Assembly: GCF_036013745.1 (NCBI RefSeq)
Contig: NZ_CP107880.1
Coordinates: 1,488,001-1,552,000, forward strand
Reading direction: 5' to 3'
Length of the DNA: 64,000 nucleotides
From: Streptomyces sp. NBC_00483
Lineage (GTDB): Bacteria > Actinomycetota > Actinomycetes > Streptomycetales > Streptomycetaceae
The notes beneath the pieces are model-generated. The model was not told where the DNA came from. It worked only from the letters and a program-made list of their open reading frames with translations, and did no database searches. Below, one piece after another: positions 1 to 64,000 of this stretch. Position 1 is the stretch's first letter. Each line of letters begins with the position of its first letter. The translations under genes and the position numbers were made by a program.

Positions 1-497
1 CGGCTTCGCAGTTCCCGTACGAGGGGGTGGTAGCGGTACACGAACGGCACGGCGGCGACGGTTCCGGCCCGTTCGGCGGCCGCCACCAGGCGCTCGGCGT
101 CGGCCGCGCCGGTCGCCAGGGGCTTCTCGCACACCACGTGCTTCCCCGCCGCGAGGGCGCGTTCGGCGTACGCGGCGTGCGTGCGGTTGGGGGTGCAGAT
201 GTGCACGACGTCGACGTCCGCGTCCGCGAGGAGGTCGTCGAAGTCTCCGTAGGCGGCGACGGGTTGACCGGGGGCCGACCAGTCGGCGGCGACCTGCGTG
301 GACCGCTCCGGGGTGGAGGCGAGCACGCCGGTGAGGCGGCCTCCGGCGGTGCGGACCGAGCGGCGGTGCACCTCGGCGATCATTCCCGCGCCGACGATCG
401 CGGAGCGGACCTGAGCGGTCGCGGAGCGGACTTGAGCAGTCGCGGAGCGGACCCGAGCGGTCGCGGGGTCAGGGCTTGGTGGTGCGGGCGGGGCCAT
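1..497 (-). CDS. Gfo/Idh/MocA family oxidoreductase, 3' end cut by window edge
   Basis: NAD(P)-dependent sugar or polyol dehydrogenase of the Gfo/Idh/MocA family; the substrate cannot be read from the sequence. About 165 N-terminal residues are visible. The dinucleotide-binding motif GAGMIAEVH lies near residues 36-44 and the hallmark EKP motif (CEKPL) near 124-126, so about half of a usual 330-390 aa protein is present. The ATG at 495-497 follows a GAAAGGAGGG ribosome binding site. The start is odd: some 30 residues precede the Rossmann motif and contain a seven-residue repeat, VRSATAQ, from a 21-bp tandem repeat; family members usually begin within ten residues of the motif. Divergent from the ROK regulator gene. 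Confidence 0.85.
   Translation of the reverse strand, partial: MAPPAPPSPDPATARVRSATAQVRSATAQVRSAIVGAGMIAEVHRRSVRTAGGRLTGVLASTPERSTQVAADWSAPGQPVAAYGDFDDLLADADVDVVHICTPNRTHAAYAERALAAGKHVVCEKPLATGAADAERLVAAAERAGTVAAVPFVYRYHPLVRELRS
400..462. repeat. 21-bp tandem repeat, three copies, in the 5' coding end of the oxidoreductase gene
   Basis: Copies lie at 400-420, 421-441 and 442-462, differing at a few positions. The period is a multiple of three, so the frame is kept, and the repeat adds seven-residue units between the start codon and the nucleotide-binding fold. Confidence 0.9.
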
Positions 498-660
498 CGC
501 GGCCGCCCTCCTTTCGACGTCGACACATGACGCCGTGCACACCATTGGCGGAGGTAACTCGTCCCGCAGACGAACGTAGGTCACTCAATTCCGTCCTGAC
601 AAGCGAAAGTTACTGCATCTTGAGAGTCATAAATGGCGGGGGCGCGTACGGTGTGCAGCC

Positions 661-1974
661 ATGTCCCCTTCTGCCTTCGCCCGCGCCCGGTTGTCCGTAC
701 CCACGTTGCGGTTCCGGGACGGCGGCGGGCTGCTGTACTCCACGCTGGCCCGCCTGATCGCGTCCGGCGCCGCCGTGCACCGCGGTGACCTGGTCGAACG
801 CGCGGGGCTCGCCCGCTCGACCGTCACCCGGCACCTGGACGCGCTGATCGAGGCCGGTGTGGTGGTCGAGGGCGGGGGCGTCGCGCGCGCGGGACGTGGT
901 CGCCCGCCGCAACTCCTCGCGCTCAACCCGCGGGCGGGGCTGGTCGCCGCGGCGGACATCGGGGCCCGCGACGCCCGCCTCGCGATCGCCGACCTTTCGC
1001 AGAACCCGCTGGCCACCGCCCACATACCCGTGGATCTGGCACAGGGCCCGAAGGAGGTGCTCGGCCAAGTGGAGGCGTCCCTGCGCGAACTGCACGCCTC
1101 CGCGACCGACGACCACGCCCCGCTGTGCGCGGTCGCGGTCGGGCTTCCGGGTCCCGTCGATCACGACGCGGGGGCACCCGTACGGCCGCCGATCATGCCG
1201 GGGTGGGACGGGTACCCGGTGGGGGACGCGCTCGCGGAGCGCTTCGGCTGCGCGGTGCTCGTCGACAACGACGTGAACCTGATGGCGCTCGGCGAGGCGC
1301 GCAGCCTGCCCGAGGACCAACTCCCGCTGCTGTTCGTGAAGGTGTCGACCGGCATCGGCGGCGGCCTGGTCTCCGCGGACGGCGAGCTGCACCGCGGGGC
1401 GGACGGCGCCGCGGGCGACATCGGGCATCTCCCGGTCACCTCCGGTGGCGCGTCGGAGGTGGTGTGCCGGTGCGGGAAGAGCGGATGCGTAGAGGCGGTC
1501 GCGTCGGCGGCGGTGATGATCCGAGGGCTCAACGCAGGGCGGGAGACGGCGGGTTCGGAGCTGCGGACGACCGGTGACCTGGCGCGGCTCGTGGCGCACG
1601 GCGACCCCGATGCGCTGCGTGTGGTGCGCGCCGGCGCCGAGCGGATCGGTGAGGTGGTGGCGCTTCTGCTGCACGTCTTCAACCCGGCGCGGGTGGTGCT
1701 CGGCGGAGCCCTGGCGGGGGCGGGGGACGAGCTGCTCGCCGGGGTGCGGTCGGTGGTGTACCGGCAGGCACTGCCGCTGGCCACGCGCAAGCTCGTCCTC
1801 GAACCGAGTGTGCTGGACGAGCGGGCGGGGTGGGTCGGCGGCACGGTTCTGGCGGTGGAACATGTGCTGTCGCCGGACGGGGTGGTGGATCTGATGGCAC
1901 GTCGGCAGGAAGCTTCTCAGGCCACGGGGCTCCGCCCCGGACCCCGCTGGCTCTCGTCCCAGAGCGGGGCTTAA
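661..1974 (+). CDS. ROK family transcriptional regulator
   Basis: Sugar-responsive repressor of the ROK/NagC/XylR type, 437 aa. An N-terminal winged HTH (GDLVERAGLARSTVTRHLDA, about residues 40-60) is followed by a sugar-kinase-like ROK domain. Visible signatures are GLPGPVDHDAG, the glycine-rich STGIGGGLV loop and the zinc-binding CRCGKSGCVE cluster near residue 270 (CxCGxxGCxE). The HTH makes it a regulator rather than a plain glucokinase. It lies between two Gfo/Idh/MocA genes, one divergent and one downstream, so local control of sugar or polyol oxidation is the simplest reading. The effector is unknown. Confidence 0.9.
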   Translation: MSPSAFARARLSVPTLRFRDGGGLLYSTLARLIASGAAVHRGDLVERAGLARSTVTRHLDALIEAGVVVEGGGVARAGRGRPPQLLALNPRAGLVAAADIGARDARLAIADLSQNPLATAHIPVDLAQGPKEVLGQVEASLRELHASATDDHAPLCAVAVGLPGPVDHDAGAPVRPPIMPGWDGYPVGDALAERFGCAVLVDNDVNLMALGEARSLPEDQLPLLFVKVSTGIGGGLVSADGELHRGADGAAGDIGHLPVTSGGASEVVCRCGKSGCVEAVASAAVMIRGLNAGRETAGSELRTTGDLARLVAHGDPDALRVVRAGAERIGEVVALLLHVFNPARVVLGGALAGAGDELLAGVRSVVYRQALPLATRKLVLEPSVLDERAGWVGGTVLAVEHVLSPDGVVDLMARRQEASQATGLRPGPRWLSSQSGA

Positions 1975-1987
1975 AACGCGCGCACCC

Positions 1988-2016
1988 TTGACATCCCTCA
2001 CCCCCGGTGTTTGATT
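1988..2016 (+). promoter_or_regulatory. Possible promoter of the downstream oxidoreductase gene
   Basis: A perfect TTGACA hexamer at 1988-1993 is followed after 17 bases by TTGATT, a weak -10 match. It is the only recognisable promoter-like sequence in the 117-bp gap before the next start codon. Confidence 0.4.
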
Positions 2017-2091
2017 GGCGCAAGATCGTGCACTTCGCGGCGGAGGTCTCGTCCCCCGAACCCACCCCGCCCGAAGGGAAGTTGCCCCCTC

Positions 2092-3183
2092 ATGAGCCGC
2101 AGCGTCAACGTCGGCATTCTCGGCACCGGTTCGATCTTCCGGGCCTACGCCGCCGGCATCGCCACCCTCCCCGAGCTGACCGTCACCCGCGTCGCCGACG
2201 TCGACCTGGACCGGGCCCGCACGGCCGCCGCCGAATTCGGCATCCCGGCCGCGGGCACCACCGAGGAACTGCTGGCCGACGACGACGTGGAGATCGTCGT
2301 CAACATCACCCCGCCCGCCGTGCACGCACCCCTCAACGACGCCGCCCTGCGCGCCGGAAAGCACGTCTACACCGAGAAGCCGCTCGCCGCGACCACCCAG
2401 CTGGCGCGCGCCAACCTGGTGACCGCGACGGAGACGGGCCGCACGCTGGGCGGCGCGCCCGACACGTTCCTCGGCACCGCCGGGCAGACGGCGCGCGCCG
2501 CGATCGACGACGGCCTGATCGGTACGCCCTTCGCCGCCACCAGCTTCGTACGATCCAGCCGGGTGCAGGCCTGGCACCCGAGCCCCGGCTTCTTCTTCCA
2601 GGCAGGCGGCGGGCCCGTCCTCGACTGGGGTCCGTACCATGTGGCCGCGCTGGTCAACCTGTTGGGCCCGGTGCGGGACGTCATGGGCGCCAACGCGATG
2701 GCGGAGCAGGAGCTGACGGTGACGGCCCCCGCGCGCACCGTCGAGTACGTGCCGGTGGAGGTGCCCACGCACGCCACCTCCATCCTCCGTTTCGACTCGG
2801 GGGTGTTGGCGACGGTGATGTACTCCTTCGACGTGTGGGACACCGAGCTGCCACACCTGGAGATCTACGGCACCGGCGGCACGCTCTCCCTGCCGGACCC
2901 CAACACGTTCGACCGCCCGGTGCGCATCAAGCGCCGTGGTGACACCGAGTGGAGCGAACTCCCCGCGGTGACCGAGGCGAAGGCGCCCGCCACAGGCCCG
3001 TTCCGTGGCCTCGGCGTCCTCGACCTGGCGCGGCACCTGGACGGCGGTCCGCACCGCGCGTCCGGCGAGTTCGCCTTCCACGTGCTCGACGTCCTCGAGC
3101 GGATCTCCCTCGCGTCCCCGGAGTCCGGCGCGCTCACGGTGCTGTCGTCCGTGAAGCGGCCGGCTCCGCTGGATCGTCCCTGA
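2092..3183 (+). CDS. Gfo/Idh/MocA family oxidoreductase
   Basis: NAD(P)-dependent sugar/polyol dehydrogenase, 363 aa, normal family length. The Rossmann motif GILGTGSIF begins at residue 8, the EKP motif (YTEKPLAA) is near residues 94-96, and the C-terminal half is the usual oxidoreductase beta-sheet domain. The frame is open further upstream, but ATG 2092 is chosen because it sits just before the Rossmann strand and follows GAAGGGAAG. It probably depends on the preceding ROK regulator. The substrate is not predictable; inositols, 1,5-anhydro sugars and N-acetylhexosamines are all used by this family. Confidence 0.88.
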   Translation: MSRSVNVGILGTGSIFRAYAAGIATLPELTVTRVADVDLDRARTAAAEFGIPAAGTTEELLADDDVEIVVNITPPAVHAPLNDAALRAGKHVYTEKPLAATTQLARANLVTATETGRTLGGAPDTFLGTAGQTARAAIDDGLIGTPFAATSFVRSSRVQAWHPSPGFFFQAGGGPVLDWGPYHVAALVNLLGPVRDVMGANAMAEQELTVTAPARTVEYVPVEVPTHATSILRFDSGVLATVMYSFDVWDTELPHLEIYGTGGTLSLPDPNTFDRPVRIKRRGDTEWSELPAVTEAKAPATGPFRGLGVLDLARHLDGGPHRASGEFAFHVLDVLERISLASPESGALTVLSSVKRPAPLDRP

Positions 3184-3195
3184 AAGCCCGCAGTC

Positions 3196-3654
3196 CTACG
3201 GGTAGAAGTGTGTGAGTGACTCCGCCACGCACGCGGGCTTCTCGGAGCCCTCCAGTTCGAAGGTGAACGCCCGCGTCATCTGCACCCCGCCCCGCGCGAC
3301 CTCCGTCACCGAGGTGACGGAGGCGTGCAGGCGTACGCGGCTGCCGACGGGTACGGGAGCCGGGTAACGGACGCGGTTGACCCCGTAGTTGAGCGCCCGG
3401 CCGACGCCCTTCACCTGGAGCAGCTCGCCGAACATCGGGATGCCCCAGCTGAGCACCATGTAGCCGTGGGCGATGGTGCGCCCGTACGGGCCGGAGGCGG
3501 CGCGCTCGACGTCGGTGTGGATCCACTGGTGGTCCCCGGAGACGTACGCGTACGCGTCGATGAGCTCCTGGGTGATCTCTTTCCAGTCGGAGTGCCCGAG
3601 GTCGCGTCCGGCGAGGTCGAGGATCTCCGGGATGCCGTGCACGGTCAGGGGCAT
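3196..3654 (-). CDS. MaoC-like (R)-specific enoyl-CoA hydratase family protein
   Basis: Single hot-dog-fold MaoC protein, 152 aa. The hydratase motif VSGDHQWIHTDVERA (near residues 38-52) carries the conserved Asp and His that activate water in this family. It would hydrate a trans-2-enoyl-CoA, supplying the step before the 3-hydroxyacyl-CoA dehydrogenase at 9388. The start codon lies two bases after the transporter stop, so the two are co-transcribed. It ends 12 bp from the convergent oxidoreductase. Confidence 0.87.
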   Translation of the reverse strand: MPLTVHGIPEILDLAGRDLGHSDWKEITQELIDAYAYVSGDHQWIHTDVERAASGPYGRTIAHGYMVLSWGIPMFGELLQVKGVGRALNYGVNRVRYPAPVPVGSRVRLHASVTSVTEVARGGVQMTRAFTFELEGSEKPACVAESLTHFYP

Positions 3655-3656
3655 GG

Positions 3657-5018
3657 TCAGGCTCCGTTCGTGGTAGCGGCCTCGGGGCTCCGCTGCTCAG
3701 ACGCCACAGGGGCATCAAGTGCCAGCTCATCGTGGTTCGGGCGCTTGAGCAGGAGCAGCATGCAGCCCAGCGTCAACGCGACCTGGAACAGGGCGTAGGC
3801 GATGACCGCGCTGATGGACCCGGTCTTGTTGAGCAGGAACTGGCCGATGATCGGGGTCGTGCCGCCGAGGAGCGTGCCGCACAGCTGGTAGCACAGGGAG
3901 ATGCCGGTGTAGCGCAGGTGGGCGGGAAAGCGGCTGGCGAGCATGCCGGCGAGGGCCGCGTAGTACAGGCAGTGCGGGATGGTGGCGACGGCGACGCCGA
4001 GCATCGCGAGGCCGTAGTTGCCGGTGCTGATGAGGACGAACATCAGCGGAAGCAGGATCAGTTCGGGCACCAACATGACGACGACCGCGCGGGACCAGCT
4101 CTTCATCTTGGTGGCGAGCACGGCGCCGAAGGGCTGGACGATGACCTGCGTGATGTTGGCGACGAGGATGATCGTCAAGAAGGTGCTGCGGTCGAAGTCG
4201 AGCGAGGTGGTGGCCCAGGACAGGGCGAACGTCGACTTGAAGTACGTCGCGGACAGGCCGATGGTGCAGGCGCCGATGCCGAGGGCGATCAGGCCGGGGT
4301 GGCTGCGCAGCACCTCGGTGAGCGGAAGCTTGACTACTTCCTTCTTCTCGATGAGCTTGGCCATGGCCGGGGACTCGGCGACCTTGAGGCGGACCAGCAG
4401 GCCCACCAGGACGAGGACCGCGGAGGCGAGGAACGGCACCCGCCAGCCCCAGGACACGAAGGCGTCGTCCGGCAGTTGGCTGATGGCGAGGAAGCTCAGC
4501 GTGGCCAGCGTGTTGCCGACGGGCGAGCCCTGCTGGGCGAACGCACCGTAAAGCACCGACTTGCCCTTGGGCGCGCTCTCGGAGGCGATGAGGACGGAGC
4601 CGCCCCACTCGCCGCCGAGGCCGATGCCCTGGATCATGCGGATGCAGACCAGCAGGATCGGCGCGGCGACGCCGATGGAGGCGTAGCTCGGCAGCAGGCC
4701 GATCGCGGTGGTGGAGATGCCCATCATCAGCAGCGTGATGACGAGCGTCTTCTTGCGGCCCAGGCGGTCGCCGAAGTGACCGAAGACGATGCCGCCGATG
4801 GGGCGCGCGAGGAAGCCGACCCAGAAGGTGGCGAAGGCGACCAACGTGCCGATGGCGCCTTCCAGTTCGGGGAAGAACACCTTGTCGAAGGCGAGCGCCG
4901 CCGCCGTGCCGTAGATGTAGAAGTCGAACCACTCGATGGTGGAGCCGACGAAGGCACCGAATCCTGCTCTGTTGGCGGCTCTGGTCTCCGCACGCGAGGT
5001 GGCGGTGGACGCACTCAT
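3657..5018 (-). CDS. MFS transporter, MHS (metabolite:H+ symporter) type
   Basis: Twelve-helix major facilitator protein, 453 aa, of the MHS group (ShiA/KgtP/ProP-like). The first helix carries the group signature GSTIEWFDFYIYG (about 26-38), and the helix 2-3 loop reads GHFGDRLGRKKTLV. Members import organic acids (shikimate, 2-oxoglutarate, dicarboxylates) or osmolytes with protons. Next to a MaoC hydratase, thiolase and CoA-transferase, it most likely brings in the carboxylic acid degraded by this cluster. First gene of a two-gene operon with maoC, transcribed away from the thiolase 3' end. Confidence 0.87.
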   Translation of the reverse strand: MSASTATSRAETRAANRAGFGAFVGSTIEWFDFYIYGTAAALAFDKVFFPELEGAIGTLVAFATFWVGFLARPIGGIVFGHFGDRLGRKKTLVITLLMMGISTTAIGLLPSYASIGVAAPILLVCIRMIQGIGLGGEWGGSVLIASESAPKGKSVLYGAFAQQGSPVGNTLATLSFLAISQLPDDAFVSWGWRVPFLASAVLVLVGLLVRLKVAESPAMAKLIEKKEVVKLPLTEVLRSHPGLIALGIGACTIGLSATYFKSTFALSWATTSLDFDRSTFLTIILVANITQVIVQPFGAVLATKMKSWSRAVVVMLVPELILLPLMFVLISTGNYGLAMLGVAVATIPHCLYYAALAGMLASRFPAHLRYTGISLCYQLCGTLLGGTTPIIGQFLLNKTGSISAVIAYALFQVALTLGCMLLLLKRPNHDELALDAPVASEQRSPEAATTNGA

Positions 5019-5076
5019 GGGTCGCTCCGTGAACGTCGTTGATCAAGCGGATGGGGACGGGTGGGGACTGCTCTGG

Positions 5077-5118
5077 TGACTGGGGAGTCGTTACGCGTGA
5101 CTGGGGAGTGGTTACGCG
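5077..5118. repeat. 21-bp tandem duplication over the thiolase stop codon
   Basis: Copies at 5077-5097 and 5098-5118 are identical except for one base. Copy two holds the thiolase stop (TAA, complement of 5112-5114). Copy one holds the same triplet exactly 21 bp downstream in frame (5091-5093), an in-frame back-up stop. Confidence 0.9.
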
Positions 5119-6338
5119 GCGATGCGCTCGAAGACCGCGGCGAGGCCCTGGCCGCCTCCGATGCACATGGTCTCCAGGCCGTAGCGCGCCCCGCTGCGCT
5201 GCATCTCGCGGGCGAGCGTGGCGAGGATGCGGGCGCCGGTGGCACCGACGGGGTGACCGAGCGAGACACCGGAGCCGTTGACATTGATGCGCTGCTCGTG
5301 GTCCTTCTCGCCGAGGCCCAACTCGCGCGTGCATGCGAGCACTTGGGCGGCGAAGGCCTCGTTGAGCTCGATCAGGTCGAGGTCGGCGAGGGTGAGTCCG
5401 GCGCGCTCCAGGGCGGCGCGGGTGGCCGGGACGGGGCCGATGCCCATCGTCGCGGCGGGGACGCCCGCGCGGGCGAAGGAGACGAGGCGGACCAGCGGGG
5501 TGAGCCCGAGCCGTTCGGCGGTGGCGGCGCTGGTGACGAGGCAGGCGGCGGCCGCGTCGTTCTGGCCGCTGGCGTTGCCCGCGGTGACGGTGGCCTCCGC
5601 GTCGGACTTGGCCATGATGGGCCGCAGCGCGGCGAGTTGCTCGGCGGTGGTGTCCGGGCGCGGGTGCTCGTCGGCGCTGACGACGGTGTCACCCTTGCGG
5701 CCTCGCACGGTGACGGGCACGGTCTCCGCGTCGAAGCGCCCCTCCTGAGCCGCACGGGCGGCACGCTGCTGCGAGCGCAGGGCGAGGGCGTCCTGGTCGG
5801 CGCGACTGATGGCGTACTCGCGGCGCAGGTTCTCGGCCGTCTCGATCATGCCGCCGGGCACGGGGTGGTGGATGCCGCCCGCGGTGACCCGGCCGCGCGC
5901 GAGCGAGTCGTGCAGCTGGAGGCCGGGGCCCTTGATGCCCCAGCGGCCCTCGTGCGTGTAGTACGGGGCGGCGCTCATCACGTCGACGCCGCCGGCGATC
6001 ACGACCTCGCTGAAGCCCGCCCGGATCTGCATGGCGGCGTCGAGGACGGCCTGAAGACCGGAGCCGCAGCGACGGTCGATCTGGGCGCCGGTGACGGAGT
6101 CGGGAAGACCGGCGTCCAGGGCGGCGACGCGGCCGATGGCCGGGGCGTCCGAGGAGGGATAGGCCTGCCCGAGGATCACCTCGTCGACGCGGTCCGGGGC
6201 GATTCCGGTGCGGGCGACGAGCTCGGCGACGACGCGCGCGGCGAGCGCCGCGGGTGTCTGCCGGGCGAAGGCGCCGCCGAAGCGCCCGATGGGGGTGCGC
6301 ACTGGTTCGCAGATGACGACATCGGCCTGTTCGGGCAC
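5112..6338 (-). CDS. Acetyl-CoA C-acyltransferase (thiolase)
   Basis: Degradative thiolase, 408 aa, cleaving a 3-oxoacyl-CoA with CoA. The nucleophile Cys91 is in [16 protein letters not shown] is in the C-terminal half, the His motif reads [12 protein letters not shown] and the second catalytic Cys is in MCIGGGQG. The start is GTG 6338, eight bases after GAAAGGTG; the upstream in-frame ATG would add residues before the conserved beginning [16 protein letters not shown]. Context (CoA-transferase like those acting on 3-oxoadipate, two-domain hydroxyacyl dehydrogenase) favours 3-oxoadipyl-CoA or another 3-oxo-dicarboxyl-CoA, which is inference. The 3' end is tandemly duplicated. Confidence 0.92.
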
Positions 6339-6401
6339 GGCGGAACACCTTTCGGGCGGCTCAGGGAGGTGAGCCGACCATCGCACCCGACCGCTTAGTC
6401 G

Positions 6402-6413
6402 GTCCAATACCAA
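6402..6413 (-). promoter_or_regulatory. Shared box TTGGTATTGGAC upstream of thiolase gene
   Basis: The 12-mer lies 64 bp upstream of the thiolase start and recurs exactly at 7416-7427 before the CoA-transferase genes, in the same orientation to the downstream gene. The LysR gene between them is the obvious candidate binder. Confidence 0.6.
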
Positions 6414-6430
6414 GTTTTCGATCCATCAAG

Positions 6431-6478
6431 ACGGGTGGCGTCTCAATCGACGCTACGGATGGCGAATCAATCGGCGCT
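6431..6478. repeat. 24-bp tandem duplication over the LysR stop codon
   Basis: Copies at 6455-6478 and 6431-6454 match at 20 of 24 positions. The inner copy holds the LysR stop (TGA, 6467-6469). The outer copy holds TGA again 24 bp further in frame, an in-frame back-up stop. Confidence 0.85.
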
Positions 6479-7387
6479 TCCGGGAGTCGGCAGCGCCTCC
6501 TCGCAGACCTCGAGCACCGCACGTAGAGCGGCGGAGGGGTTGTCGGCCCGCCAGGCAAGGGCCGCCTGGCGCCGGATGGGCTCTCCCGCGAGGGGCCGAT
6601 AGACGAGCCCGGTCTGCTGGATGTGCCGGACCGAGGACACCGTGAGCGTGACACCGACACCGGCCGCCACGAGCGCCAGGATCGTGTACGAGTCGGGGGC
6701 CTCCTGCACCACACGCGGGTTGAACCCGGCGGCCTCGCAGGTCTCCACCATCGCGTCACGGACCGTGGACCCGGCGTTCGCGGGGAAGGAGACGAAGGGC
6801 TCCTCGGCGAGGATGCCGATGGGGATCTTGTCGCGCGTTGCGAGGTGGTGGTCGGAGGGCAGCGCGCACAGCAGCTCCTCCTCGTCGATGACCCGGTGGG
6901 CCACACCCGGCTGGGTCACCGGGAGCCGCACGAAGCCGAGGTCGAGGGAGCCGTCCGCGACCCGGTCGAGCGCGACGTTGGCGTACGTCTGGCCCTTCAT
7001 GACCAGTTCGATGGCCGGGTGCGCGGCCCGCACGGCACGGGTGAGCCGGGGCAGTGTCTCGTGGCTGGAGGCGCCCGCGAACCCGATCGTGACCCGGCCG
7101 AACTCCCCGCGCCCGGCCGCCTTCGCCGCCCGCACCGCCGTGTCGAGGTCGGCGAGCACGGTGCGTACGGGTTCGAGGAAGGACTCCCCCGCGCTGGTGA
7201 GGCGCACGGAGCGGGTGTTGCGCTCGAAGAGCTGGACGCCGAGCTCCTTCTCCAGCTGCCGGATCTGCTGGCTCAGCGGCGGCTGCGCCATCTGCAGCCG
7301 CTTGGCGGCCCGGCCGAAGTGGAGCTCCTCGGCGACGGCGGTGAACGCGGTGAGATGACGCAGCTCCACGAGCCCGCCCCCATTCAT
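6467..7387 (-). CDS. LysR family transcriptional regulator
   Basis: LysR-type regulator, 306 aa. The N-terminal winged HTH reads LRHLTAFTAVAEELHFGRAA and then AQPPLSQQIRQLEKELG, followed by the periplasmic-binding-like effector domain. It lies between the thiolase gene (same strand) and the divergent CoA-transferase operon, the usual arrangement for a LysR activator of an aromatic or organic-acid pathway. A GTG at 7369, giving VELRHL, is an equally plausible start because a GGGGGCGGG stretch precedes it. The identical 12-bp box upstream of both flanking transcription units is a likely target. The 3' end is tandemly duplicated. Confidence 0.9.
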   Translation of the reverse strand: MNGGGLVELRHLTAFTAVAEELHFGRAAKRLQMAQPPLSQQIRQLEKELGVQLFERNTRSVRLTSAGESFLEPVRTVLADLDTAVRAAKAAGRGEFGRVTIGFAGASSHETLPRLTRAVRAAHPAIELVMKGQTYANVALDRVADGSLDLGFVRLPVTQPGVAHRVIDEEELLCALPSDHHLATRDKIPIGILAEEPFVSFPANAGSTVRDAMVETCEAAGFNPRVVQEAPDSYTILALVAAGVGVTLTVSSVRHIQQTGLVYRPLAGEPIRRQAALAWRADNPSAALRAVLEVCEEALPTPGSAD

Positions 7388-7415
7388 TAATCAGCGGTCT
7401 TGATCCGACCTTAAT

Positions 7416-7427
7416 TTGGTATTGGAC
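7416..7427 (+). promoter_or_regulatory. Shared box TTGGTATTGGAC upstream of CoA-transferase operon
   Basis: Exact copy of the box at 6402-6413, lying between the divergent LysR and CoA-transferase genes, 58 bp before the latter's start. The surrounding sequence is locally AT-rich, as expected for an activator-controlled promoter. Confidence 0.6.
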
Positions 7428-7485
7428 GGCAATCAATAGGCGCTGACACGGTAGGGCGACCAGCACGCACTCGCCGAGGAGCACA

Positions 7486-8454
7486 GTGGAAGCCGTGGAA
7501 GTCGTGGACGCCGTGAAATCTGCGTCGCCAAAGGTCATGTCGATGAAGGAGGCCATCGCCACCTTTGTGCACGACGGCGCCACCGTCAGCATCGAGGGCT
7601 TCACCCACCTCGTCCCCACCGCCGCAGGACACGAGATCATCCGGCAGGGCCGCAGGGACCTCACGGTCGTCCGGATGACCGCGGACATCGTCGTGGACCA
7701 GATGCTCGCCGCAGGCTGCGTCTCGCGCCTCGTCTCCTCCTTCGTCGGCAACTCCTCCGCGGGTTCGCTCGGTGAGCTGCGCCGCAGGATCGAGCGGGCG
7801 GACCCGGCGCCGCTCGCCTTCGAGGAGTACAGCCACTACGGGATGATCTGCCGCTACCTCGCCGGCTCCCAGCGCCTCCCGTTCTTCCCGCTGCGCTCGT
7901 ACGGCGGCAGCGACCTCCCCGGCATCAACAACGCGCTACAGAAGGTGACTTCGCCCTACCCCGGCCCGGACGGCGAACCCGAGCAGATCTACGTGGTGCC
8001 GCCCGTGAACCCGGACGTCACGATCATCCACGCGCAGCGCGCCGACCGTCGCGGCAACACCCAGATCTGGGGCCTCACCGGCATCCAGGCCGAGGCGGTG
8101 TACGCGGCCGACAAGGCGATCGTCGTGGTCGAGGAACTCGTCGAGGACGAGGTGGTCCGCTCGGACCCCAACCGCACGCTCGTCCCGGCCCACGCCGTGG
8201 ACGCCGTCGTCGTCTGCCCGCGCGGCGCGCACCCGTCGTTCGCGCAGGGCTATTACGACCGGGACAACGCCTTCTACCGCGCCTGGTCGGGCATCAGCAA
8301 GGACCCGCAGCGCCTCCAGGAATGGCTGGCGGAGTGGGTGTACGGAACGGCCGACCACGCCGAGTACGTCGCCAAGCAGGGCGAGGAGTTCTGGGCGGGC
8401 CTCGCGGTCGGCGAGGCCCTCAGCGAACCGGTGAACTACGGACGGCGACTGTGA
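7486..8454 (+). CDS. CoA-transferase subunit A, 3-oxoadipate/glutaconate type
   Basis: Alpha subunit of a family I CoA-transferase, 322 aa. The N-terminal part, EGFTHLVPTAAGHEIIRQG (near 37-55), resembles what I recall of CatI-type 3-oxoadipate CoA-transferase subunits, and IIHAQRADRRGN is the other strongly conserved block. It moves CoA from a donor (often succinyl-CoA) to a carboxylic acid so that thiolysis can follow. GTG 7486 is preceded by GAGGA six bases upstream. It is translationally coupled to subunit B by a GTGA overlap. Substrate assignment rests on remembered similarity and context, not on a search. Confidence 0.88.
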   Translation: MEAVEVVDAVKSASPKVMSMKEAIATFVHDGATVSIEGFTHLVPTAAGHEIIRQGRRDLTVVRMTADIVVDQMLAAGCVSRLVSSFVGNSSAGSLGELRRRIERADPAPLAFEEYSHYGMICRYLAGSQRLPFFPLRSYGGSDLPGINNALQKVTSPYPGPDGEPEQIYVVPPVNPDVTIIHAQRADRRGNTQIWGLTGIQAEAVYAADKAIVVVEELVEDEVVRSDPNRTLVPAHAVDAVVVCPRGAHPSFAQGYYDRDNAFYRAWSGISKDPQRLQEWLAEWVYGTADHAEYVAKQGEEFWAGLAVGEALSEPVNYGRRL

Positions 8455-9287
8455 GCGCGGCACACGACAAGGACGCGACACACGACAAGGACCTGACCAC
8501 CATGACTGCTGCCACGCCCGGGACCGCCGAGGCGGTCACCTCTTCGGAGCTGCTCTCCGTCGTCGCCTCACGCGAACTGGCCGCCCGCCGCACGGTGTTC
8601 GCCGGCATCGGCCTTCCCACCCTCGCCACCGAACTGGCACACCTGACGGTCGCCCCGCAGATCGAGGTCGTGTACGAGTCCGGGGTGTGCGGCGCCCACC
8701 CCTCGCACCTGCCGGAGACCATCGCGGACGCCGTGCTCATCTCGGGCGCGGAGGCGGTGCTCTCGATGCCGGCCCTGTTCGGCTGCGTGCTGCAGGGCGG
8801 ACACATCGACGTCGGCTTCCTCGGCGCCGCGCAGATCGACCGCTGGGGCAACCTCAACACCTCGGTCATCGGGGACTGGGAGAGCCCGTCGGTGCGGCTG
8901 CCGGGATCCGGCGGCGGCGTCGAGGTGATGGCCAACTCCCGTGAGGTCTTCGTCGTGATGCGCCGCCACAACCCGCGCTCGTTCACCGAGACCCTCGACT
9001 TCTGCACCACGCCAGGACCCGACCGCGCGCTCGCGGAGGGCATCCGGCCGCTGGGCGTCGGTGTCACGCGTGTCATCACCGAGCTGGGCATCCTGGCCCG
9101 CGAGGGCGTCGGCGAGGAACTGCGGCTGACCGCCGTCCACCCCGGTGTCACGGTCGAGCAGGTGAAGGAGGCGACGGGCTGGGACCTGAAGGTCGCCGAC
9201 CACGTCGACACGGTGGAGCCGCCGAGCGCGGCGGAGCTGCGCCTGCTGCGCGAGGACGTCGACCCCGGCCGGGTCTATCTCCGCTGA
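8451..9287 (+). CDS. CoA-transferase subunit B
   Basis: Beta subunit of the family I CoA-transferase, 278 aa from the GTG that overlaps the subunit A stop. The motif VVYESGVCGAH near residues 73-83 contains the glutamate expected to form the glutamyl-CoA thioester. The first 17 residues contain an 18-bp duplicated segment (HDKDATHDKDLT); an in-frame ATG at 8502 gives a start closer to the family norm, so the GTG is chosen only on the overlap. Probably forms a heterotetramer with subunit A. The 3' end carries a 21-bp triplication including the stop. Confidence 0.88.
   Translation: MSAAHDKDATHDKDLTTMTAATPGTAEAVTSSELLSVVASRELAARRTVFAGIGLPTLATELAHLTVAPQIEVVYESGVCGAHPSHLPETIADAVLISGAEAVLSMPALFGCVLQGGHIDVGFLGAAQIDRWGNLNTSVIGDWESPSVRLPGSGGGVEVMANSREVFVVMRRHNPRSFTETLDFCTTPGPDRALAEGIRPLGVGVTRVITELGILAREGVGEELRLTAVHPGVTVEQVKEATGWDLKVADHVDTVEPPSAAELRLLREDVDPGRVYLR
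8465..8500. repeat. 18-bp direct duplication at the CoA-transferase B start
   Basis: Two adjacent imperfect 18-bp units (each beginning GACAAGGAC) lie between the coupled GTG start and the alternative ATG at 8502, encoding two DKD-containing hexapeptides. Confidence 0.6.
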
Positions 9288-9343
9288 CACACCCCCGTAC
9301 TCCGCCGATCCACACCCGTACTCCGCTGACCCACCCCGACGTA
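9279..9343. repeat. 21-bp tandem repeat, three copies, over the CoA-transferase B stop
   Basis: Copies at 9279-9299, 9300-9320 and 9321-9343 (the last two bases longer), each beginning CTCCGC. The stop TGA (9285-9287) lies in copy one; copy three repeats TGA at 9327, 42 bp downstream and in frame. The repeat fills most of the gap before the next gene. Confidence 0.85.
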
Positions 9344-9387
9344 CCCCCATACACCCCCTCCCGAATCTGCGAAAGGTCCCAACTGCC

Positions 9388-10905
9388 ATGCGTATCAGGA
9401 TCGTCGGCGCCGGAGCCATGGGCCGCGGCATCGCCCAGTGGGCGGCGAGCGCCGGGCACACCGTCGAGCTGGGCGACGTCCGGGCGGAGGCGGTGCGGGA
9501 GGCGGTGGACTTCGTACGGTCGATGCTGGACCGCGCGGTGGCCAAGGGCCGCATGACCGCCGAGGACAGCGCGGCGGCCGTGGCACGGCTGGTCCCGCTG
9601 GACGACCCCTGGGCGCCGGGCCCCGACGTGGAGCTGGTGGTCGAGGCCGTACGGGAGGACCTGGACACGAAGGCGGAGGTCTTCGGGAAACTGGAGCAGG
9701 CCCTCCCGGCCACCGCCGTCTTCGCGACCAACACGTCCTCCCTGTCGGTGACGCGGATCGCGGCGACGCTCAAGGACCCGACGCGCCTCGCGGGCCTGCA
9801 CTTCTTCAACCCCGTTCCGCTGATGCGCATCGTGGAGGTGGTGCCGGGCGCCGCCACCCGCCCCGAACTCCCGCCCCTTCTTACGGAGTTGGTCGAGAGC
9901 TGCGGGCATCGCGCGGTGACGGTGGCCGACACCCCCGGCTTTCTGGTCAACCACGCGGGGCGCGGTCTGGTGACCGAGGCGCTCGCGCTCCTGGAGGAGT
10001 CGGTGGCGCGGCCCGCGGACATCGACCGCGTGGCGCGCGATGTACTGGGGCTGCGGATGGGCCCGTTCGAGCTGATGGACCTCACCGGGCTCGATGTCAC
10101 GGCGGCGGTCATCGACTCGATCTGGCAGGGCTTCCGCCACGAGCCCCGGCTCCGCCCGTCCTACCTCACACCGAACCGGGTGACGGCAGGACTGCTCGGC
10201 CGCAAGACCGGGCAGGGCTGGTACGCGTACGGTCCCGAGACATCGAACTCCCCCGAGGAGCCGGTGTCGGGCGACGCGGACCGCCCGGTCCACGTCGCGG
10301 GCGGGGGCGAGGACGCGGGGGCCCTGCGGGACGCGCTGACGGCGGCCGGTGCCTCCGTGGAGCACGACGGCCGCCCCTCCCCCGAAGCCCTTGTCCTCGT
10401 CCCGGTCTGGGGCACGACCGTGGCCGACGCGATCGCCGCCCACGAACTCCCCGCCGCGCGCACGTTCGGCGTGGACCCGCTGTCCGTGGCGAGCGACCGC
10501 CGTGTGCTGTCGATGACCCCGGCGGCCGACCCGACCGCCGCACGCGACGCGCGCGCGGTGCTGGCCCGCGGCGAACACACCGTCACCATCGCCCGTGACA
10601 CCGCGGGTTCGGTGGCCCAGCGCCTCCTCGCCTCCGTGGTGTCGGTCGCCGCGTCGATCGCCGAGCGCGGGCTGGCCGCCCCGGCGGACATCGACCTGGC
10701 GGTGACGCTCGGCCTCGGCTACCCCACGGGACCGCTGGCCTGGGGCGACCGCGTCGGCGCCGCCCGCATGCTTGACCTTCAGCGGTCCCTGCACGCCACG
10801 ACGGGCGATCCCCGCCACCGCCCGACCCGCTGGCTCACCGAACGCGCCCTGCTGGGGCTGCCGTTGACCCACCCGGGCACGACACCCGAGGACTGCCTCG
10901 GCTGA
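9388..10905 (+). CDS. 3-hydroxyacyl-CoA dehydrogenase, two-domain (PaaH-like)
   Basis: NAD-dependent oxidation of (S)-3-hydroxyacyl-CoA to 3-oxoacyl-CoA, 505 aa. The Rossmann motif GAGAMGRGIAQ is at residues 8-18 and the catalytic-His motif HFFNP at 138-142. A first 3HCDH domain spans about 185-280 and a second, related domain about 410-495. This duplicated layout and length match PaaH-type 3-hydroxyadipyl-CoA dehydrogenases rather than the roughly 285-aa short form. With MaoC, thiolase and CoA-transferase it completes a beta-oxidation-like cycle. ATG 9388 follows GCGAAAGG. Confidence 0.9.
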   Translation: MRIRIVGAGAMGRGIAQWAASAGHTVELGDVRAEAVREAVDFVRSMLDRAVAKGRMTAEDSAAAVARLVPLDDPWAPGPDVELVVEAVREDLDTKAEVFGKLEQALPATAVFATNTSSLSVTRIAATLKDPTRLAGLHFFNPVPLMRIVEVVPGAATRPELPPLLTELVESCGHRAVTVADTPGFLVNHAGRGLVTEALALLEESVARPADIDRVARDVLGLRMGPFELMDLTGLDVTAAVIDSIWQGFRHEPRLRPSYLTPNRVTAGLLGRKTGQGWYAYGPETSNSPEEPVSGDADRPVHVAGGGEDAGALRDALTAAGASVEHDGRPSPEALVLVPVWGTTVADAIAAHELPAARTFGVDPLSVASDRRVLSMTPAADPTAARDARAVLARGEHTVTIARDTAGSVAQRLLASVVSVAASIAERGLAAPADIDLAVTLGLGYPTGPLAWGDRVGAARMLDLQRSLHATTGDPRHRPTRWLTERALLGLPLTHPGTTPEDCLG

Positions 10906-10929
10906 GCCGGCGGGCGCCGCGCGGCATCG

Positions 10930-12147
10930 TCACCAGTCGTGCACGCCCCCGTCCCGCAGCCGGTTCACCGGCAGGTACTTGCGCTCGTACGGGAACCGCT
11001 CGGCGGCCTTCTCGTCGAACTCGACGCCGATGCCGGGGCGGTCGCCGGGGTGCATCAGGCCGTCCTCGAAGGTCCAGGACGTGTGGAACACCTCCTCGTA
11101 GCCGGGGAGGTGGGCCATGTACTCCTGCATGCCGAAGTTCGGGACCGTCAGGTCGAGGTGGAGCGCGGCGGCGAACGACGCCGGGGAGAGGTCGCCCGCG
11201 CCGTGCGAACCGGAGCGCACCCCGTACAGCTCGGCGAGCGAGAAGATCCTGCGCAGGTGCGTGATGCCGCCCGCGTGGGAGACGGAGGCGCGGATGTAGT
11301 CGATCAGCCGGTTGGTGATGAGGTGCTGGCAGTCCCAGATCGAGTTGAAGATCTCGCCGACCGCGAGCGGCGTCGTGGTGTGCTGCCGGATGAGCCTGAA
11401 GGCCTCCTGGTCCTCGGCCGGCGTCGGGTCCTCGATCCAGAACATGCGGTACGGCTCAAGGGACTTGCCCAGTCGGCCGGCCTCGATCGGGGAGAGCCGG
11501 TGGTGCACGTCGTGCAGCAGGTGGAAGCCGTAGCCGAACTCCTCGCGGACGGCGGCCATATATTCAGGCACAAAGTCCAGGTAGGCGCCGGTGTCCCAGA
11601 CCTCCTCGGTCGGCAGGTTGCCGTCGGCGGGCTCGTAGGTGTCCCCGTCGCCCTTGCGCATGCCGTAGACGCGCTCCAGGCCGGGCACCGCCGCCTGGGC
11701 GCGGACCGCGCGGAAGCCCTTGTCGCGGAACCGCCTTACGTCGTCGAGGAGTTCGGGGATGGTGTTGCCGCTGGCGTGGCCGTAGACGGTGACACCGTCG
11801 CGGGCGGCGCCGCCGAGCAGCTGGTAGACGGGAAGCCCCGCGACCTTCCCCTTGATGTCCCAGAGCGCCACGTCCACGGCGGCTATCGCCGTCATGGTGA
11901 CCGGCCCGCGCCGCCAGTAGGCGCCCTTGTAGAGGTACTGCCACAGGTGCTCGATGCGGGCCGGGTCCTTGCCGATGAGCGTGGGGCAGACGTGGTCGCG
12001 CAGGTAGGAGGCGACGGCCAGTTCCCGGCCGTTGAGGGTGGCGTCGCCGATGCCGGTGACACCGTCGGAGGTGGTGATCTTCAGGGTGACGTAGTTGCGG
12101 CCGGGGCAGGTGACGAAGACCTCGGCGGAGGTGATGGTGGAGGACAT
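10930..12147 (-). CDS. manD: D-mannonate dehydratase, enolase superfamily (ManD)
   Basis: Mg-dependent dehydration of D-mannonate to 2-keto-3-deoxygluconate, 405 aa, the usual ManD/RspA length. Metal-ligand segments are [24 protein letters not shown] and AVGEIFNS; the catalytic His motif is [11 protein letters not shown]. As I recall, the residue after HG separates high-efficiency (Ala) from low-efficiency (Pro) ManDs; here it is Ala, favouring a true mannonate dehydratase, though this needs an alignment. Last gene of the transporter-dehydrogenase-reductase operon, 39 bp after the reductase. Confidence 0.88.
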
Positions 12148-12186
12148 GCGATGCCGTTCTCTCGGGAGGCGTCGTTGGATGGTGTG

Positions 12187-13698
12187 TCAGTCGCGGGCGG
12201 CGGCCCGCAGCGCGGCTTCGGCCCCGTGCGCGTCCAGAATTCGTGCGAACTCGGCGACGGCGTTCGCGAACTCCTCGTGTTGGGCGGCCTCTTGGGGCAG
12301 CAGGCCGCCTTCGGCGAGCAGCAGGCGGGCCTTCCCGTCGGGTCCGGTCGCGCGGGACGCCAGCTCGGCGAGGCGGGCTCGGGCGCCGTCGTGGACGGTG
12401 CCCAGGTTCCGCTCGTCGTACGCGTCGTCGGCCGTGATCACCCGTACGTAGGCGGCGAAACCGAGCGCGAGCACGCGCGGCACACGTCCGGCGGCCAGTG
12501 ACTCGGTGAGGGGCCCGGCCCAGCGCACGGGGATCTTCAGGGAGCCGTCGGAGCCGACCTGGGCGGTGCGGTGGCCGAGCGCCGGGTTGGCGAAGCGGTC
12601 GAGGAGTTCGTCGATGTACGTCGCGCCGGGCATGCCGTCCGGTTCGGGGACGGTCGGCAGGATCTCCTCGCGCATCGCGAACTCGACGACCCCGCCGAGG
12701 AGTTCGTCGCCCACCGCCTGGTCGATGGAGCGGTGCCCGCGCAGCAGCCCGAGGTAGGCGAGCAGGGAGTGCGCGCCGTTGAGGAGGCGCAGCTTCATCA
12801 GCTCGTACGGGCCGACGTCCTTGGTGAACACCGCGCCCGCGTGCTCCCACGCGGGCCGCCCCGCACGGAAGTCGTCCTGCATCACCCACAGTCTGTACGG
12901 CTCCGCGGGCACCGGCACGGTGTCGCGGACGCCGAACGCGCGGGCGGCCAGGGCGCGGTGCTCGCCGGTGGTCGCGGGCGCGATCCGGTCGACCATGCTG
13001 TTCGGTGTCGACACGGAGGCGTCGGCGTACGCCTGGAGGCCCTCGCGCTCGGCGGCGGGCAGAGCGGCGATGAACTCGCCGAGCAGGGACCGGAGTCGGG
13101 CCCCGTTGTCCATGAGGTTGTCGCAGCTGAGGAGCGTCACGGGCGGGGCGCCGGTCCGGAGCCGCTGTTGCAGGCCGCGTGCGATCAGGCCGACCGTGGT
13201 GCGCGGGGTACCGCCCGCGAGGTCGGCGTGGACGAGCGGGTCGTCGAGGTCGAGGCGGCCGTCCGCGCCGAACGTGTAGCCCTTCTCCGTGACCGTGAGG
13301 GAGACGATGCGGGTGGTGTCCGCGCCGATGGCGGCGACCACGTCCGCGCCCTGCCCGTCGGCGACCAGGCCCGTGTGGTGCACGCCGGGCACACTCGCGG
13401 CGACGGCGCCGTCGCGGTGCAGGGTGAGCACGGTGTAGAGGCCGTCCTGCGCGGCCATGCCCTCGATCACCGGCCGGGGCCGGGTGCCGGGCGTGGTGGA
13501 CACACCGGTGATCCCCCACGGCCCTTCGGTGTGCCGCAGCGCGTCGGCGGTGTACACCGCCTGGTGGGCGCGGTGGAAGTTGCCGAGGCCGAGGTGGACG
13601 ATGCCGGACTCGGGGGTCAGCGGCGGCAGTTTGAGGCCTGCCACCGGGAGCGCGGCCCGGGTCAGGCGCGGCACCGCGCGGTGCTGGGCGGTGGTCAC
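12187..13698 (-). CDS. Mannitol dehydrogenase family protein, probable fructuronate reductase/mannonate oxidoreductase
   Basis: Long-chain polyol dehydrogenase, 503 aa. The nucleotide-binding start is HLGLGNFHRAHQA (about 30-42), and the family catalytic signature K-x4-N-x2-H is seen in KLRLLNGAHS near residue 302. Placed beside ManD, its likely role is NAD-dependent interconversion of D-fructuronate and D-mannonate (UxuB-type), not mannitol oxidation. The frame is open far upstream, but GTG 13698 overlaps the preceding dehydrogenase stop (GTGA), so that start is adopted. Confidence 0.87.
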   Translation of the reverse strand: MTTAQHRAVPRLTRAALPVAGLKLPPLTPESGIVHLGLGNFHRAHQAVYTADALRHTEGPWGITGVSTTPGTRPRPVIEGMAAQDGLYTVLTLHRDGAVAASVPGVHHTGLVADGQGADVVAAIGADTTRIVSLTVTEKGYTFGADGRLDLDDPLVHADLAGGTPRTTVGLIARGLQQRLRTGAPPVTLLSCDNLMDNGARLRSLLGEFIAALPAAEREGLQAYADASVSTPNSMVDRIAPATTGEHRALAARAFGVRDTVPVPAEPYRLWVMQDDFRAGRPAWEHAGAVFTKDVGPYELMKLRLLNGAHSLLAYLGLLRGHRSIDQAVGDELLGGVVEFAMREEILPTVPEPDGMPGATYIDELLDRFANPALGHRTAQVGSDGSLKIPVRWAGPLTESLAAGRVPRVLALGFAAYVRVITADDAYDERNLGTVHDGARARLAELASRATGPDGKARLLLAEGGLLPQEAAQHEEFANAVAEFARILDAHGAEAALRAAARD

Positions 13699-14753
13699 GC
13701 GTCCACCTCGCCGGGCGTGACGAGCACCTTCATCTGGGTGCGGTCGGTGAGCGCGGTGTGCAGCGCCACATCGGCCCGCTCCAGCGGGAACTCCGCGGTG
13801 ACCAGGCCGTCGAGGCGTACGCGACCGGACCCGGCGAGGCGCACGGCGGCCGCGAAGTCCCCGGCGGCGTACCGGAAGGAGGTGAGCAGGGACATCTCCT
13901 GGCGTTGCATCCACGCCAGCGGCAGTTCGGTTTCCGGGCGGTTCGGGTTGCCGACGACGACGGCGGTGCCGCCGGGGCGCAGCGCGCGGATCCCGGAGAC
14001 CAGGGCGGGGCCGACGCCGGAGCAGTCCAGGACGGTGTCGTAGCCGCCCGGGTCGGCGAGGGCGTGTGCCCGGTCGGGGTCGGGGGTGAGCGCGGTCGCG
14101 TCGACGGTCTCGGCGCCGAGCCGGGCCGCGAACTCGCGCCGAGCCGGGGCCACGTCGGAGACGGTCACCAGCGCTCCGCAGGCGGCGGCGACCTGCGCGA
14201 CGAGCACGCCGATCGGCCCGCCACCGGTGACCAGGATGCGTTCGCCGGGCGCAACGGCGGCGCGGCGCACGGCGTGCACGGCAACCGCGAGGGGTTCGAC
14301 GAGCGCGCCCAGCTTCACGTCCATGCCCTCGGGCAGCGGGTGCACGAAGTCCCTTGGTACGGCGATGAGTTCGGTCAGCGCGCCGTTCGTGGGCGGCGAG
14401 CCGAAGCAGGTGCCCTTCGGGCACAGGTTGTAGCGCCCGGCCCGGCAGAGGGTGCAGCGCCCGCAGGGGTGGGCCGGCTCGATCGCGACGGCCGTACCGT
14501 GCGGCAGGTCGCCGCCGCCCGCGCCGTGGCCGACGACGAACCCGGCGGGTTCGTGGCCGAGGACGGTCGGATGGCGCAACACGTTGGGCCCGTTCTCACC
14601 GTGCTCGTAGTAGTGCAGATCGGAGCCGCACAGGCCGACGGCGCGGACGGCGACGAGCACCTCACCGTCGCCCGGCTCGGGCACCGGACGGTCCTCTACG
14701 CGCAGGTCCTTGGGTCCGTGCAGCACGGCGGCGCGGTGCGTGGTGGTGGTCAC
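13695..14753 (-). CDS. Zinc-dependent alcohol dehydrogenase, L-idonate/L-gulonate 5-dehydrogenase-like
   Basis: Medium-chain Zn dehydrogenase, 352 aa. The catalytic zinc site is GLCGSDLHYYEHG and GHEPAGF; the structural zinc site is four cysteines in HPCGRCTLCRAGRYNLC; the NAD fold has GGGPIG. In bacteria that pair this enzyme with a mannonate reductase and ManD, it oxidises L-gulonate or L-idonate at C5 to fructuronate or 5-ketogluconate. That role is inferred here from gene order. Translationally coupled to the reductase. Confidence 0.87.
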   Translation of the reverse strand: MTTTTHRAAVLHGPKDLRVEDRPVPEPGDGEVLVAVRAVGLCGSDLHYYEHGENGPNVLRHPTVLGHEPAGFVVGHGAGGGDLPHGTAVAIEPAHPCGRCTLCRAGRYNLCPKGTCFGSPPTNGALTELIAVPRDFVHPLPEGMDVKLGALVEPLAVAVHAVRRAAVAPGERILVTGGGPIGVLVAQVAAACGALVTVSDVAPARREFAARLGAETVDATALTPDPDRAHALADPGGYDTVLDCSGVGPALVSGIRALRPGGTAVVVGNPNRPETELPLAWMQRQEMSLLTSFRYAAGDFAAAVRLAGSGRVRLDGLVTAEFPLERADVALHTALTDRTQMKVLVTPGEVDA

Positions 14754-14795
14754 GGGGCGCTCCCTTCTCTCGTACGAAAAGTCTTGCAGGCGGTC

Positions 14796-16154
14796 TCAGG
14801 CCCGCACCGGCAGCGGTTCGACGCGCTTGATGACGAACGCGTAGGTCAGCGCGCCGACGATGGACAGGGCGCCGGAGACGAGCAGCGGCACCAGGTACGA
14901 GCCGCCGGAGGACGCCAGCAGGAAGCCGGTGACGATCGGGCCGAGGGCGCCCGCGACGTTCGAGGCGAAGTTCTGGATGCCGGCGAGGGAGGCGACATGG
15001 CCCGCGGTGGGCGCGACATCGGCGGGCAGCGAGGCCACGGACGCGGTGGCGAAGGTCAGCGAGGCGTAGCTGAGGGAGAGCAGCGCGAGCGCGCCGGACG
15101 CGGTCGGCACGACGACGGCGAGCGCGATGACGGACGAGCACAGGGTGCCGGAGATCAGGCAGGTCTTGCGGACCTTGGTGGTGGACCAGCCCTTGCGCAG
15201 CAGCCGGTCGGCCGTGTAGCCGCCGAGCAGCGAGCCCACGATGGCGACGAGGCCGGGGACGGTGCCGAAGAAGCCGAGCGAGAGGAGGTCGAAGCCACGC
15301 TCGTCGACGAGGTAGCTGGGGAACCAGGTGATGAAAAAGTAGATGACGTAGTTGAGGCAGAAGAAGCCGAGCATCATGCCCCAGACCGTCCGGTACCGGA
15401 ACAGGTCACGCCAGCGCACCTTGGGCGCGTCGTCCTTCTCGGCCGGTGTCTCCTCGATGCGGGCGCCGCCGGCCTCGATGTACTCGCGCTCCTCGGCGGT
15501 GAGCTTCGGGTGGTCGGCGGGCTCGTGGTACAGCCGCCACCAGCCGATGATCCACAGGAAGCCGAGCAGTCCGCAGGCGACGAAGGCGACCCGCCAGTGG
15601 AAGACGGAGACCAGCATCGTGACGAGCGGCAGGGCGATGGCGGTGCCGACGCGGGCGCCGTTGTCCCACACGCTGTTGGCGAAGGTGCGCTCGTGCCGCG
15701 GGAACCAGCGCGAGACGGCCTTCGCGGGCGCCGGGTAGCCGGCGGCCTCGCCCGCGCCGAGCAGCATCCGCGCCCCGACGAGCGAGCCGACCCCGCGCAC
15801 CAGGCCCATGCCGATGGTGGCCACCGACCACCAGATCGCGCCGAGCGCGAAGACCCGCTTCACGCCGTACTTGTCGAGAAGCGCGCCGGCGGGCAGCTGG
15901 CAGATCGCGTACGTCAGGAAGAACGCGCTGAGGACGAAGCCCTGGGTCTCGGGGCCTATGTGCAGGTCCTTGGACATGGTGGGCAGCGCGACGCTGAGCG
16001 TGGAGCGGTCGAGGTAGTTGACCGCGAGGCCGCCGAAACAGAGCACGGCGATGCCCCAGCGGACGTTCTTGCCGCGGCCGCGGGGCCGGGGCGGCGGGGT
16101 CGTGCCGGACGGCGTCGTCACCTCGGTGTCGGTGACGGGGTGGCTGGTCATCAT
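14796..16154 (-). CDS. MFS transporter, ACS family, sugar-acid type
   Basis: Twelve-helix transporter, 452 aa, with an approximately 28-residue Pro/Thr/Arg-rich cytoplasmic N-terminus. The first helix and loop read NYLDRSTLSVALPTM, typical of the anion:cation symporter group that imports hexuronates, galactonate and glucarate. First gene of the operon with the Zn dehydrogenase, reductase and ManD, so it very likely imports their sugar-acid substrate. Controlled from the divergent region holding the GntR operator. The protein starts with two consecutive Met codons; either could be used. Confidence 0.88.
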   Translation of the reverse strand: MMTSHPVTDTEVTTPSGTTPPPRPRGRGKNVRWGIAVLCFGGLAVNYLDRSTLSVALPTMSKDLHIGPETQGFVLSAFFLTYAICQLPAGALLDKYGVKRVFALGAIWWSVATIGMGLVRGVGSLVGARMLLGAGEAAGYPAPAKAVSRWFPRHERTFANSVWDNGARVGTAIALPLVTMLVSVFHWRVAFVACGLLGFLWIIGWWRLYHEPADHPKLTAEEREYIEAGGARIEETPAEKDDAPKVRWRDLFRYRTVWGMMLGFFCLNYVIYFFITWFPSYLVDERGFDLLSLGFFGTVPGLVAIVGSLLGGYTADRLLRKGWSTTKVRKTCLISGTLCSSVIALAVVVPTASGALALLSLSYASLTFATASVASLPADVAPTAGHVASLAGIQNFASNVAGALGPIVTGFLLASSGGSYLVPLLVSGALSIVGALTYAFVIKRVEPLPVRA

Positions 16155-16201
16155 TGACCTCCGGTCGGAAGCGGGCTCGTCATTTTCTACCTGGGCGACC
16201 G

Positions 16202-16226
16202 CTTACATACAAGCCTTGTATGTAAG
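16202..16226. promoter_or_regulatory. Perfect 11-bp inverted repeat, probable GntR operator
   Basis: Arms CTTACATACAA and TTGTATGTAAG are separated by GCC. The site lies between the divergent transporter and GntR genes, 47 bp from the former's start and 32 bp from the latter's, and is strikingly AT-rich. Size and symmetry fit a dimeric GntR/FCD repressor that controls both directions. Confidence 0.85.
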
Positions 16227-16258
16227 AATTTCCGCAGCTGAGGTGAGAGGGTGACGGC

Positions 16259-17032
16259 ATGCGGGACGAGCAGCGACGAAGCGACAAGGCGACACGGCGC
16301 ACGGTGGAGGCCGTGACACCCAAGGAGTCCAACCGGGTACGTGTGCACGCGCTGCTGCGCTCGCGCATCACGTCTCTCGAACTGCCGCCGGGCGCCCCGC
16401 TGTCGGAGAACGAACTCGCCGCGGAGCTCGACGTCAGCCGCACCCCGGTGCGCGAGGCGCTGATCCTGCTCGGCGAGGAGTCGCTGGTCGACATCTTCCC
16501 GAAGCTCGGTACGTTCGTCTCACGGATCAGCGTCGACGCCGTCCTCGAAGCGCAGTTCATGCGCGAGGCGCTCGAACTGGCCGCGCTGCGCGAGGCGGTG
16601 AAACGGGCCGACGACGAGGACATCGCGGCGCTGCGCGCGAACCTCGACGCGCAGCGCGCCGCGTTCGAGGCGGCGGACGACGATCTGTTCTTCGAGCAGG
16701 ACGAGGCGTTCCACCGCCGACTGATGGAGGCCAGCGGCCACCGCACACTGTGGCGCACGGTCACCACGGCCAAGGCCCACCTCGACCGCGCCCGCCGGCT
16801 GAGCCTGCCGCTGCCGCGCCGCATCGAGCACCTCATCGACGAGCACCGGGCAGTGGTCGACGCCCTGGAACTGCGGGACGCGGCGCGGGCCGAGCAGGCC
16901 CTGCGCGGACACCTTCAGGGCGTGTTCGACGACATCGGCACCATCCAGGCCGAGCGCCCCGAACTCTTCGTGGAGACCGGGGAGTTGCCCCCGCCCAGCA
17001 GGCCCCGCGCTCACCCCGGCCTGCGCGCCTGA
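16259..17032 (+). CDS. GntR family regulator, FCD type
   Basis: Sugar-acid-responsive repressor, 257 aa. A winged HTH near residues 45-70 (SENELAAELDVSRTPVREAL) is followed by an all-helical FCD effector domain about 100-230, the class that includes UxuR and ExuR. It begins downstream of the perfect palindrome it most likely binds and is divergent from the sugar-acid operon. ATG 16259 has a GAGGTGAGAGGG ribosome binding site; about 25 charged residues precede the conserved region, so a later start is possible. Confidence 0.9.
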   Translation: MRDEQRRSDKATRRTVEAVTPKESNRVRVHALLRSRITSLELPPGAPLSENELAAELDVSRTPVREALILLGEESLVDIFPKLGTFVSRISVDAVLEAQFMREALELAALREAVKRADDEDIAALRANLDAQRAAFEAADDDLFFEQDEAFHRRLMEASGHRTLWRTVTTAKAHLDRARRLSLPLPRRIEHLIDEHRAVVDALELRDAARAEQALRGHLQGVFDDIGTIQAERPELFVETGELPPPSRPRAHPGLRA

Positions 17033-17036
17033 GCGC

Positions 17037-17612
17037 TCAGTCCGTGCGCCTCAGCCCGTCCAGGGTGAGGTCGAGGAGCCGCTCGGCCTGAGCGCGCTGT
17101 TCGGGCCCGGCGGAGGTGAGGGCGATCCCGGCGAGGGCGGCGAAGATGTCACCCGTGGGGATGTCGGAGCGGATCGCCCCGGCGCGCCTGCAGGCGTCCA
17201 TCAGCTCGGCGATGGACGCCTCGATCATGTCCCGGCTGTGCCCGTAAGGATTTCCGCCCTCGGCGGCCATGGCGCGCAGGGCGTCGGCCATGCCGTACTT
17301 GGCACTCGCGTAGTCCATGAAGCGGCGGGTCCACGCGCGCAGGGCCTCGAACGGCGGGTGCGCCGCGAGCAGCTCGGTGGCGGCCTCGCAGACCTGGGCC
17401 ACCTCGTTGCGGTAGGCCGCTTCGATGAGGGCCTCGCGGGTCGGGAAGTTGCGGTACAGCGTCGCACTGCCGACGCCCGCGACCTTGGCGATGTGCTCGA
17501 GGCGCGCGTCGAGGCCGTCCTCGGTGAACACACGCACCGCGGCGGCCAGAATCTTCTCCCTGTTGCGTCGCGCGTCCGCCCTGAGCGGCCGCTCCGCGGC
17601 TCGGTCCATCAC
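17037..17612 (-). CDS. TetR family regulator
   Basis: TetR-type repressor, 191 aa. The HTH spans about residues 20-65 (ILAAAVRVFTEDGLDARLEH, then GVGSATLYRNFPTREALIEA) and precedes a variable ligand domain. It is divergent from a short-chain dehydrogenase gene. The intervening region has three overlapping or adjacent inverted repeats built on AAGTGG/CCACTT, which look like its binding sites, so it probably represses both itself and the dehydrogenase. A second Met follows the first; the start could be one codon later. Confidence 0.9.
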   Translation of the reverse strand: MMDRAAERPLRADARRNREKILAAAVRVFTEDGLDARLEHIAKVAGVGSATLYRNFPTREALIEAAYRNEVAQVCEAATELLAAHPPFEALRAWTRRFMDYASAKYGMADALRAMAAEGGNPYGHSRDMIEASIAELMDACRRAGAIRSDIPTGDIFAALAGIALTSAGPEQRAQAERLLDLTLDGLRRTD

Positions 17613-17627
17613 CGGTTCCCTTCGTAC

Positions 17628-17695
17628 CCACTTGCTAAGTGGAGGCTACCCCACTTACGGTCTCACCATCAGCCTAAGTGGGGAGTCCCCCACTT
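17628..17695. promoter_or_regulatory. Cluster of AAGTGG/CCACTT inverted repeats, probable TetR operators
   Basis: CCACTT-GCT-AAGTGG at 17628-17642 overlaps TAAGTGG/CCACTTA at 17636-17657. AAGTGGGG/CCCCACTT (four-base spacer) lies at 17676-17695. All sit between the divergent TetR and SDR start codons. Confidence 0.75.
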
Positions 17696-17750
17696 TCGCC
17701 TTGAGGCACGGCTCCGGCCTGCCCACACCCACCCCTGGGAAGGACCACCC

Positions 17751-18485
17751 ATGTCTGGAATCGAAGGCAAAGTCGTGGCGATCACGGGCGCCGGCAGCGG
17801 CATCGGCGAGGCCACGGCCCTGCTGCTCGCGGAGCGCGGCGCGAAGGTCGTCCTCGGGGCGCGCCGCACCGAGCGCCTGGAGGATCTGGCGGGCCGCATC
17901 GAGAAGTCGGGCGGCCAAGTCGCCTGGATCCGCACCGATGTGACGGTCCGCCAGGACCTCGCGTCGCTCGTGGAGTTGGCGCGCAGCCGCTTCGGCAGGC
18001 TCGACGCACTCGTGAGCAACGCCGGGATCGGACCGATCTCCCCACTGGACGACCTGCGCGTCGAGGACTGGGAGAACATGATCGACGTCAACTTCAAGGG
18101 CGTCCTGTACGGGGTCGCGGCCGCGCTGCCGGTCTTCCGGGAGCAGGGCTCGGGACACTTCGTCAACGTCGTCTCCACCGCCGGACTGCGGATCGTCCCG
18201 ACGCAGGCGGTGTACGCGGCCACCAAGAACGCCGTGCGCACCCTCTCCGAAGGCCTGCGCCAGGAGGCCGGTGAAAGCCTGCGGGTCACGGTCGTCTCAC
18301 CGGGCATGACCCGCACGGAGTTCACCGACCACATCGCGCCGGAGGTGAAGGACCGGCTCGCCTCGTCCATGGGCGACATCGGCATCCCGCCGGAGTCCAT
18401 CGCGCAGGCCATCGCCTTCGCCGTCGAGCAGCCGGCCAACGTCGACGTCGGCGACATCGTGGTCCGGCCGACGGCGCAGGGGTAG
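17751..18485 (+). CDS. Short-chain dehydrogenase/reductase (SDR)
   Basis: Classical SDR, 244 aa. The cofactor motif TGAGSGIG is at 12-19, NAG in SNAGIG near 88, the catalytic Tyr155 and Lys159 in VYAATKNAV, and PGMTRTEF follows. It oxidises or reduces a hydroxyl/carbonyl with NAD(P)(H); the substrate is unknown. The frame is open upstream through the TetR region, but ATG 17751 after GGGAAGGA fits the family start. Likely repressed by the divergent TetR protein, an arrangement common for stress or xenobiotic-responsive reductases. Confidence 0.9.
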   Translation: MSGIEGKVVAITGAGSGIGEATALLLAERGAKVVLGARRTERLEDLAGRIEKSGGQVAWIRTDVTVRQDLASLVELARSRFGRLDALVSNAGIGPISPLDDLRVEDWENMIDVNFKGVLYGVAAALPVFREQGSGHFVNVVSTAGLRIVPTQAVYAATKNAVRTLSEGLRQEAGESLRVTVVSPGMTRTEFTDHIAPEVKDRLASSMGDIGIPPESIAQAIAFAVEQPANVDVGDIVVRPTAQG

Positions 18486-18500
18486 ACACCGGGCCAGGGA

Positions 18501-18839
18501 CTACGTCCACGCGACGGCCACGACCGCCGCGGCCGCCGTGAACGACCCCACGGCGTAGAAGGCCCACGGTCGCTTGTTGCGCATACCGGCCAGCGCGATC
18601 GCCGCCACCAGGACGTCCAGGGCCAGCTTCACCCCCATCTTCGCGTCGACCACCGGCAGGTCGAGGGATCTTCGGGTCCATATGAGCCCCACCCCGGTGA
18701 CCAGCTGGACGACCGCGCTGCTCAGCATGTAGCCGCCGGCCACCGGGTCCTTTCCGCGCAGTTGGAAGAAGATGCCGCCCAGGAGCGCGGCGAACCCGAA
18801 GAGGTGGAAGACGAGGAACACATTCCGAAGGATCTCCAT
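18501..18839 (-). CDS. Small membrane protein, four predicted helices
   Basis: 112-aa hydrophobic protein with about four membrane segments: residues 5-27, 38-55, 65-87 and 91-112. I recognise no catalytic motif and do not assign a function. It lies downstream of the ECF41 sigma factor on the same strand but is separated from it by a terminator-like hairpin, so it may have its own promoter. Similar small integral membrane proteins are common beside ECF sigma factors, but ECF41 is not known to need a membrane anti-sigma partner. Confidence 0.75.
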   Translation of the reverse strand: MEILRNVFLVFHLFGFAALLGGIFFQLRGKDPVAGGYMLSSAVVQLVTGVGLIWTRRSLDLPVVDAKMGVKLALDVLVAAIALAGMRNKRPWAFYAVGSFTAAAAVVAVAWT

Positions 18840-18875
18840 GTCACTGATCTTTCTCTGAAGTCGGCACGAATTGAG

Positions 18876-18896
18876 GGGCTTTCAAGCAGAAAGCCC
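18876..18896 (-). terminator. Hairpin downstream of the sigma factor gene
   Basis: Perfect 8-bp inverted repeat GGGCTTTC/GAAAGCCC with a five-base loop lies 28 bp past the sigma factor stop. It has no long T-run, as usual for high-GC actinomycete terminators. Confidence 0.6.
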
Positions 18897-18923
18897 GCCG
18901 CGCACGCCTCACGCCTGGAGCGT

Positions 18924-19823
18924 TCATCGCAGGGTGAGCGGGGTCTCGGACGCGGTGCGGGACAGCTTCTCGGGGTTGCGGACGACGTAGATGCCGGTGA
19001 TGCGGTCGGCCTCGACGTGGACCGCGACGACGCTGTCCAGTTCGCCGTCCAGGTGGATCGTCAGCCCCGCCCCGCCGTTGACCGTCGCCGGACCGAACGC
19101 GACCGGGATCGTGTTCCTGCCGAGGCCGCCGGCCAGGAGCCGGGCCACCTTGTCGGCGCCGACGATCGGCCGCAGCGCGGCGTGCTTCACGCCGCCGCCG
19201 TCGCCCATGTAGACGACATCGGGCGCGAGCACATCGAGCAGGCCCTGAAGGTCCCCGCCCTCCAGCGCCCGCAGGAACGACTCCACGGCAGCCCGTGCCC
19301 TGCGCTGGGACACCACGGCGCGCGGCCGCCGGGCGTCCACATGACGGCGGGCCCGGTGCGCGATCTGGCGGACGGCCGCCGGGGTCTTGCCCACCGCCGC
19401 CGCGACGTCGTCGTATCCGACGTCGAAGACCTCGCGCAGCACGAAGACGACGCGCTCGGTCGGCGACAACGTCTCCAGGACCAGCATCACCGCCATCGAC
19501 ACACTCTCGGCGAGTTCGACGTCCTGGGCCACGTCCGGCGTGGTCAGCAGCGGCTCCGGCAGCCACGGGCCCACGTACGACTCCTTGCGCCGTGACATCG
19601 TGCGCAGCCGGTTGAGCGCCTGACGGGTCGTGATCCGCACCAAGTACGCACGCTGGTCGCGTACTTGGTCGAGGTCGACCTCGACCCACCGGAGCCAGGT
19701 CTCCTGCAGGACGTCCTCCGCGTCGGCCGCTGAGCCGAGCATCTCGTACGCGACGGTGAAGAGCAGATTGCGGTGGGCCACGAACGTCTCGGTCGCCCGG
19801 TCGACTGCGTCGTCATCACTCAT
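18924..19823 (-). CDS. sigJ: ECF sigma factor of group ECF41 (SigJ-like) with SnoaL-like C-terminal domain
   Basis: RNA polymerase sigma factor, 299 aa. Sigma region 2 lies about 10-80, the group-specific linker WLPEP at 87-91, region 4 about 115-170 and an NTF2/SnoaL-like domain about 180-295. The DGGG motif near 215 and NPEKL near the C-terminus are the two ECF41 hallmarks in that domain, which tunes sigma activity in place of a separate anti-sigma factor. The gene follows an FAD oxidoreductase by 33 bp, matching the known pairing of ECF41 with oxidoreductase, carboxymuconolactone decarboxylase or epimerase genes. Confidence 0.93.
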   Translation of the reverse strand: MSDDDAVDRATETFVAHRNLLFTVAYEMLGSAADAEDVLQETWLRWVEVDLDQVRDQRAYLVRITTRQALNRLRTMSRRKESYVGPWLPEPLLTTPDVAQDVELAESVSMAVMLVLETLSPTERVVFVLREVFDVGYDDVAAAVGKTPAAVRQIAHRARRHVDARRPRAVVSQRRARAAVESFLRALEGGDLQGLLDVLAPDVVYMGDGGGVKHAALRPIVGADKVARLLAGGLGRNTIPVAFGPATVNGGAGLTIHLDGELDSVVAVHVEADRITGIYVVRNPEKLSRTASETPLTLR

Positions 19824-19856
19824 GCCTGGATCTTCTCCCCCTCGACGGGCCCGGAT

Positions 19857-21059
19857 CTAGGAAACCCGTTCGGCGACCGGCGCCGCGGCCCGCATGGACT
19901 CCAGCGCCTCGCGGCGGCCGGCGCCTCCCTTCATGCGGTGCAGGCCGTACCCGCCGGGCTTGTGCGCCTCGTCGGCCAGGTGCTTCACGATGCCCTTGCA
20001 CACGCCTTCCTTCATCTTCGCGCCGAGGCGACCGCCGATGTGGAACCAGACCGCGACGTCGGACCTGTTGCCGAACTGGAAGACGCCGGCGCCCCGGCCC
20101 AGGCTGATGCACTGCGCCCCGAACGACTGGTTGAGGGTCTCGGGCCGCTCACCCGCCAACCTGCTGAGCACCGTGTCGGCGGCCCGCGCGCCCAGCGGCA
20201 TCGCCGTCTGGCAGCTCATCCGCAACGGCAGTCCCGACGGCGCCGCCGAGTCCCCGGCCGCGACGATGCGGTCGTCGTCCACGCTCGTCAACGTCTCGTC
20301 CGTGAGCAGCCGCCCCAGGGCATCGACGCTCAGCCCGCTGCGGGCGGCCAGGTCCGGCACGCCGAAGCCCGCGGTCCAGATGGTCACGGCGCTCGGCAGC
20401 TCCCGGCCGTCGGCGAGACGCACCACGTCACATGTCACCGCCGCCACCTTCGTGCCAGGACCTGCCACGACCTTCACCCCGAGCGCCGCCAGCCGCCCGG
20501 CCACCGACCGCCGCCCCCGACGGTGCAGATACGGACCGAGCAGCCCGCCGCAGACCAGGGTCACGTCGCGGCCCTGCTCCGCCAGTTCGGCGGCGGTCTC
20601 GATGCCTGTCGGGCCGGCACCGACGACCGTCACCGGGGCCGACGCGGGCGCGGCGTCGAGGACGGGCAGCAGCCGCCGCGCGTCCTCCAGGGCGGCGATC
20701 GGGTGGGCGAACTCGGCCGCCCCCGGCACCTGCGGGTCGGCGCTGCCGCTGCCCACGGCGTAGACCAGGTGGTCGTAGCGGACCGCGCTGCCGCCCGCCA
20801 GTTCGACACCGCGCCCCGCCGCGTCGATCCGGGTCGCGCTGTCGACCACCAGCCGAATCCCCTCCGCCAGGACCTCGCGGTAGTCGACGACAGCGGCGTC
20901 TGTCCCGCCCACCAGCTGGTGCAGCCGGACCCGGTGGACGAAGGTGGGGCGCGGGTTGATCAGCGTCACGGTCACGTCGTCGCGCTGCGTGAGGCGATTG
21001 GCCGCCATGACGCCGGCGTATCCGCCGCCGAGCACCACCACGTCGGTGTTCTCAACCAT
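19857..21059 (-). CDS. FAD/NAD(P)-dependent oxidoreductase, NDH-2-like
   Basis: Pyridine nucleotide-disulfide-fold flavoprotein, 400 aa. The FAD motif VLGGGYAGVMAANRL is at about 9-23, a second dinucleotide motif (VVGAGPTGIETAAELAEQG) in the middle, and an ATG-like segment (IVAAGDSA) near residue 265. It resembles type II NADH dehydrogenases but could reduce another acceptor. ATG 21059 is chosen over the longer open frame because it follows GAGGGAGA and precedes the FAD strand. Co-transcribed with the ECF41 sigma gene from a promoter resembling the ECF41 consensus, so it is the expected target and the unit is autoregulated. Confidence 0.9.
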   Translation of the reverse strand: MVENTDVVVLGGGYAGVMAANRLTQRDDVTVTLINPRPTFVHRVRLHQLVGGTDAAVVDYREVLAEGIRLVVDSATRIDAAGRGVELAGGSAVRYDHLVYAVGSGSADPQVPGAAEFAHPIAALEDARRLLPVLDAAPASAPVTVVGAGPTGIETAAELAEQGRDVTLVCGGLLGPYLHRRGRRSVAGRLAALGVKVVAGPGTKVAAVTCDVVRLADGRELPSAVTIWTAGFGVPDLAARSGLSVDALGRLLTDETLTSVDDDRIVAAGDSAAPSGLPLRMSCQTAMPLGARAADTVLSRLAGERPETLNQSFGAQCISLGRGAGVFQFGNRSDVAVWFHIGGRLGAKMKEGVCKGIVKHLADEAHKPGGYGLHRMKGGAGRREALESMRAAAPVAERVS

Positions 21060-21106
21060 GATGAAATCTCCCTCGTTGTCGAGCCGTTCGAGCGGTTCGA
21101 GCTCAA

Positions 21107-21133
21107 GACACCGGCTGCACACCCCCTGTGACA
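21107..21133 (-). promoter_or_regulatory. Candidate ECF41-dependent promoter
   Basis: On the minus strand TGTCACA (21133-21127) is followed after 16 bases by TGTC (21110-21107). The ECF41 consensus as I recall it is TGTCACA and CGTC; here the -35 is perfect and the -10 matches three of four. It lies 48 bp upstream of the oxidoreductase start. Confidence 0.7.
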
Positions 21134-21176
21134 CGTTGTGACCCGGATCACTTCGACCACCTGTTAGCGTGCGCCG

Positions 21177-21716
21177 ATGGACGAACTGGTGCTCAACAGC
21201 TGGCCGCCGGAGCCGATCAGGACCGAGAGGCTCGTGCTCCGTGGGTCCGAGGCCCGGGACCGGGCGGCGTTCGTCGAGTTGCTCGCCTCGCCGGAGGTGC
21301 ACACGTACCTCGGTGGCCCCCGGCCACGTGACGTGCTCGAGCGTGAGCTGCCCGCGGTGCCCGAGCGGTGGCCCGGGAGCTTCGTCGTCGAGCTCGATGG
21401 GGCGATGATCGGCCAGCTCCTGCTCCGGAGGGCGCCGATGCATCAACGCCCGGCCGCCGCGGGCAAGGCCGACCTCGGCTATCTGTTCCTGCCGGGGGCC
21501 TGGGGGTCCGGGTACGCGTCCGAAGCGTGCGCGGCGGCGCTCGCCTGGCTAGACGGCGTCCTCCCCGGAGAACCGGTGGTGCTCACCACCCAGACCGCCA
21601 ACACCGGCTCGATGCGTCTCGCGGCCAAGCTGGGCTTCGCCGAGGTCGAGCGGTTCGAGGCCTGGGACGCCGAGCAGTGGCTCGGCATGCGGCCCCCGGT
21701 CACGGCGTCCGACTGA
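21177..21716 (+). CDS. GNAT family N-acetyltransferase
   Basis: RimJ/RimL-like acetyltransferase, 179 aa, transferring an acetyl group from acetyl-CoA to an amine. It starts with the usual IRTERLVLRGSEARDRAAF strand-helix. The region of the acetyl-CoA motif reads LGYLFLPGAWGSGYASEAC, followed by NTGSMRLAAKLGF, the conserved helix near the C-terminus. The acceptor cannot be predicted. Divergent from the flavoprotein-sigma operon; no evident link to the sugar importer downstream. Confidence 0.87.
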   Translation: MDELVLNSWPPEPIRTERLVLRGSEARDRAAFVELLASPEVHTYLGGPRPRDVLERELPAVPERWPGSFVVELDGAMIGQLLLRRAPMHQRPAAAGKADLGYLFLPGAWGSGYASEACAAALAWLDGVLPGEPVVLTTQTANTGSMRLAAKLGFAEVERFEAWDAEQWLGMRPPVTASD

Positions 21717-21764
21717 GGCCCCTTCCCCGGCCACCCCGCGCAACTCGTCGTCCGCGTCAAGGGG

Positions 21765-21793
21765 TTGACCCCGTTCCGCTTCCTGCTTACGGT
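21765..21793 (+). promoter_or_regulatory. Probable sigma-70-type promoter of the sugar ABC operon
   Basis: TTGACC at 21765-21770, 17 bases, then TACGGT at 21788-21793. This would place the transcription start about 21800, just ahead of the palindrome at 21808-21823. Confidence 0.6.
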
Positions 21794-21807
21794 GCTCGCA
21801 CCCCGAA

Positions 21808-21823
21808 GGTATATCGATATACC
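21808..21823. promoter_or_regulatory. 16-bp perfect palindrome, probable LacI operator
   Basis: GGTATATCGATATACC has exact dyad symmetry with a central CG, as in many LacI-family operators. It overlaps the expected start of transcription of the sugar importer operon, which encodes a LacI regulator as its fourth gene. It is 10/16 A+T in a very GC-rich background. Confidence 0.8.
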
Positions 21824-21846
21824 AACGCGACAGGAGGCCTCCCGCC

Positions 21847-23130
21847 TTGCGCTCCCCGATGAATCGACGCGGCTTCATGGCTCTGGGTGCGGGCCTTGCG
21901 GCGGCGCCCGCGCTCAGTGCGTGCAGTGCGTTCTCCGCCTATGGCTCGGACCCCGACACCCTGGTGATCCACAGCCAGATGGGCGGGAACGCGCCCGGTT
22001 CCCCCACGTTCCGCGCGGTCGTGAACCAGTTCCGCAAGGAAAACCCGGACATCACCGTGAAGAACCTGATCAACGGCGATGACCTCGGGCAGGTCTACGA
22101 GACCTCGCGGCTCGCGCGCGCCGAGGCCGATGTCGTGATGGTCAACCTCTACGACAAGACGCTGTCGTGGACCGAGGTCGGCGCCACCGTTCCGGTCGGC
22201 GGCTATCTCGACGACTGGGGGCTGCGCGAGCGGATCATCCCGAAGGCCGTCACCGAGTGGACCGACACCGAGGGCAGGCTGCGCGCCTTCCCGTACATCG
22301 GGACGAACTGGCCGATCGCCTTCAACCACGCACTCCTTGAGCGCGCCGGGGTCGACACCCCGCCGGCCACATCCGACGAACTCGTCGCCGCCGCACGGAA
22401 GTTGCGCGGCAAGGGCATCACACCGTTCACGGTGGGCGGCAACGACTGGACGGGGCAGAAGCTGCTCGCCCAGATCATCCAGACGTTCCTGACACCGGCC
22501 GAGGCCCGACACCTGTACCGCACGGGCGACTTCAGCGGCTCCCGCGGCGCACAGGAAGGCATCGGGTACTTCGTGGATCTGCGCGACGCCGGGGTGTTCG
22601 CCGACAAGGCGCAGGGGCTCACATCGGACGCGATGACGACGCAGTTCAACACCGGGCACGCGGCCATGCAGTCGGCGATGTCCTCGGCTCTCGCCAGCGT
22701 CCCGGACAACGTTGTCAAGACCACGTCGGTCGGCGGCTTCCCGCTCGCGGACGGCGCCGCTCAGAAGAAGCCGACCATCCTGCGCACGTACACCGTCTCC
22801 GGCTTCTGGGTCAGCCCGAACGGGGTGAAGAAGATCGAGACGGTCGAGCGGTTCATCCGCTTCATGTACCGGCCCGAGGTCGTGGACCGGTTCGTCACCG
22901 AGGGCGGCCGCGACATGTCGGTGGTCACCGACGCGCTCAGCACGGACTTCCCGCTGGTGGCGAAGGCGCAGCAACTCGGCGACTCCGTCGGCCAGGTAGT
23001 GCTGCCGGACCAGTACATCCCGGCCGCCGCGGCGCAGCCCTTGATCCAGGCGACGTCGACCGCCTTCACTCCCGGTACCTCCGCGCGCGCCATCCGTACG
23101 GCGCTGGAATCCGCGTACCGCTCCGCCTGA
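21847..23130 (+). CDS. Extracellular solute-binding lipoprotein, sugar ABC importer
   Basis: Family 1 sugar-binding lipoprotein, 427 aa, that captures an oligosaccharide outside the membrane and delivers it to the two permeases downstream. The lipobox ALSAC places the acylated Cys at residue 26, with RR just upstream, so Tat export is possible. The TTG start is preferred over ATG 21859 because AGGAGG lies nine bases before it but 21 before the ATG. No ATP-binding gene is in the cluster; such importers commonly share an MsiK-type ATPase encoded elsewhere. Probably repressed by the LacI protein at the palindrome 24 bp upstream. Confidence 0.92.
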   Translation: MRSPMNRRGFMALGAGLAAAPALSACSAFSAYGSDPDTLVIHSQMGGNAPGSPTFRAVVNQFRKENPDITVKNLINGDDLGQVYETSRLARAEADVVMVNLYDKTLSWTEVGATVPVGGYLDDWGLRERIIPKAVTEWTDTEGRLRAFPYIGTNWPIAFNHALLERAGVDTPPATSDELVAAARKLRGKGITPFTVGGNDWTGQKLLAQIIQTFLTPAEARHLYRTGDFSGSRGAQEGIGYFVDLRDAGVFADKAQGLTSDAMTTQFNTGHAAMQSAMSSALASVPDNVVKTTSVGGFPLADGAAQKKPTILRTYTVSGFWVSPNGVKKIETVERFIRFMYRPEVVDRFVTEGGRDMSVVTDALSTDFPLVAKAQQLGDSVGQVVLPDQYIPAAAAQPLIQATSTAFTPGTSARAIRTALESAYRSA

Positions 23131-23137
23131 GCCCGCC

Positions 23138-23236
23138 GTGGAGCACACCGAGAGCGCCGACATCGTCGAGACCGCTGAGAACGTCGAGCCCGCTGAGAAC
23201 GCCGAGAACGTCGAGAACGGAAGTCGACCCCGATGA
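23138..23236 (+). other. Possible 32-codon coupling ORF with internal repeat
   Basis: A GTG-started frame runs from just after the binding-protein stop to a TGA that overlaps the permease ATG (ATGA). It encodes a very acidic, repetitive peptide (ETAENVEPAENAENVEN) from an 18-bp repeat. It could couple translation across the gap or simply be slippage-derived spacer. No good ribosome binding site is visible. Confidence 0.3.
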
Positions 23237-24168
23237 CGATCACCACGTCTCGGCCCGCCGCCACCGCGGGCCGGACCCCCTCCCCCGTAAAGCCCGGCGG
23301 CGGCCGCAAGGGCGGCCAGGGCAGCACGATCCTCGCGCTGCCCGCGCTCGTCTGGTACCTGCTGTTCATGGTCGGCCCGATGGTCGCGATCTTCGTGATC
23401 GCGGCCCTGCACTGGCCGGGCATGCTCCAGCCGGTGTCCTTCGCCGGCCTCGACAACTTCCGTACCGTTTTCGCCGATCCGGCCTTCTGGGCCGCCGTGC
23501 GCAACACCGCGGTCCAGCTCGTGATCGCGCTGCCGGTGATGATCGTGTGCGCGTACATGATCGGCTACTACGTGGCGCAGCGGCCGCCGGGCCATCGCGT
23601 CATCCGGTATCTGCTGTTCGTGCCCGGTCTGATCTCGACGCCGGCGAAGGCGATGGTCTTCTACGCCGCCCTCTCCCCCGACGGCCTGCTCAACGGCGCC
23701 CTGTCGGGGCTCGGCCTCGACTCGCTCACCGACGCCTGGCTGGCCAGCCCCTCGACGGCCCTGTACTGCCTGATCGCCATGGACATCTGGGCGGGCATCG
23801 GTTTCACCGCCGTGCTGTTCGCGGCGCGCCTGTCCAGCGTGCCCGAAGACCTCGGTGAGGCCGCGCAGTTGGACGGGGCGGGGCACTGGCGGACGATGTG
23901 GCGCATCCACTTCCCGGTCGTGCGGGACTACGTGGGTGTGGTGACGATGCTGCAGCTGCTGTGGACGCTGTTCGGCTCGGCGCAGAATGTGCTGCTGCTC
24001 ACCCAGGGCGGCCCGGGCACCTCGTCGACGACGCTGTCCTTCCTCGTCTACCAGAAGGCGTTCATCGAGGCGGACCTCGGATACAGCCAGGCCGTGGGCG
24101 TGATCCTGTTCCTCTCCGGGCTCGTGGGCCTGCTGACCATCCGCCGTGTCTTCCGCGCCACCCACTGA
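23233..24168 (+). CDS. Sugar ABC transporter permease, MalF/LacF-like
   Basis: Integral membrane subunit, 311 aa, with six expected helices. The cytoplasmic EAA loop GEAAQLDGAGHWRTMWRIHF (about 215-235) docks the ATPase. Residues 1-30 are a charged cytoplasmic tail. It follows the solute-binding protein gene after a 102-bp repeat-containing gap and precedes the second permease by 30 bp. Together they form the channel for the oligosaccharide that the two glycoside hydrolases downstream would cleave in the cytoplasm. Confidence 0.92.
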   Translation: MTITTSRPAATAGRTPSPVKPGGGRKGGQGSTILALPALVWYLLFMVGPMVAIFVIAALHWPGMLQPVSFAGLDNFRTVFADPAFWAAVRNTAVQLVIALPVMIVCAYMIGYYVAQRPPGHRVIRYLLFVPGLISTPAKAMVFYAALSPDGLLNGALSGLGLDSLTDAWLASPSTALYCLIAMDIWAGIGFTAVLFAARLSSVPEDLGEAAQLDGAGHWRTMWRIHFPVVRDYVGVVTMLQLLWTLFGSAQNVLLLTQGGPGTSSTTLSFLVYQKAFIEADLGYSQAVGVILFLSGLVGLLTIRRVFRATH

Positions 24169-24198
24169 GCACTGAGCCCGATCGGAGCTGTTTTCCCC

Positions 24199-25068
24199 AT
24201 GAGCGTTCCCATGAGCAAGAGTCATGTGAGCAAGAGTCATGCGAAGTTCGGCCGGTCGTGGTGGCCCGCGCACATCCTGGTGTGGGGGTACGCGGTGTTG
24301 CTCGCGGTGCCGCTGTACTACTTCGTCGCGTCCTCGTTCAAGTCCAATGACGCGATCTTCGGCAGCCCGTTGGCGCCGCCGGCCTCGCTCGGCCTCGACA
24401 ACTTCACGACGGCCTTCCGGACCGCGGGCCTCGGCACCGCGGTGGTGAACTCCGCGCTGGTGACCGTGGTGGCCCTGGCGTTGACGCTCGGGCTCGCGGT
24501 TCCGGCGGCGTTCGCGCTCGCCCGTTCCGAGGGCCGGGCGGCGTCGGTGATCGAGAAGGTGTTCTCGCTCGGGTTCCTGATCCCGACGTTCGCCGCCCTG
24601 TTCCCCACGTTCCTGCTGGCGGCCGCCGCGGGCCTGTTCCACACCCGTACGTTCATGGTGCTGCTGCTCCCGGCGACCGCGCTGCCGCTGTCGGTGGTGA
24701 TCCTGGTGCAGTTCATGCGAACCATCCCGAAGGAGATGGAGGAGGCAGCGCGGATGGACGGCGCCTCCACCTTCGCGGTACTGCGCCACATCTATACGCC
24801 GATGTGTCTGCCCGGCATCGCCACGGTGCTGCTCCTCAACTTCCTGAGTTTCTGGAACGAGTACCTGTACTCTCTCGTCCTCATCGGCCCCGACCCGGAC
24901 CTGCGCACGGTCCAAGTCGCCCTGCCCACCCTGAAGTCGGTGACCGGCACGGACTACGGTGTGCTGACGGCGGGCACCGTGCTCACCCTCGTCCCGGTGT
25001 GGCTCGTGTACACGGTGCTTCAGAAGAGGATGCAGACGGCCCTGGTCAGTGGCGCGGTGAAGATGTGA
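24199..25068 (+). CDS. Sugar ABC transporter permease, MalG/LacG-like
   Basis: Second channel subunit, 289 aa, with six helices and an EAA loop EEAARMDGASTFAVLRHIY (about 175-195). The N-terminus contains a five-residue repeat (MSKSH/VSKSH) from a 15-bp duplication immediately after the start codon. Its stop overlaps the LacI start by four bases, so the regulator is translated as part of the operon. Confidence 0.92.
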   Translation: MSVPMSKSHVSKSHAKFGRSWWPAHILVWGYAVLLAVPLYYFVASSFKSNDAIFGSPLAPPASLGLDNFTTAFRTAGLGTAVVNSALVTVVALALTLGLAVPAAFALARSEGRAASVIEKVFSLGFLIPTFAALFPTFLLAAAAGLFHTRTFMVLLLPATALPLSVVILVQFMRTIPKEMEEAARMDGASTFAVLRHIYTPMCLPGIATVLLLNFLSFWNEYLYSLVLIGPDPDLRTVQVALPTLKSVTGTDYGVLTAGTVLTLVPVWLVYTVLQKRMQTALVSGAVKM

Positions 25069-26096
25069 GTGCGGTGCGGACGCAGCCGTCGGGCAAGCGC
25101 CCGACCATCAAGGACGTGGCGGCCGAGGCCGGGGTGTCACCGGCCGCGGTGTCGAAGGTGTTCAACGGTACGGGGCGGATCTCCGAACCCACCCGGCAGC
25201 GCGTGCAGGACGCCGCGGCCCGCCTCGGCTGGTCGCCGAACGCGGCGGCGAGCGCCCTGCGCCGCTCCCGCAGCCACACCATCGCCCTCGTGGTGCGCCG
25301 CCCCAGCGATGTCCTGGGCACGGACCCGCACTTCAGCGAGCTGATCAACGGCCTGGAGAGCGAGCTGGCGCCGCGCGGCTACGGTCTGCTGCTTCACCTG
25401 GTCGCGGATGTCGCCGAGGAGGGCCGGCTGTACGAGCGGCTCGCCGCCGAGGGTCGGGTGGACGGTGCGGTGCTCACGGAGAGCCGGATCGACGACCCGC
25501 GTCCGGCCCAACTTCGGCGCCTCGGCCTGCCGTTCGTGCTGCTCGGCGGCCCGGACGGGGTGATGCTCAGCCACCAGGAGACCGGTGTCACGGAGGCCGT
25601 TGAGCATCTGCTCGCCCTCGGCCACCGGAGGATCGGCTACGTGTCCGGTCCGCCGGAGCTGGTCCACTCCCGTTTCCGGCAGGGCGTGTTCACCGATGCC
25701 CTCGCCCGGTCCGGGCTCGCCCCGGCCGCCGTGATCCCCACGGACTTCGGCGCCGAGGCCGCGATCGCCGCCACGGAGCGGCTCCTCGCCCTCTCCCCCC
25801 GCCCCACCGCGATCGTCTACGCCAACGACTCGATGGCGATGTGCGGCATCGGCGCCGCCCAGCGCGCGGGCCTCTCGGTCCCGGGCGATGTGTCCGTCAT
25901 CGGCTACGACGACCTGCCGCTCGGCCGCTGGCTGCACCCACGGCTCACCACCGTCGACCAGCGGGTGACCGTGGTGGGCGCGGCGGCCGCGCGGGCGCTG
26001 CTCGCGGAGGTCGGCGAGGAGGGTGTGCCCGCGCCCGAACTGACCGAACACCCACGGCTCGTCGTACGGGAGTCGACGGGGCCGGCAGGTTCGTAG
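25065..26096 (+). CDS. LacI family transcriptional regulator
   Basis: Sugar-responsive repressor, 343 aa. The DNA-reading HTH is TIKDVAAEAGVSPAAVSKV near residues 13-31, with a hinge helix near 55, followed by a periplasmic-binding-fold effector domain. GTG 25065 overlaps the permease stop. As part of the importer operon it is likely autoregulatory, acting on the GGTATATC palindrome upstream of the binding-protein gene. The ligand is probably the imported disaccharide or oligosaccharide. Confidence 0.92.
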   Translation: MSAVRTQPSGKRPTIKDVAAEAGVSPAAVSKVFNGTGRISEPTRQRVQDAAARLGWSPNAAASALRRSRSHTIALVVRRPSDVLGTDPHFSELINGLESELAPRGYGLLLHLVADVAEEGRLYERLAAEGRVDGAVLTESRIDDPRPAQLRRLGLPFVLLGGPDGVMLSHQETGVTEAVEHLLALGHRRIGYVSGPPELVHSRFRQGVFTDALARSGLAPAAVIPTDFGAEAAIAATERLLALSPRPTAIVYANDSMAMCGIGAAQRAGLSVPGDVSVIGYDDLPLGRWLHPRLTTVDQRVTVVGAAAARALLAEVGEEGVPAPELTEHPRLVVRESTGPAGS

Positions 26097-26152
26097 ACCC
26101 AACTCCCGTTACGTTTCCACCTTTTCGGCACCACCTTCTGGAGCAGAACACC

Positions 26153-28081
26153 ATGCGTCGCCACAGCGCCCAGCTGTCCCACCACCCCGCCGTCCTGCCC
26201 TGGCTCGGTGCCAACTACTGGTCCCGCACCGGCGGTCCGCTCATGTGGCGGAACTACGACCCCGCCGTCGTGCGCGAGGAGCTCCGGGCCCTGCACGAGC
26301 ACGGTCTGAACATGACCCGGTCCTTCTTCTACTGGCCCGACTTCCACCCGGAGCCGCACCGCATCGACGAGCAACTCTGCGACCGTTTCCGGGACTTCCT
26401 CGACGCGCACGAGGAACTGGGCATGGGGTCCGTCCCCACCTTCATCGTCGGCCACATGTCCGGCGAGAACTGGGACCCCGCCTGGCGCGGCAACCGCGAC
26501 CTGTACGAGGACGTGTGGATGGTCGGCCGGCAGGCGTGGTTCGCGTCCGAGATGACGCGGCGTTTCAAGGACCACCCGGCGGTGACCGGCTGGCTGATCA
26601 CCAACGAGATGCCGGGGTACGGCCGGATCTACCAGGTCGACCCGCCGTCCTCCGACGTGGTGACGGCCTGGGCGCAGTTCATGTGTCAGGCCGTGGTGGC
26701 GGCCGGGGCCACGCAGCCGGTGTCGCTCGGCGACGGCGCGTGGGGCATCGAGGTCACCGGCAAGGACAACGGGTTCTCGCTGCGCGACACCGACACGTAC
26801 GTGGACTTCGTCGGTCCGCACGTCTACCGCTCGGACACGGACAGGACGCGCCAGCACTACCGTGCCGCGTTCGAGTGCGAGCTGGCCGCGGTCACCGGGA
26901 AGCCGGTGATCCTGGAGGAGTTCGGGCTTTCCACGGACACCGTGTCCGTGCGCAACGCGGGCGTCTACTACCGGCAGACGCTGCACAACTCGCTGCTCGG
27001 CGGCGCCACTGGCTGGATGGCCTGGAACAACACGGACTACGACGACCTGTGGGAGCAGTCGCCGTACGACCACCACCCGTTCGAGATGCACTTCGGGATC
27101 ACGGACAGCGCGGGCCGCCCGAAGGAGCCGCTGCGTGAACTCGCGGCGTTCGCCGAGGTGTTGAAGGACGTGGACTTCCCGCGCTGCCGGCGCACGGACG
27201 CGGGCGCGGCGCTTGTCGTCCCGGCGTTCCTGGAGAAGGGCTACCCGTACAGCCGGCCCGCCGACCGGCCGCTGATCTTCAGCTCGCTCCAGCAGGGCTA
27301 CGTCGCCGCGCGCGGCGCGGACCTCCCGGTGGGCTTCGTCCGTGAGGTCGACGGGCTGCCGGAGGACGGTGACGTACAGCTGTATCTGCTGCCGTCGACG
27401 CGGCAGTTGACGACGCGGACGCGGCGCGGTCTGGAGCAGCGGGCGCGCGAAGGGGCGACGGTGTATCTGTCGTTCTGCTCGGGCGAGCACCCGGGGACGC
27501 GCGGGCCGTGGTTCCACGACCTGGACGGGCTGTTCGGGGTCGAGATGCAGCTGTCGTACGGGGTGGCCGAGCCGATCGAGGACGACGAGCTGGCCATGAC
27601 GTTCACCGAGGACTTCGGATCCGTGCGGGCCGGTGAGACGCTGCGCTTCCCCGTCGCGGGGAACGAGGACAGCCGCGCGTGGCTGCCGGTCGTGCCGGAC
27701 GGCGCGCGGGTCGTCGCGACGGACGCGCACGGCCGTCCGGCGCTGCTCGTGCACGAGATCGGCGCGGGCCGGGCGGTCCTCGCCACGTACCCGCTGGAGC
27801 ACATGGCGGCGCGTACGGCGCGGGTGAACCCGGAGCAGACGCACCGGCTGTACGCGGCGCTCGCCGAGGTCGCGGGGGCAGCGCGTCCGGTGACCGTGGA
27901 CACGCCGCTGGCCAGCGCGGACACCCTCGTCCACGAGGACGGGCGGCGGTTCCTGTGGCTGGTCAGCCAGGCGGAGGAGGAGCTGACGGTGCGCCCGTCC
28001 GACCGACTCGGCAAGCCGCTCGACGAGGTGACGCTCGCACCGTACGGGGTGCGGGTCCTCGAACTGGACACGGAGGCCTGA
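26153..28081 (+). CDS. Glycoside hydrolase, clan GH-A (GH5-like) with C-terminal extension
   Basis: Retaining glycosidase, 642 aa, without a signal peptide, hence cytoplasmic. A TIM barrel covers about 15-330: the acid/base Glu152 is in TNEMPG and the nucleophile is Glu255 or Glu256 in VILEEFG. A further 300 residues, including a beta-galactosidase-trimerisation-like stretch (DVQLYLLPSTRQLTTRTRR), follow. Subfamily cannot be fixed by eye; a beta-mannosidase or beta-glucosidase acting on the imported sugar is plausible. Four bases (including its stop) separate it from the GH3 gene. Confidence 0.8.
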   Translation: MRRHSAQLSHHPAVLPWLGANYWSRTGGPLMWRNYDPAVVREELRALHEHGLNMTRSFFYWPDFHPEPHRIDEQLCDRFRDFLDAHEELGMGSVPTFIVGHMSGENWDPAWRGNRDLYEDVWMVGRQAWFASEMTRRFKDHPAVTGWLITNEMPGYGRIYQVDPPSSDVVTAWAQFMCQAVVAAGATQPVSLGDGAWGIEVTGKDNGFSLRDTDTYVDFVGPHVYRSDTDRTRQHYRAAFECELAAVTGKPVILEEFGLSTDTVSVRNAGVYYRQTLHNSLLGGATGWMAWNNTDYDDLWEQSPYDHHPFEMHFGITDSAGRPKEPLRELAAFAEVLKDVDFPRCRRTDAGAALVVPAFLEKGYPYSRPADRPLIFSSLQQGYVAARGADLPVGFVREVDGLPEDGDVQLYLLPSTRQLTTRTRRGLEQRAREGATVYLSFCSGEHPGTRGPWFHDLDGLFGVEMQLSYGVAEPIEDDELAMTFTEDFGSVRAGETLRFPVAGNEDSRAWLPVVPDGARVVATDAHGRPALLVHEIGAGRAVLATYPLEHMAARTARVNPEQTHRLYAALAEVAGAARPVTVDTPLASADTLVHEDGRRFLWLVSQAEEELTVRPSDRLGKPLDEVTLAPYGVRVLELDTEA

Positions 28082-28084
28082 CCC

Positions 28085-30322
28085 ATGGAGCTGTACAGGG
28101 ACGCGGACGCGCCGGTCGCCGACCGGGTGCGTGACCTGCTCGACCGGATGACGCTCACGGAGAAGGTCGGCCAGGTCAACCAGCGGATGTACGGCTGGGA
28201 CGCGTACGAGCACACGGCGCAGGGCCACCGGCTCACGGACGCCTTCCGCGAGGAGGTGGCACGGTTCGACGGGATGGGTGCGCTGTACGGCCTGCAACGG
28301 GCCGACCCGTGGTCCGGTGTCACCTTCGCCGACGGCATCACGGCGGCGGACGGGGCGCGGGTCGCGGACGCCGTGCAGCGGCATGTCGTCGAGAACACGC
28401 GGCTCGGCATCCCCGTACTGATGGTGGAGGAGGTGCCGCACGGTCATCAGGCCCTCGACGGCACCGTGCTTCCGGTGAACCTGGCGGTCGGCGCCACTTG
28501 GGACCCGGACCTGTACCGGGAGACGGCGGCGGCCGCGGCGGCCGAACTGCGGGCCCGTGGCGGGCACATCGCGCTCGTGTCGGCGCTCGACCTGGTGCGG
28601 GACCCGCGTTGGGGCCGCGCCGAGGAGTGCTTCGGCGAGGACCCGTACCTGGCGGCGCGGCTCACCGAGGCACTGGTGGAGGGGATGCAGGGCACGGGTG
28701 ACACCATCGCCGCGGACCGGGCGGCCGTCGTGCTCAAGCACTTTGCCGGGCAAGGGAGTTCGGTGGGCGGGCGGAACAGTGCCGCGACCGAGATCGGCGC
28801 CCGCGAGCTGCACGAGATCCATCTCCCGGCGGCCCTCGCGGGAGTGCGGGCGGGGGCGGCGGGCGTGATGGCCGCGTACAACGAGTTCGACGGCCTGCCG
28901 TGTGCGGCCTCGGGCGACCTCCTCACCGGGCTGCTCCGTGAACGCTGGGGCTTCGAGGGCCTGGTGATGGCCGACGGCTGCGCACTCGACCGTCTCGTGC
29001 GGCTGGCCGGCGACCGGCCGTCGGCGGCGGCGCTCGCACTGTCGGCGGGCACGGATCTGAGCCTGTGGGACGGAGTGTTCCCGGAGCTGGGGACGGCGGT
29101 GGAGCGCGGTCTCGTCCCGATGGAGACCCTCGACGCGGCAGTGGCCCGCATCCTGACACTGAAGTTCCGGCTCGGCCTCTTCGAGCGCCCCTACGTCACC
29201 GAGGCACCCGAACGGGCCGTTGACACAACGGAGTTGAGCGAGCGGATCGCCCGCGCGTCGATCACGCTCCTGCACAACGACGGGGCGCTGCTTCCCCTCG
29301 GGCCCGACAAGAAGCGCATCGCCGTCATCGGCCCGAACGCCGACTCGATCCCGCAGCAGATCGGCGACTACACGTCGCCACAGCGGCCGGACAGTGGCGT
29401 CTCGGTGCTCGCCGGACTGCGGGAGACCGGAGCGGACGTGACGTACGCGCGCGGCTGTGACCTGGTGGGCGACGACCGTTCGGGGATCGCGGAGGCCGTC
29501 GAGCTGGCCGCCGCAGCCGATGTCGCGGTGCTCGTGCTCGGCGGTTCCAGCGCCCGCGAGGGCGACACACGTTTCGACAACAACGGTGCCGCGGTCGTCA
29601 CCACCGGCAACCCGACGGAGATGACCTGCGGCGAGGGCGTCGACCTCGCCGACGTCCGGCTCGGCTCCGGGCAGCGGGCGCTCGCCGAGGCGGTGGCGGC
29701 GACCGGCACACCGTGCGTGGCGGTGCTGATCCAGGGCCGCCCGCACGCGGTGCCCGAACTCGCGGACGGGGCAGGGGCTTTGGTGAGCGCCTGGTATCCG
29801 GGGCCGTGGGGCGGCCGGGCCGTCGCGGACGTGCTCCTCGGCGCGTGCGAGCCGAGCGGACGGCTGCCCGTCTCGGTGCCCCGCTCCTCCGGCCAGCTGC
29901 CCGTCTTCTACAACTCCAAGGACCACGGCTTCCGCGGCTACGTGGACGAACCCGGCACCCCGCTCTACCCCTTCGGACACGGACTGTCGTACACCACGAC
30001 CGAGTTCGGCGCGCCGCGCGTCCGCGACGGGGTGTGCGAGGTCGAGGTCGTCAACACCGGGGACCGGCCGGTCCGCGAGACCGTCCAGCTGTACGTGCGC
30101 CGGATCGGCGGCGGGACGTCCTGGCCGCGCGTCCGTGAGCTGCGCGGCTTTCGGCGCGTGGACCTGACGCCGGGCGAGAAGGCCACGGTCGCCTTCCCCC
30201 TCGACGACACCGTGCTGGCCTCGGTGACACGGTCCCTGGACCTGGCCGTGGAACCGGGCACGTACGAGATCGAGACGGGCCGCTCCTCGGACTCCACGCG
30301 GTCCGTGACGCTGATCGTCTGA
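28085..30322 (+). CDS. Glycoside hydrolase family 3 beta-glycosidase
   Basis: Cytoplasmic exo-beta-glycosidase, 745 aa. Features in order: the GH3 N-terminal barrel, KHFAGQGSSVGGRN near 219, the nucleophile Asp297 in LVMADGCAL (the common motif is SDW, here ADG), the GH3 C-terminal alpha/beta domain, and a fibronectin-like C-terminal domain starting at YPFGHGLSYT. Specificity may be glucose, xylose or mannose. Co-transcribed with the GH5-like enzyme; the pair would finish hydrolysis of the oligosaccharide brought in by the ABC system. Confidence 0.9.
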   Translation: MELYRDADAPVADRVRDLLDRMTLTEKVGQVNQRMYGWDAYEHTAQGHRLTDAFREEVARFDGMGALYGLQRADPWSGVTFADGITAADGARVADAVQRHVVENTRLGIPVLMVEEVPHGHQALDGTVLPVNLAVGATWDPDLYRETAAAAAAELRARGGHIALVSALDLVRDPRWGRAEECFGEDPYLAARLTEALVEGMQGTGDTIAADRAAVVLKHFAGQGSSVGGRNSAATEIGARELHEIHLPAALAGVRAGAAGVMAAYNEFDGLPCAASGDLLTGLLRERWGFEGLVMADGCALDRLVRLAGDRPSAAALALSAGTDLSLWDGVFPELGTAVERGLVPMETLDAAVARILTLKFRLGLFERPYVTEAPERAVDTTELSERIARASITLLHNDGALLPLGPDKKRIAVIGPNADSIPQQIGDYTSPQRPDSGVSVLAGLRETGADVTYARGCDLVGDDRSGIAEAVELAAAADVAVLVLGGSSAREGDTRFDNNGAAVVTTGNPTEMTCGEGVDLADVRLGSGQRALAEAVAATGTPCVAVLIQGRPHAVPELADGAGALVSAWYPGPWGGRAVADVLLGACEPSGRLPVSVPRSSGQLPVFYNSKDHGFRGYVDEPGTPLYPFGHGLSYTTTEFGAPRVRDGVCEVEVVNTGDRPVRETVQLYVRRIGGGTSWPRVRELRGFRRVDLTPGEKATVAFPLDDTVLASVTRSLDLAVEPGTYEIETGRSSDSTRSVTLIV

Positions 30323-30364
30323 CCGGCTCTTGCGCGCGGGAGCCAGCTCACCGGCTCCTGCGCG

Positions 30365-31318
30365 TCAGCCGCGGCGCACCGCTCCGAGCTGCGCCCGGTC
30401 GAGGCCCGGCGCCGCGAACCGCCGCGCCACCGTGCGCAGGACGCGCGCCATCGCCTGCGCGGGCGGCGTCGCGGGCCGGGACGTGGAGCGGGCGAGGAGG
30501 ATGCGGCGGGTCGGCGCCGCGACGTCGGAGGCGAAGGGCAGGAGCCGGACGTCGCTGCGCCGGCTGGTGAGGGCGAGCCGGGGCGCCAGGGCGATGCCGA
30601 GGCCGGCCGCGACCATGGCCTGCGCTTCCTGGTAGTCGTGCGAGGCGTACGCGATACGCGGCTCGAAGCCCGCCTGACGGCAGCTGCGCCGCAGCACGTC
30701 GGCGACGGGGTGGTTGTCCGCGCGGATGATCCACTCCTGGTCGGCGAGATCGCCGAGGTGTACGGGCGCGTGGGCGCGCAGCGGGGAGTCGGCGGGGACG
30801 ACAAGCACCGTGGGGTCGTCGAGCAGATGCGTGAGCGCGAGGGCCGGGTCGTCGACCCTGTTCCACTCGTAGTCCCACAGCAGCGCCTGCTCCACCTCGC
30901 CCGTGTGCAGCATCTCGCGGAGTTCGGCGAGCACGCCCGCCCGCACCTCGATACGGATGCCGGTGTGGCTGCGGCGGAACTTGGTGAGCGCCAGCGGCAG
31001 CAGCGACGCGCTCGCCGTGGGGAACGAACCCAGTTGCAGCGTGCCCTGGTCGAGGGCGGCGAACGAGTGCAGGTCGGCCTCGGCGGCGCGCAGCTCACGG
31101 CGTACCGCGCGGCCACGCTCGGCCAGCGCGGCGCCCGCGGGGGTGGGCCGGATGCCGCGGGGCAGCCGCTCCACAAGCGGCTGGCCCGCCTCCTGCTCCA
31201 GGAGCGACATCTGCTGGGAGGCCGCGGAGGTGGTCATGCCCAGCTCCTCGGCGGCCGCGGTGAGCGAGCCGCGCTCGGCGGCCTCGGTGAGGAGCAGCAG
31301 GCGACGCACGTTCAGCAT
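30365..31318 (-). CDS. LysR family transcriptional regulator
   Basis: LysR regulator, 317 aa. The HTH reads LLLLTEAAERGSLTAAAEEL, then TTSAASQQMSLLEQEAG, followed by the two-lobed effector domain. It is oriented away from the prpF-matC pair and would have been its divergent neighbour at about 150 bp before the mobile elements inserted. Its start codon is only ten bases from the CTAG junction, no clear ribosome binding site remains, and no native promoter is left, so expression probably depends on sequences inside the inserted elements. Confidence 0.88.
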   Translation of the reverse strand: MLNVRRLLLLTEAAERGSLTAAAEELGMTTSAASQQMSLLEQEAGQPLVERLPRGIRPTPAGAALAERGRAVRRELRAAEADLHSFAALDQGTLQLGSFPTASASLLPLALTKFRRSHTGIRIEVRAGVLAELREMLHTGEVEQALLWDYEWNRVDDPALALTHLLDDPTVLVVPADSPLRAHAPVHLGDLADQEWIIRADNHPVADVLRRSCRQAGFEPRIAYASHDYQEAQAMVAAGLGIALAPRLALTSRRSDVRLLPFASDVAAPTRRILLARSTSRPATPPAQAMARVLRTVARRFAAPGLDRAQLGAVRRG

Positions 31319-31332
31319 GGGGCCGACTCTAG

Positions 31333-32730
31333 TACTGCAACGGTGCTTGCCGTGACTGGTGGCCAGGTCAGGGGCTGTGTCCGCGTCGTTTGTAGTGACT
31401 GGTGCGGGCCTGGTGTTGCCGACGGCGGCGCCAGGTCGACCAGTGGAGGATGTGCTCGACAGGCCTGGGCCGGCGGTTGGCGAGACGGGTGATCAGCCGT
31501 CGTATCTCGGCGAGGCTCAGGTGGACCAGCTGGGAGGATCCGTTTCTGCTTTCCCGGCATCCAACTCCCGGGCTCGCAGGACGGTCAGGCAGGCGTGGGC
31601 GGCCATGGCGAGGGTCATGTGGCGGTGCCAGCCGGGATAGCGGCGGACTTGGTAGTCGTCCAGACCGCATTCCTGCTTGGCGCTTTGGAAGCACTCCTCG
31701 ATGGCCCACCGGCTGCCCGCGATGCGGATCAGCTCATCAAGCGTGGTCTCGGCGGGGCAGTAGGCGATGTAGTAGGAGATCTCCTGCGGGCGGGCAACGC
31801 TGCGGCGGGCGATGACCCAGTGGCGGCGGTCGGGCCGATGCCAGGGCCGGACCTCGACGCGTGCCCAGTCGTAGATCCGCGGACCGTGAGCCCCGCTGCC
31901 ACAGGAACGGCGCTTCCACTTCTGCGGGGCAAGGCCGTTGAACAGCTCGTGGACGGGATGGTCCAGTGCCCAGCGGGTGACGACGGTGTCGTGCCGGGTG
32001 GTGGCCATGACGTGGAAGATGTCCGCCCGTTCCAGCTCCGACCTCCAGCCCTTGCTGAACCCGTAGGCGGCATCCCCGGTCACCCACCGGAACGGGATCT
32101 GGTCCGCGATGGCGCGGCGGACCATCGCCTTGGCCATGGCCACCTTGGTCTCGAAGACGACCTCATCAGTGATGCCGGCCCGACGGCACCTATCCCGGTC
32201 GTCGGTCCAGGAGGCGGGCAGATACAGACGCCGGTCGATCAGCGTCCGCCCGCGGTCGGTTGCATAGGCGAGGAAGACGCCGACCTGGCAGTTCTCCGTC
32301 CGCCCGGCCGTGCCGGAGTACTGCCGCTGCACCCCTGCCGACCGCGTCCCCTTCTTCAAGAAACCCGTGTCGTCCACGACCAGGACCGCGTCCCGGCTAC
32401 CGAGGTTGTCGACCACGTACTGACGCACGTCATCGAGGACCTCGTCGGCGTTCCACTCGATCCGGTTCAGCATCCGGTGGATGCGGTCCGGGCCGTCATG
32501 GCCGGCTTCCTCTGCCAGCGTCCAGCCGTTCTTCCGCTGCAAGGGAGCGATCAGGCCCCGCATATAGGCCAGTGCCGATTCCCGAGGTTCTGACCTGCTG
32601 AAACGGTGCACGAACCGCCCATGCACAGCTTCCAGTTCACCCGCCCACAGCCTGACATCAGCTAGGTCCCCACCCATAATCACACCAACGACCGACCTGG
32701 CCACCAGTCACGGCAAGCACCGTTGCAGTA
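31333..32730 (-). mobile_element. IS701-family insertion sequence, 1398 bp
   Basis: The ends are perfect inverted repeats of at least 37 bp (31333-31369 and 32694-32730), starting TACTGCAACGGTGCTTGCC, flanked on both sides by CTAG (31329-31332 and 32731-32734). CTAG fits the 4-bp YTAR target duplication of this family. The single transposase gene runs leftwards and its 3' end is frameshifted. The right CTAG is also the left terminus of the 166-bp palindromic element, so the IS inserted into that element's end. Confidence 0.92.
31517..32677 (-). CDS. IS701-family transposase, C-terminus frameshifted
   Basis: DDE transposase, 386 aa as read from ATG 32677 (a GTG inside the inverted repeat at 32704 is the alternative). 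Recognisable parts are LVVDDTGFLKKGTRSAGVQR with a catalytic Asp, WVTGDAAYG with the second, and RWAIEECFQSAKQECGLDDY with the Glu. The frame stops at 31517, but a different frame from about 31530 to 31368 continues with SLAEIRRLITRLANRR and SHYKRRGHSP, the expected family C-terminus. A one-base deletion near 31530 would explain this; a programmed shift or sequencing error cannot be excluded. The stop of the second frame lies at the inner edge of the left inverted repeat. Confidence 0.88.
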   Translation of the reverse strand: MGGDLADVRLWAGELEAVHGRFVHRFSRSEPRESALAYMRGLIAPLQRKNGWTLAEEAGHDGPDRIHRMLNRIEWNADEVLDDVRQYVVDNLGSRDAVLVVDDTGFLKKGTRSAGVQRQYSGTAGRTENCQVGVFLAYATDRGRTLIDRRLYLPASWTDDRDRCRRAGITDEVVFETKVAMAKAMVRRAIADQIPFRWVTGDAAYGFSKGWRSELERADIFHVMATTRHDTVVTRWALDHPVHELFNGLAPQKWKRRSCGSGAHGPRIYDWARVEVRPWHRPDRRHWVIARRSVARPQEISYYIAYCPAETTLDELIRIAGSRWAIEECFQSAKQECGLDDYQVRRYPGWHRHMTLAMAAHACLTVLRARELDAGKAETDPPSWST

Positions 32731-32896
32731 CTAGGGCCTGTCGTTTGGATCAGGCCGGATCAGGGAGCGGGGTCTGGTGCGTGCGATCGCAAGGCGGAGG
32801 AGGGAGTCGACGCGGAGCGTCGGCGACCGACGACAACGCCGCGAGCGTGCGTGCCAGACCCCGCGAGCCCGGCCTGATCCAAACGACAGGCCCTAG
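32731..32896. repeat. 166-bp MITE-like palindromic element
   Basis: Terminal 28-bp perfect inverted repeats start CTAGGGCCTGTCGTTTGGAT; the interior is a longer imperfect palindrome and has no gene. It ends in CTAG on both sides. The size, structure and lack of coding capacity are those of a miniature inverted-repeat element. I recall similar termini scattered in Streptomyces genomes but could not check. Confidence 0.8.
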
Positions 32897-33031
32897 CTGA
32901 CTTTAGCGCAGCTAAACCCGAGTGAAGTGAACTGCCATTGTCCCCAAGTCACACCTCTGCGATGGTCTTGGCAATCGCCGGAACGGCCCGTTCCGCCGGC
33001 GTTCACCACTGATCAAGAAAGAGCCTCAGAC
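32897..33031. promoter_or_regulatory. Residual promoter region of prpF with LysR-type box
   Basis: TTTAGC-GCA-GCTAAA at 32902-32916 is a 15-bp inverted repeat containing T-N11-A, the LysR box form. It starts five bases from the MITE-like element's edge. The rest of the 135 bp holds no gene; this is the surviving half of the original LysR/prpF intergenic region. Confidence 0.6.
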
Positions 33032-34153
33032 GTGCACATCCCTGCGACCCTTGTGCGTGGCGGCACCAGCAAGTGCTGGTTGTTCCACCAGGTCCATGTC
33101 CCCGCGGACCGCGACGAGTTGGCGCGGATGCTGGTCGCCGCGTACGGCGCGGCGGACCCCGTGGAACTGGACGGGGTCGGCGGCGCCACCCCCACCACCT
33201 CCAAGGCGGCGATCGTCAGCGCCTCGCCCGAGCCGGGCGTCGACATCGACTACCTCTTCGCCCAGGTCGGCATCGGCGACGCCACCGTGGAGTGGACGAG
33301 CAACTGCGGCAACTGCGCCACGGGCGTCGCCCTGTACGCAGTGGCGAAGGGCATGGTGCCGATCGCGGGTGACCGGACCCGCGTGGTCATGCGCAACAGC
33401 AACACCGGCGCCGTCCTCGAGGGGGTCGTGGACACCATGGGTGGCGTGGTGCAGCACTTCGGACGGCAGACCGTTCCGGGCACGCGGGCCGGTGGTGTCG
33501 CCGTCGACCTCACGTTCCGCGACCCGGCGGGCGGCACCACGGGCGCCCTGCTCCCGACCGGTCAGGCCACGCAGAAGCTGCCGCTCCACGACGCCGACCC
33601 GGTCCTCGTGAGCATGGTGGACGCCGGAGCCCCGGTGGTCCTCGTCGACGCCGACGGGGCGGGGCGGAGCGGCTCCGAGTCCCTGGACCAGGTGCGGGCC
33701 GATGTGCCGTGGCTGCGCGCGGTCCGGCATGCCGCGGCGCCGTTGATGGGTCTGGTCGAGCCGGGCCGTGCACCCGGTGACGCGGTGCCGAAGGTGGGTC
33801 TCGTCGGGGCCCCGGTGCCGTACACCACGACGCTCGGCGAACAGGTCGCGGCCGAGGACTACGACGTGTCGGTGCGCATGCTCAGCATGAACGCGCCGCA
33901 CCCGGCGATCGGCCTGACCTCCGCCGTCGCCCTCGCCGCCGCGGGCCTCGTGCAGGACTCCGTGGTCCACGCGGTCGCGGCCGCCCGGGACGACGGCTGG
34001 CTGCGGCTCGGCACCCCCGCGGGCGTGGTGGCGGTCCGCTGCTCCGACGTACGGGACGGCCTGCCGGGCCGCGTCACCGTACGGCGCGCGGCGCGACTGC
34101 TCGCCGACGCCCGGATCTACGTACCCGGAACCGGCGAGCCGCAGGCCGCCTGA
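33032..34153 (+). CDS. PrpF family isomerase (4-oxalomesaconate tautomerase/aconitate isomerase-like)
   Basis: Two-lobed isomerase of the PrpF fold, 373 aa, that shifts double bonds in tricarboxylates such as 2-methylaconitate or 4-oxalomesaconate. Family marks are the start IPATLVRGGTSKCWLF, GGATPTTSKAAIV, the WTSNCGNCATGVALYAV motif with the catalytic cysteine region, and MLSMNAPHPAIGLT near the C-terminus. The frame is open upstream, but GTG 33032 agrees with the family start. Next to a dicarboxylate carrier, it probably works on an imported tri- or dicarboxylate; no prpB, prpC or prpD is near, so methylcitrate metabolism is unlikely. Confidence 0.87.
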   Translation: MHIPATLVRGGTSKCWLFHQVHVPADRDELARMLVAAYGAADPVELDGVGGATPTTSKAAIVSASPEPGVDIDYLFAQVGIGDATVEWTSNCGNCATGVALYAVAKGMVPIAGDRTRVVMRNSNTGAVLEGVVDTMGGVVQHFGRQTVPGTRAGGVAVDLTFRDPAGGTTGALLPTGQATQKLPLHDADPVLVSMVDAGAPVVLVDADGAGRSGSESLDQVRADVPWLRAVRHAAAPLMGLVEPGRAPGDAVPKVGLVGAPVPYTTTLGEQVAAEDYDVSVRMLSMNAPHPAIGLTSAVALAAAGLVQDSVVHAVAAARDDGWLRLGTPAGVVAVRCSDVRDGLPGRVTVRRAARLLADARIYVPGTGEPQAA

Positions 34154-34242
34154 CCGGGACGCACGAACACACGAACACACCACACCCCCGCACCGCCGGT
34201 CCCCGACCGTACGACCCTGTCCCCACCGCACCAAGGACAATG

Positions 34243-35496
34243 ATGTCTGCTGAAGTGATATCCATAGGCGCCCTGTTGGTGATGTTCGTGGTCGGCACCG
34301 TGCTGCCGATCAACCTGGGCATCCTCGCCTTCGTCGCGACCTTCGTGGTCGGCACCGCCTCTCTCGGCCTCACGCAGGAGGAGATCTTCGAGGGGTTCCC
34401 GGTGGATCTCTTCGTGACGATCGTCGGGGTCACCTATCTGTTCTCCGTCGCCCGCCGCAACGGCACCATCGACTGGCTCGTCACCGCTGGCGTCCGGATG
34501 GTGCGGGGCAAGGTGGCGCTCATTCCGTGGGTGCTGTTCCTGGTCGCGGCGCTGCTGACGGCCTTCGGCACGTTCACCCCGGCCGCGGTCGCGCTCCTCG
34601 TGCCGATCGGCATGAACTTCGCCCACCGCTACAAGCTGAACCCGCTGGTCGTCGGCATGATGGTGATCAGCGGCGGTCACGCGGGGGCGTTCTCACCGCT
34701 CGCCGTCTCCGGGGCGCTGGTGCTGGGCGTCGTCGACAAGACCTCGCTGCACGTGTCCCCCGTGACCCTGTTCACCGCCAGTTTCGTGATCAATCTGGTC
34801 CTTTCGGCGGTGACCTACGCGCTCCTCTCGAAGCGCCCCGCCCCGCTGGCCGAGGACACCGACCCGACGCCCGAGGACCCTGACCTGGCCGTCTCCGGCA
34901 TGCCGGACTGGCGTCAGTGGCTCACCCTCGGCGCCCTGGTCGTCCTGGTCGTCGGCGCGCTCGGCTTCCACCTGGAGATCGGCCTGCTGGCGCTCGCGGC
35001 GGGCGCACTGCTCGCGCTGGTGGACATGAAGCGGCAGGAGAAGGCCGTGGACGGGATCAGCTGGTCGACGCTGCTGCTGGTCGCGGGGATGATGACGTAC
35101 ATCGCCATGCTGGAGAAGGCCGGCATCATCGAGAACATCTCCGAACACGCGGCAGGCCTGGGCGCCCCGCTCTTCGTCGCCCTGCTGCTGTGCTTCACCG
35201 TGGCCATCACCTCGGCCTTCGCCTCCTCCACGGCGATCATCACCGCGATCATCCCCGTCGCCGTACCGCTGCTGCTGTCCAGCCACCTCAACGCCGCAGG
35301 CCTGATCGCCGCGCTCGCCGTCTCGACGACGATCGTGGACACCTCCCCCTTCTCCACGAACGGCGCGCTGGTCCTGAGCAACGCCCGTGGGGTCGACTCC
35401 CAGCGCTTCTACCGCCAGGTCATCAGCTATACCGGCGGCATCGTGGCCCTCGGCCCTGTGGTCGCCTGGGGCGCGCTGGTCCTGCCCTGGTCGTAG
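34243..35496 (+). CDS. Dicarboxylate carrier, MatC/SLC13-like
   Basis: Integral membrane carboxylate transporter, 417 aa, with about eleven helices. The N-terminal region (GALLVMFVVGTVLPINLGIL) is the MatC-type domain, and two helical-hairpin segments (FGTFTPAAVAL; TIVDTSPFSTNGALVLSNA) are those that bind substrate in this transporter group. Likely substrates are malonate-, tartrate- or aconitate-like acids. ATG 34243 is chosen because AAGGA precedes it by five bases; a preceding ATG would be too close. Likely one operon with prpF, 89 bp apart. Confidence 0.87.
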   Translation: MSAEVISIGALLVMFVVGTVLPINLGILAFVATFVVGTASLGLTQEEIFEGFPVDLFVTIVGVTYLFSVARRNGTIDWLVTAGVRMVRGKVALIPWVLFLVAALLTAFGTFTPAAVALLVPIGMNFAHRYKLNPLVVGMMVISGGHAGAFSPLAVSGALVLGVVDKTSLHVSPVTLFTASFVINLVLSAVTYALLSKRPAPLAEDTDPTPEDPDLAVSGMPDWRQWLTLGALVVLVVGALGFHLEIGLLALAAGALLALVDMKRQEKAVDGISWSTLLLVAGMMTYIAMLEKAGIIENISEHAAGLGAPLFVALLLCFTVAITSAFASSTAIITAIIPVAVPLLLSSHLNAAGLIAALAVSTTIVDTSPFSTNGALVLSNARGVDSQRFYRQVISYTGGIVALGPVVAWGALVLPWS

Positions 35497-35583
35497 TTCG
35501 GTGAACCCATTGCGGCTCTGCCACGTCACAGGGGCGTGGCAGTCGGCCGTAGGTCCGGGTGCCATCGTCGTCCAGGAGGCCAC

Positions 35584-36105
35584 ATGCGTATCGGGGCAGT
35601 TCGCTCCGGCAGAAGGTCGGTGGGGGTCGCCCTGACCGTCATCGGGCTTGTCGCCGCGGCCGGTTGTGGGAGCGGGAAGGTGGCCGGGGACGACGACAGG
35701 GACGCGCTCGCCGAGCGGGCCCGACAGGTGGCCGACCAATGGGCGTACGAGCGACGGGACTTCCCGTCGAAGGCCCTCCGGTCCCCGGTGAAGCCGGCCC
35801 ACGACATCCCGGGCTACCCACTCAACCGTCTGCTCCAAGTCTCCGCTGACGGGCGGTCGGTGACGGTCGTCGCCCTGCACGGCGTCTGCGACGACGGCCC
35901 CACGGTGGACGCGCTGGAGACCCGCGGCAGCGTCGTGCTGTCCGCGTCGGTCACCGGCCGGGACGGCGAACACCTCTGCACGAAGCAGGGAAAGCTGGAA
36001 CCGGTCGAGGTGCGGCTGCGCAAGCCCCTGGGCGACCGTGTCCTGCTCGACGCGCACTCCGGCAGGCCGGTTCCCTACCGGGGCACGCACGGGCTCTCCC
36101 CCTGA
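35584..36105 (+). CDS. Putative secreted lipoprotein, function unknown
   Basis: 173 aa. An RR-containing N-terminal signal ends in a lipobox (VAAAGC), followed by a Gly/Asp-rich linker and an acidic domain with two cysteines (near residues 103 and 141) that could form a disulfide. I recognise no family. ATG 35584 follows CAGGAGG by five bases. It ends flush against the convergent hydrolase gene; the two stop codons are adjacent. Confidence 0.75.
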   Translation: MRIGAVRSGRRSVGVALTVIGLVAAAGCGSGKVAGDDDRDALAERARQVADQWAYERRDFPSKALRSPVKPAHDIPGYPLNRLLQVSADGRSVTVVALHGVCDDGPTVDALETRGSVVLSASVTGRDGEHLCTKQGKLEPVEVRLRKPLGDRVLLDAHSGRPVPYRGTHGLSP

Positions 36106-36909
36106 TCAGCGGGCCGCGACCGCACGGACGGCCTCGGCGACGGCGCGGTGGTCCTTCTTCAGGATCGCCCCGTGGTTGCTGGCGACCTTGGCGTGGATCT
36201 CGATGTGGGCGTTGCGGGCGGTGACTTCGGACAGTCCGGCGCGGATGCGTTCCTGCTCGTCGCCGCGGCTGCCGAGGGACGAGCCGGAGGCCACCACGTA
36301 ACGGGTCGGGACGGTGATGGCGTCGAGCACGGGACCCAACTCGCCCTTGCTGCCGAGCCTGCCGAGTTCGATGTTGCTCTCGGCCATCTGCGCCGACGAC
36401 ATCCGCGGGACCAGGCCCGTCGGGCGGATGAGCGGCGCGAACCATCCGATACGCCGGAACATCGTCCGGATCCGGGCCTCCATGGCCTCGTCCAGCCAGT
36501 CGTAGGGCTGCGCGCCGTCGACCAGGACCGCGCCGATGGTGCGCTCCGGGTTCCGACTCGCCCAGTGCGCGCCGACGTACGCGCCGTAGGACCAGCCCAC
36601 GAGGACCGCCCGGTCGACACCCCTGGCGGCGAGGACCGCGTCGACGTCACGGACGGCGGCCTCGAAGGAGTAGTCGGCCGAACGTCCGGACTTTCTGCCG
36701 CGGGCCCGCTCGTCGTAGGTGATGTGCCGCCACCGCGGGCCGAGGTCGGCGAGGACCCGGCGCCAGTAACCCTGCGTGGCGAACTGGCCGTTGAGGTAGA
36801 CGACCGGGGTTCCGGGGCCGCCGGAGTCGGTGACGGCGAGGGCGGTGTCGTCGACCGGGACCATGCCGGTCCACGGTGCGGCGTTCGCGGGTGCGGTGCG
36901 GTGCGTCAT
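36106..36909 (-). CDS. Alpha/beta-fold hydrolase
   Basis: 267-aa hydrolase with the nucleophile elbow GWSYG (Ser107), a strand region TPVVYLNGQFATQGYW carrying the oxyanion area, and a C-terminal SNHGAILKKDH that supplies the His. No signal peptide. The substrate is unknown; esters, lactones and haloalkanes are all possible. It follows the DUF4097 gene on the same strand after 92 bp containing a hairpin, so co-transcription is uncertain. Confidence 0.85.
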   Translation of the reverse strand: MTHRTAPANAAPWTGMVPVDDTALAVTDSGGPGTPVVYLNGQFATQGYWRRVLADLGPRWRHITYDERARGRKSGRSADYSFEAAVRDVDAVLAARGVDRAVLVGWSYGAYVGAHWASRNPERTIGAVLVDGAQPYDWLDEAMEARIRTMFRRIGWFAPLIRPTGLVPRMSSAQMAESNIELGRLGSKGELGPVLDAITVPTRYVVASGSSLGSRGDEQERIRAGLSEVTARNAHIEIHAKVASNHGAILKKDHRAVAEAVRAVAAR

Positions 36910-36981
36910 GGCTTCTCCTGGTTCGGCGGGTCGGGCGGGTGGTGCGCGCGGGGCCCGCGGTCACCCGAGGTAGTGGGCGGG

Positions 36982-37001
36982 CCCCGCGCGGTGGTGCGGG
37001 G
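36982..37001 (-). terminator. Hairpin immediately after the DUF4097 gene
   Basis: CCCCGC/GCGGGG with an eight-base loop starts directly after the stop codon. It is a GC-rich stem without a T-run, a likely terminator or attenuator before the hydrolase gene. Confidence 0.5.
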
Positions 37002-37673
37002 TCACAGGCTGCGGGCGGTGATGTCCCCGTGGGTGGTGTTCGCGTGGATGGTGAGCTGGGCCTTCGCTCCCTCGGAGTTCATCAGCGAGTTGTTGACCCG
37101 GCCGTAGCCGGTGCCCGCGTCGAGGGTGGCGGAGACACCAGGGGCGGCGTCGACCGTCACGTTGCCCATCTGGGTGTTCAGGTCGAGCGCGCCCGATGTG
37201 GCCTCGGCGATACGGATGTCGCCCTTCTGCACCTTGATCTCGGCGGGGCCGGTCAGCCGGCCGACCGTGACATCACCGGCGGAGGAGGACAGCCGCACGC
37301 TGGCGGCCTCGTCGATCTTTACGTTGCCGTGCGCGCCCTCGCAGACGAGCTCGCCGAGCCGTCCCACGCCGCGGAACTCGACGGCGGCGGAGACGGCCTC
37401 GACGCCGGATCCGGCGGGCAGTTGGACCGTCACCTCGATGGCGCCGGATGCGCCGAGGAGCTGGTTCTTCGCGGCCGGGGCGTCGACCCGCAGGACCCCG
37501 TCGGCGAACTCGACGGTGGTCTGCTCGGCGGCCTTCACGTCACGGCCCTTCGAGGAGTCGGCCGGCCGGACCTCGACGGTGGTGTCGGTGCGGTCGGCGG
37601 CGATGACCTGGACGCGTCCGGCGGAGAGGCGCAGGACGGCGGAGATGGCGGCGGGGGTGTCGAAATTCTGCAT
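37002..37673 (-). CDS. DUF4097 family beta-strand repeat protein
   Basis: 223 aa, almost entirely short beta strands with repeated Gly/Asp turns (HGNVKIDEAASVRLSSSAGD, then MGNVTVDAAPG and THGDITARSL), the right-handed beta-solenoid pattern of DUF4097 or putative-adhesin domains. No signal peptide or transmembrane segment, so it is cytoplasmic as read. Function unknown. ATG 37673 follows AAGGAG by six bases; the frame is open for another 36 codons into a low-GC, Gln-rich stretch that is more likely leader. Divergent from a MarR-type gene, its probable repressor. Confidence 0.82.
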   Translation of the reverse strand: MQNFDTPAAISAVLRLSAGRVQVIAADRTDTTVEVRPADSSKGRDVKAAEQTTVEFADGVLRVDAPAAKNQLLGASGAIEVTVQLPAGSGVEAVSAAVEFRGVGRLGELVCEGAHGNVKIDEAASVRLSSSAGDVTVGRLTGPAEIKVQKGDIRIAEATSGALDLNTQMGNVTVDAAPGVSATLDAGTGYGRVNNSLMNSEGAKAQLTIHANTTHGDITARSL

Positions 37674-37946
37674 GGTGAGCTCCTTGAGCTGTTGTTGTTG
37701 CGTCGTCTCGTTGCTTTGCTGCTTCTTCGTTTCGCTGTTTCCGATGAGTGAAAAGCTACGTTGCGTTTCATGATCGAGCAACAGTCACATTGCACTGGAA
37801 AGGCTTAACCGCAGGCCAGAACAGCATTTTCATTGCAACGAGTGGAGATCTAATGCAACAGAACGCAAGATTCCGTTGCATTGGGATGGCGGTGAACGCT
37901 ACGCTGCCGGGGTCAGGTACACGCGGAAGACGGAGAGGTGCTCGCG
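37674..37946. promoter_or_regulatory. AT-rich divergent control region with ATTGCAAC-type boxes
   Basis: This 273-bp gap is clearly AT-richer than its surroundings. AATGCAAC (37852-37859) and GTTGCATT (37875-37882) form a perfect 8-bp inverted repeat with a 15-bp spacer; a further ATTGCAAC is at 37832-37839 and GTTGCGTT at 37760-37767. The spacing suggests binding sites for the adjacent two-HTH regulator. Confidence 0.65.
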
Positions 37947-38681
37947 ATGCCGGGAGGCCGACTCACCCAGCAGGAACGGCAGCAGATCTCACTCGGGCTC
38001 GCCGACGGACTCGCCTACGCCGAGATCGCCCGCCGCCTGGAGCGCCCCACCTCGACCATCACCCGCGAGGTGATGCGCAACGGCGGGCCCACGTCCTACC
38101 GTTCCGACCTGGCCCACCGCGCCACCGAACGCCGCGCCCACCGACGCAAGCAGGCCGTCCCGCGCGGGCCCGCGCACACTCCGGGCCGGGACGACGAGGC
38201 GGTGCGCGAGTACGAGGAGACGTTCACGACCCTCCTCATGCAGCAGGGCATGCCCAAGATGACGGCGCGCGTGCTGACATGCCTGTTCACCAGCGACGCG
38301 GGGAGCCTCACCGCCTCGGACCTGGTGCAGCGCCTGGAGGTCAGCCCCGCGTCCGTCTCCAAGTCGATCGCGTTCCTCGAGGACCAGGGCCTGATCCGGC
38401 GCGAGCGGGACGCCGGGCGTCGCGAGCGCTATCTCGTCGACGACGACGTCTGGTACCAGTCGACGATCGCCAGCGCCCGCGGCACCGCACAGATCGCCGA
38501 GGTCGCACGGCAGGGCGTCGGGGTCCTCGGCCGCGAATCCCCGGCCGCCGCACGGCTCGAGAACATCGCCCGCTTCAGCGATTTCATCAGCGAGAGCATG
38601 CTGCGCGCCGCCGACCAGGTGCGCGACATCCTGCACACGAAGCCGGAGGCGGGTGGGGACGCGGCGGGCTCGGCCGACTGA
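37947..38681 (+). CDS. MarR/GbsR-type regulator with N-terminal IS30-like HTH
   Basis: 244 aa with two DNA-binding parts. Residues 4-65 contain a homeodomain-like HTH as found in IS30 transposases (LTQQERQQISLGLADGLAYA, then IARRLERPTSTITREVMRNG). Residues about 90-165 form a winged HTH of the MarR/GbsR type (LTASDLVQRLEVSPASVSKS). The C-terminal helices probably dimerise. ATG 37947 has GGAGAGG eight bases before it; a GTG nine bases upstream is less likely. It is divergent from the DUF4097 gene across the box-rich region and is likely its regulator. Confidence 0.82.
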   Translation: MPGGRLTQQERQQISLGLADGLAYAEIARRLERPTSTITREVMRNGGPTSYRSDLAHRATERRAHRRKQAVPRGPAHTPGRDDEAVREYEETFTTLLMQQGMPKMTARVLTCLFTSDAGSLTASDLVQRLEVSPASVSKSIAFLEDQGLIRRERDAGRRERYLVDDDVWYQSTIASARGTAQIAEVARQGVGVLGRESPAAARLENIARFSDFISESMLRAADQVRDILHTKPEAGGDAAGSAD

Positions 38682-38735
38682 CCGTTCGGCGATACGGTGA
38701 TCAACCGTTCTCACCCACGCGAACAGGATCGGTTG

Positions 38736-39743
38736 ATGCAGATCGAGTACATCGGCGCCGACGAGCTGACGAAACTGCTGCCGCCCCGCGCGGCGGTCAC
38801 CGCGATCCGCGAGGCACTCATCGGCGGGCTCGACCCGGCGGCCGCGGGGCCGCCCCGCTCGATCCTCGAACTCCCGGAGGACCAGGGCCAGTTGCTCGCG
38901 ATGCCCGCCGCGTCCGAGTTCGGTGTCGGGGTGAAGGCGATCTCGGCCGTCCCCGCCAACGCCGACCGCGGCCTGCCCCGCATCCAGGGCGTCCACCTCG
39001 TCTTCCGCCCGCCGTCGTACGCACCCGCCGCGGTCGTCGACGGCGCGGCGCTGACCACGCTGCGTACGCCTGCCGTATCGGTGGCGGCGGTGCTGCCGCT
39101 GCTGACCCGGCCGGGGCGGCGGTGGCGGGTCGTGGTGTTCGGCGCGGGGCCTCAAGGGGCCGGTCATGTACGGACGTTGCGTGATGTCGGCGCCGATCTG
39201 GCCGAGGTGACGTACGTCGTACGGGATCCGTCGCGGGCGGATGCGGCGCTGGTCGGGGACGACAGCGTGGTGGCGACGGCGGACGCCGAGGCGTGGGTGC
39301 GGCGCGCCGACCTGGTGGTGTGCGCGACGCCCTCCCCCACCCCGCTCTTCGACTCGTCCCTCCTCGGCGACGACGCCGTCGTGCTGGCCGTCGGTTCGCA
39401 CGACGCCGACGCCCGCGAGGTGGACTCGGCCCTGACGGCCCGCGCCCAGGTGATCGTGGAGGACCCGGACACGGCGCTGCGGGAGTGCGGCGACATCGTG
39501 ATCCCCGTGGCGGAGGGCGTGTTGCCGGCCGAGCGGCTGCTCCCCATGGCACGGGTCGTACGCGACGAGTCGCAGTACGCCACCGACCGGCCCGTGCTGT
39601 TCAAGGGCTCGGGCATGGCCTGGCAGGACGCGGTGGTCGCGGACGCGGCGGTGCGGGCTTCGGACGGCCGTGTCGGTCCTGCCGCTTCGGACCACCGTGT
39701 CAGCCCTTCCGCTTCGGACGACCGCGTCGGCCCTGCCACTTAG
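38736..39743 (+). CDS. Ornithine cyclodeaminase/mu-crystallin family protein
   Basis: 335-aa NAD(P)-binding protein of the OCD/mu-crystallin family, which includes cyclodeaminases, alanine dehydrogenases and ketimine reductases. The Rossmann motif VFGAGPQGAGH is near residues 129-139; the N-terminal region has GVKAISAVPAN, with the substrate-binding Lys expected in this family. The ATG follows AGGAT. The last 28 residues are encoded by a 27-bp tandem repeat (units like ASDDRVGPA) and are unlikely to belong to the fold. The stop codon exists only because the fourth repeat copy has A where the others have C. Confidence 0.85.
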   Translation: MQIEYIGADELTKLLPPRAAVTAIREALIGGLDPAAAGPPRSILELPEDQGQLLAMPAASEFGVGVKAISAVPANADRGLPRIQGVHLVFRPPSYAPAAVVDGAALTTLRTPAVSVAAVLPLLTRPGRRWRVVVFGAGPQGAGHVRTLRDVGADLAEVTYVVRDPSRADAALVGDDSVVATADAEAWVRRADLVVCATPSPTPLFDSSLLGDDAVVLAVGSHDADAREVDSALTARAQVIVEDPDTALRECGDIVIPVAEGVLPAERLLPMARVVRDESQYATDRPVLFKGSGMAWQDAVVADAAVRASDGRVGPAASDHRVSPSASDDRVGPAT

Positions 39744-39765
39744 GACGATCGCGTCAGTCCTGCCG
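39658..39765. repeat. 27-bp tandem repeat, four copies, over two convergent gene ends
   Basis: Copies at 39658-39684, 39685-39711, 39712-39738 and 39739-39765, each beginning CTTCGGAC or CTTAGGAC. Copy four contains both the cyclodeaminase TAG (39741-39743) and the aldo/keto reductase TGA (complement of 39754-39756). Copy two repeats the latter in frame at 39700-39702. Confidence 0.93.
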
Positions 39766-40809
39766 GTCGAACTTGAGGTCTCCCCTCGTCACCGCCCGGA
39801 TGTGCCCGCTCGCGAGCATGTCGTGCGGGAAACCGAGTTCGATGGCGCTCGCCTCGTCGAGGCGCGACAGGTGGGCGTCGGTGAGGTCGACCTCCAGGGC
39901 CCCCAGATTGTCCTTCAGCTGCTCGGGGGTACGGGCGCCGATGATCGGTGCCGTCACCCCCGGGTTCCGCAGCGTCCAGGCGAGGGCGATCTGGGCGGGT
40001 GTGCGGCCCAGGTCCCCGGCGACCTCCTTCACCGCGTCGGCGATGGCGAGATTGCGTTCGGTGAGGGTGCCCAGCGCGAGGTTGAAGTTCCTGCGGGTGC
40101 CGTCGGCCTCCGCCGGGCGGAGGTCGTCGCGGCCGTACTTGCCGGTGAGCACGCCGCCGCCGAGGGGCGAGTAGGGGATCACTCCGAGGCCCAGCTCGCG
40201 TGCCATGGGGATCAGGTCGCGCTCCCCGCCGCGCTCGATCAGGTTGTACTCGATCTGCAGCGCGACCAACGGCGACCAGCCGCGCAGCTCGGCGATGGTC
40301 TGCATGCGCGCCACCTGCCATGCCGGGGCGTTGCAGATCGCCACGTAGAGGATCTTGCCCTGCCGGACCAGGTCGTCCAGGGCGCGCAGGGTCTCCTCGA
40401 CCGGCGTCGTGTCGTCCCATACGTGGAGGTAGAGCACGTCGATACGGTCGGTGTCGAGGCGGCGCAGGCTCTCCTCCACCGCGGCGAACAGGTTCTTGCG
40501 GTGGCCGCCGCCCGAGTTCGGGTCGCCGGGCGTGCGCAGCGTCGTGTACTTCGTCGCCAGTACGAGGCTGTCGCGCCGGTCGCGGGCGAAGGCGCCCAGC
40601 AGGCGCTCGGAGCTGCCGTTGTTGTAGGTGTCGGCGGTGTCGAGAAAGTTCCCGCCGCGCTCGACGTACAGGTCGAACAGCTTGCGCGCCTCGTCCCGCT
40701 CCGCGCCCCAGCCCGATTCGGTGCCGAAGGTGGCGGTGCCGAGGGCCAGCGGGGAGACCCGGAGGCCGGAGCGGCCGAGCAGCCGGTAGGTGTCGAGGGT
40801 GAGGGACAT
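39754..40809 (-). CDS. Aldo/keto reductase
   Basis: NADPH-dependent reductase, 351 aa, TIM-barrel fold. The start is YRLLGRSGLRVSPLALGTAT; the catalytic Asp/Tyr lie in FLDTADTYNNGSSE, Lys in VLATKYTT and His in VLYLHVWDD; the NADPH-binding end reads PIIGARTPEQL. ATG 40809 is preceded by AGGAG. Divergent from an XRE/MmyB regulator, a frequent streptomycete pairing in which the regulator controls the reductase. The 3' end lies in the 27-bp repeat. Confidence 0.92.
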   Translation of the reverse strand: MSLTLDTYRLLGRSGLRVSPLALGTATFGTESGWGAERDEARKLFDLYVERGGNFLDTADTYNNGSSERLLGAFARDRRDSLVLATKYTTLRTPGDPNSGGGHRKNLFAAVEESLRRLDTDRIDVLYLHVWDDTTPVEETLRALDDLVRQGKILYVAICNAPAWQVARMQTIAELRGWSPLVALQIEYNLIERGGERDLIPMARELGLGVIPYSPLGGGVLTGKYGRDDLRPAEADGTRRNFNLALGTLTERNLAIADAVKEVAGDLGRTPAQIALAWTLRNPGVTAPIIGARTPEQLKDNLGALEVDLTDAHLSRLDEASAIELGFPHDMLASGHIRAVTRGDLKFDRQD

Positions 40810-40940
40810 CGTGTGGTTCTCCTGTGCTCGTGTGCTGCGGTGCACGCGTTCTGCCGTGCTCGTATTGCGCTGCGTTCGTGTTCTGCTGACGGGAACCAGG
40901 CTCTGCCCGTCGCGGGCCGCGCATAAGGGAGGGCCGATCC

Positions 40941-40974
40941 TGGGAACGCCGGTCCCACCCTCGTTGTTGCAACG
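40941..40974. promoter_or_regulatory. Inverted repeats between aldo/keto reductase and XRE regulator
   Basis: TGGGA/TCCCA with a seven-base spacer (40941-40957) and CGTTG-TTG-CAACG (40962-40974) lie just upstream of the regulator start. Either could be its operator. Confidence 0.45.
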
Positions 40975-40977
40975 ACC

Positions 40978-41823
40978 ATGACGACGCACACCGTGGACAC
41001 CGCGCAGGAGCTGGCCGCCTTCCTGCGTGCCCGACGCGAGCGGCTGGATCCGCGCGCACTCGGCATGCCGCCGCGGCGCGGGACCCGCCGGACTCCGGGG
41101 CTGCGCCGCGAGGAGGTCGCCGAGCTGGCCGGGGTCAGCGTCGACTACGTCGTGCGTCTCGAACAGGCCCGCGGGCTGCGGCCCTCCGCGGACGTCGTGG
41201 AGGCGCTCGCCGGCGCGCTGCACCTGTCCCCCGTCGAACGGTCCTACCTCTTCGACCTGGCCCAGCAGCGCCCCCGCACTTCCACCGAGCCCCCCGCGAC
41301 CGCGGCCCCTTCCCTGGCCCGCCTGGTCACCGACCTGTCGCCGCTGCCGGCGATGCTGATGAACCACCGGTTCGACATCCTGGCCTGGAACCGCGAAATG
41401 GCGGACCTGCTCCTCGACTTCGACACCCTGCCGCCTGCGCGCCGCAACGCGATGTGGCTGTGCCTGTTGCATCCGCGGATCCGCGAGTTCTACGTCGACC
41501 GGGACCGCGTTCTGCGGGAGGGGGTCGCGCACCTGCGCTCCGCGTGGGCCGCGCATCCGGAGGACCGGGCGCTGAGCGATCTCATCGCCGAGTTCCTCGC
41601 CGGGGATGAGACGTTCGCACGGCTGTGGGCCGAGCGGGACATCCAGGTCAACGGTCGGGGGGACAAGGCGGTGCGGCATCCTGACGTGGGTGTGATCACG
41701 GTGCGGTTCGAGGTGCTCATGCCCGTGCAGGACCCGGATCAGCGCCTGCTGATCTTCCGCGCGGCGGACGAGGACAGCCAGTCGGCACTGGACCGGTTGT
41801 CCGCGCGGACCACGGCTCCGTAG
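40978..41823 (+). CDS. XRE family regulator with MmyB-like ligand domain
   Basis: 281 aa. The N-terminal HTH has the typical RRTPGLRREEVAELAGVS, then YVVRLEQARG (about 35-65). The C-terminal MmyB-like PAS-type domain has the family marks NHRFDILAWNREM and RNAMWLCLLHP, and may bind a fatty-acid-like ligand. Divergent from the aldo/keto reductase, which it likely controls. The ATG is eight bases from a GTTGCAAC repeat and lacks a strong ribosome binding site, so the mRNA may be leaderless or nearly so. Confidence 0.9.
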   Translation: MTTHTVDTAQELAAFLRARRERLDPRALGMPPRRGTRRTPGLRREEVAELAGVSVDYVVRLEQARGLRPSADVVEALAGALHLSPVERSYLFDLAQQRPRTSTEPPATAAPSLARLVTDLSPLPAMLMNHRFDILAWNREMADLLLDFDTLPPARRNAMWLCLLHPRIREFYVDRDRVLREGVAHLRSAWAAHPEDRALSDLIAEFLAGDETFARLWAERDIQVNGRGDKAVRHPDVGVITVRFEVLMPVQDPDQRLLIFRAADEDSQSALDRLSARTTAP

Positions 41824-41854
41824 ACATCCATAGGCATTCGCAGAAAGGCACGTT

Positions 41855-42820
41855 TTGATCACTCTGGAAGATGTCGAGTCGGCAGCCCGGCGCATCGGCG
41901 GGCGCGTGCGGCGCACCCCGCTCATGGAGGTGGCTCCGCAGGAGTTCGCGCCGACGGCCTGGCGGGCCTGGCTCAAGCTCGAACTGTTGCAGCACACCGG
42001 CTCGTTCAAGGCCCGCGGCGCCTTCAACCATCTGCTCACCGCGACGGACCGGGGCCTGTTGACCGATGCCGGGGTGGTCGCCGCCTCCGGTGGCAACGCG
42101 GGGCTCGCCTTCGCGTACGCCGCCGCCGAACTGGGCACCCGCGCCGAGGTTTTCGTGCCCGAGACGGCACCGGCCGTGAAGGTGGCCAAGCTGCGCGAGC
42201 TGGGCGCGGACGTGGTGCAGGTCGGCGTGAAGTACAACGACGCCTACGAGGCCGCGACCAAGCGGGCCGCCGATTCCGGCGCCCTGTTCTGTCACGCCTA
42301 CGACCAGCCCGCGGTGGGCGCGGGGCAGGGCACGATCGGCCTCGAACTGTGGGAGCAGACCGCGGGCGAGCTGGACACCGTACTGGTGGCCGTCGGTGGC
42401 GGCGGGCTCATGGCGGGGGTGGCCACCGCCCTCGCGGGCCGGGCCAGGGTCGTCGCCGTCGAGCCGGAGAACGCGCCGACGCTGCACGCGGCACTCGCCG
42501 CGGACGGACCGGTGACCGTGCCCGTCTCGGGCGTCGCCGCGGACTCGCTCGGCGCGAGCCGGATCGGCGACATCGCCTTCGAGGCCGCCCGCGCCACGAG
42601 GGTCGAGTCGGTCCTCGTGACCGACGAGGCCATCGTCCGGGCCCGCCGTGCGGTCTGGGACCGGTACCGGTTGGCCGTCGAGCACGGCACGGCGGCGGCC
42701 GCGGCGGCCCTGCTCTCGGGTGCCTACCGACCCGCGCCCGGCGAGCGGGTCGCCGTGCTGCTGTGCGGCGCGAACACGGACCCGTCGGACCTGACGGGTG
42801 CGGTCGAGCCCACTCACTGA
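41855..42820 (+). CDS. Threonine/serine dehydratase, PLP-dependent
   Basis: Fold-type II PLP enzyme, 321 aa, deaminating a hydroxy-amino acid to a 2-oxo acid. The PLP lysine is Lys52 in GSFKARGA; SGGNAGLAFAYAA binds the cofactor; the phosphate loop is VGGGGLMAG. It lacks an ACT regulatory domain, so it is catabolic or a racemase-like relative rather than biosynthetic IlvA. The TTG start has AGAAAGG seven bases upstream. It lies 31 bp after the XRE regulator in the same direction. The stop is inside a 34-bp tandem repeat. Confidence 0.9.
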   Translation: MITLEDVESAARRIGGRVRRTPLMEVAPQEFAPTAWRAWLKLELLQHTGSFKARGAFNHLLTATDRGLLTDAGVVAASGGNAGLAFAYAAAELGTRAEVFVPETAPAVKVAKLRELGADVVQVGVKYNDAYEAATKRAADSGALFCHAYDQPAVGAGQGTIGLELWEQTAGELDTVLVAVGGGGLMAGVATALAGRARVVAVEPENAPTLHAALAADGPVTVPVSGVAADSLGASRIGDIAFEAARATRVESVLVTDEAIVRARRAVWDRYRLAVEHGTAAAAAALLSGAYRPAPGERVAVLLCGANTDPSDLTGAVEPTH

Positions 42821-42899
42821 CGGGAAAACGAGTGCGGATGTGCCCACTCACTGACAGGACAACGGGTGCGGTCGAGCCCGCTCATCGGCGGGACAAAGA
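42798..42899. repeat. 34-bp tandem repeat, three copies, over the threonine dehydratase stop
   Basis: Copies at 42798-42831, 42832-42865 and 42866-42899, each beginning GTGCGG. Copy one includes the last codons and TGA (42818-42820). The period is not a multiple of three, consistent with the array being mostly downstream of the stop. Confidence 0.9.
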
Positions 42900-42925
42900 G
42901 TCCGTCCGTGCCTACCGTCGACCGC

Positions 42926-43660
42926 ATGACTGACGCATGTTTCGGACACCCCCGGCTCGCCGCGATCTACGACCTCCTCGACCCGGACCGCGGCGACCTC
43001 GACGCCTACCTCCGGATCGCGAAGGAACGCGAGGCGCGCCGGGTGCTGGACATCGGGTGCGGCACAGGGGTCTTCGCTCTTCTCCTGGCGGACCGCGGCA
43101 TCGAGGTCGTCGGGGTCGACCCCGCCCCGGCGTCCCTCGACGTAGCCCGTGGCAAGCCCGGCGGCGAGCGGGTGCGGTGGATCGACGGCGACGCCACGAC
43201 CCTGCCGACCCTCCCGCCGCTCCGGGTCGACCTCGCGACCATGACGGCCAATGTCGCGCAGGCGATCACCGACCCACGGGCGTGGCAGAGCACCTTGCGG
43301 GGCGCCTACGAAGCCCTGCGCCCGGGCGGACACCTCGTCTTCGAGACCCGCGATCCGGCCCGCCGCGCTTGGGAGGAGTGGACCCGCGACCGCACCCACC
43401 GGGTGACCGACATCCCCGGCGTCGGACAGGTCGAGACATGGACTCAACTGACCGACGTGCACGGCCCGTTGGTCACCTTCCGCCAGACCTACGTGTTCGC
43501 CGCGGACGGCCAGACCCTGACCTCGGACTCGACGCTGCGCTTCCGTGACCAGGAGGAGGTCGAGCGCGACCTCCTCGCGGGCGGCTACCTGGTGACGGAC
43601 GTCCGCGAGGCGCCCGACCGACCGGGCAAGGAATTCGTCTTCGTGGCGCGACGCCCGTAG
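42926..43660 (+). CDS. SAM-dependent methyltransferase, class I
   Basis: 244 aa. SAM-binding motif I is VLDIGCGTGVFALLLADRG (near 38-56), followed by an acidic loop VVGVDPAPASLD, then RWIDGDATTLPTLPP and LRPGGHLVFETRDP, the usual Rossmann order. The substrate is not predictable. ATG 42926 is chosen over the longer open frame, which runs through the tandem repeat. The gene is isolated by the repeat from the dehydratase and is convergent with a TetR gene. Confidence 0.87.
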   Translation: MTDACFGHPRLAAIYDLLDPDRGDLDAYLRIAKEREARRVLDIGCGTGVFALLLADRGIEVVGVDPAPASLDVARGKPGGERVRWIDGDATTLPTLPPLRVDLATMTANVAQAITDPRAWQSTLRGAYEALRPGGHLVFETRDPARRAWEEWTRDRTHRVTDIPGVGQVETWTQLTDVHGPLVTFRQTYVFAADGQTLTSDSTLRFRDQEEVERDLLAGGYLVTDVREAPDRPGKEFVFVARRP

Positions 43661-43759
43661 CCGTCCACAGCCCCCGGACCGGCGACGAGGACAGCGAGCA
43701 GCCCTTCGAGCGGATCGACTAGGTCCTGTTACGGGAGTGGGCCGTTGTGGCGTGGATGG

Positions 43760-44536
43760 TCAATCCTCGTGGGGTGTGGGGGTCCGCCGAACGAGGCGCT
43801 GCTCGCGGTCGGCACGCTCTACGAGTCCTTGGATGCCGTCGAGTACGCAGGTGAGGCCGAAGGTGAGGGGGTCGTCGTCGGTGGGGGTGAAGGCGCCTTC
43901 GGCGACGGCCCGGGTGAGGGCAGGGAACCGGTCGGCGTGCGCGGTGAGTTGGTGAGTGGTCAGTCGGTTCCACTCCTCGTCGCCCGCCGCGGTGGAGTCG
44001 AGCGCCTCCTGGGTGAGGTTGCGTACCAGGCTCAGGACGAGGATGGCGGCGTCGTGGCGGTGGCGGGCACTGAGCCCTGTCGGTTCGAGGGCGGAAAGGG
44101 CCGCATCCAACCAGGCCACCTGGTGCGGGCCCATCGCGTGGCGTCGTAGGCCCGTCGCGGTCAGGATCCAGGGGTGGGCGCGGTAGACGTGGCGGCAGGC
44201 GCGGGCCCAGGCTTCGAGGCGGGGGCGCCAGCCGCCCGGGACGCGGTCGAGGTCGGGCGGGTCGCTGAGCACCGTGTCGACCATCAGGTCGATGAGGTCG
44301 GGCTTGCCGGGGACGTAACGGTAGAGCGCCATCGTGGTGACCCCGAGCAGCTCGGCCACCCGCTGCATGGAGAGGGACTCCAGCCCTTCGGCGTCGGCGA
44401 TCTCGACACCGCCGAGGGCCACTTGAGCGGGCGTGAACTTCGGCTTCGGGCCCCGTCGCGGACGGCTGTCCCCCTCGCCCCACAGCAGCGCGAGGCTGGC
44501 GCCCGGATCCCGACGGTTTTCCTTGTTCGCCGGCAC
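43760..44536 (-). CDS. TetR family regulator with TetR-C-like ligand domain
   Basis: 258 aa. After about 30 basic residues comes the HTH (VEIADAEGLESLSMQRVAEL, then VTTMALYRYVPGKPDLIDLM, about 45-90) and the long C-terminal domain of the TetR-C type. GTG 44536 is selected because AAGGAGG lies eight bases before it. Divergent from an alpha/beta hydrolase; two direct copies of a near-palindromic box lie between them. Confidence 0.9.
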   Translation of the reverse strand: MPANKENRRDPGASLALLWGEGDSRPRRGPKPKFTPAQVALGGVEIADAEGLESLSMQRVAELLGVTTMALYRYVPGKPDLIDLMVDTVLSDPPDLDRVPGGWRPRLEAWARACRHVYRAHPWILTATGLRRHAMGPHQVAWLDAALSALEPTGLSARHRHDAAILVLSLVRNLTQEALDSTAAGDEEWNRLTTHQLTAHADRFPALTRAVAEGAFTPTDDDPLTFGLTCVLDGIQGLVERADREQRLVRRTPTPHED

Positions 44537-44596
44537 GGTCCCGGCCTCCTTTCCGCGGACGGACCGCCCTGGGTGTTGCCCTCCGCCCAACAACTG

Positions 44597-44637
44597 CGTA
44601 TAACATACACAACAATGAGCGGCGTATCACGTACACA
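44597..44637. promoter_or_regulatory. Two direct 15-bp boxes, probable TetR operators
   Basis: CGTATAACATACACA (44597-44611) and CGTATCACGTACACA (44623-44637) are 26 bp apart and each contains a GTAT-N3-(A/G)TAC dyad. They lie between the divergent TetR and hydrolase start codons. Confidence 0.7.
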
Positions 44638-44668
44638 GTTATTGGGTCCGTAGCTTCTGGAGGTCTCC

Positions 44669-45751
44669 ATGCTTGGCATCGTCATTCCCGCCGCCGCAGC
44701 CGTCACGGTCGCCACACCTGTAGCCGGTCTCCTCGCACGCCGTGCGATCGTCCGTTCCGGTAACGCACGCCGGCTGCGCATCACCGGCAGCCAGGGTGTC
44801 GACGAGCAGTACTTCACCCGGATCGGCGGACTCGACCAGTGGCTCTGCGTCCGGGGCGAGGACCGCGCCAACCCGGTCGTGGTCGAACTGCACGGCGGTC
44901 CCGGCTCGTCCAACTCGATCCTGGCCAATGTCTCCCGCGACTGGGAGCGGCACGTCACCCTGGTGCGCTGGGACATGCGCGGCACCGGCAAGACCCTGCG
45001 CCGCTCGGGCGCCGAAGGGCGGGGCGAGATGACGTTCGAGCGGCTGCTGCGGGACGCGGTCGAAGTGGTGGAGCACATAAGGGAGCGCCTCGGTGTGCAA
45101 CGGGTCGTCCTGCTGGGGTGCTCCTTCGGCAGCGCCGTGGCGATGCGCATCGCGCGCAGCCGCCCCGACCTGGTCGACGCGTACATCGGGACCGACCAGA
45201 AGATCTTCGACGGCGGCCGGGACACCTCCGACTACTACGCCGCGCTGGACCGGCTGGAGAAGGCGGGCAAGAAGAAGGAACTGGCCGCTGTACGCGATAT
45301 GGGACCCGACCAAAGCGTCTGGAACGCCCAGCAGTTCAGCCACTTCAGCCGCTTCGCCTCCGCCACCGACCCGCACACCTTCGCCGCGATGAAGTCCGTG
45401 GTGATGAAGTCGCTGTGGTACTCGCCGCTGCACTCCCTGCGCGAGATCGGCACCTTCTTCAAGAGCTTCATGGCCTCCGCGGCCGTACTGCCCGCCACTG
45501 CCTCTCTCGACGACTGGGCGGACGGCACCCGGTTCGACGTCCCGTTCTTCGTCGTCCAGGGCGCCTGCGACCTGGTGAACACACCGGAACGCGCCCGCGC
45601 CTTCTTCGACGACGTCCAGGCACCGGTCAAGGAATTCACCCTGATCGAGGACACCGGCCACTTCGCCCCCTACAAACGGCCCGACCTCTTCCTCGACTTC
45701 CTCCTGACCCACGTCCTGCCGACCCTCCCCAGCGCCCGGCAGAGCGCGTGA
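44669..45751 (+). CDS. Alpha/beta hydrolase, proline iminopeptidase-like
   Basis: 360 aa. A short hydrophobic N-terminus (IVIPAAAAVTVATPVAGLLA) could anchor it to the membrane. The oxyanion motif HGGPG is at 75-79, the nucleophile Ser152 in LGCSFGS, and His in EDTGHFAP near the C-terminus. The HGGPG motif groups it with prolyl aminopeptidases and related hydrolases, but the substrate may be a small ester or peptide. Divergently controlled by the TetR protein. Confidence 0.87.
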   Translation: MLGIVIPAAAAVTVATPVAGLLARRAIVRSGNARRLRITGSQGVDEQYFTRIGGLDQWLCVRGEDRANPVVVELHGGPGSSNSILANVSRDWERHVTLVRWDMRGTGKTLRRSGAEGRGEMTFERLLRDAVEVVEHIRERLGVQRVVLLGCSFGSAVAMRIARSRPDLVDAYIGTDQKIFDGGRDTSDYYAALDRLEKAGKKKELAAVRDMGPDQSVWNAQQFSHFSRFASATDPHTFAAMKSVVMKSLWYSPLHSLREIGTFFKSFMASAAVLPATASLDDWADGTRFDVPFFVVQGACDLVNTPERARAFFDDVQAPVKEFTLIEDTGHFAPYKRPDLFLDFLLTHVLPTLPSARQSA

Positions 45752-45903
45752 CGCAGACCCGGCCCCGCGCACTCGACGAGGCGGCAGCGCTGACCGCAGC
45801 CCTCAACGAGCGGCTGCGCCGGACCACTTCACTGATGCCTCACCGATCCTCACTTGACCCCTTCGTGTCGAATGCCTGGGCGACGGCAAGGCTGTCTTCG
45901 TAG
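45748..45903 (+). pseudogene. Possible truncated coding remnant coupled to the hydrolase
   Basis: A GTG overlapping the hydrolase stop (GTGA) opens a 51-codon frame beginning TQTRPRALDEAAALTAALN, with codon use like a real start, then runs antisense into the end of the SnoaL-like gene and stops. It may be the beginning of a lost downstream gene; no family can be named. Confidence 0.3.
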
Positions 45904-46295
45904 ACGTGGTGCCTGGTGACAAGGGCGTCTTCGACAGTGACGTGCAAAGCGAACCGAGCGCGATAGGCACGTCCGGTGGAGCGGGCGGTCTGACGGATCT
46001 CGCCGAGCACGACCGCGTCGTTGCCGTCGATGAGGATGCGCTCGATCTCGGTGGCCGCCTCCCCAGGCACGTGGTGCTCGGCGAGCTCGCGGTAGTGAGC
46101 GGCGGCATCGGCACGCGTGGAACGGTGGCGGATCCATGGGGTGGCAGTCCGACCGTACTCGGCCTCTGGCCAATCCAGCTTCCAGTCGCCCCGCTCGGCA
46201 TACATCTCGGCAATGCGCTCAGGATCGCCCTCGCCGATCCGGCGCAACAGCTCCTCCAACACAGCGCGGGTGGTCGCAGGTGCGGTGATGGACAC
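45840..46295 (-). CDS. SnoaL-like/NTF2-fold protein
   Basis: 151 aa, a cone-shaped NTF2-like fold with the usual pattern: helical start (VLEELLRRIGEGDPERIAEM), WKLDWPEAEYGRTATPWI, then strands ending RFALHVTVEDALVTRHHVYE. Members include polyketide cyclases, limonene-epoxide hydrolases and many uncharacterised proteins; no function is assigned. It is preceded at 77 bp by a perfect 11-bp inverted repeat. Confidence 0.85.
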   Translation of the reverse strand: MSITAPATTRAVLEELLRRIGEGDPERIAEMYAERGDWKLDWPEAEYGRTATPWIRHRSTRADAAAHYRELAEHHVPGEAATEIERILIDGNDAVVLGEIRQTARSTGRAYRARFALHVTVEDALVTRHHVYEDSLAVAQAFDTKGSSEDR

Positions 46296-46541
46296 GACTG
46301 ATCACTCCGATCCGACATCCGTGTCTGACTGACGCGGCGAGATCACCATTCTCGCCAGTGCCTACAGAGCGGTGCCATTACCTCCCAGGTAATGGCATGG
46401 AGCACCGAGATCCGCTCTCGCAACAGGCCCTGGAGCGCTGTCCTGGCCCGCACGGCTGGCGATCCATCGCGCCAGAGCTCCGGCTCCAGGTCAATGACCG
46501 GCGCACCGGAGACCGTGCCCTCCCCGGTGCGCCCGCGTCGA
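46296..46541. promoter_or_regulatory. Gap with perfect 11-bp inverted repeat upstream of the SnoaL-like gene
   Basis: TGCCATTACCT-CCC-AGGTAATGGCA lies at 46373-46397. It looks like an operator for a dimeric repressor, but no regulator gene adjoins it. The remaining sequence up to the SDR stop has no convincing gene. Confidence 0.65.
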
Positions 46542-47336
46542 TCAGCTCGGCGGCGTGTAGCGGCCGTCGATCGCCGTCCAGCCGCCGTCCACGAACAGTT
46601 GGCTGCCCGTTACGAACGAGGAGGCGTCGGAGGCCAAGTAGACGACTGCGCCTGCCAGTTCGTCGGGGCGGGACCAGCGGCCCAGGGCGCTCTTGGAGGC
46701 GTACGCGTCGGACCACTCCGGTACCGCGCGGATCTGTGCGGTCAGTGGGGTCGACACGACGCCCGGCGCGATGGTGTTCACGCGCACACCGGACGGGCCC
46801 AGTTCGGCCGCCGCCGTGCGCGCGAGCTGGACGAGGCCCGCCTTGGTCGCCGCGTACACGCCCTGGCCCGGCTCCACCGTCACCGCGCGGATCGAGCTGA
46901 AGCCGATGATGCTGCCCCGGCCGCGCTCCGCCATGCCGCGCCCGAACGCCCGCACCAGGTCGAAGGATGCGCGCAGGTTGAGGGAGACGACCCGGTCGAA
47001 CTCCTCGGACGTGTAGTCGAGGAGGCGCTTGCGGACGTTCGTCGCGGCGGTGAAGACGAGGATGTCGACCGGGTCGAGGTCCTCGGCCGCGTGCGTCACC
47101 GCGTCCGTGTCCAGGACGTCCAGGGCGTACGCCGACATGCCCGTGCCCATCGACGCCGTCTCCTCGGCCGCCTTGAGGTCGCGGTCCGCGCACACCACCT
47201 GCGCGCCGTGCGCGGCCAGCGCCAGGGCGCTCTCCCGGCCGATGCCGCCGCCCGCGCCCACCACGACCGCCTTGCGTCCGTCGAGGCGGAACAGGGCCGC
47301 GTAGTCCGTGGGTTGCGTCGGTTCCTGCGTCGTCAC
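46542..47336 (-). CDS. Short-chain dehydrogenase/reductase (SDR)
   Basis: 264 aa. The cofactor motif GAGGGIGRES lies near residues 27-36, NLRASFDLV in the middle, Tyr and Lys in VYAATKAGL, and the C-terminal SSFVTGSQLFVDGGW, typical of the 3-oxoacyl/gluconate dehydrogenase type. Last gene of the peptide-ABC operon, four bases after the aldehyde dehydrogenase, suggesting it oxidises an alcohol or reduces a carbonyl derived from the same imported compound. Confidence 0.9.
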   Translation of the reverse strand: MTTQEPTQPTDYAALFRLDGRKAVVVGAGGGIGRESALALAAHGAQVVCADRDLKAAEETASMGTGMSAYALDVLDTDAVTHAAEDLDPVDILVFTAATNVRKRLLDYTSEEFDRVVSLNLRASFDLVRAFGRGMAERGRGSIIGFSSIRAVTVEPGQGVYAATKAGLVQLARTAAAELGPSGVRVNTIAPGVVSTPLTAQIRAVPEWSDAYASKSALGRWSRPDELAGAVVYLASDASSFVTGSQLFVDGGWTAIDGRYTPPS

Positions 47337-47340
47337 CGTG

Positions 47341-48840
47341 TCACCGGTCCTTCTTCGTCGTGCTCGGGCGGATCACTGCCATGCGGGTCACCGTGAGTTC
47401 GTCGATCGCGAACCGCGGCCCCTCGCGGCCCGCCCCGGAGTCCTTCACGCCGCCGTACGGCATGGTGTCGGAGCGGAAGCCGGGGACCTCGTTGACGACC
47501 ACGCCGCCCGCCTCCAGGCGGTCCACCGCGGCGAACGCGGTGTCCAGGGACGCGGTGTAGACGCTGGCGTGGAGGCCGTATCGCGAGTCGTTGACCAGGG
47601 CGAACGCCGCGTCCATGTCCGGGACCGAGCGGAGGCACACCACCGGGCCGAAGACCTCCTCGCTCCAGACGGCGAGGTCGGGGTCCGGGTCGAGCAGGAG
47701 CGTGGGCTCCAGCACGCCGCCCGTCGCCCCGCCGCCGACCGCGAGCGTCGCGCCCGACTTCACCGCTTCCTCCACCCACGTACGGACGCGGTCGGTCGAC
47801 CCCTCGTCGATCAAGGCCGAGACACGTGTCTCGGGGGCGCGCGGGTCGCCCGTCGTGATGTCCGGGATGCGGGCCGTCAGACGGGTCACGAACTCCTCGC
47901 GCACCGCCTCCTCCACGATGACCCGCTGCACGCTGATACAGGCCTGCCCTGAGGCGTAGTAGCCGCCCCGGACGACGGCGTCGGCCGCGGCGTCGAGGTC
48001 GGCGTCGGCGGCCACCACCAGGGCCGCGTTGGAGCCGAGTTCGAGGAGCGTCTTGGTGGGGGCCGCGTCCTTGGCGATGCGGTGACCGACGGCGGCGGAG
48101 CCGGTGAAGGAGACCGCGCCGATGCGGCGGTCGGTGGTGAGTGTCTCGCCCACCTCCGGGCCTCCGGTCACCAGTTGCACCGCCGCCCGCGGCGCCCCGG
48201 CCTCGTACAAGGCCTCGCGCAGCAGGTGCACGAGCCACAGCGTCGCCAGTGGAGTCTGCGGGGCAGGCTTGGCGATGACCGGGCAGCCGGCCGCGACCGA
48301 GGGCGCGAGCTTGTGCGCGGCGAGGAGGAGCGGGTAGTTGAAGCCGGCGATGCCGACCACGACGCCGATCGGCTTGCGGGTCCAGAAGCCGAGCAGCCCC
48401 TCGCCGGAGGGCAGCAGGTCGAGCGGCACCGTCTCGCCGTGCAGCCGGGCCACTTCCTCGGCGGACGTGCGCAGCGTCAGGAGCGTACGGTCCACCTCCA
48501 CCCGGCAGTCGACCAGGGGTTTTCCCGTTTCCAGAACGAGGAGGTGCTCGAAGTCGGCGCGGCGGGCGGCGATCGCGTCGTACGTCGACTGCAGGGCCGA
48601 GCTGCGGATGTGCGAGGGGAGCGCGCCGACCCGGGTACGGACCGCGACCGCCTCGTCCAGCGCCCGCCGGGCCAGCGCCGTGTCGCCGACCGGCGCGTGG
48701 CCGATGACCGACCCGTCGTACGGGAAGCGCACATCCTCGCTCGCCGGGGCCGGCAGCCAGGTGTCTCCGACGGGCAGGCCCTCGGGGAACTCCGGCTTCA
48801 ACGGGCCTGCTGTTGCCGCCGGTTCGGGGTGTGCGTTCAC
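47341..48840 (-). CDS. Aldehyde dehydrogenase family protein
   Basis: NAD(P)-dependent aldehyde oxidation to acid, 499 aa. The catalytic Cys301 is in YYASGQACISVQR, Glu in LELGSNAAL, the cofactor loop in FTGSAAVGHRI and a conserved FNYPLLLAAHKLAP. The frame is open upstream, but GTG 48840 overlaps the ATPase stop and fits the family start. Carried in an ABC import operon with an SDR, it probably processes the aldehyde released from the imported substrate. Confidence 0.92.
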   Translation of the reverse strand: MNAHPEPAATAGPLKPEFPEGLPVGDTWLPAPASEDVRFPYDGSVIGHAPVGDTALARRALDEAVAVRTRVGALPSHIRSSALQSTYDAIAARRADFEHLLVLETGKPLVDCRVEVDRTLLTLRTSAEEVARLHGETVPLDLLPSGEGLLGFWTRKPIGVVVGIAGFNYPLLLAAHKLAPSVAAGCPVIAKPAPQTPLATLWLVHLLREALYEAGAPRAAVQLVTGGPEVGETLTTDRRIGAVSFTGSAAVGHRIAKDAAPTKTLLELGSNAALVVAADADLDAAADAVVRGGYYASGQACISVQRVIVEEAVREEFVTRLTARIPDITTGDPRAPETRVSALIDEGSTDRVRTWVEEAVKSGATLAVGGGATGGVLEPTLLLDPDPDLAVWSEEVFGPVVCLRSVPDMDAAFALVNDSRYGLHASVYTASLDTAFAAVDRLEAGGVVVNEVPGFRSDTMPYGGVKDSGAGREGPRFAIDELTVTRMAVIRPSTTKKDR

Positions 48841-49757
48841 GCGGGGTGCTCCTGGTTGAGGTCGGCCGCCGTCACTCCGGCCAGTGCCTTCTTCAGCGTG
48901 GGCACGGCGGCGATCAGCCTGCGGGTGTAGGGGTGTCGGGGATCCTCGTAGAGCTGCTCGGTCGGCCCCGTCTCGACGATCTCGCCCGCCTGCATGACGG
49001 CGACGCGGTCGCACACGTGCCGGACGACGGACAGGTCGTGGGAGACGAAGACGAGGGTGAGGTTCAGCTCGTCGACGAGGTCGGCGATGAGGTTGAGGAC
49101 CTGGGCGCGCACGGACACGTCCAGGGCGCTGACCGGCTCGTCCGCCACGATGATGTTCGGCCGTGGCGCGAGGGCCCGGGCGATGGAGATGCGCTGGCGC
49201 TGGCCGCCGGAGAACTGGTGCGGGTAGCGCCGGGCGGCATCCGCGCCCAGGCCCACGGATTCGAGGAGTTCGGCCACCCGCTCCTTGCGGCTCCTGATGC
49301 CCTGCGCGACGAGCGGTTCCGCCACGATGTCACCCACCTTCATCCGTGGGTCGAGCGAGCTCATCGGGTCCTGGAAGACGAGTTGGAGGCGTTCGCGGAC
49401 GAAGCGGAGCTGTCGTTCACGGAGCCGGGTGATGTCCCGGCCGTCGATCTCGACCGTGCCGCTGGTCGGCTTGTCGAGCCCGGCCAGGATGCGCAGCAGC
49501 GTCGACTTGCCGCACCCCGACTCCCCCACGATGCCGAAGCGCCCGCCCTGCGGCACGGAGAAACTGACACCGCGCAGGGCGTGCACGGGCGGGGCGGGGG
49601 TGCGCAGGGACGTCCGCGGGCGGTGGTAGTCGCGGGTGACGTCGGTGACGCGGAGGGCGTCGGTACCGGCCTGACCCTCTCCACCGGCCCGTTGCTCTCC
49701 ACCGGACTGTCCCTCTCCATCGGACTGCCGCTCTCCACCGGTCTGTTGCTCAGCCAC
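48837..49757 (-). CDS. Peptide/nickel-type ABC transporter ATP-binding protein (DppF/OppF-like)
   Basis: 306 aa. Walker A is GESGCGKST, the ABC signature is FSGGQRQRI, Walker B is IIVADEPVSALD and the H-loop is SHD. The first 30 residues are an unusual hydrophilic tail of repeats (GGERQ, DGEGQ, GGEQR, GGEGQ) from an 18-bp tandem repeat. GTG 49757 follows AGGAGG and overlaps the preceding ATPase gene by eight bases. It pairs with the other ATPase to power the importer. Confidence 0.92.
   Translation of the reverse strand: MAEQQTGGERQSDGEGQSGGEQRAGGEGQAGTDALRVTDVTRDYHRPRTSLRTPAPPVHALRGVSFSVPQGGRFGIVGESGCGKSTLLRILAGLDKPTSGTVEIDGRDITRLRERQLRFVRERLQLVFQDPMSSLDPRMKVGDIVAEPLVAQGIRSRKERVAELLESVGLGADAARRYPHQFSGGQRQRISIARALAPRPNIIVADEPVSALDVSVRAQVLNLIADLVDELNLTLVFVSHDLSVVRHVCDRVAVMQAGEIVETGPTEQLYEDPRHPYTRRLIAAVPTLKKALAGVTAADLNQEHPA
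49677..49748. repeat. 18-bp tandem repeat, four copies, at the ATPase N-terminus
   Basis: Copies at 49677-49694, 49695-49712, 49713-49730 and 49731-49748, each starting CTCTCCA. The frame is kept and each copy adds six residues to a hydrophilic tail before the ABC fold. Confidence 0.9.
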
Positions 49758-50784
49758 GGCCGGCCTCCTGGCGGTCGGGGGTGTGCGCATCCACGTGCTC
49801 CGTCGGCACCGGGTGGAAGCACGCGTACCCGGAGTCCGGGCCCGTCGAGGTCCACTCGGGGCGGGTCGCGCACCGGTCGGTGGCCGCCGTGCAGCGGTTA
49901 CGGAAGACGCATCCGGCCGGGAAGGCGCCGGCGGGCGGCACCGAACCACCGATGGTGGCGAGCCGGCCTCGCTCGTCGACGACCGTCAGGTCCGACGCGC
50001 CGATCAGACCCTGCGTGTAGCGGTGCCTCGGGCGCGTGAACACCTCGCGTACGGGACCGGATTCGACGACTCGGCCGCCGTACATGACCATGACGCGCTC
50101 GCAGGCGGTCGCGACCACGGCGAGGTCGTGGGTGATGAACAGGAGCGCCGAACCACGCTCCTTCACCCCGCGCACGATCAGGTCGAGGACGCGCGCCTGC
50201 ACGGTGACGTCGAGCGCGGTCGTGGGTTCGTCGCAGACCAGCAGCGCGGGGTCGTTGGCGAGGGCGATGGCCAGGACGACGCGCTGGCGCTGGCCGCCGG
50301 AGAACTGGTGCGGGTAGGCGCGCGCGGCGGCCGCCGGGTCGGGAAGGCCCACCTGGTCGAGGAGTTCCACGGCGGCGGCGTGCGCGGAGGCGCGGTCGGG
50401 CCGGGTGCGGTGGACGAGGAGCACCTCGGCGATCTGGCGGCCGACGCGCATCGTGGGGTTCAGGGCGGTCATGGGCTCCTGGAACACCATGGCGATGTCC
50501 TTGCCCCGCAGGCGGGACATCCGCGTCTCGTCGGCGCCGATCAGGTCGTGGTCGACACCGGCGAGCCGCACAGAGCCTGTGGCGCGCAGTCCTTCCGGGA
50601 GCAGGCCCATGAGGCTGAGTGACGTCAGCGACTTGCCGGAGCCGGACTCGCCGATCAGGCCGACGCGTTCGCCGGAGCGGATGGTGAAGTCGACGTCCTC
50701 GACGAGCGGTTGGTCGCTCGCGCGCACGCCGAGCCCGGTCACGCTCAGCACGTCGTCCGGTGGAGTCTCCACTGCGGCAGTCAT
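49750..50784 (-). CDS. Peptide/nickel-type ABC transporter ATP-binding protein (DppD/OppD-like)
   Basis: 344 aa. Walker A GESGSGKSL, signature FSGGQRQRV, Walker B LLVCDEPTTALD. The C-terminal oligopeptide-transporter extension has four cysteines in CVFRNRCTAATDRCATRP and CFHP, which in this family can bind an iron-sulfur cluster. ATG 50784 overlaps the permease stop (ATGA). Confidence 0.93.
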   Translation of the reverse strand: MTAAVETPPDDVLSVTGLGVRASDQPLVEDVDFTIRSGERVGLIGESGSGKSLTSLSLMGLLPEGLRATGSVRLAGVDHDLIGADETRMSRLRGKDIAMVFQEPMTALNPTMRVGRQIAEVLLVHRTRPDRASAHAAAVELLDQVGLPDPAAAARAYPHQFSGGQRQRVVLAIALANDPALLVCDEPTTALDVTVQARVLDLIVRGVKERGSALLFITHDLAVVATACERVMVMYGGRVVESGPVREVFTRPRHRYTQGLIGASDLTVVDERGRLATIGGSVPPAGAFPAGCVFRNRCTAATDRCATRPEWTSTGPDSGYACFHPVPTEHVDAHTPDRQEAGRG

Positions 50785-51650
50785 CGGTGGTCCTCCACCT
50801 TGGGGTCGAAGCGGTCGCGCAGCCCGTCGCCGAGCAGGTTGAATCCGAGTACGGCCACCGCGATCGCGAGGCCGGGGAAGACGGCGAGCCGGGGCGCGGT
50901 GCCGAGCAGCTCCTGGCTCTCCTGGAGCATCCGGCCCCAGGACGGGGTGGGCGGCGGGGTGCCGAAGCCCAGGAAGGACAGCGCGGCCTCGGCGAGCACG
51001 GCGATGGCGAAGCCGACCGAGGCCTGCACGATGACCAGGCTGCTGACGTTGGGCAGCACGTGCCGCAGCGCGATGGCGAACGGCCTGCGTCCGGCCGAGC
51101 GCGCCGCCATCACGTACTCCGTGCCCATGACCTGGAGGGTGCCGCCGCGGATGAGGCGGGCGAAGTTGGGGATGGAGGCGATGCCGATGGCGACCATGGC
51201 GACCACCGTCCCTGCGCCGTAGACGGCGGCGAACATGATGGCGAGCAAGAGGGCGGGGAAGGCGAGGATCAAGTCGTTTCCGCGCATGAGGAGTTCGCCG
51301 AACCAGCGCGAGCCCATCCCGGCGAGGATGCCGAGCGGCACCCCGATCACCGCGGCGACGCCGACCGCGACCAACCCGACGTAGAGCGTCGTCCGCGAGC
51401 CGATGAGGATCTGGCTGAAGACGTCGCGCCCGAACTTGTCGGTACCGAACCAGTAGTCGGCGGACGGCTGTTGGAGTCGTACGGCGGGGTTCACCAGGGT
51501 CGGGTCGTGCGGTGTCCAGACGAAGGACAGCAGCGCCATGGCGACCACCAGCGCGACGACGATCCCGCCGACGAGGAGGGAGCCGGGCAGCGGCCTGCGG
51601 CGGCGCCGGACGATCGCGGCCTCCGCCGTGTCCGAGGTAGTTGAAGCCAT
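50781..51650 (-). CDS. Peptide-type ABC transporter permease (DppC/OppC-like)
   Basis: 289 aa. An N-terminal helix after an Arg-rich tail is followed by WFGTDKFGRDVFSQILIGSR, the OppC-N signature, five further helices, and an EAA-type loop (TEYVMAARSAGRRPFAIALR). Second channel subunit of the importer. Stop and start overlap the neighbouring genes on both sides, so the whole cluster is translationally coupled. Confidence 0.93.
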   Translation of the reverse strand: MASTTSDTAEAAIVRRRRRPLPGSLLVGGIVVALVVAMALLSFVWTPHDPTLVNPAVRLQQPSADYWFGTDKFGRDVFSQILIGSRTTLYVGLVAVGVAAVIGVPLGILAGMGSRWFGELLMRGNDLILAFPALLLAIMFAAVYGAGTVVAMVAIGIASIPNFARLIRGGTLQVMGTEYVMAARSAGRRPFAIALRHVLPNVSSLVIVQASVGFAIAVLAEAALSFLGFGTPPPTPSWGRMLQESQELLGTAPRLAVFPGLAIAVAVLGFNLLGDGLRDRFDPKVEDHR

Positions 51651-52597
51651 CACCCACGCACCCTGAGTCGAGGATCGATCAGCAGATAGGCCAGGTCCAC
51701 CAGGAAGTTCACGAGCAGCACCGCCACCGCGATGATCATGACGACGTCCTGTACGACGATGAGGTCCCGGTTGGCGACACTGTCCAGCAGCAGGCTGCCG
51801 AGGCCCGGGATCACGAAGACCCGCTCGATGACGACGGCGCCCACGAGGAGCGTCGCCAGTTGCAGCGCCAGGACGGTGACCACCGGCACGGACGCGTTGC
51901 GCAGCCCGTGCCGCACGAGGGCCTGCATCGGGCGCAGCCCCTTGGCGCGGGCGGTGCGCAGGTAGTCCTCGCGCAGCACGTCGAGCACGGAGCTGCGGAC
52001 GTAGCGGGTGAGGACGGCGGCCTGCACGAGGCCGAGGGAGAGCGCGGGCATCAGCAGCTGTTTGAGGAAGAGCACCGGATCGTCGACCGGTGGTGTCCAA
52101 CCGTTCGCCGGCAGCCAGCCGAGCCCCACCGCGAACACGGTGATCATGAGGATGCCCGCGAGGAACGCCGGTACGGCCACGCCCACTTGGGACACGGCCG
52201 ACAGGACGAGTCCCGACGGCTTGCGGTGCCGCACCGCCATCAGCGTGCCCAGCGGCACCGCCACGATGCAGGCGATCACCATGGCCGTCCCCACGAGCCA
52301 GAGCGTGACCAGGAGGCGGTCGGCGAGCTGCGGCCCGATGGGCGTATGGGAGATGTAGGAGTCGCCGAGGTCGAAGGTGACGATGTCGTGCATCCAGCCG
52401 AGGTACTGGTCGACGAGGGGCCGGTCGAGGCCGAACTGTTCGCGCAGCCCCGCCACCGCGGAGTCGGAGGCGCTGACGCCGAGGGCGACGCGCGCGGGGT
52501 CGCCCGGCAGCACCGCCATGAACGCGAACACCACGACGGAGCTCACGAACAGGCTCGCCACCAGGATCGCGATCCGCTGCAGCAGTCGGACGATCAT
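51650..52597 (-). CDS. Peptide-type ABC transporter permease (DppB/OppB-like)
   Basis: 315 aa. It starts with a membrane helix (IAILVASLFVSSVVVFAFM), then LPGDPARVALG and LREQFGLDRPLVDQYLGWM, typical of OppB/DppB, and an EAA loop REDYLRTARAKGLRPMQAL. It follows the binding-protein gene by 17 bp. Confidence 0.93.
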   Translation of the reverse strand: MIVRLLQRIAILVASLFVSSVVVFAFMAVLPGDPARVALGVSASDSAVAGLREQFGLDRPLVDQYLGWMHDIVTFDLGDSYISHTPIGPQLADRLLVTLWLVGTAMVIACIVAVPLGTLMAVRHRKPSGLVLSAVSQVGVAVPAFLAGILMITVFAVGLGWLPANGWTPPVDDPVLFLKQLLMPALSLGLVQAAVLTRYVRSSVLDVLREDYLRTARAKGLRPMQALVRHGLRNASVPVVTVLALQLATLLVGAVVIERVFVIPGLGSLLLDSVANRDLIVVQDVVMIIAVAVLLVNFLVDLAYLLIDPRLRVRG

Positions 52598-52613
52598 CGG
52601 TTCGGGCCGCCTT

Positions 52614-54182
52614 TCATGACCGGTCGGCCGAGCCGGCCGGGTGGGACGAGCCGGACCGGCTCAGGCCGGTGAGGTCGAGGGATTCGGTGACGCTGTTCAC
52701 CGGCAGACCGGTGATGTCCGCGTCCGCCACCATCAGGTTCGGCAGCAGGAACAGCCAGTCGGCGGCAGCGTCCTTCGAGAGCGTCCGGGCGGCGGCGCGC
52801 ATCGAGGTGATCTGCTCCTTCTGGCTGCCCTCGTCCGCCTTCGCAAGGAGCTTGCGGAACGCGGGGCTGTCGTAGCGGGTGTAGTAGTCCTTGCTGCCGA
52901 ACACGGCGGTCATGTCACGGGGTTCGACGTGGCTCATGATCGTCATGTCGTAGTCGGCATTCTTGAACACCGTCGTCAGCCAGGCCGCGGGGAACTCCAG
53001 CTGGTCCAACTCGACCTTGAATCCGGCCTGTTCGAGCTGACTCTTGACGACGGTGCCGCAGGCGGCGGCGTACGGCAGTGTCGGAATCCGCAGCCGCAGC
53101 GTGCGCCCGGCCTCCCCGGACTCCTTCAGCAGCCGTTTCGCCTTGGCGCGGTCGTACGGATACATGTCGGTGAGGTCCTGGTACCACGGGTCGGTGGGCG
53201 GCACCATGCTCCCGATGAGCTTGCCGCGGCCGCCCCAGCAGGTGTCCACGAGGGCCTTGTGGTCGATGGCGTAACGGACCGCCTGCCGCGCCTTCCCGCT
53301 CTTCATGGGCCCTGACCCGTTGTTCAGCGAGAGCATCACCTCGCCGTTGGTCGAGCCCTCGATGACGCGGTACTTGGGGTTGTTCTCGAAGCGGTAGAGG
53401 GAGTCCGGTGACTGCATCGCGCCGATGACATCGATGGTGCCCGTGAGCAGCGCGTTGTTCATCGCCGTCGGGTCCTTGAAGTACTTGAGCGTGACCGTGT
53501 CGAAGTGCGGGGCGCGCCCCCAGTAGCCGGGTCGGCGGGCGAGCGTGATCGAGTCGCCGCGGTTCCATCTCTTCACTTCGTACGGTCCGGTGCCGACGGG
53601 GTCGGTCGCGAGCTTGTCGGTTCCGGTGCGGCTGAACATCGCGCCCACGCGGGTGGTCATCCGGTACAGCCAGTCGTTGCTCGGCCGCTTCAGGGTCACC
53701 TTCAACTCGTCGCGGGAGACGGCCCGTACGTGGTCCACGACGCCCATCGGGGCCTTGAGCGCCACCGTCCACTTGGGGATGACGCGCTCGATGGAGAACT
53801 TGGCGTCCTCGGCGGTGAACGGTGCGCCGTTGCTGAACTTCGCGTTCTTGGTGAGGTGGAAGGTGTACGTCCTGCGGTCCTTCGACAGGTCCCAGGACGT
53901 GGCGAGCGCGGGCCGGATCCTGCCGCGCTGGTCGAGCTTCACCAGGTTTTCGTAGACGTTGTAGAGCAACGCCTGCGGCACGGCGGCGCCTTCGGTCTTC
54001 GTGAAGTCGAGGTTGGACGGTTCGGCGGTGAGGCCGATCGCCAGGGAGTCGCCGGGGCCCTCGGGGCGGGAGCCGGCGGCCGTGGACCCCGCGGAGCATG
54101 CCGTGGCCAGGAGCAGGACGCCGCAGGCCAGCAGGGATGCGGCCGTCCGGACTGGGCGCCCGAATCGTCGGTCCTTGCTCAT
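52614..54182 (-). CDS. Peptide-type ABC transporter substrate-binding lipoprotein
   Basis: SBP family 5 lipoprotein, 522 aa. The signal peptide ends in the lipobox LATAC; the mature start, SLAIGLTAEPSNLDFTKTE, is characteristic of DppA/OppA relatives, as is FSIERVI. It probably binds a short peptide, amide or amino-compound. ATG 54182 is chosen because GGAAGG precedes it at eight bases; a GTG nine bases upstream would lack spacing. First gene of the seven-gene minus-strand operon, divergent from the amidase. Confidence 0.92.
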   Translation of the reverse strand: MSKDRRFGRPVRTAASLLACGVLLLATACSAGSTAAGSRPEGPGDSLAIGLTAEPSNLDFTKTEGAAVPQALLYNVYENLVKLDQRGRIRPALATSWDLSKDRRTYTFHLTKNAKFSNGAPFTAEDAKFSIERVIPKWTVALKAPMGVVDHVRAVSRDELKVTLKRPSNDWLYRMTTRVGAMFSRTGTDKLATDPVGTGPYEVKRWNRGDSITLARRPGYWGRAPHFDTVTLKYFKDPTAMNNALLTGTIDVIGAMQSPDSLYRFENNPKYRVIEGSTNGEVMLSLNNGSGPMKSGKARQAVRYAIDHKALVDTCWGGRGKLIGSMVPPTDPWYQDLTDMYPYDRAKAKRLLKESGEAGRTLRLRIPTLPYAAACGTVVKSQLEQAGFKVELDQLEFPAAWLTTVFKNADYDMTIMSHVEPRDMTAVFGSKDYYTRYDSPAFRKLLAKADEGSQKEQITSMRAAARTLSKDAAADWLFLLPNLMVADADITGLPVNSVTESLDLTGLSRSGSSHPAGSADRS

Positions 54183-54201
54183 GCACGACACCTTCCGCCG
54201 T

Positions 54202-54218
54202 AACTGGCCTGACCAGTA
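54202..54218. promoter_or_regulatory. FadR-type operator candidate
   Basis: AACTGGCCTGACCAGTA has 5-bp dyad arms ACTGG/CCAGT and resembles the FadR-subfamily consensus (TGGT-type half-sites around a short spacer). It lies between the divergent binding-protein and amidase genes, whose operon encodes a FadR-type GntR regulator. Confidence 0.65.
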
Positions 54219-54224
54219 AGCTCA

Positions 54225-54264
54225 CTTGACAGGTACCGTGACGACTGAGGGAGTACCTGTCAAG
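54225..54264. promoter_or_regulatory. 12-bp perfect inverted repeat with 16-bp spacer
   Basis: CTTGACAGGTAC and GTACCTGTCAAG frame 16 bases. Each arm holds a TTGACA-like -35, reading outward from the right-hand arm and inward from the left. It may be two half-operators or a divergent promoter element. Confidence 0.6.
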
Positions 54265-54275
54265 AGGGCGGCGCC

Positions 54276-54332
54276 TGTCCAATGGAGAGATGGCTGTCCA
54301 TGGGAGAGGGTCCCGTCCAGAGGAGAGGGTGC
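54276..54332. repeat. 19-bp tandem repeat, three copies, multiplying the amidase ribosome binding site
   Basis: Copies at 54276-54294, 54295-54313 and 54314-54332 each contain GGAGAG or GAGAGGG. The last copy places AGGAGAGGG five bases before the amidase ATG at 54335; the others are near-duplicates upstream. Confidence 0.75.
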
Positions 54333-54334
54333 GG

Positions 54335-55765
54335 ATGTTCACCGAACAGAACCTGGCCACCATGTCCGCCGTCGAGATGACCGCCCGCTTCGCCGATCGC
54401 TCGGTGTCGCCGGTCGAGGTGCACGACGCCGTGCAGTCGGTGATCGAGGCGCGCGAGGGCGTGCTGAACGCGTTCTGGGTGCGGGACCCCGCCGAGTCCC
54501 GCAAGGCGGCGGAGGCGAGCGAGGCCCGTTGGGCGGCCGGGGAGCCGCTGGGGCCTATCGACGGTGTGCCGGTGACGCTCAAGGAGAACATCGCCCGCAG
54601 AGGCGTCCCGATGCCTTCGGGCAACGCGGGAGTGGAGCCGGTCGTCCCCGACCGGGACGCGCCGATCACCGAACGGGTCCTGGAATCGGGCGGATCGGTC
54701 CTCGGCTCGACCGTGATGCCCGACTGGGGCATGCTCTCGTCCGGCGTCTCCAGCCGGCACGGCATCACCCGCAGCGCCTGGAACCCGGCCTGGACGACGG
54801 GCGGTTCGAGCTCCGGGGCGGGCGCGGCGGCCGCGGGCGGGTACGGGCCGCTGCACGTCGGCTCGGACATCGGCGGCTCGATCCGGCTCCCGGGTACGTG
54901 GCTGGGCCTGGCCACCCTCAAGCCGAGCGACGGCCGAATCCCCCTGGACACCCCGTACTTGGGGCGCGTGGCGGGTCCCATGGCGCGCACGGTCGCGGAT
55001 CTGGCCCTGCTCATGAGGGTCCTGAGCAGGCCCGATCCGCGGGACTGGACGAGCCTGCCGCCGCAGGACATCGACTGGTCGCGGCCGGGTGGGGACGTGC
55101 GCGGACTGCGTGTGGGCCTGCACCTGGACGCGGGTTGCGGAGGCCCGCGCGATCCGGAGGTGGTGGAGGCGGTGCGCCGGGCGGCGGGCGTCTTCGATTC
55201 GGCGGGGGCGACGGTCGAACCGGTGGAGCCGTTCATGTCCCAGGAACTCCTGGACGACCTGGACCTGTTCTGGCGGGTGCGCTCCTGGAACGACCTCCGC
55301 AAGCTGTCCCCCGAGGCCGCGTTGCGCGTCCACCCGTACATCATGGGCTGGTGCCGCGAGGGCGCCGACGTGCCCGGCACCCGGGTGCTCCACTGCTACC
55401 AGCAGATCATGCGGATCCAGGCACAGACGGTGGCGGCGACGCTCCCGTACGACATCGTGCTCTCGCCGGTGGCGCCCGTGGCGGCGTTCGCTGCGGAGCA
55501 GCCGATGCCGTTCATGGAACCGGGGAAGACGATGTCGCACATCGGCTTCACCGCCCCGTACAACATGTCGGGTCAGCCCGCCGCGACGGTCAACTGCGCC
55601 TTCACGGCGGACGGTCGGCCCATCGGCGTACAGATCTCGGGGCGCCGCTTCGACGACCTGGGGGTCCTCCAGGCGGCGGCCTGGTACGAGCGGAACCGGC
55701 CGGCCGAGGCGGTCCCCCAGTGGCCGGACGACGCTCCGCCGGCCCTGGAGGGGGAGGCGCCGTGA
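54335..55765 (+). CDS. Amidase (amidase signature family)
   Basis: 476 aa. The Ser-cisSer-Lys triad is visible: Lys83 in VTLKENI, the SSS at 158-160 in TTGGSSSGAGAA and Ser182 in GSDIGGSIRLPG. It hydrolyses a carboxamide to acid and ammonia; GatA-like indole-acetamide or aryl amidases are the nearest type by eye. ATG 54335 is chosen for its strong ribosome binding site. It forms an operon with the FadR-type regulator and the D-amino-acid-oxidase-like enzyme and faces the ABC operon, so the imported compound is probably an amide. Confidence 0.92.
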   Translation: MFTEQNLATMSAVEMTARFADRSVSPVEVHDAVQSVIEAREGVLNAFWVRDPAESRKAAEASEARWAAGEPLGPIDGVPVTLKENIARRGVPMPSGNAGVEPVVPDRDAPITERVLESGGSVLGSTVMPDWGMLSSGVSSRHGITRSAWNPAWTTGGSSSGAGAAAAGGYGPLHVGSDIGGSIRLPGTWLGLATLKPSDGRIPLDTPYLGRVAGPMARTVADLALLMRVLSRPDPRDWTSLPPQDIDWSRPGGDVRGLRVGLHLDAGCGGPRDPEVVEAVRRAAGVFDSAGATVEPVEPFMSQELLDDLDLFWRVRSWNDLRKLSPEAALRVHPYIMGWCREGADVPGTRVLHCYQQIMRIQAQTVAATLPYDIVLSPVAPVAAFAAEQPMPFMEPGKTMSHIGFTAPYNMSGQPAATVNCAFTADGRPIGVQISGRRFDDLGVLQAAAWYERNRPAEAVPQWPDDAPPALEGEAP

Positions 55766-56532
55766 CGCCGGAGGGGGCACGGTTTCAGCAGGTCGCGCCG
55801 GTCCGGCTGTACCAGCGCATCGTCGAGCAGATCGAGCAGGCGATTGCCTCCGGCGACCTGAAACCGGGTCAACGCCTGCCGAGTGAACGCGAGTTGGTCA
55901 GCCAGTTCGGCGCGAGCCGCCCCACGGTGCGCGAGGCGCTGCGCGTCCTGGAGAGCAACGGCCTCATCCGCTCCCGCCACGGCGATCCGCACGGTCCGGA
56001 GATCCTGCCGTTCACCACGGCGGGCCTGGCCAAGGAGATGACGCGGCTCGCCCGCTTCGACACCATCTCGATGGCCGAGCTGATCTCGTTCCGCATGATC
56101 CTCGACGGCTCGGCCAGCCAACTCGCGGCGCGCCTGCGCACGGACGACGAACTGTCCGCGATGGAGGCGACGGTGACGGCAATGACACACGCCATCGACG
56201 CGGGCTACGAGGAGTTCAGCAAGGCGGACGTGGCGTTCCACGAGGTGGTGGCGCGGGCCAGCCGCAACGCGCTGATAGAGGTCTCCAACCAGGTCGTCCG
56301 CGGGGCGGTCCTCACCCTGATCGCCGACAAGGTGGCCCACGCCGACAACCGCCAGGCCCTGATGCGCACCTCCCTCCGCCACCACGAGGAGGTCCTGGAG
56401 GCCATCCGCACCCGCGACGGCCTGGCAGCGGCCCGCATCTCCCGCCGAACGTTGTACGACTACTACGCGGGGTATGTGGCGGAGGAGGAGCGGGGGCCGT
56501 TGCTGGCGCTGGTGGAGGGAGAGGGGGCCTGA
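55762..56532 (+). CDS. GntR family regulator, FadR/FCD subfamily
   Basis: 256 aa. The winged HTH near 35-70 (LPSERELVSQFGASRPTVRE) and the FCD domain about 95-235 with the metal-ligand pattern (Asp in FSKADVAFHEVV and His in LRHHEEVLEAI). GTG 55762 overlaps the amidase stop (GTGA). Likely regulates both its own operon and the divergent ABC operon at the FadR-like box. Confidence 0.92.
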   Translation: MTPEGARFQQVAPVRLYQRIVEQIEQAIASGDLKPGQRLPSERELVSQFGASRPTVREALRVLESNGLIRSRHGDPHGPEILPFTTAGLAKEMTRLARFDTISMAELISFRMILDGSASQLAARLRTDDELSAMEATVTAMTHAIDAGYEEFSKADVAFHEVVARASRNALIEVSNQVVRGAVLTLIADKVAHADNRQALMRTSLRHHEEVLEAIRTRDGLAAARISRRTLYDYYAGYVAEEERGPLLALVEGEGA

Positions 56533-56537
56533 GAGCC

Positions 56538-57653
56538 GTGTCACCTGAGCGTGTCGCAGTCATCGGCGTGGGCGTCGTGGGTGCCTGCGTGGGCTGGAAC
56601 CTGGCCCGCCGCGGCGCCCATGTCGTCCTGGTCGACGCGGGCAAGCCTGGCGAAGGGGTCAGTAACTGGTCGTTTTCCTGGGTCAACGCGAGTAATAAGA
56701 CCGTCAGCAGGGGCTACTTCGATCTGAACGTCGCCGGGCTTGCGGCGCACCGGGAGTTGGCCGGGGTGCTGGGGGCCGGCTCCTGGTGGCATCCCACTGG
56801 TCATCTGCGCTGGGCGGACGAGGGCGCGGCGGAGGTGAAGCTCCTGGAGACGGCGGAGTTGCTGGGGAGGTGGGGGTACCGGGTCGAGGCGTGTACGGGG
56901 GCCGAGGTGCGGCGGCGGTTCGAGCCTGCGGTCAGCGTTCCCGATGCAGCCCGTGTGCTGTTCTATCCCGACGAGGGGTGGGTGCACGGGCGGCGGCTCG
57001 TCGGGCGGCTGGTCGAGGAGGCCGTCGCGGCCGGTACCGAGGTTCGGGTCAGCACCGCCGTGCGTGACATTCGGACCGGTGCGGATGGTGGTGTTCGGGC
57101 GCTTGTTCTTGGTGATGGGAGCGCGGTCGATGTCGACGTCGTCGTGAATGCCGCCGGACCCGATGCCTCGCACGTTGCCGGGCTCGTCGGGCGGGACCTG
57201 CCGATGCGTCGGGAGCCGGGCGCCGTCGCCCGGGTCGACTGCGTCGAGGTGCCGGTGCGGCGTGCCATGCATACGCCGCACATCGAGATCCGGCCCGACG
57301 GGGACGCGTCCGTGGTGCTGCACAGCCGGGAGATCGACGCGCTCATCGATGCGGAGGAGGGCGCCAGAGATCCGGACGAGTTCGGGAGGCTGCTCCACGC
57401 GTCCGCACAGCGCGTCGTCCCTGAGCTCGCCCAAGCCCGTATCGCAGGGACTCGTGTCGTCAATCGGCCGATTCCCGTCGACGGGTTCCCCTCCGTAGGG
57501 GCCGTACCGGCCGTGCCGGGCTACTACGAAGCCGTCACCCACAGCGGCATCACGCTCGGGCCGGTCATCGGACGACTGCTCGCCGCGGAGATCCACGGCG
57601 GGAGCAGCGACGCGCTGCTCGCAGGCTTTCGGCCGGAGCGGTTCTCCCGATAG
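56538..57653 (+). CDS. FAD-dependent oxidoreductase, D-amino-acid/glycine oxidase (DAO) family
   Basis: 371 aa. The N-terminal FAD motif VAVIGVGVVGACVGWNLARR is followed by a glycine-oxidase-like substrate domain; VVNAAGPDASHVAGLVG and THSGITLGPVIGRLL are the other conserved blocks. It oxidises a primary or secondary amine or D-amino acid to an imine and then an oxo compound. GTG 56538 lies five bases after the regulator stop. With the amidase, ABC importer, aldehyde dehydrogenase and SDR it suggests stepwise breakdown of an amino-amide. Confidence 0.9.
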   Translation: MSPERVAVIGVGVVGACVGWNLARRGAHVVLVDAGKPGEGVSNWSFSWVNASNKTVSRGYFDLNVAGLAAHRELAGVLGAGSWWHPTGHLRWADEGAAEVKLLETAELLGRWGYRVEACTGAEVRRRFEPAVSVPDAARVLFYPDEGWVHGRRLVGRLVEEAVAAGTEVRVSTAVRDIRTGADGGVRALVLGDGSAVDVDVVVNAAGPDASHVAGLVGRDLPMRREPGAVARVDCVEVPVRRAMHTPHIEIRPDGDASVVLHSREIDALIDAEEGARDPDEFGRLLHASAQRVVPELAQARIAGTRVVNRPIPVDGFPSVGAVPAVPGYYEAVTHSGITLGPVIGRLLAAEIHGGSSDALLAGFRPERFSR

Positions 57654-57719
57654 GGGGCCGCCCCGGTAAACGTCCGTCCGCCACGCCGACGCCGGCGAGA
57701 GGATCCTGCCGCGCGTCAC

Positions 57720-59663
57720 TCACCCATGACAGGCCGACGTACCGCACGCACCATGGGCGGACCCCGGACGCGGTACGTCCAGCGTCGGGTTGCGGTCGAA
57801 GAAGCCGAACGGCTTGAGGGTGAAGCCCGTGTGGTCGACCGGCATGACCGGCCAGTCCTCGGGGCGCGGGGCGTGGGTGAGCCCGAACGTGTGCCACAGC
57901 GTGAGGGGTTGGCCGTCGAGGTCGCGGTCCGCGGCAGCGTATGCGGGCAGGCCCGCGCCACCGGGGTGCTGGTTGACGAAGTCGCCTGCCGGGTAGCGCT
58001 CGGCGGCGTCGGAGCGGGTCACCCAGAGGTGCCTCGTGGCGAAGGCGGCGCGCGCGGTGACCGAGGACGCCGGGTCGGCGAGCAGCGTCGGCTTCCCCTC
58101 CGGGAACAGGGCGTAACCGACGGGCCTGCCGAGGTGGTTGAGGGACTCCGGGTTGGTGATGTGCCACGTGCGGTCGGCGGCCGGGTCCGCGTCGCGCTGC
58201 GCCGCGCGCTCGGTGAGCAGCGGGGTGCGGCGCAGCGTGAAGGCGTTGCCGCGCGGGTTGTCGGGGGCGACCGGGACGCGGACGGCGTCGACCTCCTCGA
58301 CGCGGTTGGTGACTCCGTCGACGGCCATGTCGAGGCGTGCGCAGAACAGGTGTTGGTGGAAGGGGGCGCCGAGCCCCGGCGCGATCTCGGCCCGGAACCG
58401 GTCGTCGCCCTCGTACGCGGCGGTGAAGACGACGCCGGTCGCCTTGGCCTCGAAGGCGATGGTGCCATCGAGGTACAGGTACCAGTAGAAGCCGTAGTCG
58501 TAATTGCCGATCGTGGTGAAGAAGGAGAGCACCATGCGGCGTTGGCGCCGGGTCTCGGCGGAGCCCGCCCACAGGTCGGTGTGTTTCCAGAGGATCCCGG
58601 CGTCCTCCTCGTGCAGGCAGATCGCGTTGCGCAGGGTCTGCGGTGCGCCCTGTTCGTCGGCGATCACGGCGTCGAGGTAGGTGATGTCGCCGACGCAGTC
58701 GCAGCCCAGCTCAAGGGAGTTGGCGCAGCGGCCGATCAGATACTCGCCGGTGTCGAAGTAGTTCTGCCAGGAGCGGACCGGGGACGGGTCGGCGTAGGGC
58801 ACGACCATTTCCGCGATGGAGGCGCGGTGGATGATCGGGCGGGTGCGGCCGGTGTCGCGGTCGGCGAAGGCGATACGGTGCAGGACGAGGCCCTCGCGGA
58901 CGTCGAAGCCGATGTCGAGCGACCAGTTCTCCCACGTCAGGCGGTGGCCGTCGAGGGCGAAGCTCGGGCCGTCGGGCTGGGTGACCTCGATGGGGCGCTG
59001 GGTGGTGCGCGGCGGCCCCGTGACCTCGGGGTCGTCGAAGTTGCCGGAGCCGGTGGGGACCGGGACGGGGCCGAGGTCGATGACCCGGTCGACGGTGCGG
59101 CTGGTGACATCGACGTAGCCGACGAGCCCGTCGACCGGGTGCGCCCAGGCGTGGTCCGCCTCGTGGTCCTGCACGAAGGCGAGGCCGCGCAGGATGCGCC
59201 GCCCGGTCTCCTGCGGATACTCGTCGGCGTACACACCGGCGGACAGGGGTGCGACCCGCACCTTCCGCACGTCGAGGCCCCGGCGCTCCAGGGCAGCGAG
59301 CCACCGCTCGTCCTTGGCGAGCACCTCCTCGACGGCGCCGAACTCTTCTTCCAGTACGGGGAGTTGTCCGTCCTTCGCCGGGTCGAGCTGCCGGTCGGAC
59401 ACCACACGCCCGTCCGTCAGGGACACCACGACGTCGCGGGCGGGCGCTCCGGCCGTGTCCTGGAGCAGGACCCGCACCCGGCGCCATTCCGCGTCCGCTG
59501 TCCCGCCATTGAACAGCGCTTCCTTCGCGGGTTCTTCGAGCCCCAGATAGGCGAAGCGGGTGGTGTCGGCGAGCAGGTCCGCGGCGCTCAGGATGTTCCG
59601 GGCCGCCCGGATCTCCTCGGCCGTCACCGGTGCGAGCGGATCGTGATCGTGCAGGTCACTCAT
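57720..59663 (-). CDS. Copper-containing primary amine oxidase (TPQ type)
   Basis: Oxidises primary amines to aldehydes with release of ammonia and hydrogen peroxide; 647 aa, no signal peptide seen, so cytoplasmic as in other actinomycete enzymes. The topaquinone precursor Tyr388 is in GNYDYGF (N-Y-D-Y), the catalytic base Asp in [10 protein letters not shown] and copper-ligand His residues in PFHQHLF. ATG 59663 is preferred to upstream starts because it precedes the conserved N-terminal domain directly. Divergent from an aldehyde dehydrogenase, the natural next step. Confidence 0.93.
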
Positions 59664-59684
59664 GAGTCGCTCCCGAAGCTTTGC

Positions 59685-59769
59685 CCTACGTCCGTGTCCT
59701 GGCGAACGTAGGCCGGTGGAATCGCGCCGGTGCGGCAGCGCGTGCACGCGTAGGCGCCATTGCGTGCAC
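59685..59769. promoter_or_regulatory. Divergent control region of amine oxidase and aldehyde dehydrogenase
   Basis: CCTACGT/ACGTAGG with a 14-base spacer (59685-59712) and the palindrome GCGTGCACGC (59740-59749), repeated in part as GCGTGCAC at 59762-59769, lie in the 199-bp gap. They are candidate operators; no regulator gene is adjacent. Confidence 0.5.
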
Positions 59770-59862
59770 CCAGTGGTGTCCCGCGCCCGGCGCGAAGGGT
59801 CAGGGTCGCAGCATGCCGTCCCGGCCGGGAACGGTCCACCGAGCGACCTACGGAGTACGCAC

Positions 59863-61320
59863 ATGGACCATCGCCATGACCACCTCTACATCGGCGGAGC
59901 GTGGGTGCGCCCCAGCACCGGGCGGCGGCTCGCGCCCGTCGACCCGAGCACGGAGCTGCCGCTCGGGTCCGTCCCCGAGGCGGTGGAGGCGGATGTCGAC
60001 GCGGCGGTGCGCGCCGCCCGTGCCACCTTCGACTCCCCTGGTTGCTGGGCGAGTTGGGAGCCTGCGCGGCGCGCCGAGGTGATGGACCGGTTCGCCGCGG
60101 AGCTGGACGCGCGGGCGCAGGACATCGCGACGCTGGTCAGCGCGCAGAACGGGATGCCCGTGAGCATCGCCCGGCAGCTGGAGGTCGGCTATCCCGGCGC
60201 GGTGCTGCGCTACTACGCGGGCCTGGCACGCGAGACCGCGTTCAGCGAGGTGCGCACCGGACTGCTCGGCGGCTCGGTGGAGGTGCGGCGGCTGCCGGTG
60301 GGCGTCGTGGCCGCGATCGTGCCGTGGAACTATCCGCAGGTCCTGTCCATGTTCAAGATCGCGCCCGCGATGGCGGCGGGCTGCACGGTGGTGCTCAAGC
60401 CGTCCCCGGAGACGGTGCTCGATTCGTACCTGGTCGCCGAGGCCGCGCAAGCGGCCGGGGTGCCGGCGGGGGTGCTGAACTTCGTACCGGGCAGGCGCGC
60501 GGCGGGCGCCCATCTGGTGGCGCATCCGGGCGTGGACAAGGTCGCGTTCACCGGCTCGACGGCCGCGGGCCGCGCCATCGGCGAGACCTGTGGGCGTCTA
60601 CTGCGGCCCGTGACACTGGAGTTGGGCGGCAAGTCGGCCGGTATCGTCCTCGACGACGCCGTGCTCGACCCGGCGGTCATCGGCCAGGACCTCGTCGCGG
60701 CCACGCTCACCAACAACGGCCAGACCTGCTTCCTCAGCACCCGCATCCTCGCCCCGCGCGGCCGCTACGCGGAGGTCGTCGACCTCGTCACCGACCTGGC
60801 CGCCTCCCTGCCCGTCGGCAACGCCCTGGACGCGAAGACCCTCGTCGGCCCGCTGGTCAGCGAGTCGCAGCGCGAACGGGTCGAGGGGTACGTGGCCAAG
60901 GGCGTCGCCGAGGGCGCCCGGCTCACCACGGGCGGCCGCCGCTCGGCCGGACTCGACCGCGGCTGGTTCCTGGAGCCGACCGTCCTCGCCGACGTCGACA
61001 ACTCCTGGACCGTCGCCCGCGAGGAGATCTTCGGCCCGGTCCTGTGCGTCATCCCCTACGAGGACGAGGAGGACGCCGTCCGCATCGCCAACGACTCCGA
61101 CTTCGGGCTCGGCGGCACCGTATGGACCGCCGACCTGGAGCGCGGCGCGGCCGTCGCCCGCCGCGTGCACACGGGCACGATCGGCGTGAACGGCTATCTG
61201 CCGGACCCCGTCGCCCCGTTCGGCGGCGCGAAGGCGAGCGGCCTGGGCAGCGAGCTGGGCCCCGAGGGACTCGCGGCGTATCTGCGGTACCAGAGCGTGT
61301 ACGGGGTCGGCGCACGCTGA
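59863..61320 (+). CDS. Aldehyde dehydrogenase
   Basis: NAD(P)-dependent, 485 aa. Cys289 is in [10 protein letters not shown], Glu253 in LELGGKSAG, the cofactor loop in [11 protein letters not shown], and [17 protein letters not shown] is conserved. Resembles aryl or aliphatic aldehyde dehydrogenases. Divergent from the amine oxidase gene, it would convert the aldehyde product to an acid, completing amine catabolism. Confidence 0.93.
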
Positions 61321-61348
61321 CCTCGGAAACCCGCGGGGCCGCGGTCGC

Positions 61349-62803
61349 TCACGGGTGCGGCGCCCCGGCCGCCGCACCCACCCGCACGGCCGTGCCGCGC
61401 GCCCACGCGCTGGAGGCGAGCACGCCGAGGACGGCGACACCCGCGCCGAGGGCCAGGACGAGCCACCACACTCCGTGTGCGGCACCGGTGAACTCCGCGC
61501 CGCCGCCCGCGAGATGCGGGCCCATCACCGCGCCCGAGACGGCGACACCCAGGGTGGTTCCTGCCTGCCGTCCGGTGGAGGCCAGCGCCCCGGCCAGGCC
61601 GGCCATCGAGCGCGGCATACCGGAGATCGCCGAGTTGCTGATGGGCGGGTTGACCGCGCCGACGAAGACACCGAACAACAGGTAGACCGCGAGAACCGCG
61701 ACGAGCGGAGTGTCCGGGCCGAGCCCCAGCGACAGGCCGCCGCCGAGGGCCAGGGCGCCTCCGGCGATCACCAACGGGAGCCGGGGGCCGCGCGCACCGA
61801 CCATGCGCCCGATGCGCCTTGACACCAGGAGCACCGGCACTCCGACCGGGAGCAGGCAGAGACCGGCCGTGACCGGCGGCAGACCGCGTACGTCCTGCAG
61901 GTACTGGGTGGTGACGAACAGGAACGCGCCGAACCCGCACAGCGCCAGGAGCGCCGTCACGATCGCCGAGCTGAACGGCACGCTGCGGAACAGGCGCAGC
62001 TCCAACAGCGGGTCGCTGCGCCGCAGTTCGTATCCGACGAGGCCTGCCGTGCCGAACGCGGCGAGTGCGAGCAGCCCGACGATGGGCCAGGAAGTCCAGC
62101 CAAGCGCCCCGGACTCGATGATCGCGTAGACGACGCTGCCCAGGACCACGACGATCAGCACCTGTCCGACGGGGTCGAACCGGCGGGCGCGGGCGGCGCG
62201 GGACTCGGGCACGTACAGCGCGGAGCACACGATCGCCACCGCCACGATCGGGACGTTGACCCAGAAGACGGCCCGCCAGCCGAACGTGTCGACCAGGCCG
62301 CCGCCGACGATCGGGCCGAGCGCGAGGGCGAGGCCCGACATCGAGGTGAACACGCCGATGGCGCGGGCCCGTTCGGCGGCGCCGGTGTAGGTGTTCGCGA
62401 CGATCGCCATGGCCACCGGGTTGAGCATCGTGCCACCGACGGCCTGCACGGCACGCGCGGCGATGAGCCAGCCGATGCCCGGCGCGAGGCCGCACAGCAG
62501 CGAGCCGAGGCCGAACGCGGCCAGGCCGCACTGGAAGATCCGTCGGCGGCCGAACCGGTCGGCGGTGGATCCGGCCAGGACGAGGAACGCGGCCAGCACC
62601 AACGTGTAGGCGTCGACCGTCCATTGCAGGCCGGACTCGGAGGCGCCCAGGTCGCGGCGCATCGCGGGAAGCGCGACGTTGACGATGGAGATGTCCATCA
62701 CGACGACCACGATGCTGAGGCAACAGATCGCCAGGACAAGGGACTTGCGGCGCGGGCCCGGGTCGCCGACCGCCGCCGTGGGAGAGCGCAAGGAGGAACT
62801 CAT
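61349..62803 (-). CDS. MFS multidrug transporter, DHA2-like (14 helices)
   Basis: Drug:H+ antiporter-type exporter, 484 aa, with about 14 helices. MDISIVNVALPAMRRDLGAS in helix 1 and RAVQAVGGTMLNPVAMAIVA in the helix 4-5 region are typical of the DHA2 group. ATG 62803 follows a short leader and lies 24 bp from the divergent MerR gene, which probably controls it. The substrate is unknown; antibiotics or cationic dyes are typical. Confidence 0.92.
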   Translation of the reverse strand: MSSSLRSPTAAVGDPGPRRKSLVLAICCLSIVVVVMDISIVNVALPAMRRDLGASESGLQWTVDAYTLVLAAFLVLAGSTADRFGRRRIFQCGLAAFGLGSLLCGLAPGIGWLIAARAVQAVGGTMLNPVAMAIVANTYTGAAERARAIGVFTSMSGLALALGPIVGGGLVDTFGWRAVFWVNVPIVAVAIVCSALYVPESRAARARRFDPVGQVLIVVVLGSVVYAIIESGALGWTSWPIVGLLALAAFGTAGLVGYELRRSDPLLELRLFRSVPFSSAIVTALLALCGFGAFLFVTTQYLQDVRGLPPVTAGLCLLPVGVPVLLVSRRIGRMVGARGPRLPLVIAGGALALGGGLSLGLGPDTPLVAVLAVYLLFGVFVGAVNPPISNSAISGMPRSMAGLAGALASTGRQAGTTLGVAVSGAVMGPHLAGGGAEFTGAAHGVWWLVLALGAGVAVLGVLASSAWARGTAVRVGAAAGAPHP

Positions 62804-62814
62804 GACCGCGACGC

Positions 62815-62820
62815 TAGAAT
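62815..62820 (+). promoter_or_regulatory. -10 hexamer of the MerR gene
   Basis: TAGAAT ends seven bases before the GTG at 62828, so transcription could start at or within a base or two of the start codon, giving a leaderless mRNA. GAGCGTGCTC (62824-62833) is a small dyad at the same place. No convincing -35 is seen. Confidence 0.45.
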
Positions 62821-62827
62821 TGAGAGC

Positions 62828-63283
62828 GTGCTCGAAATCAAGCCCGAATCCACGTCCCGAGCCATCCCCGCAGCAGGCGTGAGCATCGCCGAGGCGGCCC
62901 GCCGCACCGGGGTCAGCGTGCACACCTTGCGCTATTACGAGCGCGCGGGCCTGGTCGTCAGCCCCGTCGACCGCACCAGTACCAATCGCCGCCGGTACCG
63001 GGAGCTCGACCTCAAGTGGATCGTCATCTGCACCAAACTGCGCGCCACCGGCATGCCCATCCGCGGCATCCGCGTCTACGCCGAACTGGTCGCGGCCGGT
63101 CCTGGCAACGAGGCGGAGCGGCTGGCGCTGCTCGAGGCCCATCGCGCCGAGGTGCTGGCCAAGTTGGCGGAGACCCGGGAGAACCTGAAGATGATCGACC
63201 ACAAGATCGACGTCTACCGGGACAGCATGGCCGCGGGCGAGGCCGACCGGTTGTGGGCCCCGGTCGACCCCCGGCTGCCGTGA
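62828..63283 (+). CDS. MerR family transcriptional regulator
   Basis: 151 aa. The HTH is SIAEAARRTGVSVHTLRYYE at about residues 19-38, with the typical winged part (NRRRYRELDLKWIVICTKL) and a coiled-coil dimerisation helix. It lacks the cysteines of metal sensors, so a drug or oxidant-type effector is likely. GTG 62828 is chosen on the promoter; a GTG at 62879 immediately before the HTH is the alternative. Divergent from the exporter; its stop touches the last base of the convergent SDR. Confidence 0.87.
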   Translation: MLEIKPESTSRAIPAAGVSIAEAARRTGVSVHTLRYYERAGLVVSPVDRTSTNRRRYRELDLKWIVICTKLRATGMPIRGIRVYAELVAAGPGNEAERLALLEAHRAEVLAKLAETRENLKMIDHKIDVYRDSMAAGEADRLWAPVDPRLP

Positions 63284-64000
63284 TCACCGCATGAACAGAC
63301 CCCCGTTGGCGTCCCAGCACGCGCCGGTCACCGTGTCGGCGTGCTCGGCGGAGAGCAGGACGACCATGTCGGCGATGAACTGCGGGCGGCCGAGGCGGCC
63401 CACCGGGATCACCGTCTCCATCTGCGCGAGCTTGTCCGGGTCCACGGTGCGGCGCACCACCGGCAGGTCCTGCGGGCCCGGCGAGACGGCGTTGACGGTG
63501 ACGCCGCGCGGGCCGAGGTCGCGGGCGAAGACCTTGGTGAGCGTGGCGACGCCGCCCTTGGCCGCCGCGTAGTGGGCGCCGGTCGCCGTGCCGCCGTTCT
63601 GGCCCGCGAGCGAACCGAGGTTGACGATGCGTCCGTAGCCCCGCTCGGCGAAGTACGAGCCGAAGACCTGGCAGCCGAAGAAGGTGCCGTGCATGTTGGT
63701 CTCCACCACGGCGGCGAAGCTCTCCGGGGTGATGTCCATGAGTGACTCGACCTTGGAGTGCCCGGCGTTGTTCACGAGGACGTGCACCGCGCCCCACTGT
63801 TCGACGAGCCGGTCGCGGGCGCGGGCGAAGGCTTCCTTGTCGCGGACGTCGAGGGCGAGGCCGACGGTGTTCTCGCCGGTCGGGTCGAGCTCGGCCGCGG
63901 CCTTGGCGGCGGCCTCCTCGTCGAGGTCGGCCAGGGCGACCCGGTACCCGTGGTCGTAGAAACGCGCGGCGATGCAGCCGCCGAGGCCGCCGGCCGCCCC
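63284..64000 (-). CDS. Short-chain dehydrogenase/reductase, 5' end cut by window edge
   Basis: About 238 C-terminal residues are visible, nearly the whole of a usual 250-aa SDR. The cofactor motif begins at the edge (GAAGGLGG); then NNAG in VLVNNAGHS, the catalytic Ser/Tyr/Lys region NLGSLAGQNGGTATGAHYAA and AKGGV, and ADTVTGACWDANGGLF at the C-terminus. Probably a 3-oxoacyl-reductase or sugar-dehydrogenase-like enzyme. Convergent with MerR at zero distance. Confidence 0.88.
   Translation of the reverse strand, partial: GAAGGLGGCIAARFYDHGYRVALADLDEEAAAKAAAELDPTGENTVGLALDVRDKEAFARARDRLVEQWGAVHVLVNNAGHSKVESLMDITPESFAAVVETNMHGTFFGCQVFGSYFAERGYGRIVNLGSLAGQNGGTATGAHYAAAKGGVATLTKVFARDLGPRGVTVNAVSPGPQDLPVVRRTVDPDKLAQMETVIPVGRLGRPQFIADMVVLLSAEHADTVTGACWDANGGLFMR

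Follow-up and report, generated by a model that had tools for sequence, protein, structure and literature searches.

Tandem arrays described in bacteria as minisatellites or VNTR loci consist of a few head-to-tail units of 10-60 bp, and strains differ in their copy number. In actinobacteria, the MIRU loci of mycobacteria lie between genes and are able to overlap stop and start codons, and the MIRUs form one dispersed family. Within bacterial species, replication slippage between short repeats is named as the likely origin of many small segments that vary (PMC2884548). Borg tandem repeats are intergenic, or have their first unit partly within a gene end, and their unit lengths are multiples of three (3n) in open reading frames (PMC9879509). 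New C-termini that form when a stop codon is lost and translation runs into non-coding DNA are described from yeast and Drosophila (PMC4494051). For Streptomyces itself, a mutation-accumulation study reports indels of 1-4 bp and states that losing NucS had no considerable effect on their rate (PMC11109965).

The gene-end arrays described here belong to a known kind, being minisatellite/VNTR-like: their units of 10-60 bp stand head to tail, and strain variation is present, both in the window (the whole stretch of 64 kb that was analysed; 1 of 13 arrays) and among the larger indels between two strains (41 of 78 are tandem). They depart from typical minisatellites in being mostly short, imperfect and located at gene ends, with just that one window array variable between the two strains. 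Like MIRUs, they are actinobacterial, lie between genes and overlap stops and starts. Borg repeats resemble them in their rapid independent formation with nearly all units unique, in being 3n inside reading frames and mostly non-3n between genes, and in having some first units partly in a gene end; they differ in being perfect and A-enriched, whereas the Streptomyces arrays are GC-rich and have copies that differ (PMC9879509). The first-pass annotation of this DNA, which knew of no described process matching the pattern, was too strong on this point, since slippage between short repeats is a standard explanation and Borg repeats are described in similar terms (PMC9879509). Literature searches on gene-end repeats, indels and stop shifts found no earlier report of a stop-side array bias in Streptomyces, which does not prove the absence of one.

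Arrays in the window were found with Tandem Repeats Finder (TRF), whose output was used down to a minimum score of 30. Eight arrays had been listed in the first-pass annotation, and TRF recovers seven of them; the eighth, at 54276-54332, is weaker and absent from the TRF list. Their periods are as claimed (21, 21, 24, 21, 27, 34, 18 and 19, from left to right), and so are their positions: five cover stop codons (5112, 6467, 9287, 39743 together with 39754, and 42820, gene calls and translations agreeing), two lie in 5' coding regions where the translations have repeated N-termini (398-466 and 49665-49751), and one multiplies a ribosome binding site. Five further arrays of score at least 60 (8456-8492, 23149-23219, 24212-24241, 40816-40888 and 59910-59973) bring the window to 12 such arrays in 64 kb, an ordinary level for this genome.

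Typically, a stop-spanning array holds the stop in its first unit. This is the case, by TRF and gene calls, for a 21-bp unit in two copies (5076-5118, minus strand; thiolase gene, 5112-6338, minus), the copy number of which is equal in Streptomyces sp. NBC_01016, and for a 24-bp unit in two copies (6431-6478, minus; LysR-type regulator gene, 6467-7387, minus). TRF places in the same way a 21-bp unit in 2.8 copies (9279-9337, plus; stop of the second CoA-transferase gene at 9285-9287) and a 34-bp unit in three copies (42794-42896, plus; stop of a PLP-dependent enzyme gene at 42818-42820), which overlaps the called start (42866) of a methyltransferase gene. The 27-bp array in four copies at 39657-39765 (plus, TRF) spans both stops of a convergent pair: the stop of the OCD/mu-crystallin family gene (38736-39743, plus) falls in the fourth copy, and that of the aldo/keto reductase gene (39754-40809, minus) lies near its own end of the array. 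About three units are thus translated as a C-terminal tail, as in stop-loss C-termini, from which most stop-spanning arrays here differ in keeping the stop in the first unit (PMC4494051). The proposed role in gene-end evolution is touched on by this one case in the window.

Other arrays lie at N-termini or between genes. The 21-bp array in 3.3 copies at 398-466 (minus, TRF) lies in the N-terminal coding part of a gene for a Gfo/Idh-type oxidoreductase (3-497, minus); it translates to A-T-A-(R/Q)-V-R-S three times, and Pfam domain PF01408 starts at residue 31, where the array ends. An 18-bp unit in 4.8 copies (49665-49751, minus; TRF and translation) codes for the N-terminal end of an ABC ATPase (48837-49757, minus) and touches the stop of the upstream gene (49750). 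Also by TRF and translation, an exact 15-bp duplication (24212-24241, plus) and a 33-bp unit in 1.9 copies (59910-59973, plus) lie in the N-terminal coding parts of a permease (24199-25068; MSKSH-VSKSH) and an aldehyde dehydrogenase (59863-61320), respectively. The remaining TRF arrays are an 18-bp unit in two copies, each with AAGGA (8456-8492, plus), where two CoA-transferase subunit genes meet (the first stops at 8454, the second starts at 8451 with GTG or at 8502 with ATG), an 18-bp unit in 3.9 copies (23149-23219, plus) in the gap from a solute-binding-protein gene (stop 23130) to a permease gene (start 23233), and a weak, unstranded 16-bp array of 4.6 copies with 68% matches (40816-40888) in a divergent gap. 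Finally, period-19 matching gives a degenerate array of three 19-bp units (54276-54332, plus) that repeats GGAGAG in each unit directly before an amidase start (54335). At this period 28 of 38 positions match, a value that did not occur in any of 2000 sequences made by shuffling the letters of its own 257-bp region; support for this array is moderate, the region itself having been picked out of the whole window.

To look beyond the window, TRF was run on 1.564 Mb of this Streptomyces genome. It gave 227 arrays of period at least 12 and score at least 60, of which 217 have a period of 12-60 (an alternative count of 218 comes from merging overlapping rows differently at the threshold of that analysis). 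Three codon-block shuffles gave 29, 30 and 30 arrays of period at least 12, so the pattern extends beyond the window and is well above chance. Because loci L012, L047 and L048 overlap the 424-kb block, the density counts omit them, and a further 400 kb of this genome, of which a short collinear piece alone aligned, entered the alignment attempt and the random indel control and stands outside the array densities. Gene calls come from a hexamer caller of our own, whose start positions are uncertain; in the strain comparison, for example, the array at 398-466 was tallied as upstream of a start, although coding by translation.

Tandem repeats are prone to mis-assembly, and the array at 54276-54332 is below the TRF threshold. 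An origin of the arrays in assembly artefacts or chance alignment nevertheless has next to no likelihood, given the roughly 30 arrays expected against 217 and the comparison with the separately deposited genome of NBC_01016. Copy number is unchanged there in twelve of the 13 window arrays (one with a 1-base indel); the thirteenth, at 398-466, has three units here and two in NBC_01016, a difference of exactly 21 bp. Variation between strains, which the first-pass annotation had proposed to look for, is therefore present in one window array and absent from the other twelve.

The bias toward gene ends is real and goes beyond mere intergenic location. Within 60 bp of a stop lie 94 of the 217 arrays, vs 31.4 +- 5.2 under uniform placement, and 42 of them cover all or part of a stop codon, where 11.6 would be expected. 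Nor are the arrays spread evenly over intergenic sequence: 35 of the 98 whose midpoint falls between genes overlap a stop, vs 15.3 +- 3.8 when re-placed randomly in intergenic DNA, which rules out that they are simply intergenic. Per Mb, there are 1356 arrays in intergenic DNA up to 60 bp after a stop, 200 up to 60 bp before a start, 875 where both apply and 303 far from either, so that the 3' flank has 4.5 times the far intergenic density; within genes, the values are 215 for the first 60 bp, 108 for the last 60 bp and 77 for the coding interior. For 39 of 43 gene-array pairs the first unit contains the stop, a figure that is partly definitional.

Unit length was claimed to be a multiple of three in nearly all arrays. 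The periods are as stated, but the rule is mainly a coding-frame effect: 3n units occur in 104 of the 113 arrays lying wholly in coding sequence, in 20 of the 40 lying partly in it and in 28 of the 64 that are fully intergenic, the last being no significant excess over one third (p = 0.085), and a 3n preference outside genes was rejected. A prediction that arrays with the stop past the first unit are solely 3n found no support (2 of 4 arrays). The suggestion that selection acts against slippage inside genes is supported by the 3n coding arrays and by the low density of the coding interior relative to the region after stops.

We also compared 80 loci from other genomes: 54 from other Streptomyces, 22 from Amycolatopsis, Saccharopolyspora, Saccharomonospora and Prauserella, L081 for the strain pair, and L123, L147 and L153 for orthologous gene ends only. 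The 54 other Streptomyces loci have the same stop-side bias: array densities per Mb are 1117 past stops, 148 ahead of starts, 245 in far intergenic DNA and 80 in coding sequence. The Amycolatopsis/Saccharopolyspora group has fewer arrays at similar GC content (46.8 vs 122.5 per Mb), which is beyond what selection alone explains. A raised rate of 15-35 bp tandem duplication in Streptomyces relative to the other sampled actinobacteria, acting preferentially around gene ends, so that these would be continually rebuilt and C-termini extended when in frame, is an unlikely reading.

Sequence change was followed in 481,054 aligned bases (481 kb) shared with the 98%-identical NBC_01016; an extra 400 kb of the latter contributed about 55 kb of additional alignment and one overall count (47 arrays). 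Substitutions are most frequent in the 60 bp after stops (0.037, or 3.7%, vs 0.011, or 1.1%, in far intergenic DNA; 3.4 times), as are 1-5 bp indels (2470 vs 635 per Mb) and tandem indels of at least 6 bp (1010 vs 173 per Mb, 5.8 times; 9 vs 3 events, p 0.004). With 15 bp around indels masked, substitutions fall in successive 20-bp bins past the stop from 0.034 through 0.025, 0.023 and 0.018 to 0.011. Divergence of the 3' flank slightly exceeds that of fourfold-degenerate sites (0.0351 vs 0.0314), mostly at G (0.0335 vs 0.0248). Judged from these rates, the 60 bp after stops appear near-neutral and not clearly hypermutable.

Among indels of 6-200 bp, 41 of 78 are tandem by an 80% rule, vs 22 of 1560 random sites. 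For 12 of the 41 (extra copy in our genome, one-unit step, at least 8 bp), the match continues past the unit for 8.5 bp on average (random, 1.0 bp); in most of them a repeat that already existed changed its number of units, which leaves the founding event out of sight. Loss of mismatch repair was considered as a cause and set aside: NucS loss reportedly does not considerably alter the rate of 1-4 bp indels, and this does not bear on events of 15-35 bp (PMC11109965).

Array density does not follow substitution rate in every region. In gaps that lie no more than 60 bp from a stop and likewise from a start, substitutions are at 0.016, yet there are 875 arrays and 843 tandem indels (3 events) per Mb; in the first 60 bp of genes the rate is 0.0095, yet tandem indels reach 320 per Mb (8 events); and 80-100 bp after stops arrays still cover 4.3% of sequence, where substitutions are already down to 0.011. 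The first two of these deviations, together with a 3'-flank excess that is larger for arrays and tandem indels than for substitutions, would fit a mutational hotspot at gene ends, where replication meets transcription termination or polymerases pause, combined with relaxed selection. However, 3'-flank divergence is near that of fourfold sites, so there is no strong general hypermutation, and the tandem counts are small and the start calls uncertain. Moreover, the units are not hairpin-rich (longest stem 3.12 vs 3.18 in control flanks, p 0.94) and flanks with arrays fold no better than others (60-nt folding energy averages -21.4 over the 77 with arrays and -24.4 over the 554 others, p 0.067). 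We regard such a hotspot as rather unlikely, and reject duplication driven by hairpins or terminators for lack of hairpin enrichment.

The location of arrays just past stops, and their density in convergent gaps (959 per Mb, vs 523 in co-directional and 273 in divergent ones), might instead point to functional elements under selection, acting in termination, at mRNA 3' ends or in expression tuning. At five orthologous gene ends, though, arrays occur at few loci (9 of 55, 3 of 76, 12 of 80, 11 of 80 and 3 of 62) and their units are mostly unrelated between species; because of this and the lack of hairpin enrichment, the termination role raised by the first-pass annotation is not supported. A REP/BIME-like palindromic unit is not indicated either, a stem of at least 6 occurring in 1 of 58 units (4.9% of controls). 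A further point against function is that divergence in the flanks is close to neutral. For the 27-bp unit, the one unit searched, the region 39640-39780 has no second full copy among the 40 matches scored, of 101 candidates, in this genome (the best second match there covers 26 bp with 93% identity, E 0.008) and no plasmid match in megablast mode. This differs from the MIRU family, no dispersed repeat family being found for this unit, and selected function is very improbable.

The arrays are probably slippage-born duplications that survive in near-neutral DNA, chiefly after stops, and need no dedicated process. Short head-to-tail duplications would arise chromosome-wide in Streptomyces, most likely through replication slippage or template misalignment, and units would then be gained or lost, as is seen between the two strains. 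Purifying selection would purge the majority, namely duplications that break the frame of a gene, the greater part of the frame-keeping ones in gene cores, and many of those located in promoter regions. A duplication spanning a start alters the leader, whereas one spanning a stop leaves the protein unchanged at any unit length, since the full coding sequence and the stop are retained in the first copy. Survival would thus be expected where sequence is nearly neutral, chiefly in the first ~60 bp past the stop codon, with unconserved N- and C-terminal tails as a secondary refuge in which units are mostly 3n. Most likely, arrays accumulate just past gene ends because duplications there do little harm.

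These results suggest that the first ~60 bp past the stop codon in Streptomyces are a near-neutral record of the mutation process. This record includes 15-35 bp tandem duplications, a class of events that short-read mutation studies may miss. It also indicates many candidate loci for strain typing, and offers a baseline for testing claims of function for gene-end repeats.

The genome of Streptomyces sp. NBC_00483 is a single contig of 10.24 Mb. In the window (71% GC), a hexamer model trained on the same genome called 58 genes, and 93% of the sequence is coding. The first-pass annotation had listed eight short head-to-tail tandem arrays in the window and proposed a bias to gene ends. Tandem Repeats Finder (TRF) reports seven of the eight, and their described placement relative to genes agrees with our gene calls and translations; the array at 54276-54332 is degenerate, and passed a local shuffle test and no other. 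TRF adds five arrays with a score of at least 60, of which four lie at N-termini or gene junctions and the fifth, at 40816, in a divergent gap.

For the distribution along the chromosome, we sampled 1402 genes in 57 stretches of 20 kb and one 424-kb block containing the window. This sample contains 217 arrays (period 12-60, score at least 60), and three codon-block shuffles of it yield 29, 30 and 30. Arrays per Mb number 77 in gene interiors, 215 and 108 in the first and last 60 bp of coding sequence, 1356 in intergenic sequence up to 60 bp downstream of a stop, 200 up to 60 bp upstream of a start, 875 in gaps where both apply (stop-start gaps), and 303 in far intergenic sequence (more than 60 bp from either). 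A stop is overlapped by 42 of the 217 arrays, where uniform placement expects 11.6 ± 3.1, and a start by 7 (expected 12.8 ± 3.6). Random re-placement, inside intergenic sequence, of the 98 arrays whose midpoints are intergenic gives 15.3 ± 3.8 stop overlaps and 18.4 ± 3.7 start overlaps, against 35 and 3 observed. Array coverage is greatest 20-40 bp past the stop, at 8.2% of bases, and has dropped to 1.4% at 160 bp. The arrays are thus not evenly spread over intergenic sequence, the outcome that would have refuted the proposed gene-end bias.

The closest named relative found, Streptomyces sp. NBC_01016, served as a test of changes since the two strains split. It is collinear with the first 19 kb of the window at 98.4% identity, and collinearity spans 431 kb in four blocks of alignment, ending at about 1919141 of contig C1 (block position 431141). 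Past the break, the NBC_01016 contig matches NBC_00483 around position 7.6-8.1 Mb on the opposite strand, and NBC_00483 at position 2.27 Mb matches a different NBC_01016 contig. The break reflects either rearrangement on a large scale or a difference in assembly. Missing from NBC_01016 is also a stretch of about 1.4 kb (window 31333-32730) with a DDE_5 transposase gene (31517-32563, minus strand); the alignment blocks overlap there by 4 bp, as expected from a 4-bp, IS701-like target duplication.

Over 481,054 aligned bases, the substitution rate is highest in the 60 bp after stops (0.037, against 0.011 in far intergenic sequence); it is 0.014 upstream of starts, 0.016 in stop-start gaps, and 0.012, 0.0095 and 0.016 in the interior, first 60 bp and last 60 bp of genes, respectively. 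Misalignment around indels was ruled out as the cause of this peak. In the 431-kb alignment, divergence in the flank after the stop (0.0351 over 12,554 sites) nearly equals that of fourfold-degenerate sites (0.0314 over 72,914 sites), so this flank changes at a roughly neutral rate; promoters and intergenic sequence further out seem to be under constraint. This combination is what relaxed selection predicts. Indels of 1-5 bp are also most frequent in the 60 bp after stops (2470 per Mb, against 635 in far intergenic sequence), as are tandem indels of at least 6 bp: 1010 per Mb (9 events), followed by stop-start gaps (843, 3 events), the first 60 bp of genes (320, 8 events) and their last 60 bp (242, 6 events), far intergenic sequence (173, 3 events), upstream of starts (135, 2 events) and coding interior (26, 10 events).

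Some results fit relaxed selection poorly. Stop-start gaps and the first 60 bp of genes have few substitutions, yet tandem changes and arrays are common there, although wrong start calls blur these classes, as with the event at 398-466. Similarly, at 80-100 bp after stops substitutions are at background level and arrays are still frequent. On the side of selection, constraint on single bases need not go together with intolerance of whole insertions, in frame or in spacers. A further hotspot of duplication at gene ends would produce these results as well, and the 41 tandem events fit both readings.

Unit length is divisible by three in 104 of the 113 arrays lying wholly within genes, in 20 of 40 lying partly in genes, and in 28 of 64 wholly between genes. 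Where a stop falls within an array, it is in the first unit for 39 of 43 gene-array pairs, and 22 of these 39 units are multiples of three. With the stop in the first unit, the protein is unchanged and any unit length is allowed; this position is partly a matter of definition, but it states why stop-spanning duplications are harmless. The exception in the window is 39657-39765, where the plus-strand stop lies in the fourth 27-bp copy and about three copies are translated as a C-terminal tail. Hairpins are not enriched in the units or flanks of arrays.

Copy number is equal in NBC_01016 for 12 of 13 window arrays (one with a 1-base indel); at 398-466, NBC_00483 has three units and NBC_01016 two, an in-frame difference of seven residues. 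Elsewhere in the pair, stop-overlapping arrays also differ by whole units, for example by 31 bp (block position 185171) and by 15 bp (272593). At block position 128131 (about 1616131 of the chromosome), an array of the 7-bp unit CTCGGGG downstream of a stop exceeds its NBC_01016 counterpart by 70 bp.

At five orthologous gene ends, arrays with a score of at least 50 and a period of at least 9 occur in 9/55, 3/76, 12/80, 11/80 and 3/62 loci; four of these matches are NBC_01016 itself, carrying the window's units, and some arrays after the first CoA-transferase gene start at least 40 bp past the stop and are probably within the next gene. Judged by eye, the units are unlike between species, except in NBC_01016, in the pair L092/L095 and in conserved coding letters where the unit starts inside the gene. 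Most arrays thus form independently and are not elements kept by conservation. At the end of the second CoA-transferase gene, L092 and L095, which are loci from different Streptomyces species, have similar 24-bp units over the stop region, with 4.3 and 5.5 copies; this may be an older array that still varies.

The profile of 54 other Streptomyces loci (1.00 Mb) is like that of NBC_00483, with 30 arrays after stops (1117 per Mb) and densities of 412 per Mb in stop-start gaps, 245 in far intergenic sequence, 148 before starts and 80 in coding sequence. Amycolatopsis, Saccharopolyspora and relatives, of similar GC, are represented by 22 loci (L124-L158); these carry 46.8 arrays per Mb against 122.5 in Streptomyces (shuffled controls, 11.7 and 27.2), and their 3' flanks have a single array in 8.4 kb, compared with 30 in 26.9 kb (p = 0.005). 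Short loci from other genera of the class (28 in number) are intermediate at 71.7 per Mb (7 arrays in 97.6 kb), against 34.2 when shuffled, and E. coli K-12 has one array in 150 kb. Selection does not obviously explain this difference between lineages.

The arrays gain and lose whole units, are densest in the near-neutral sequence after stops, and mostly keep frame in genes. Their first formation would involve slippage or template misalignment; a proxy for homology at 12 events averages 8.5 bp versus 1.0, mostly reflecting pre-existing repeats. Most likely, these are minisatellites that are born and lost in the ordinary way and sifted by selection, in a genus where such events are plentiful.
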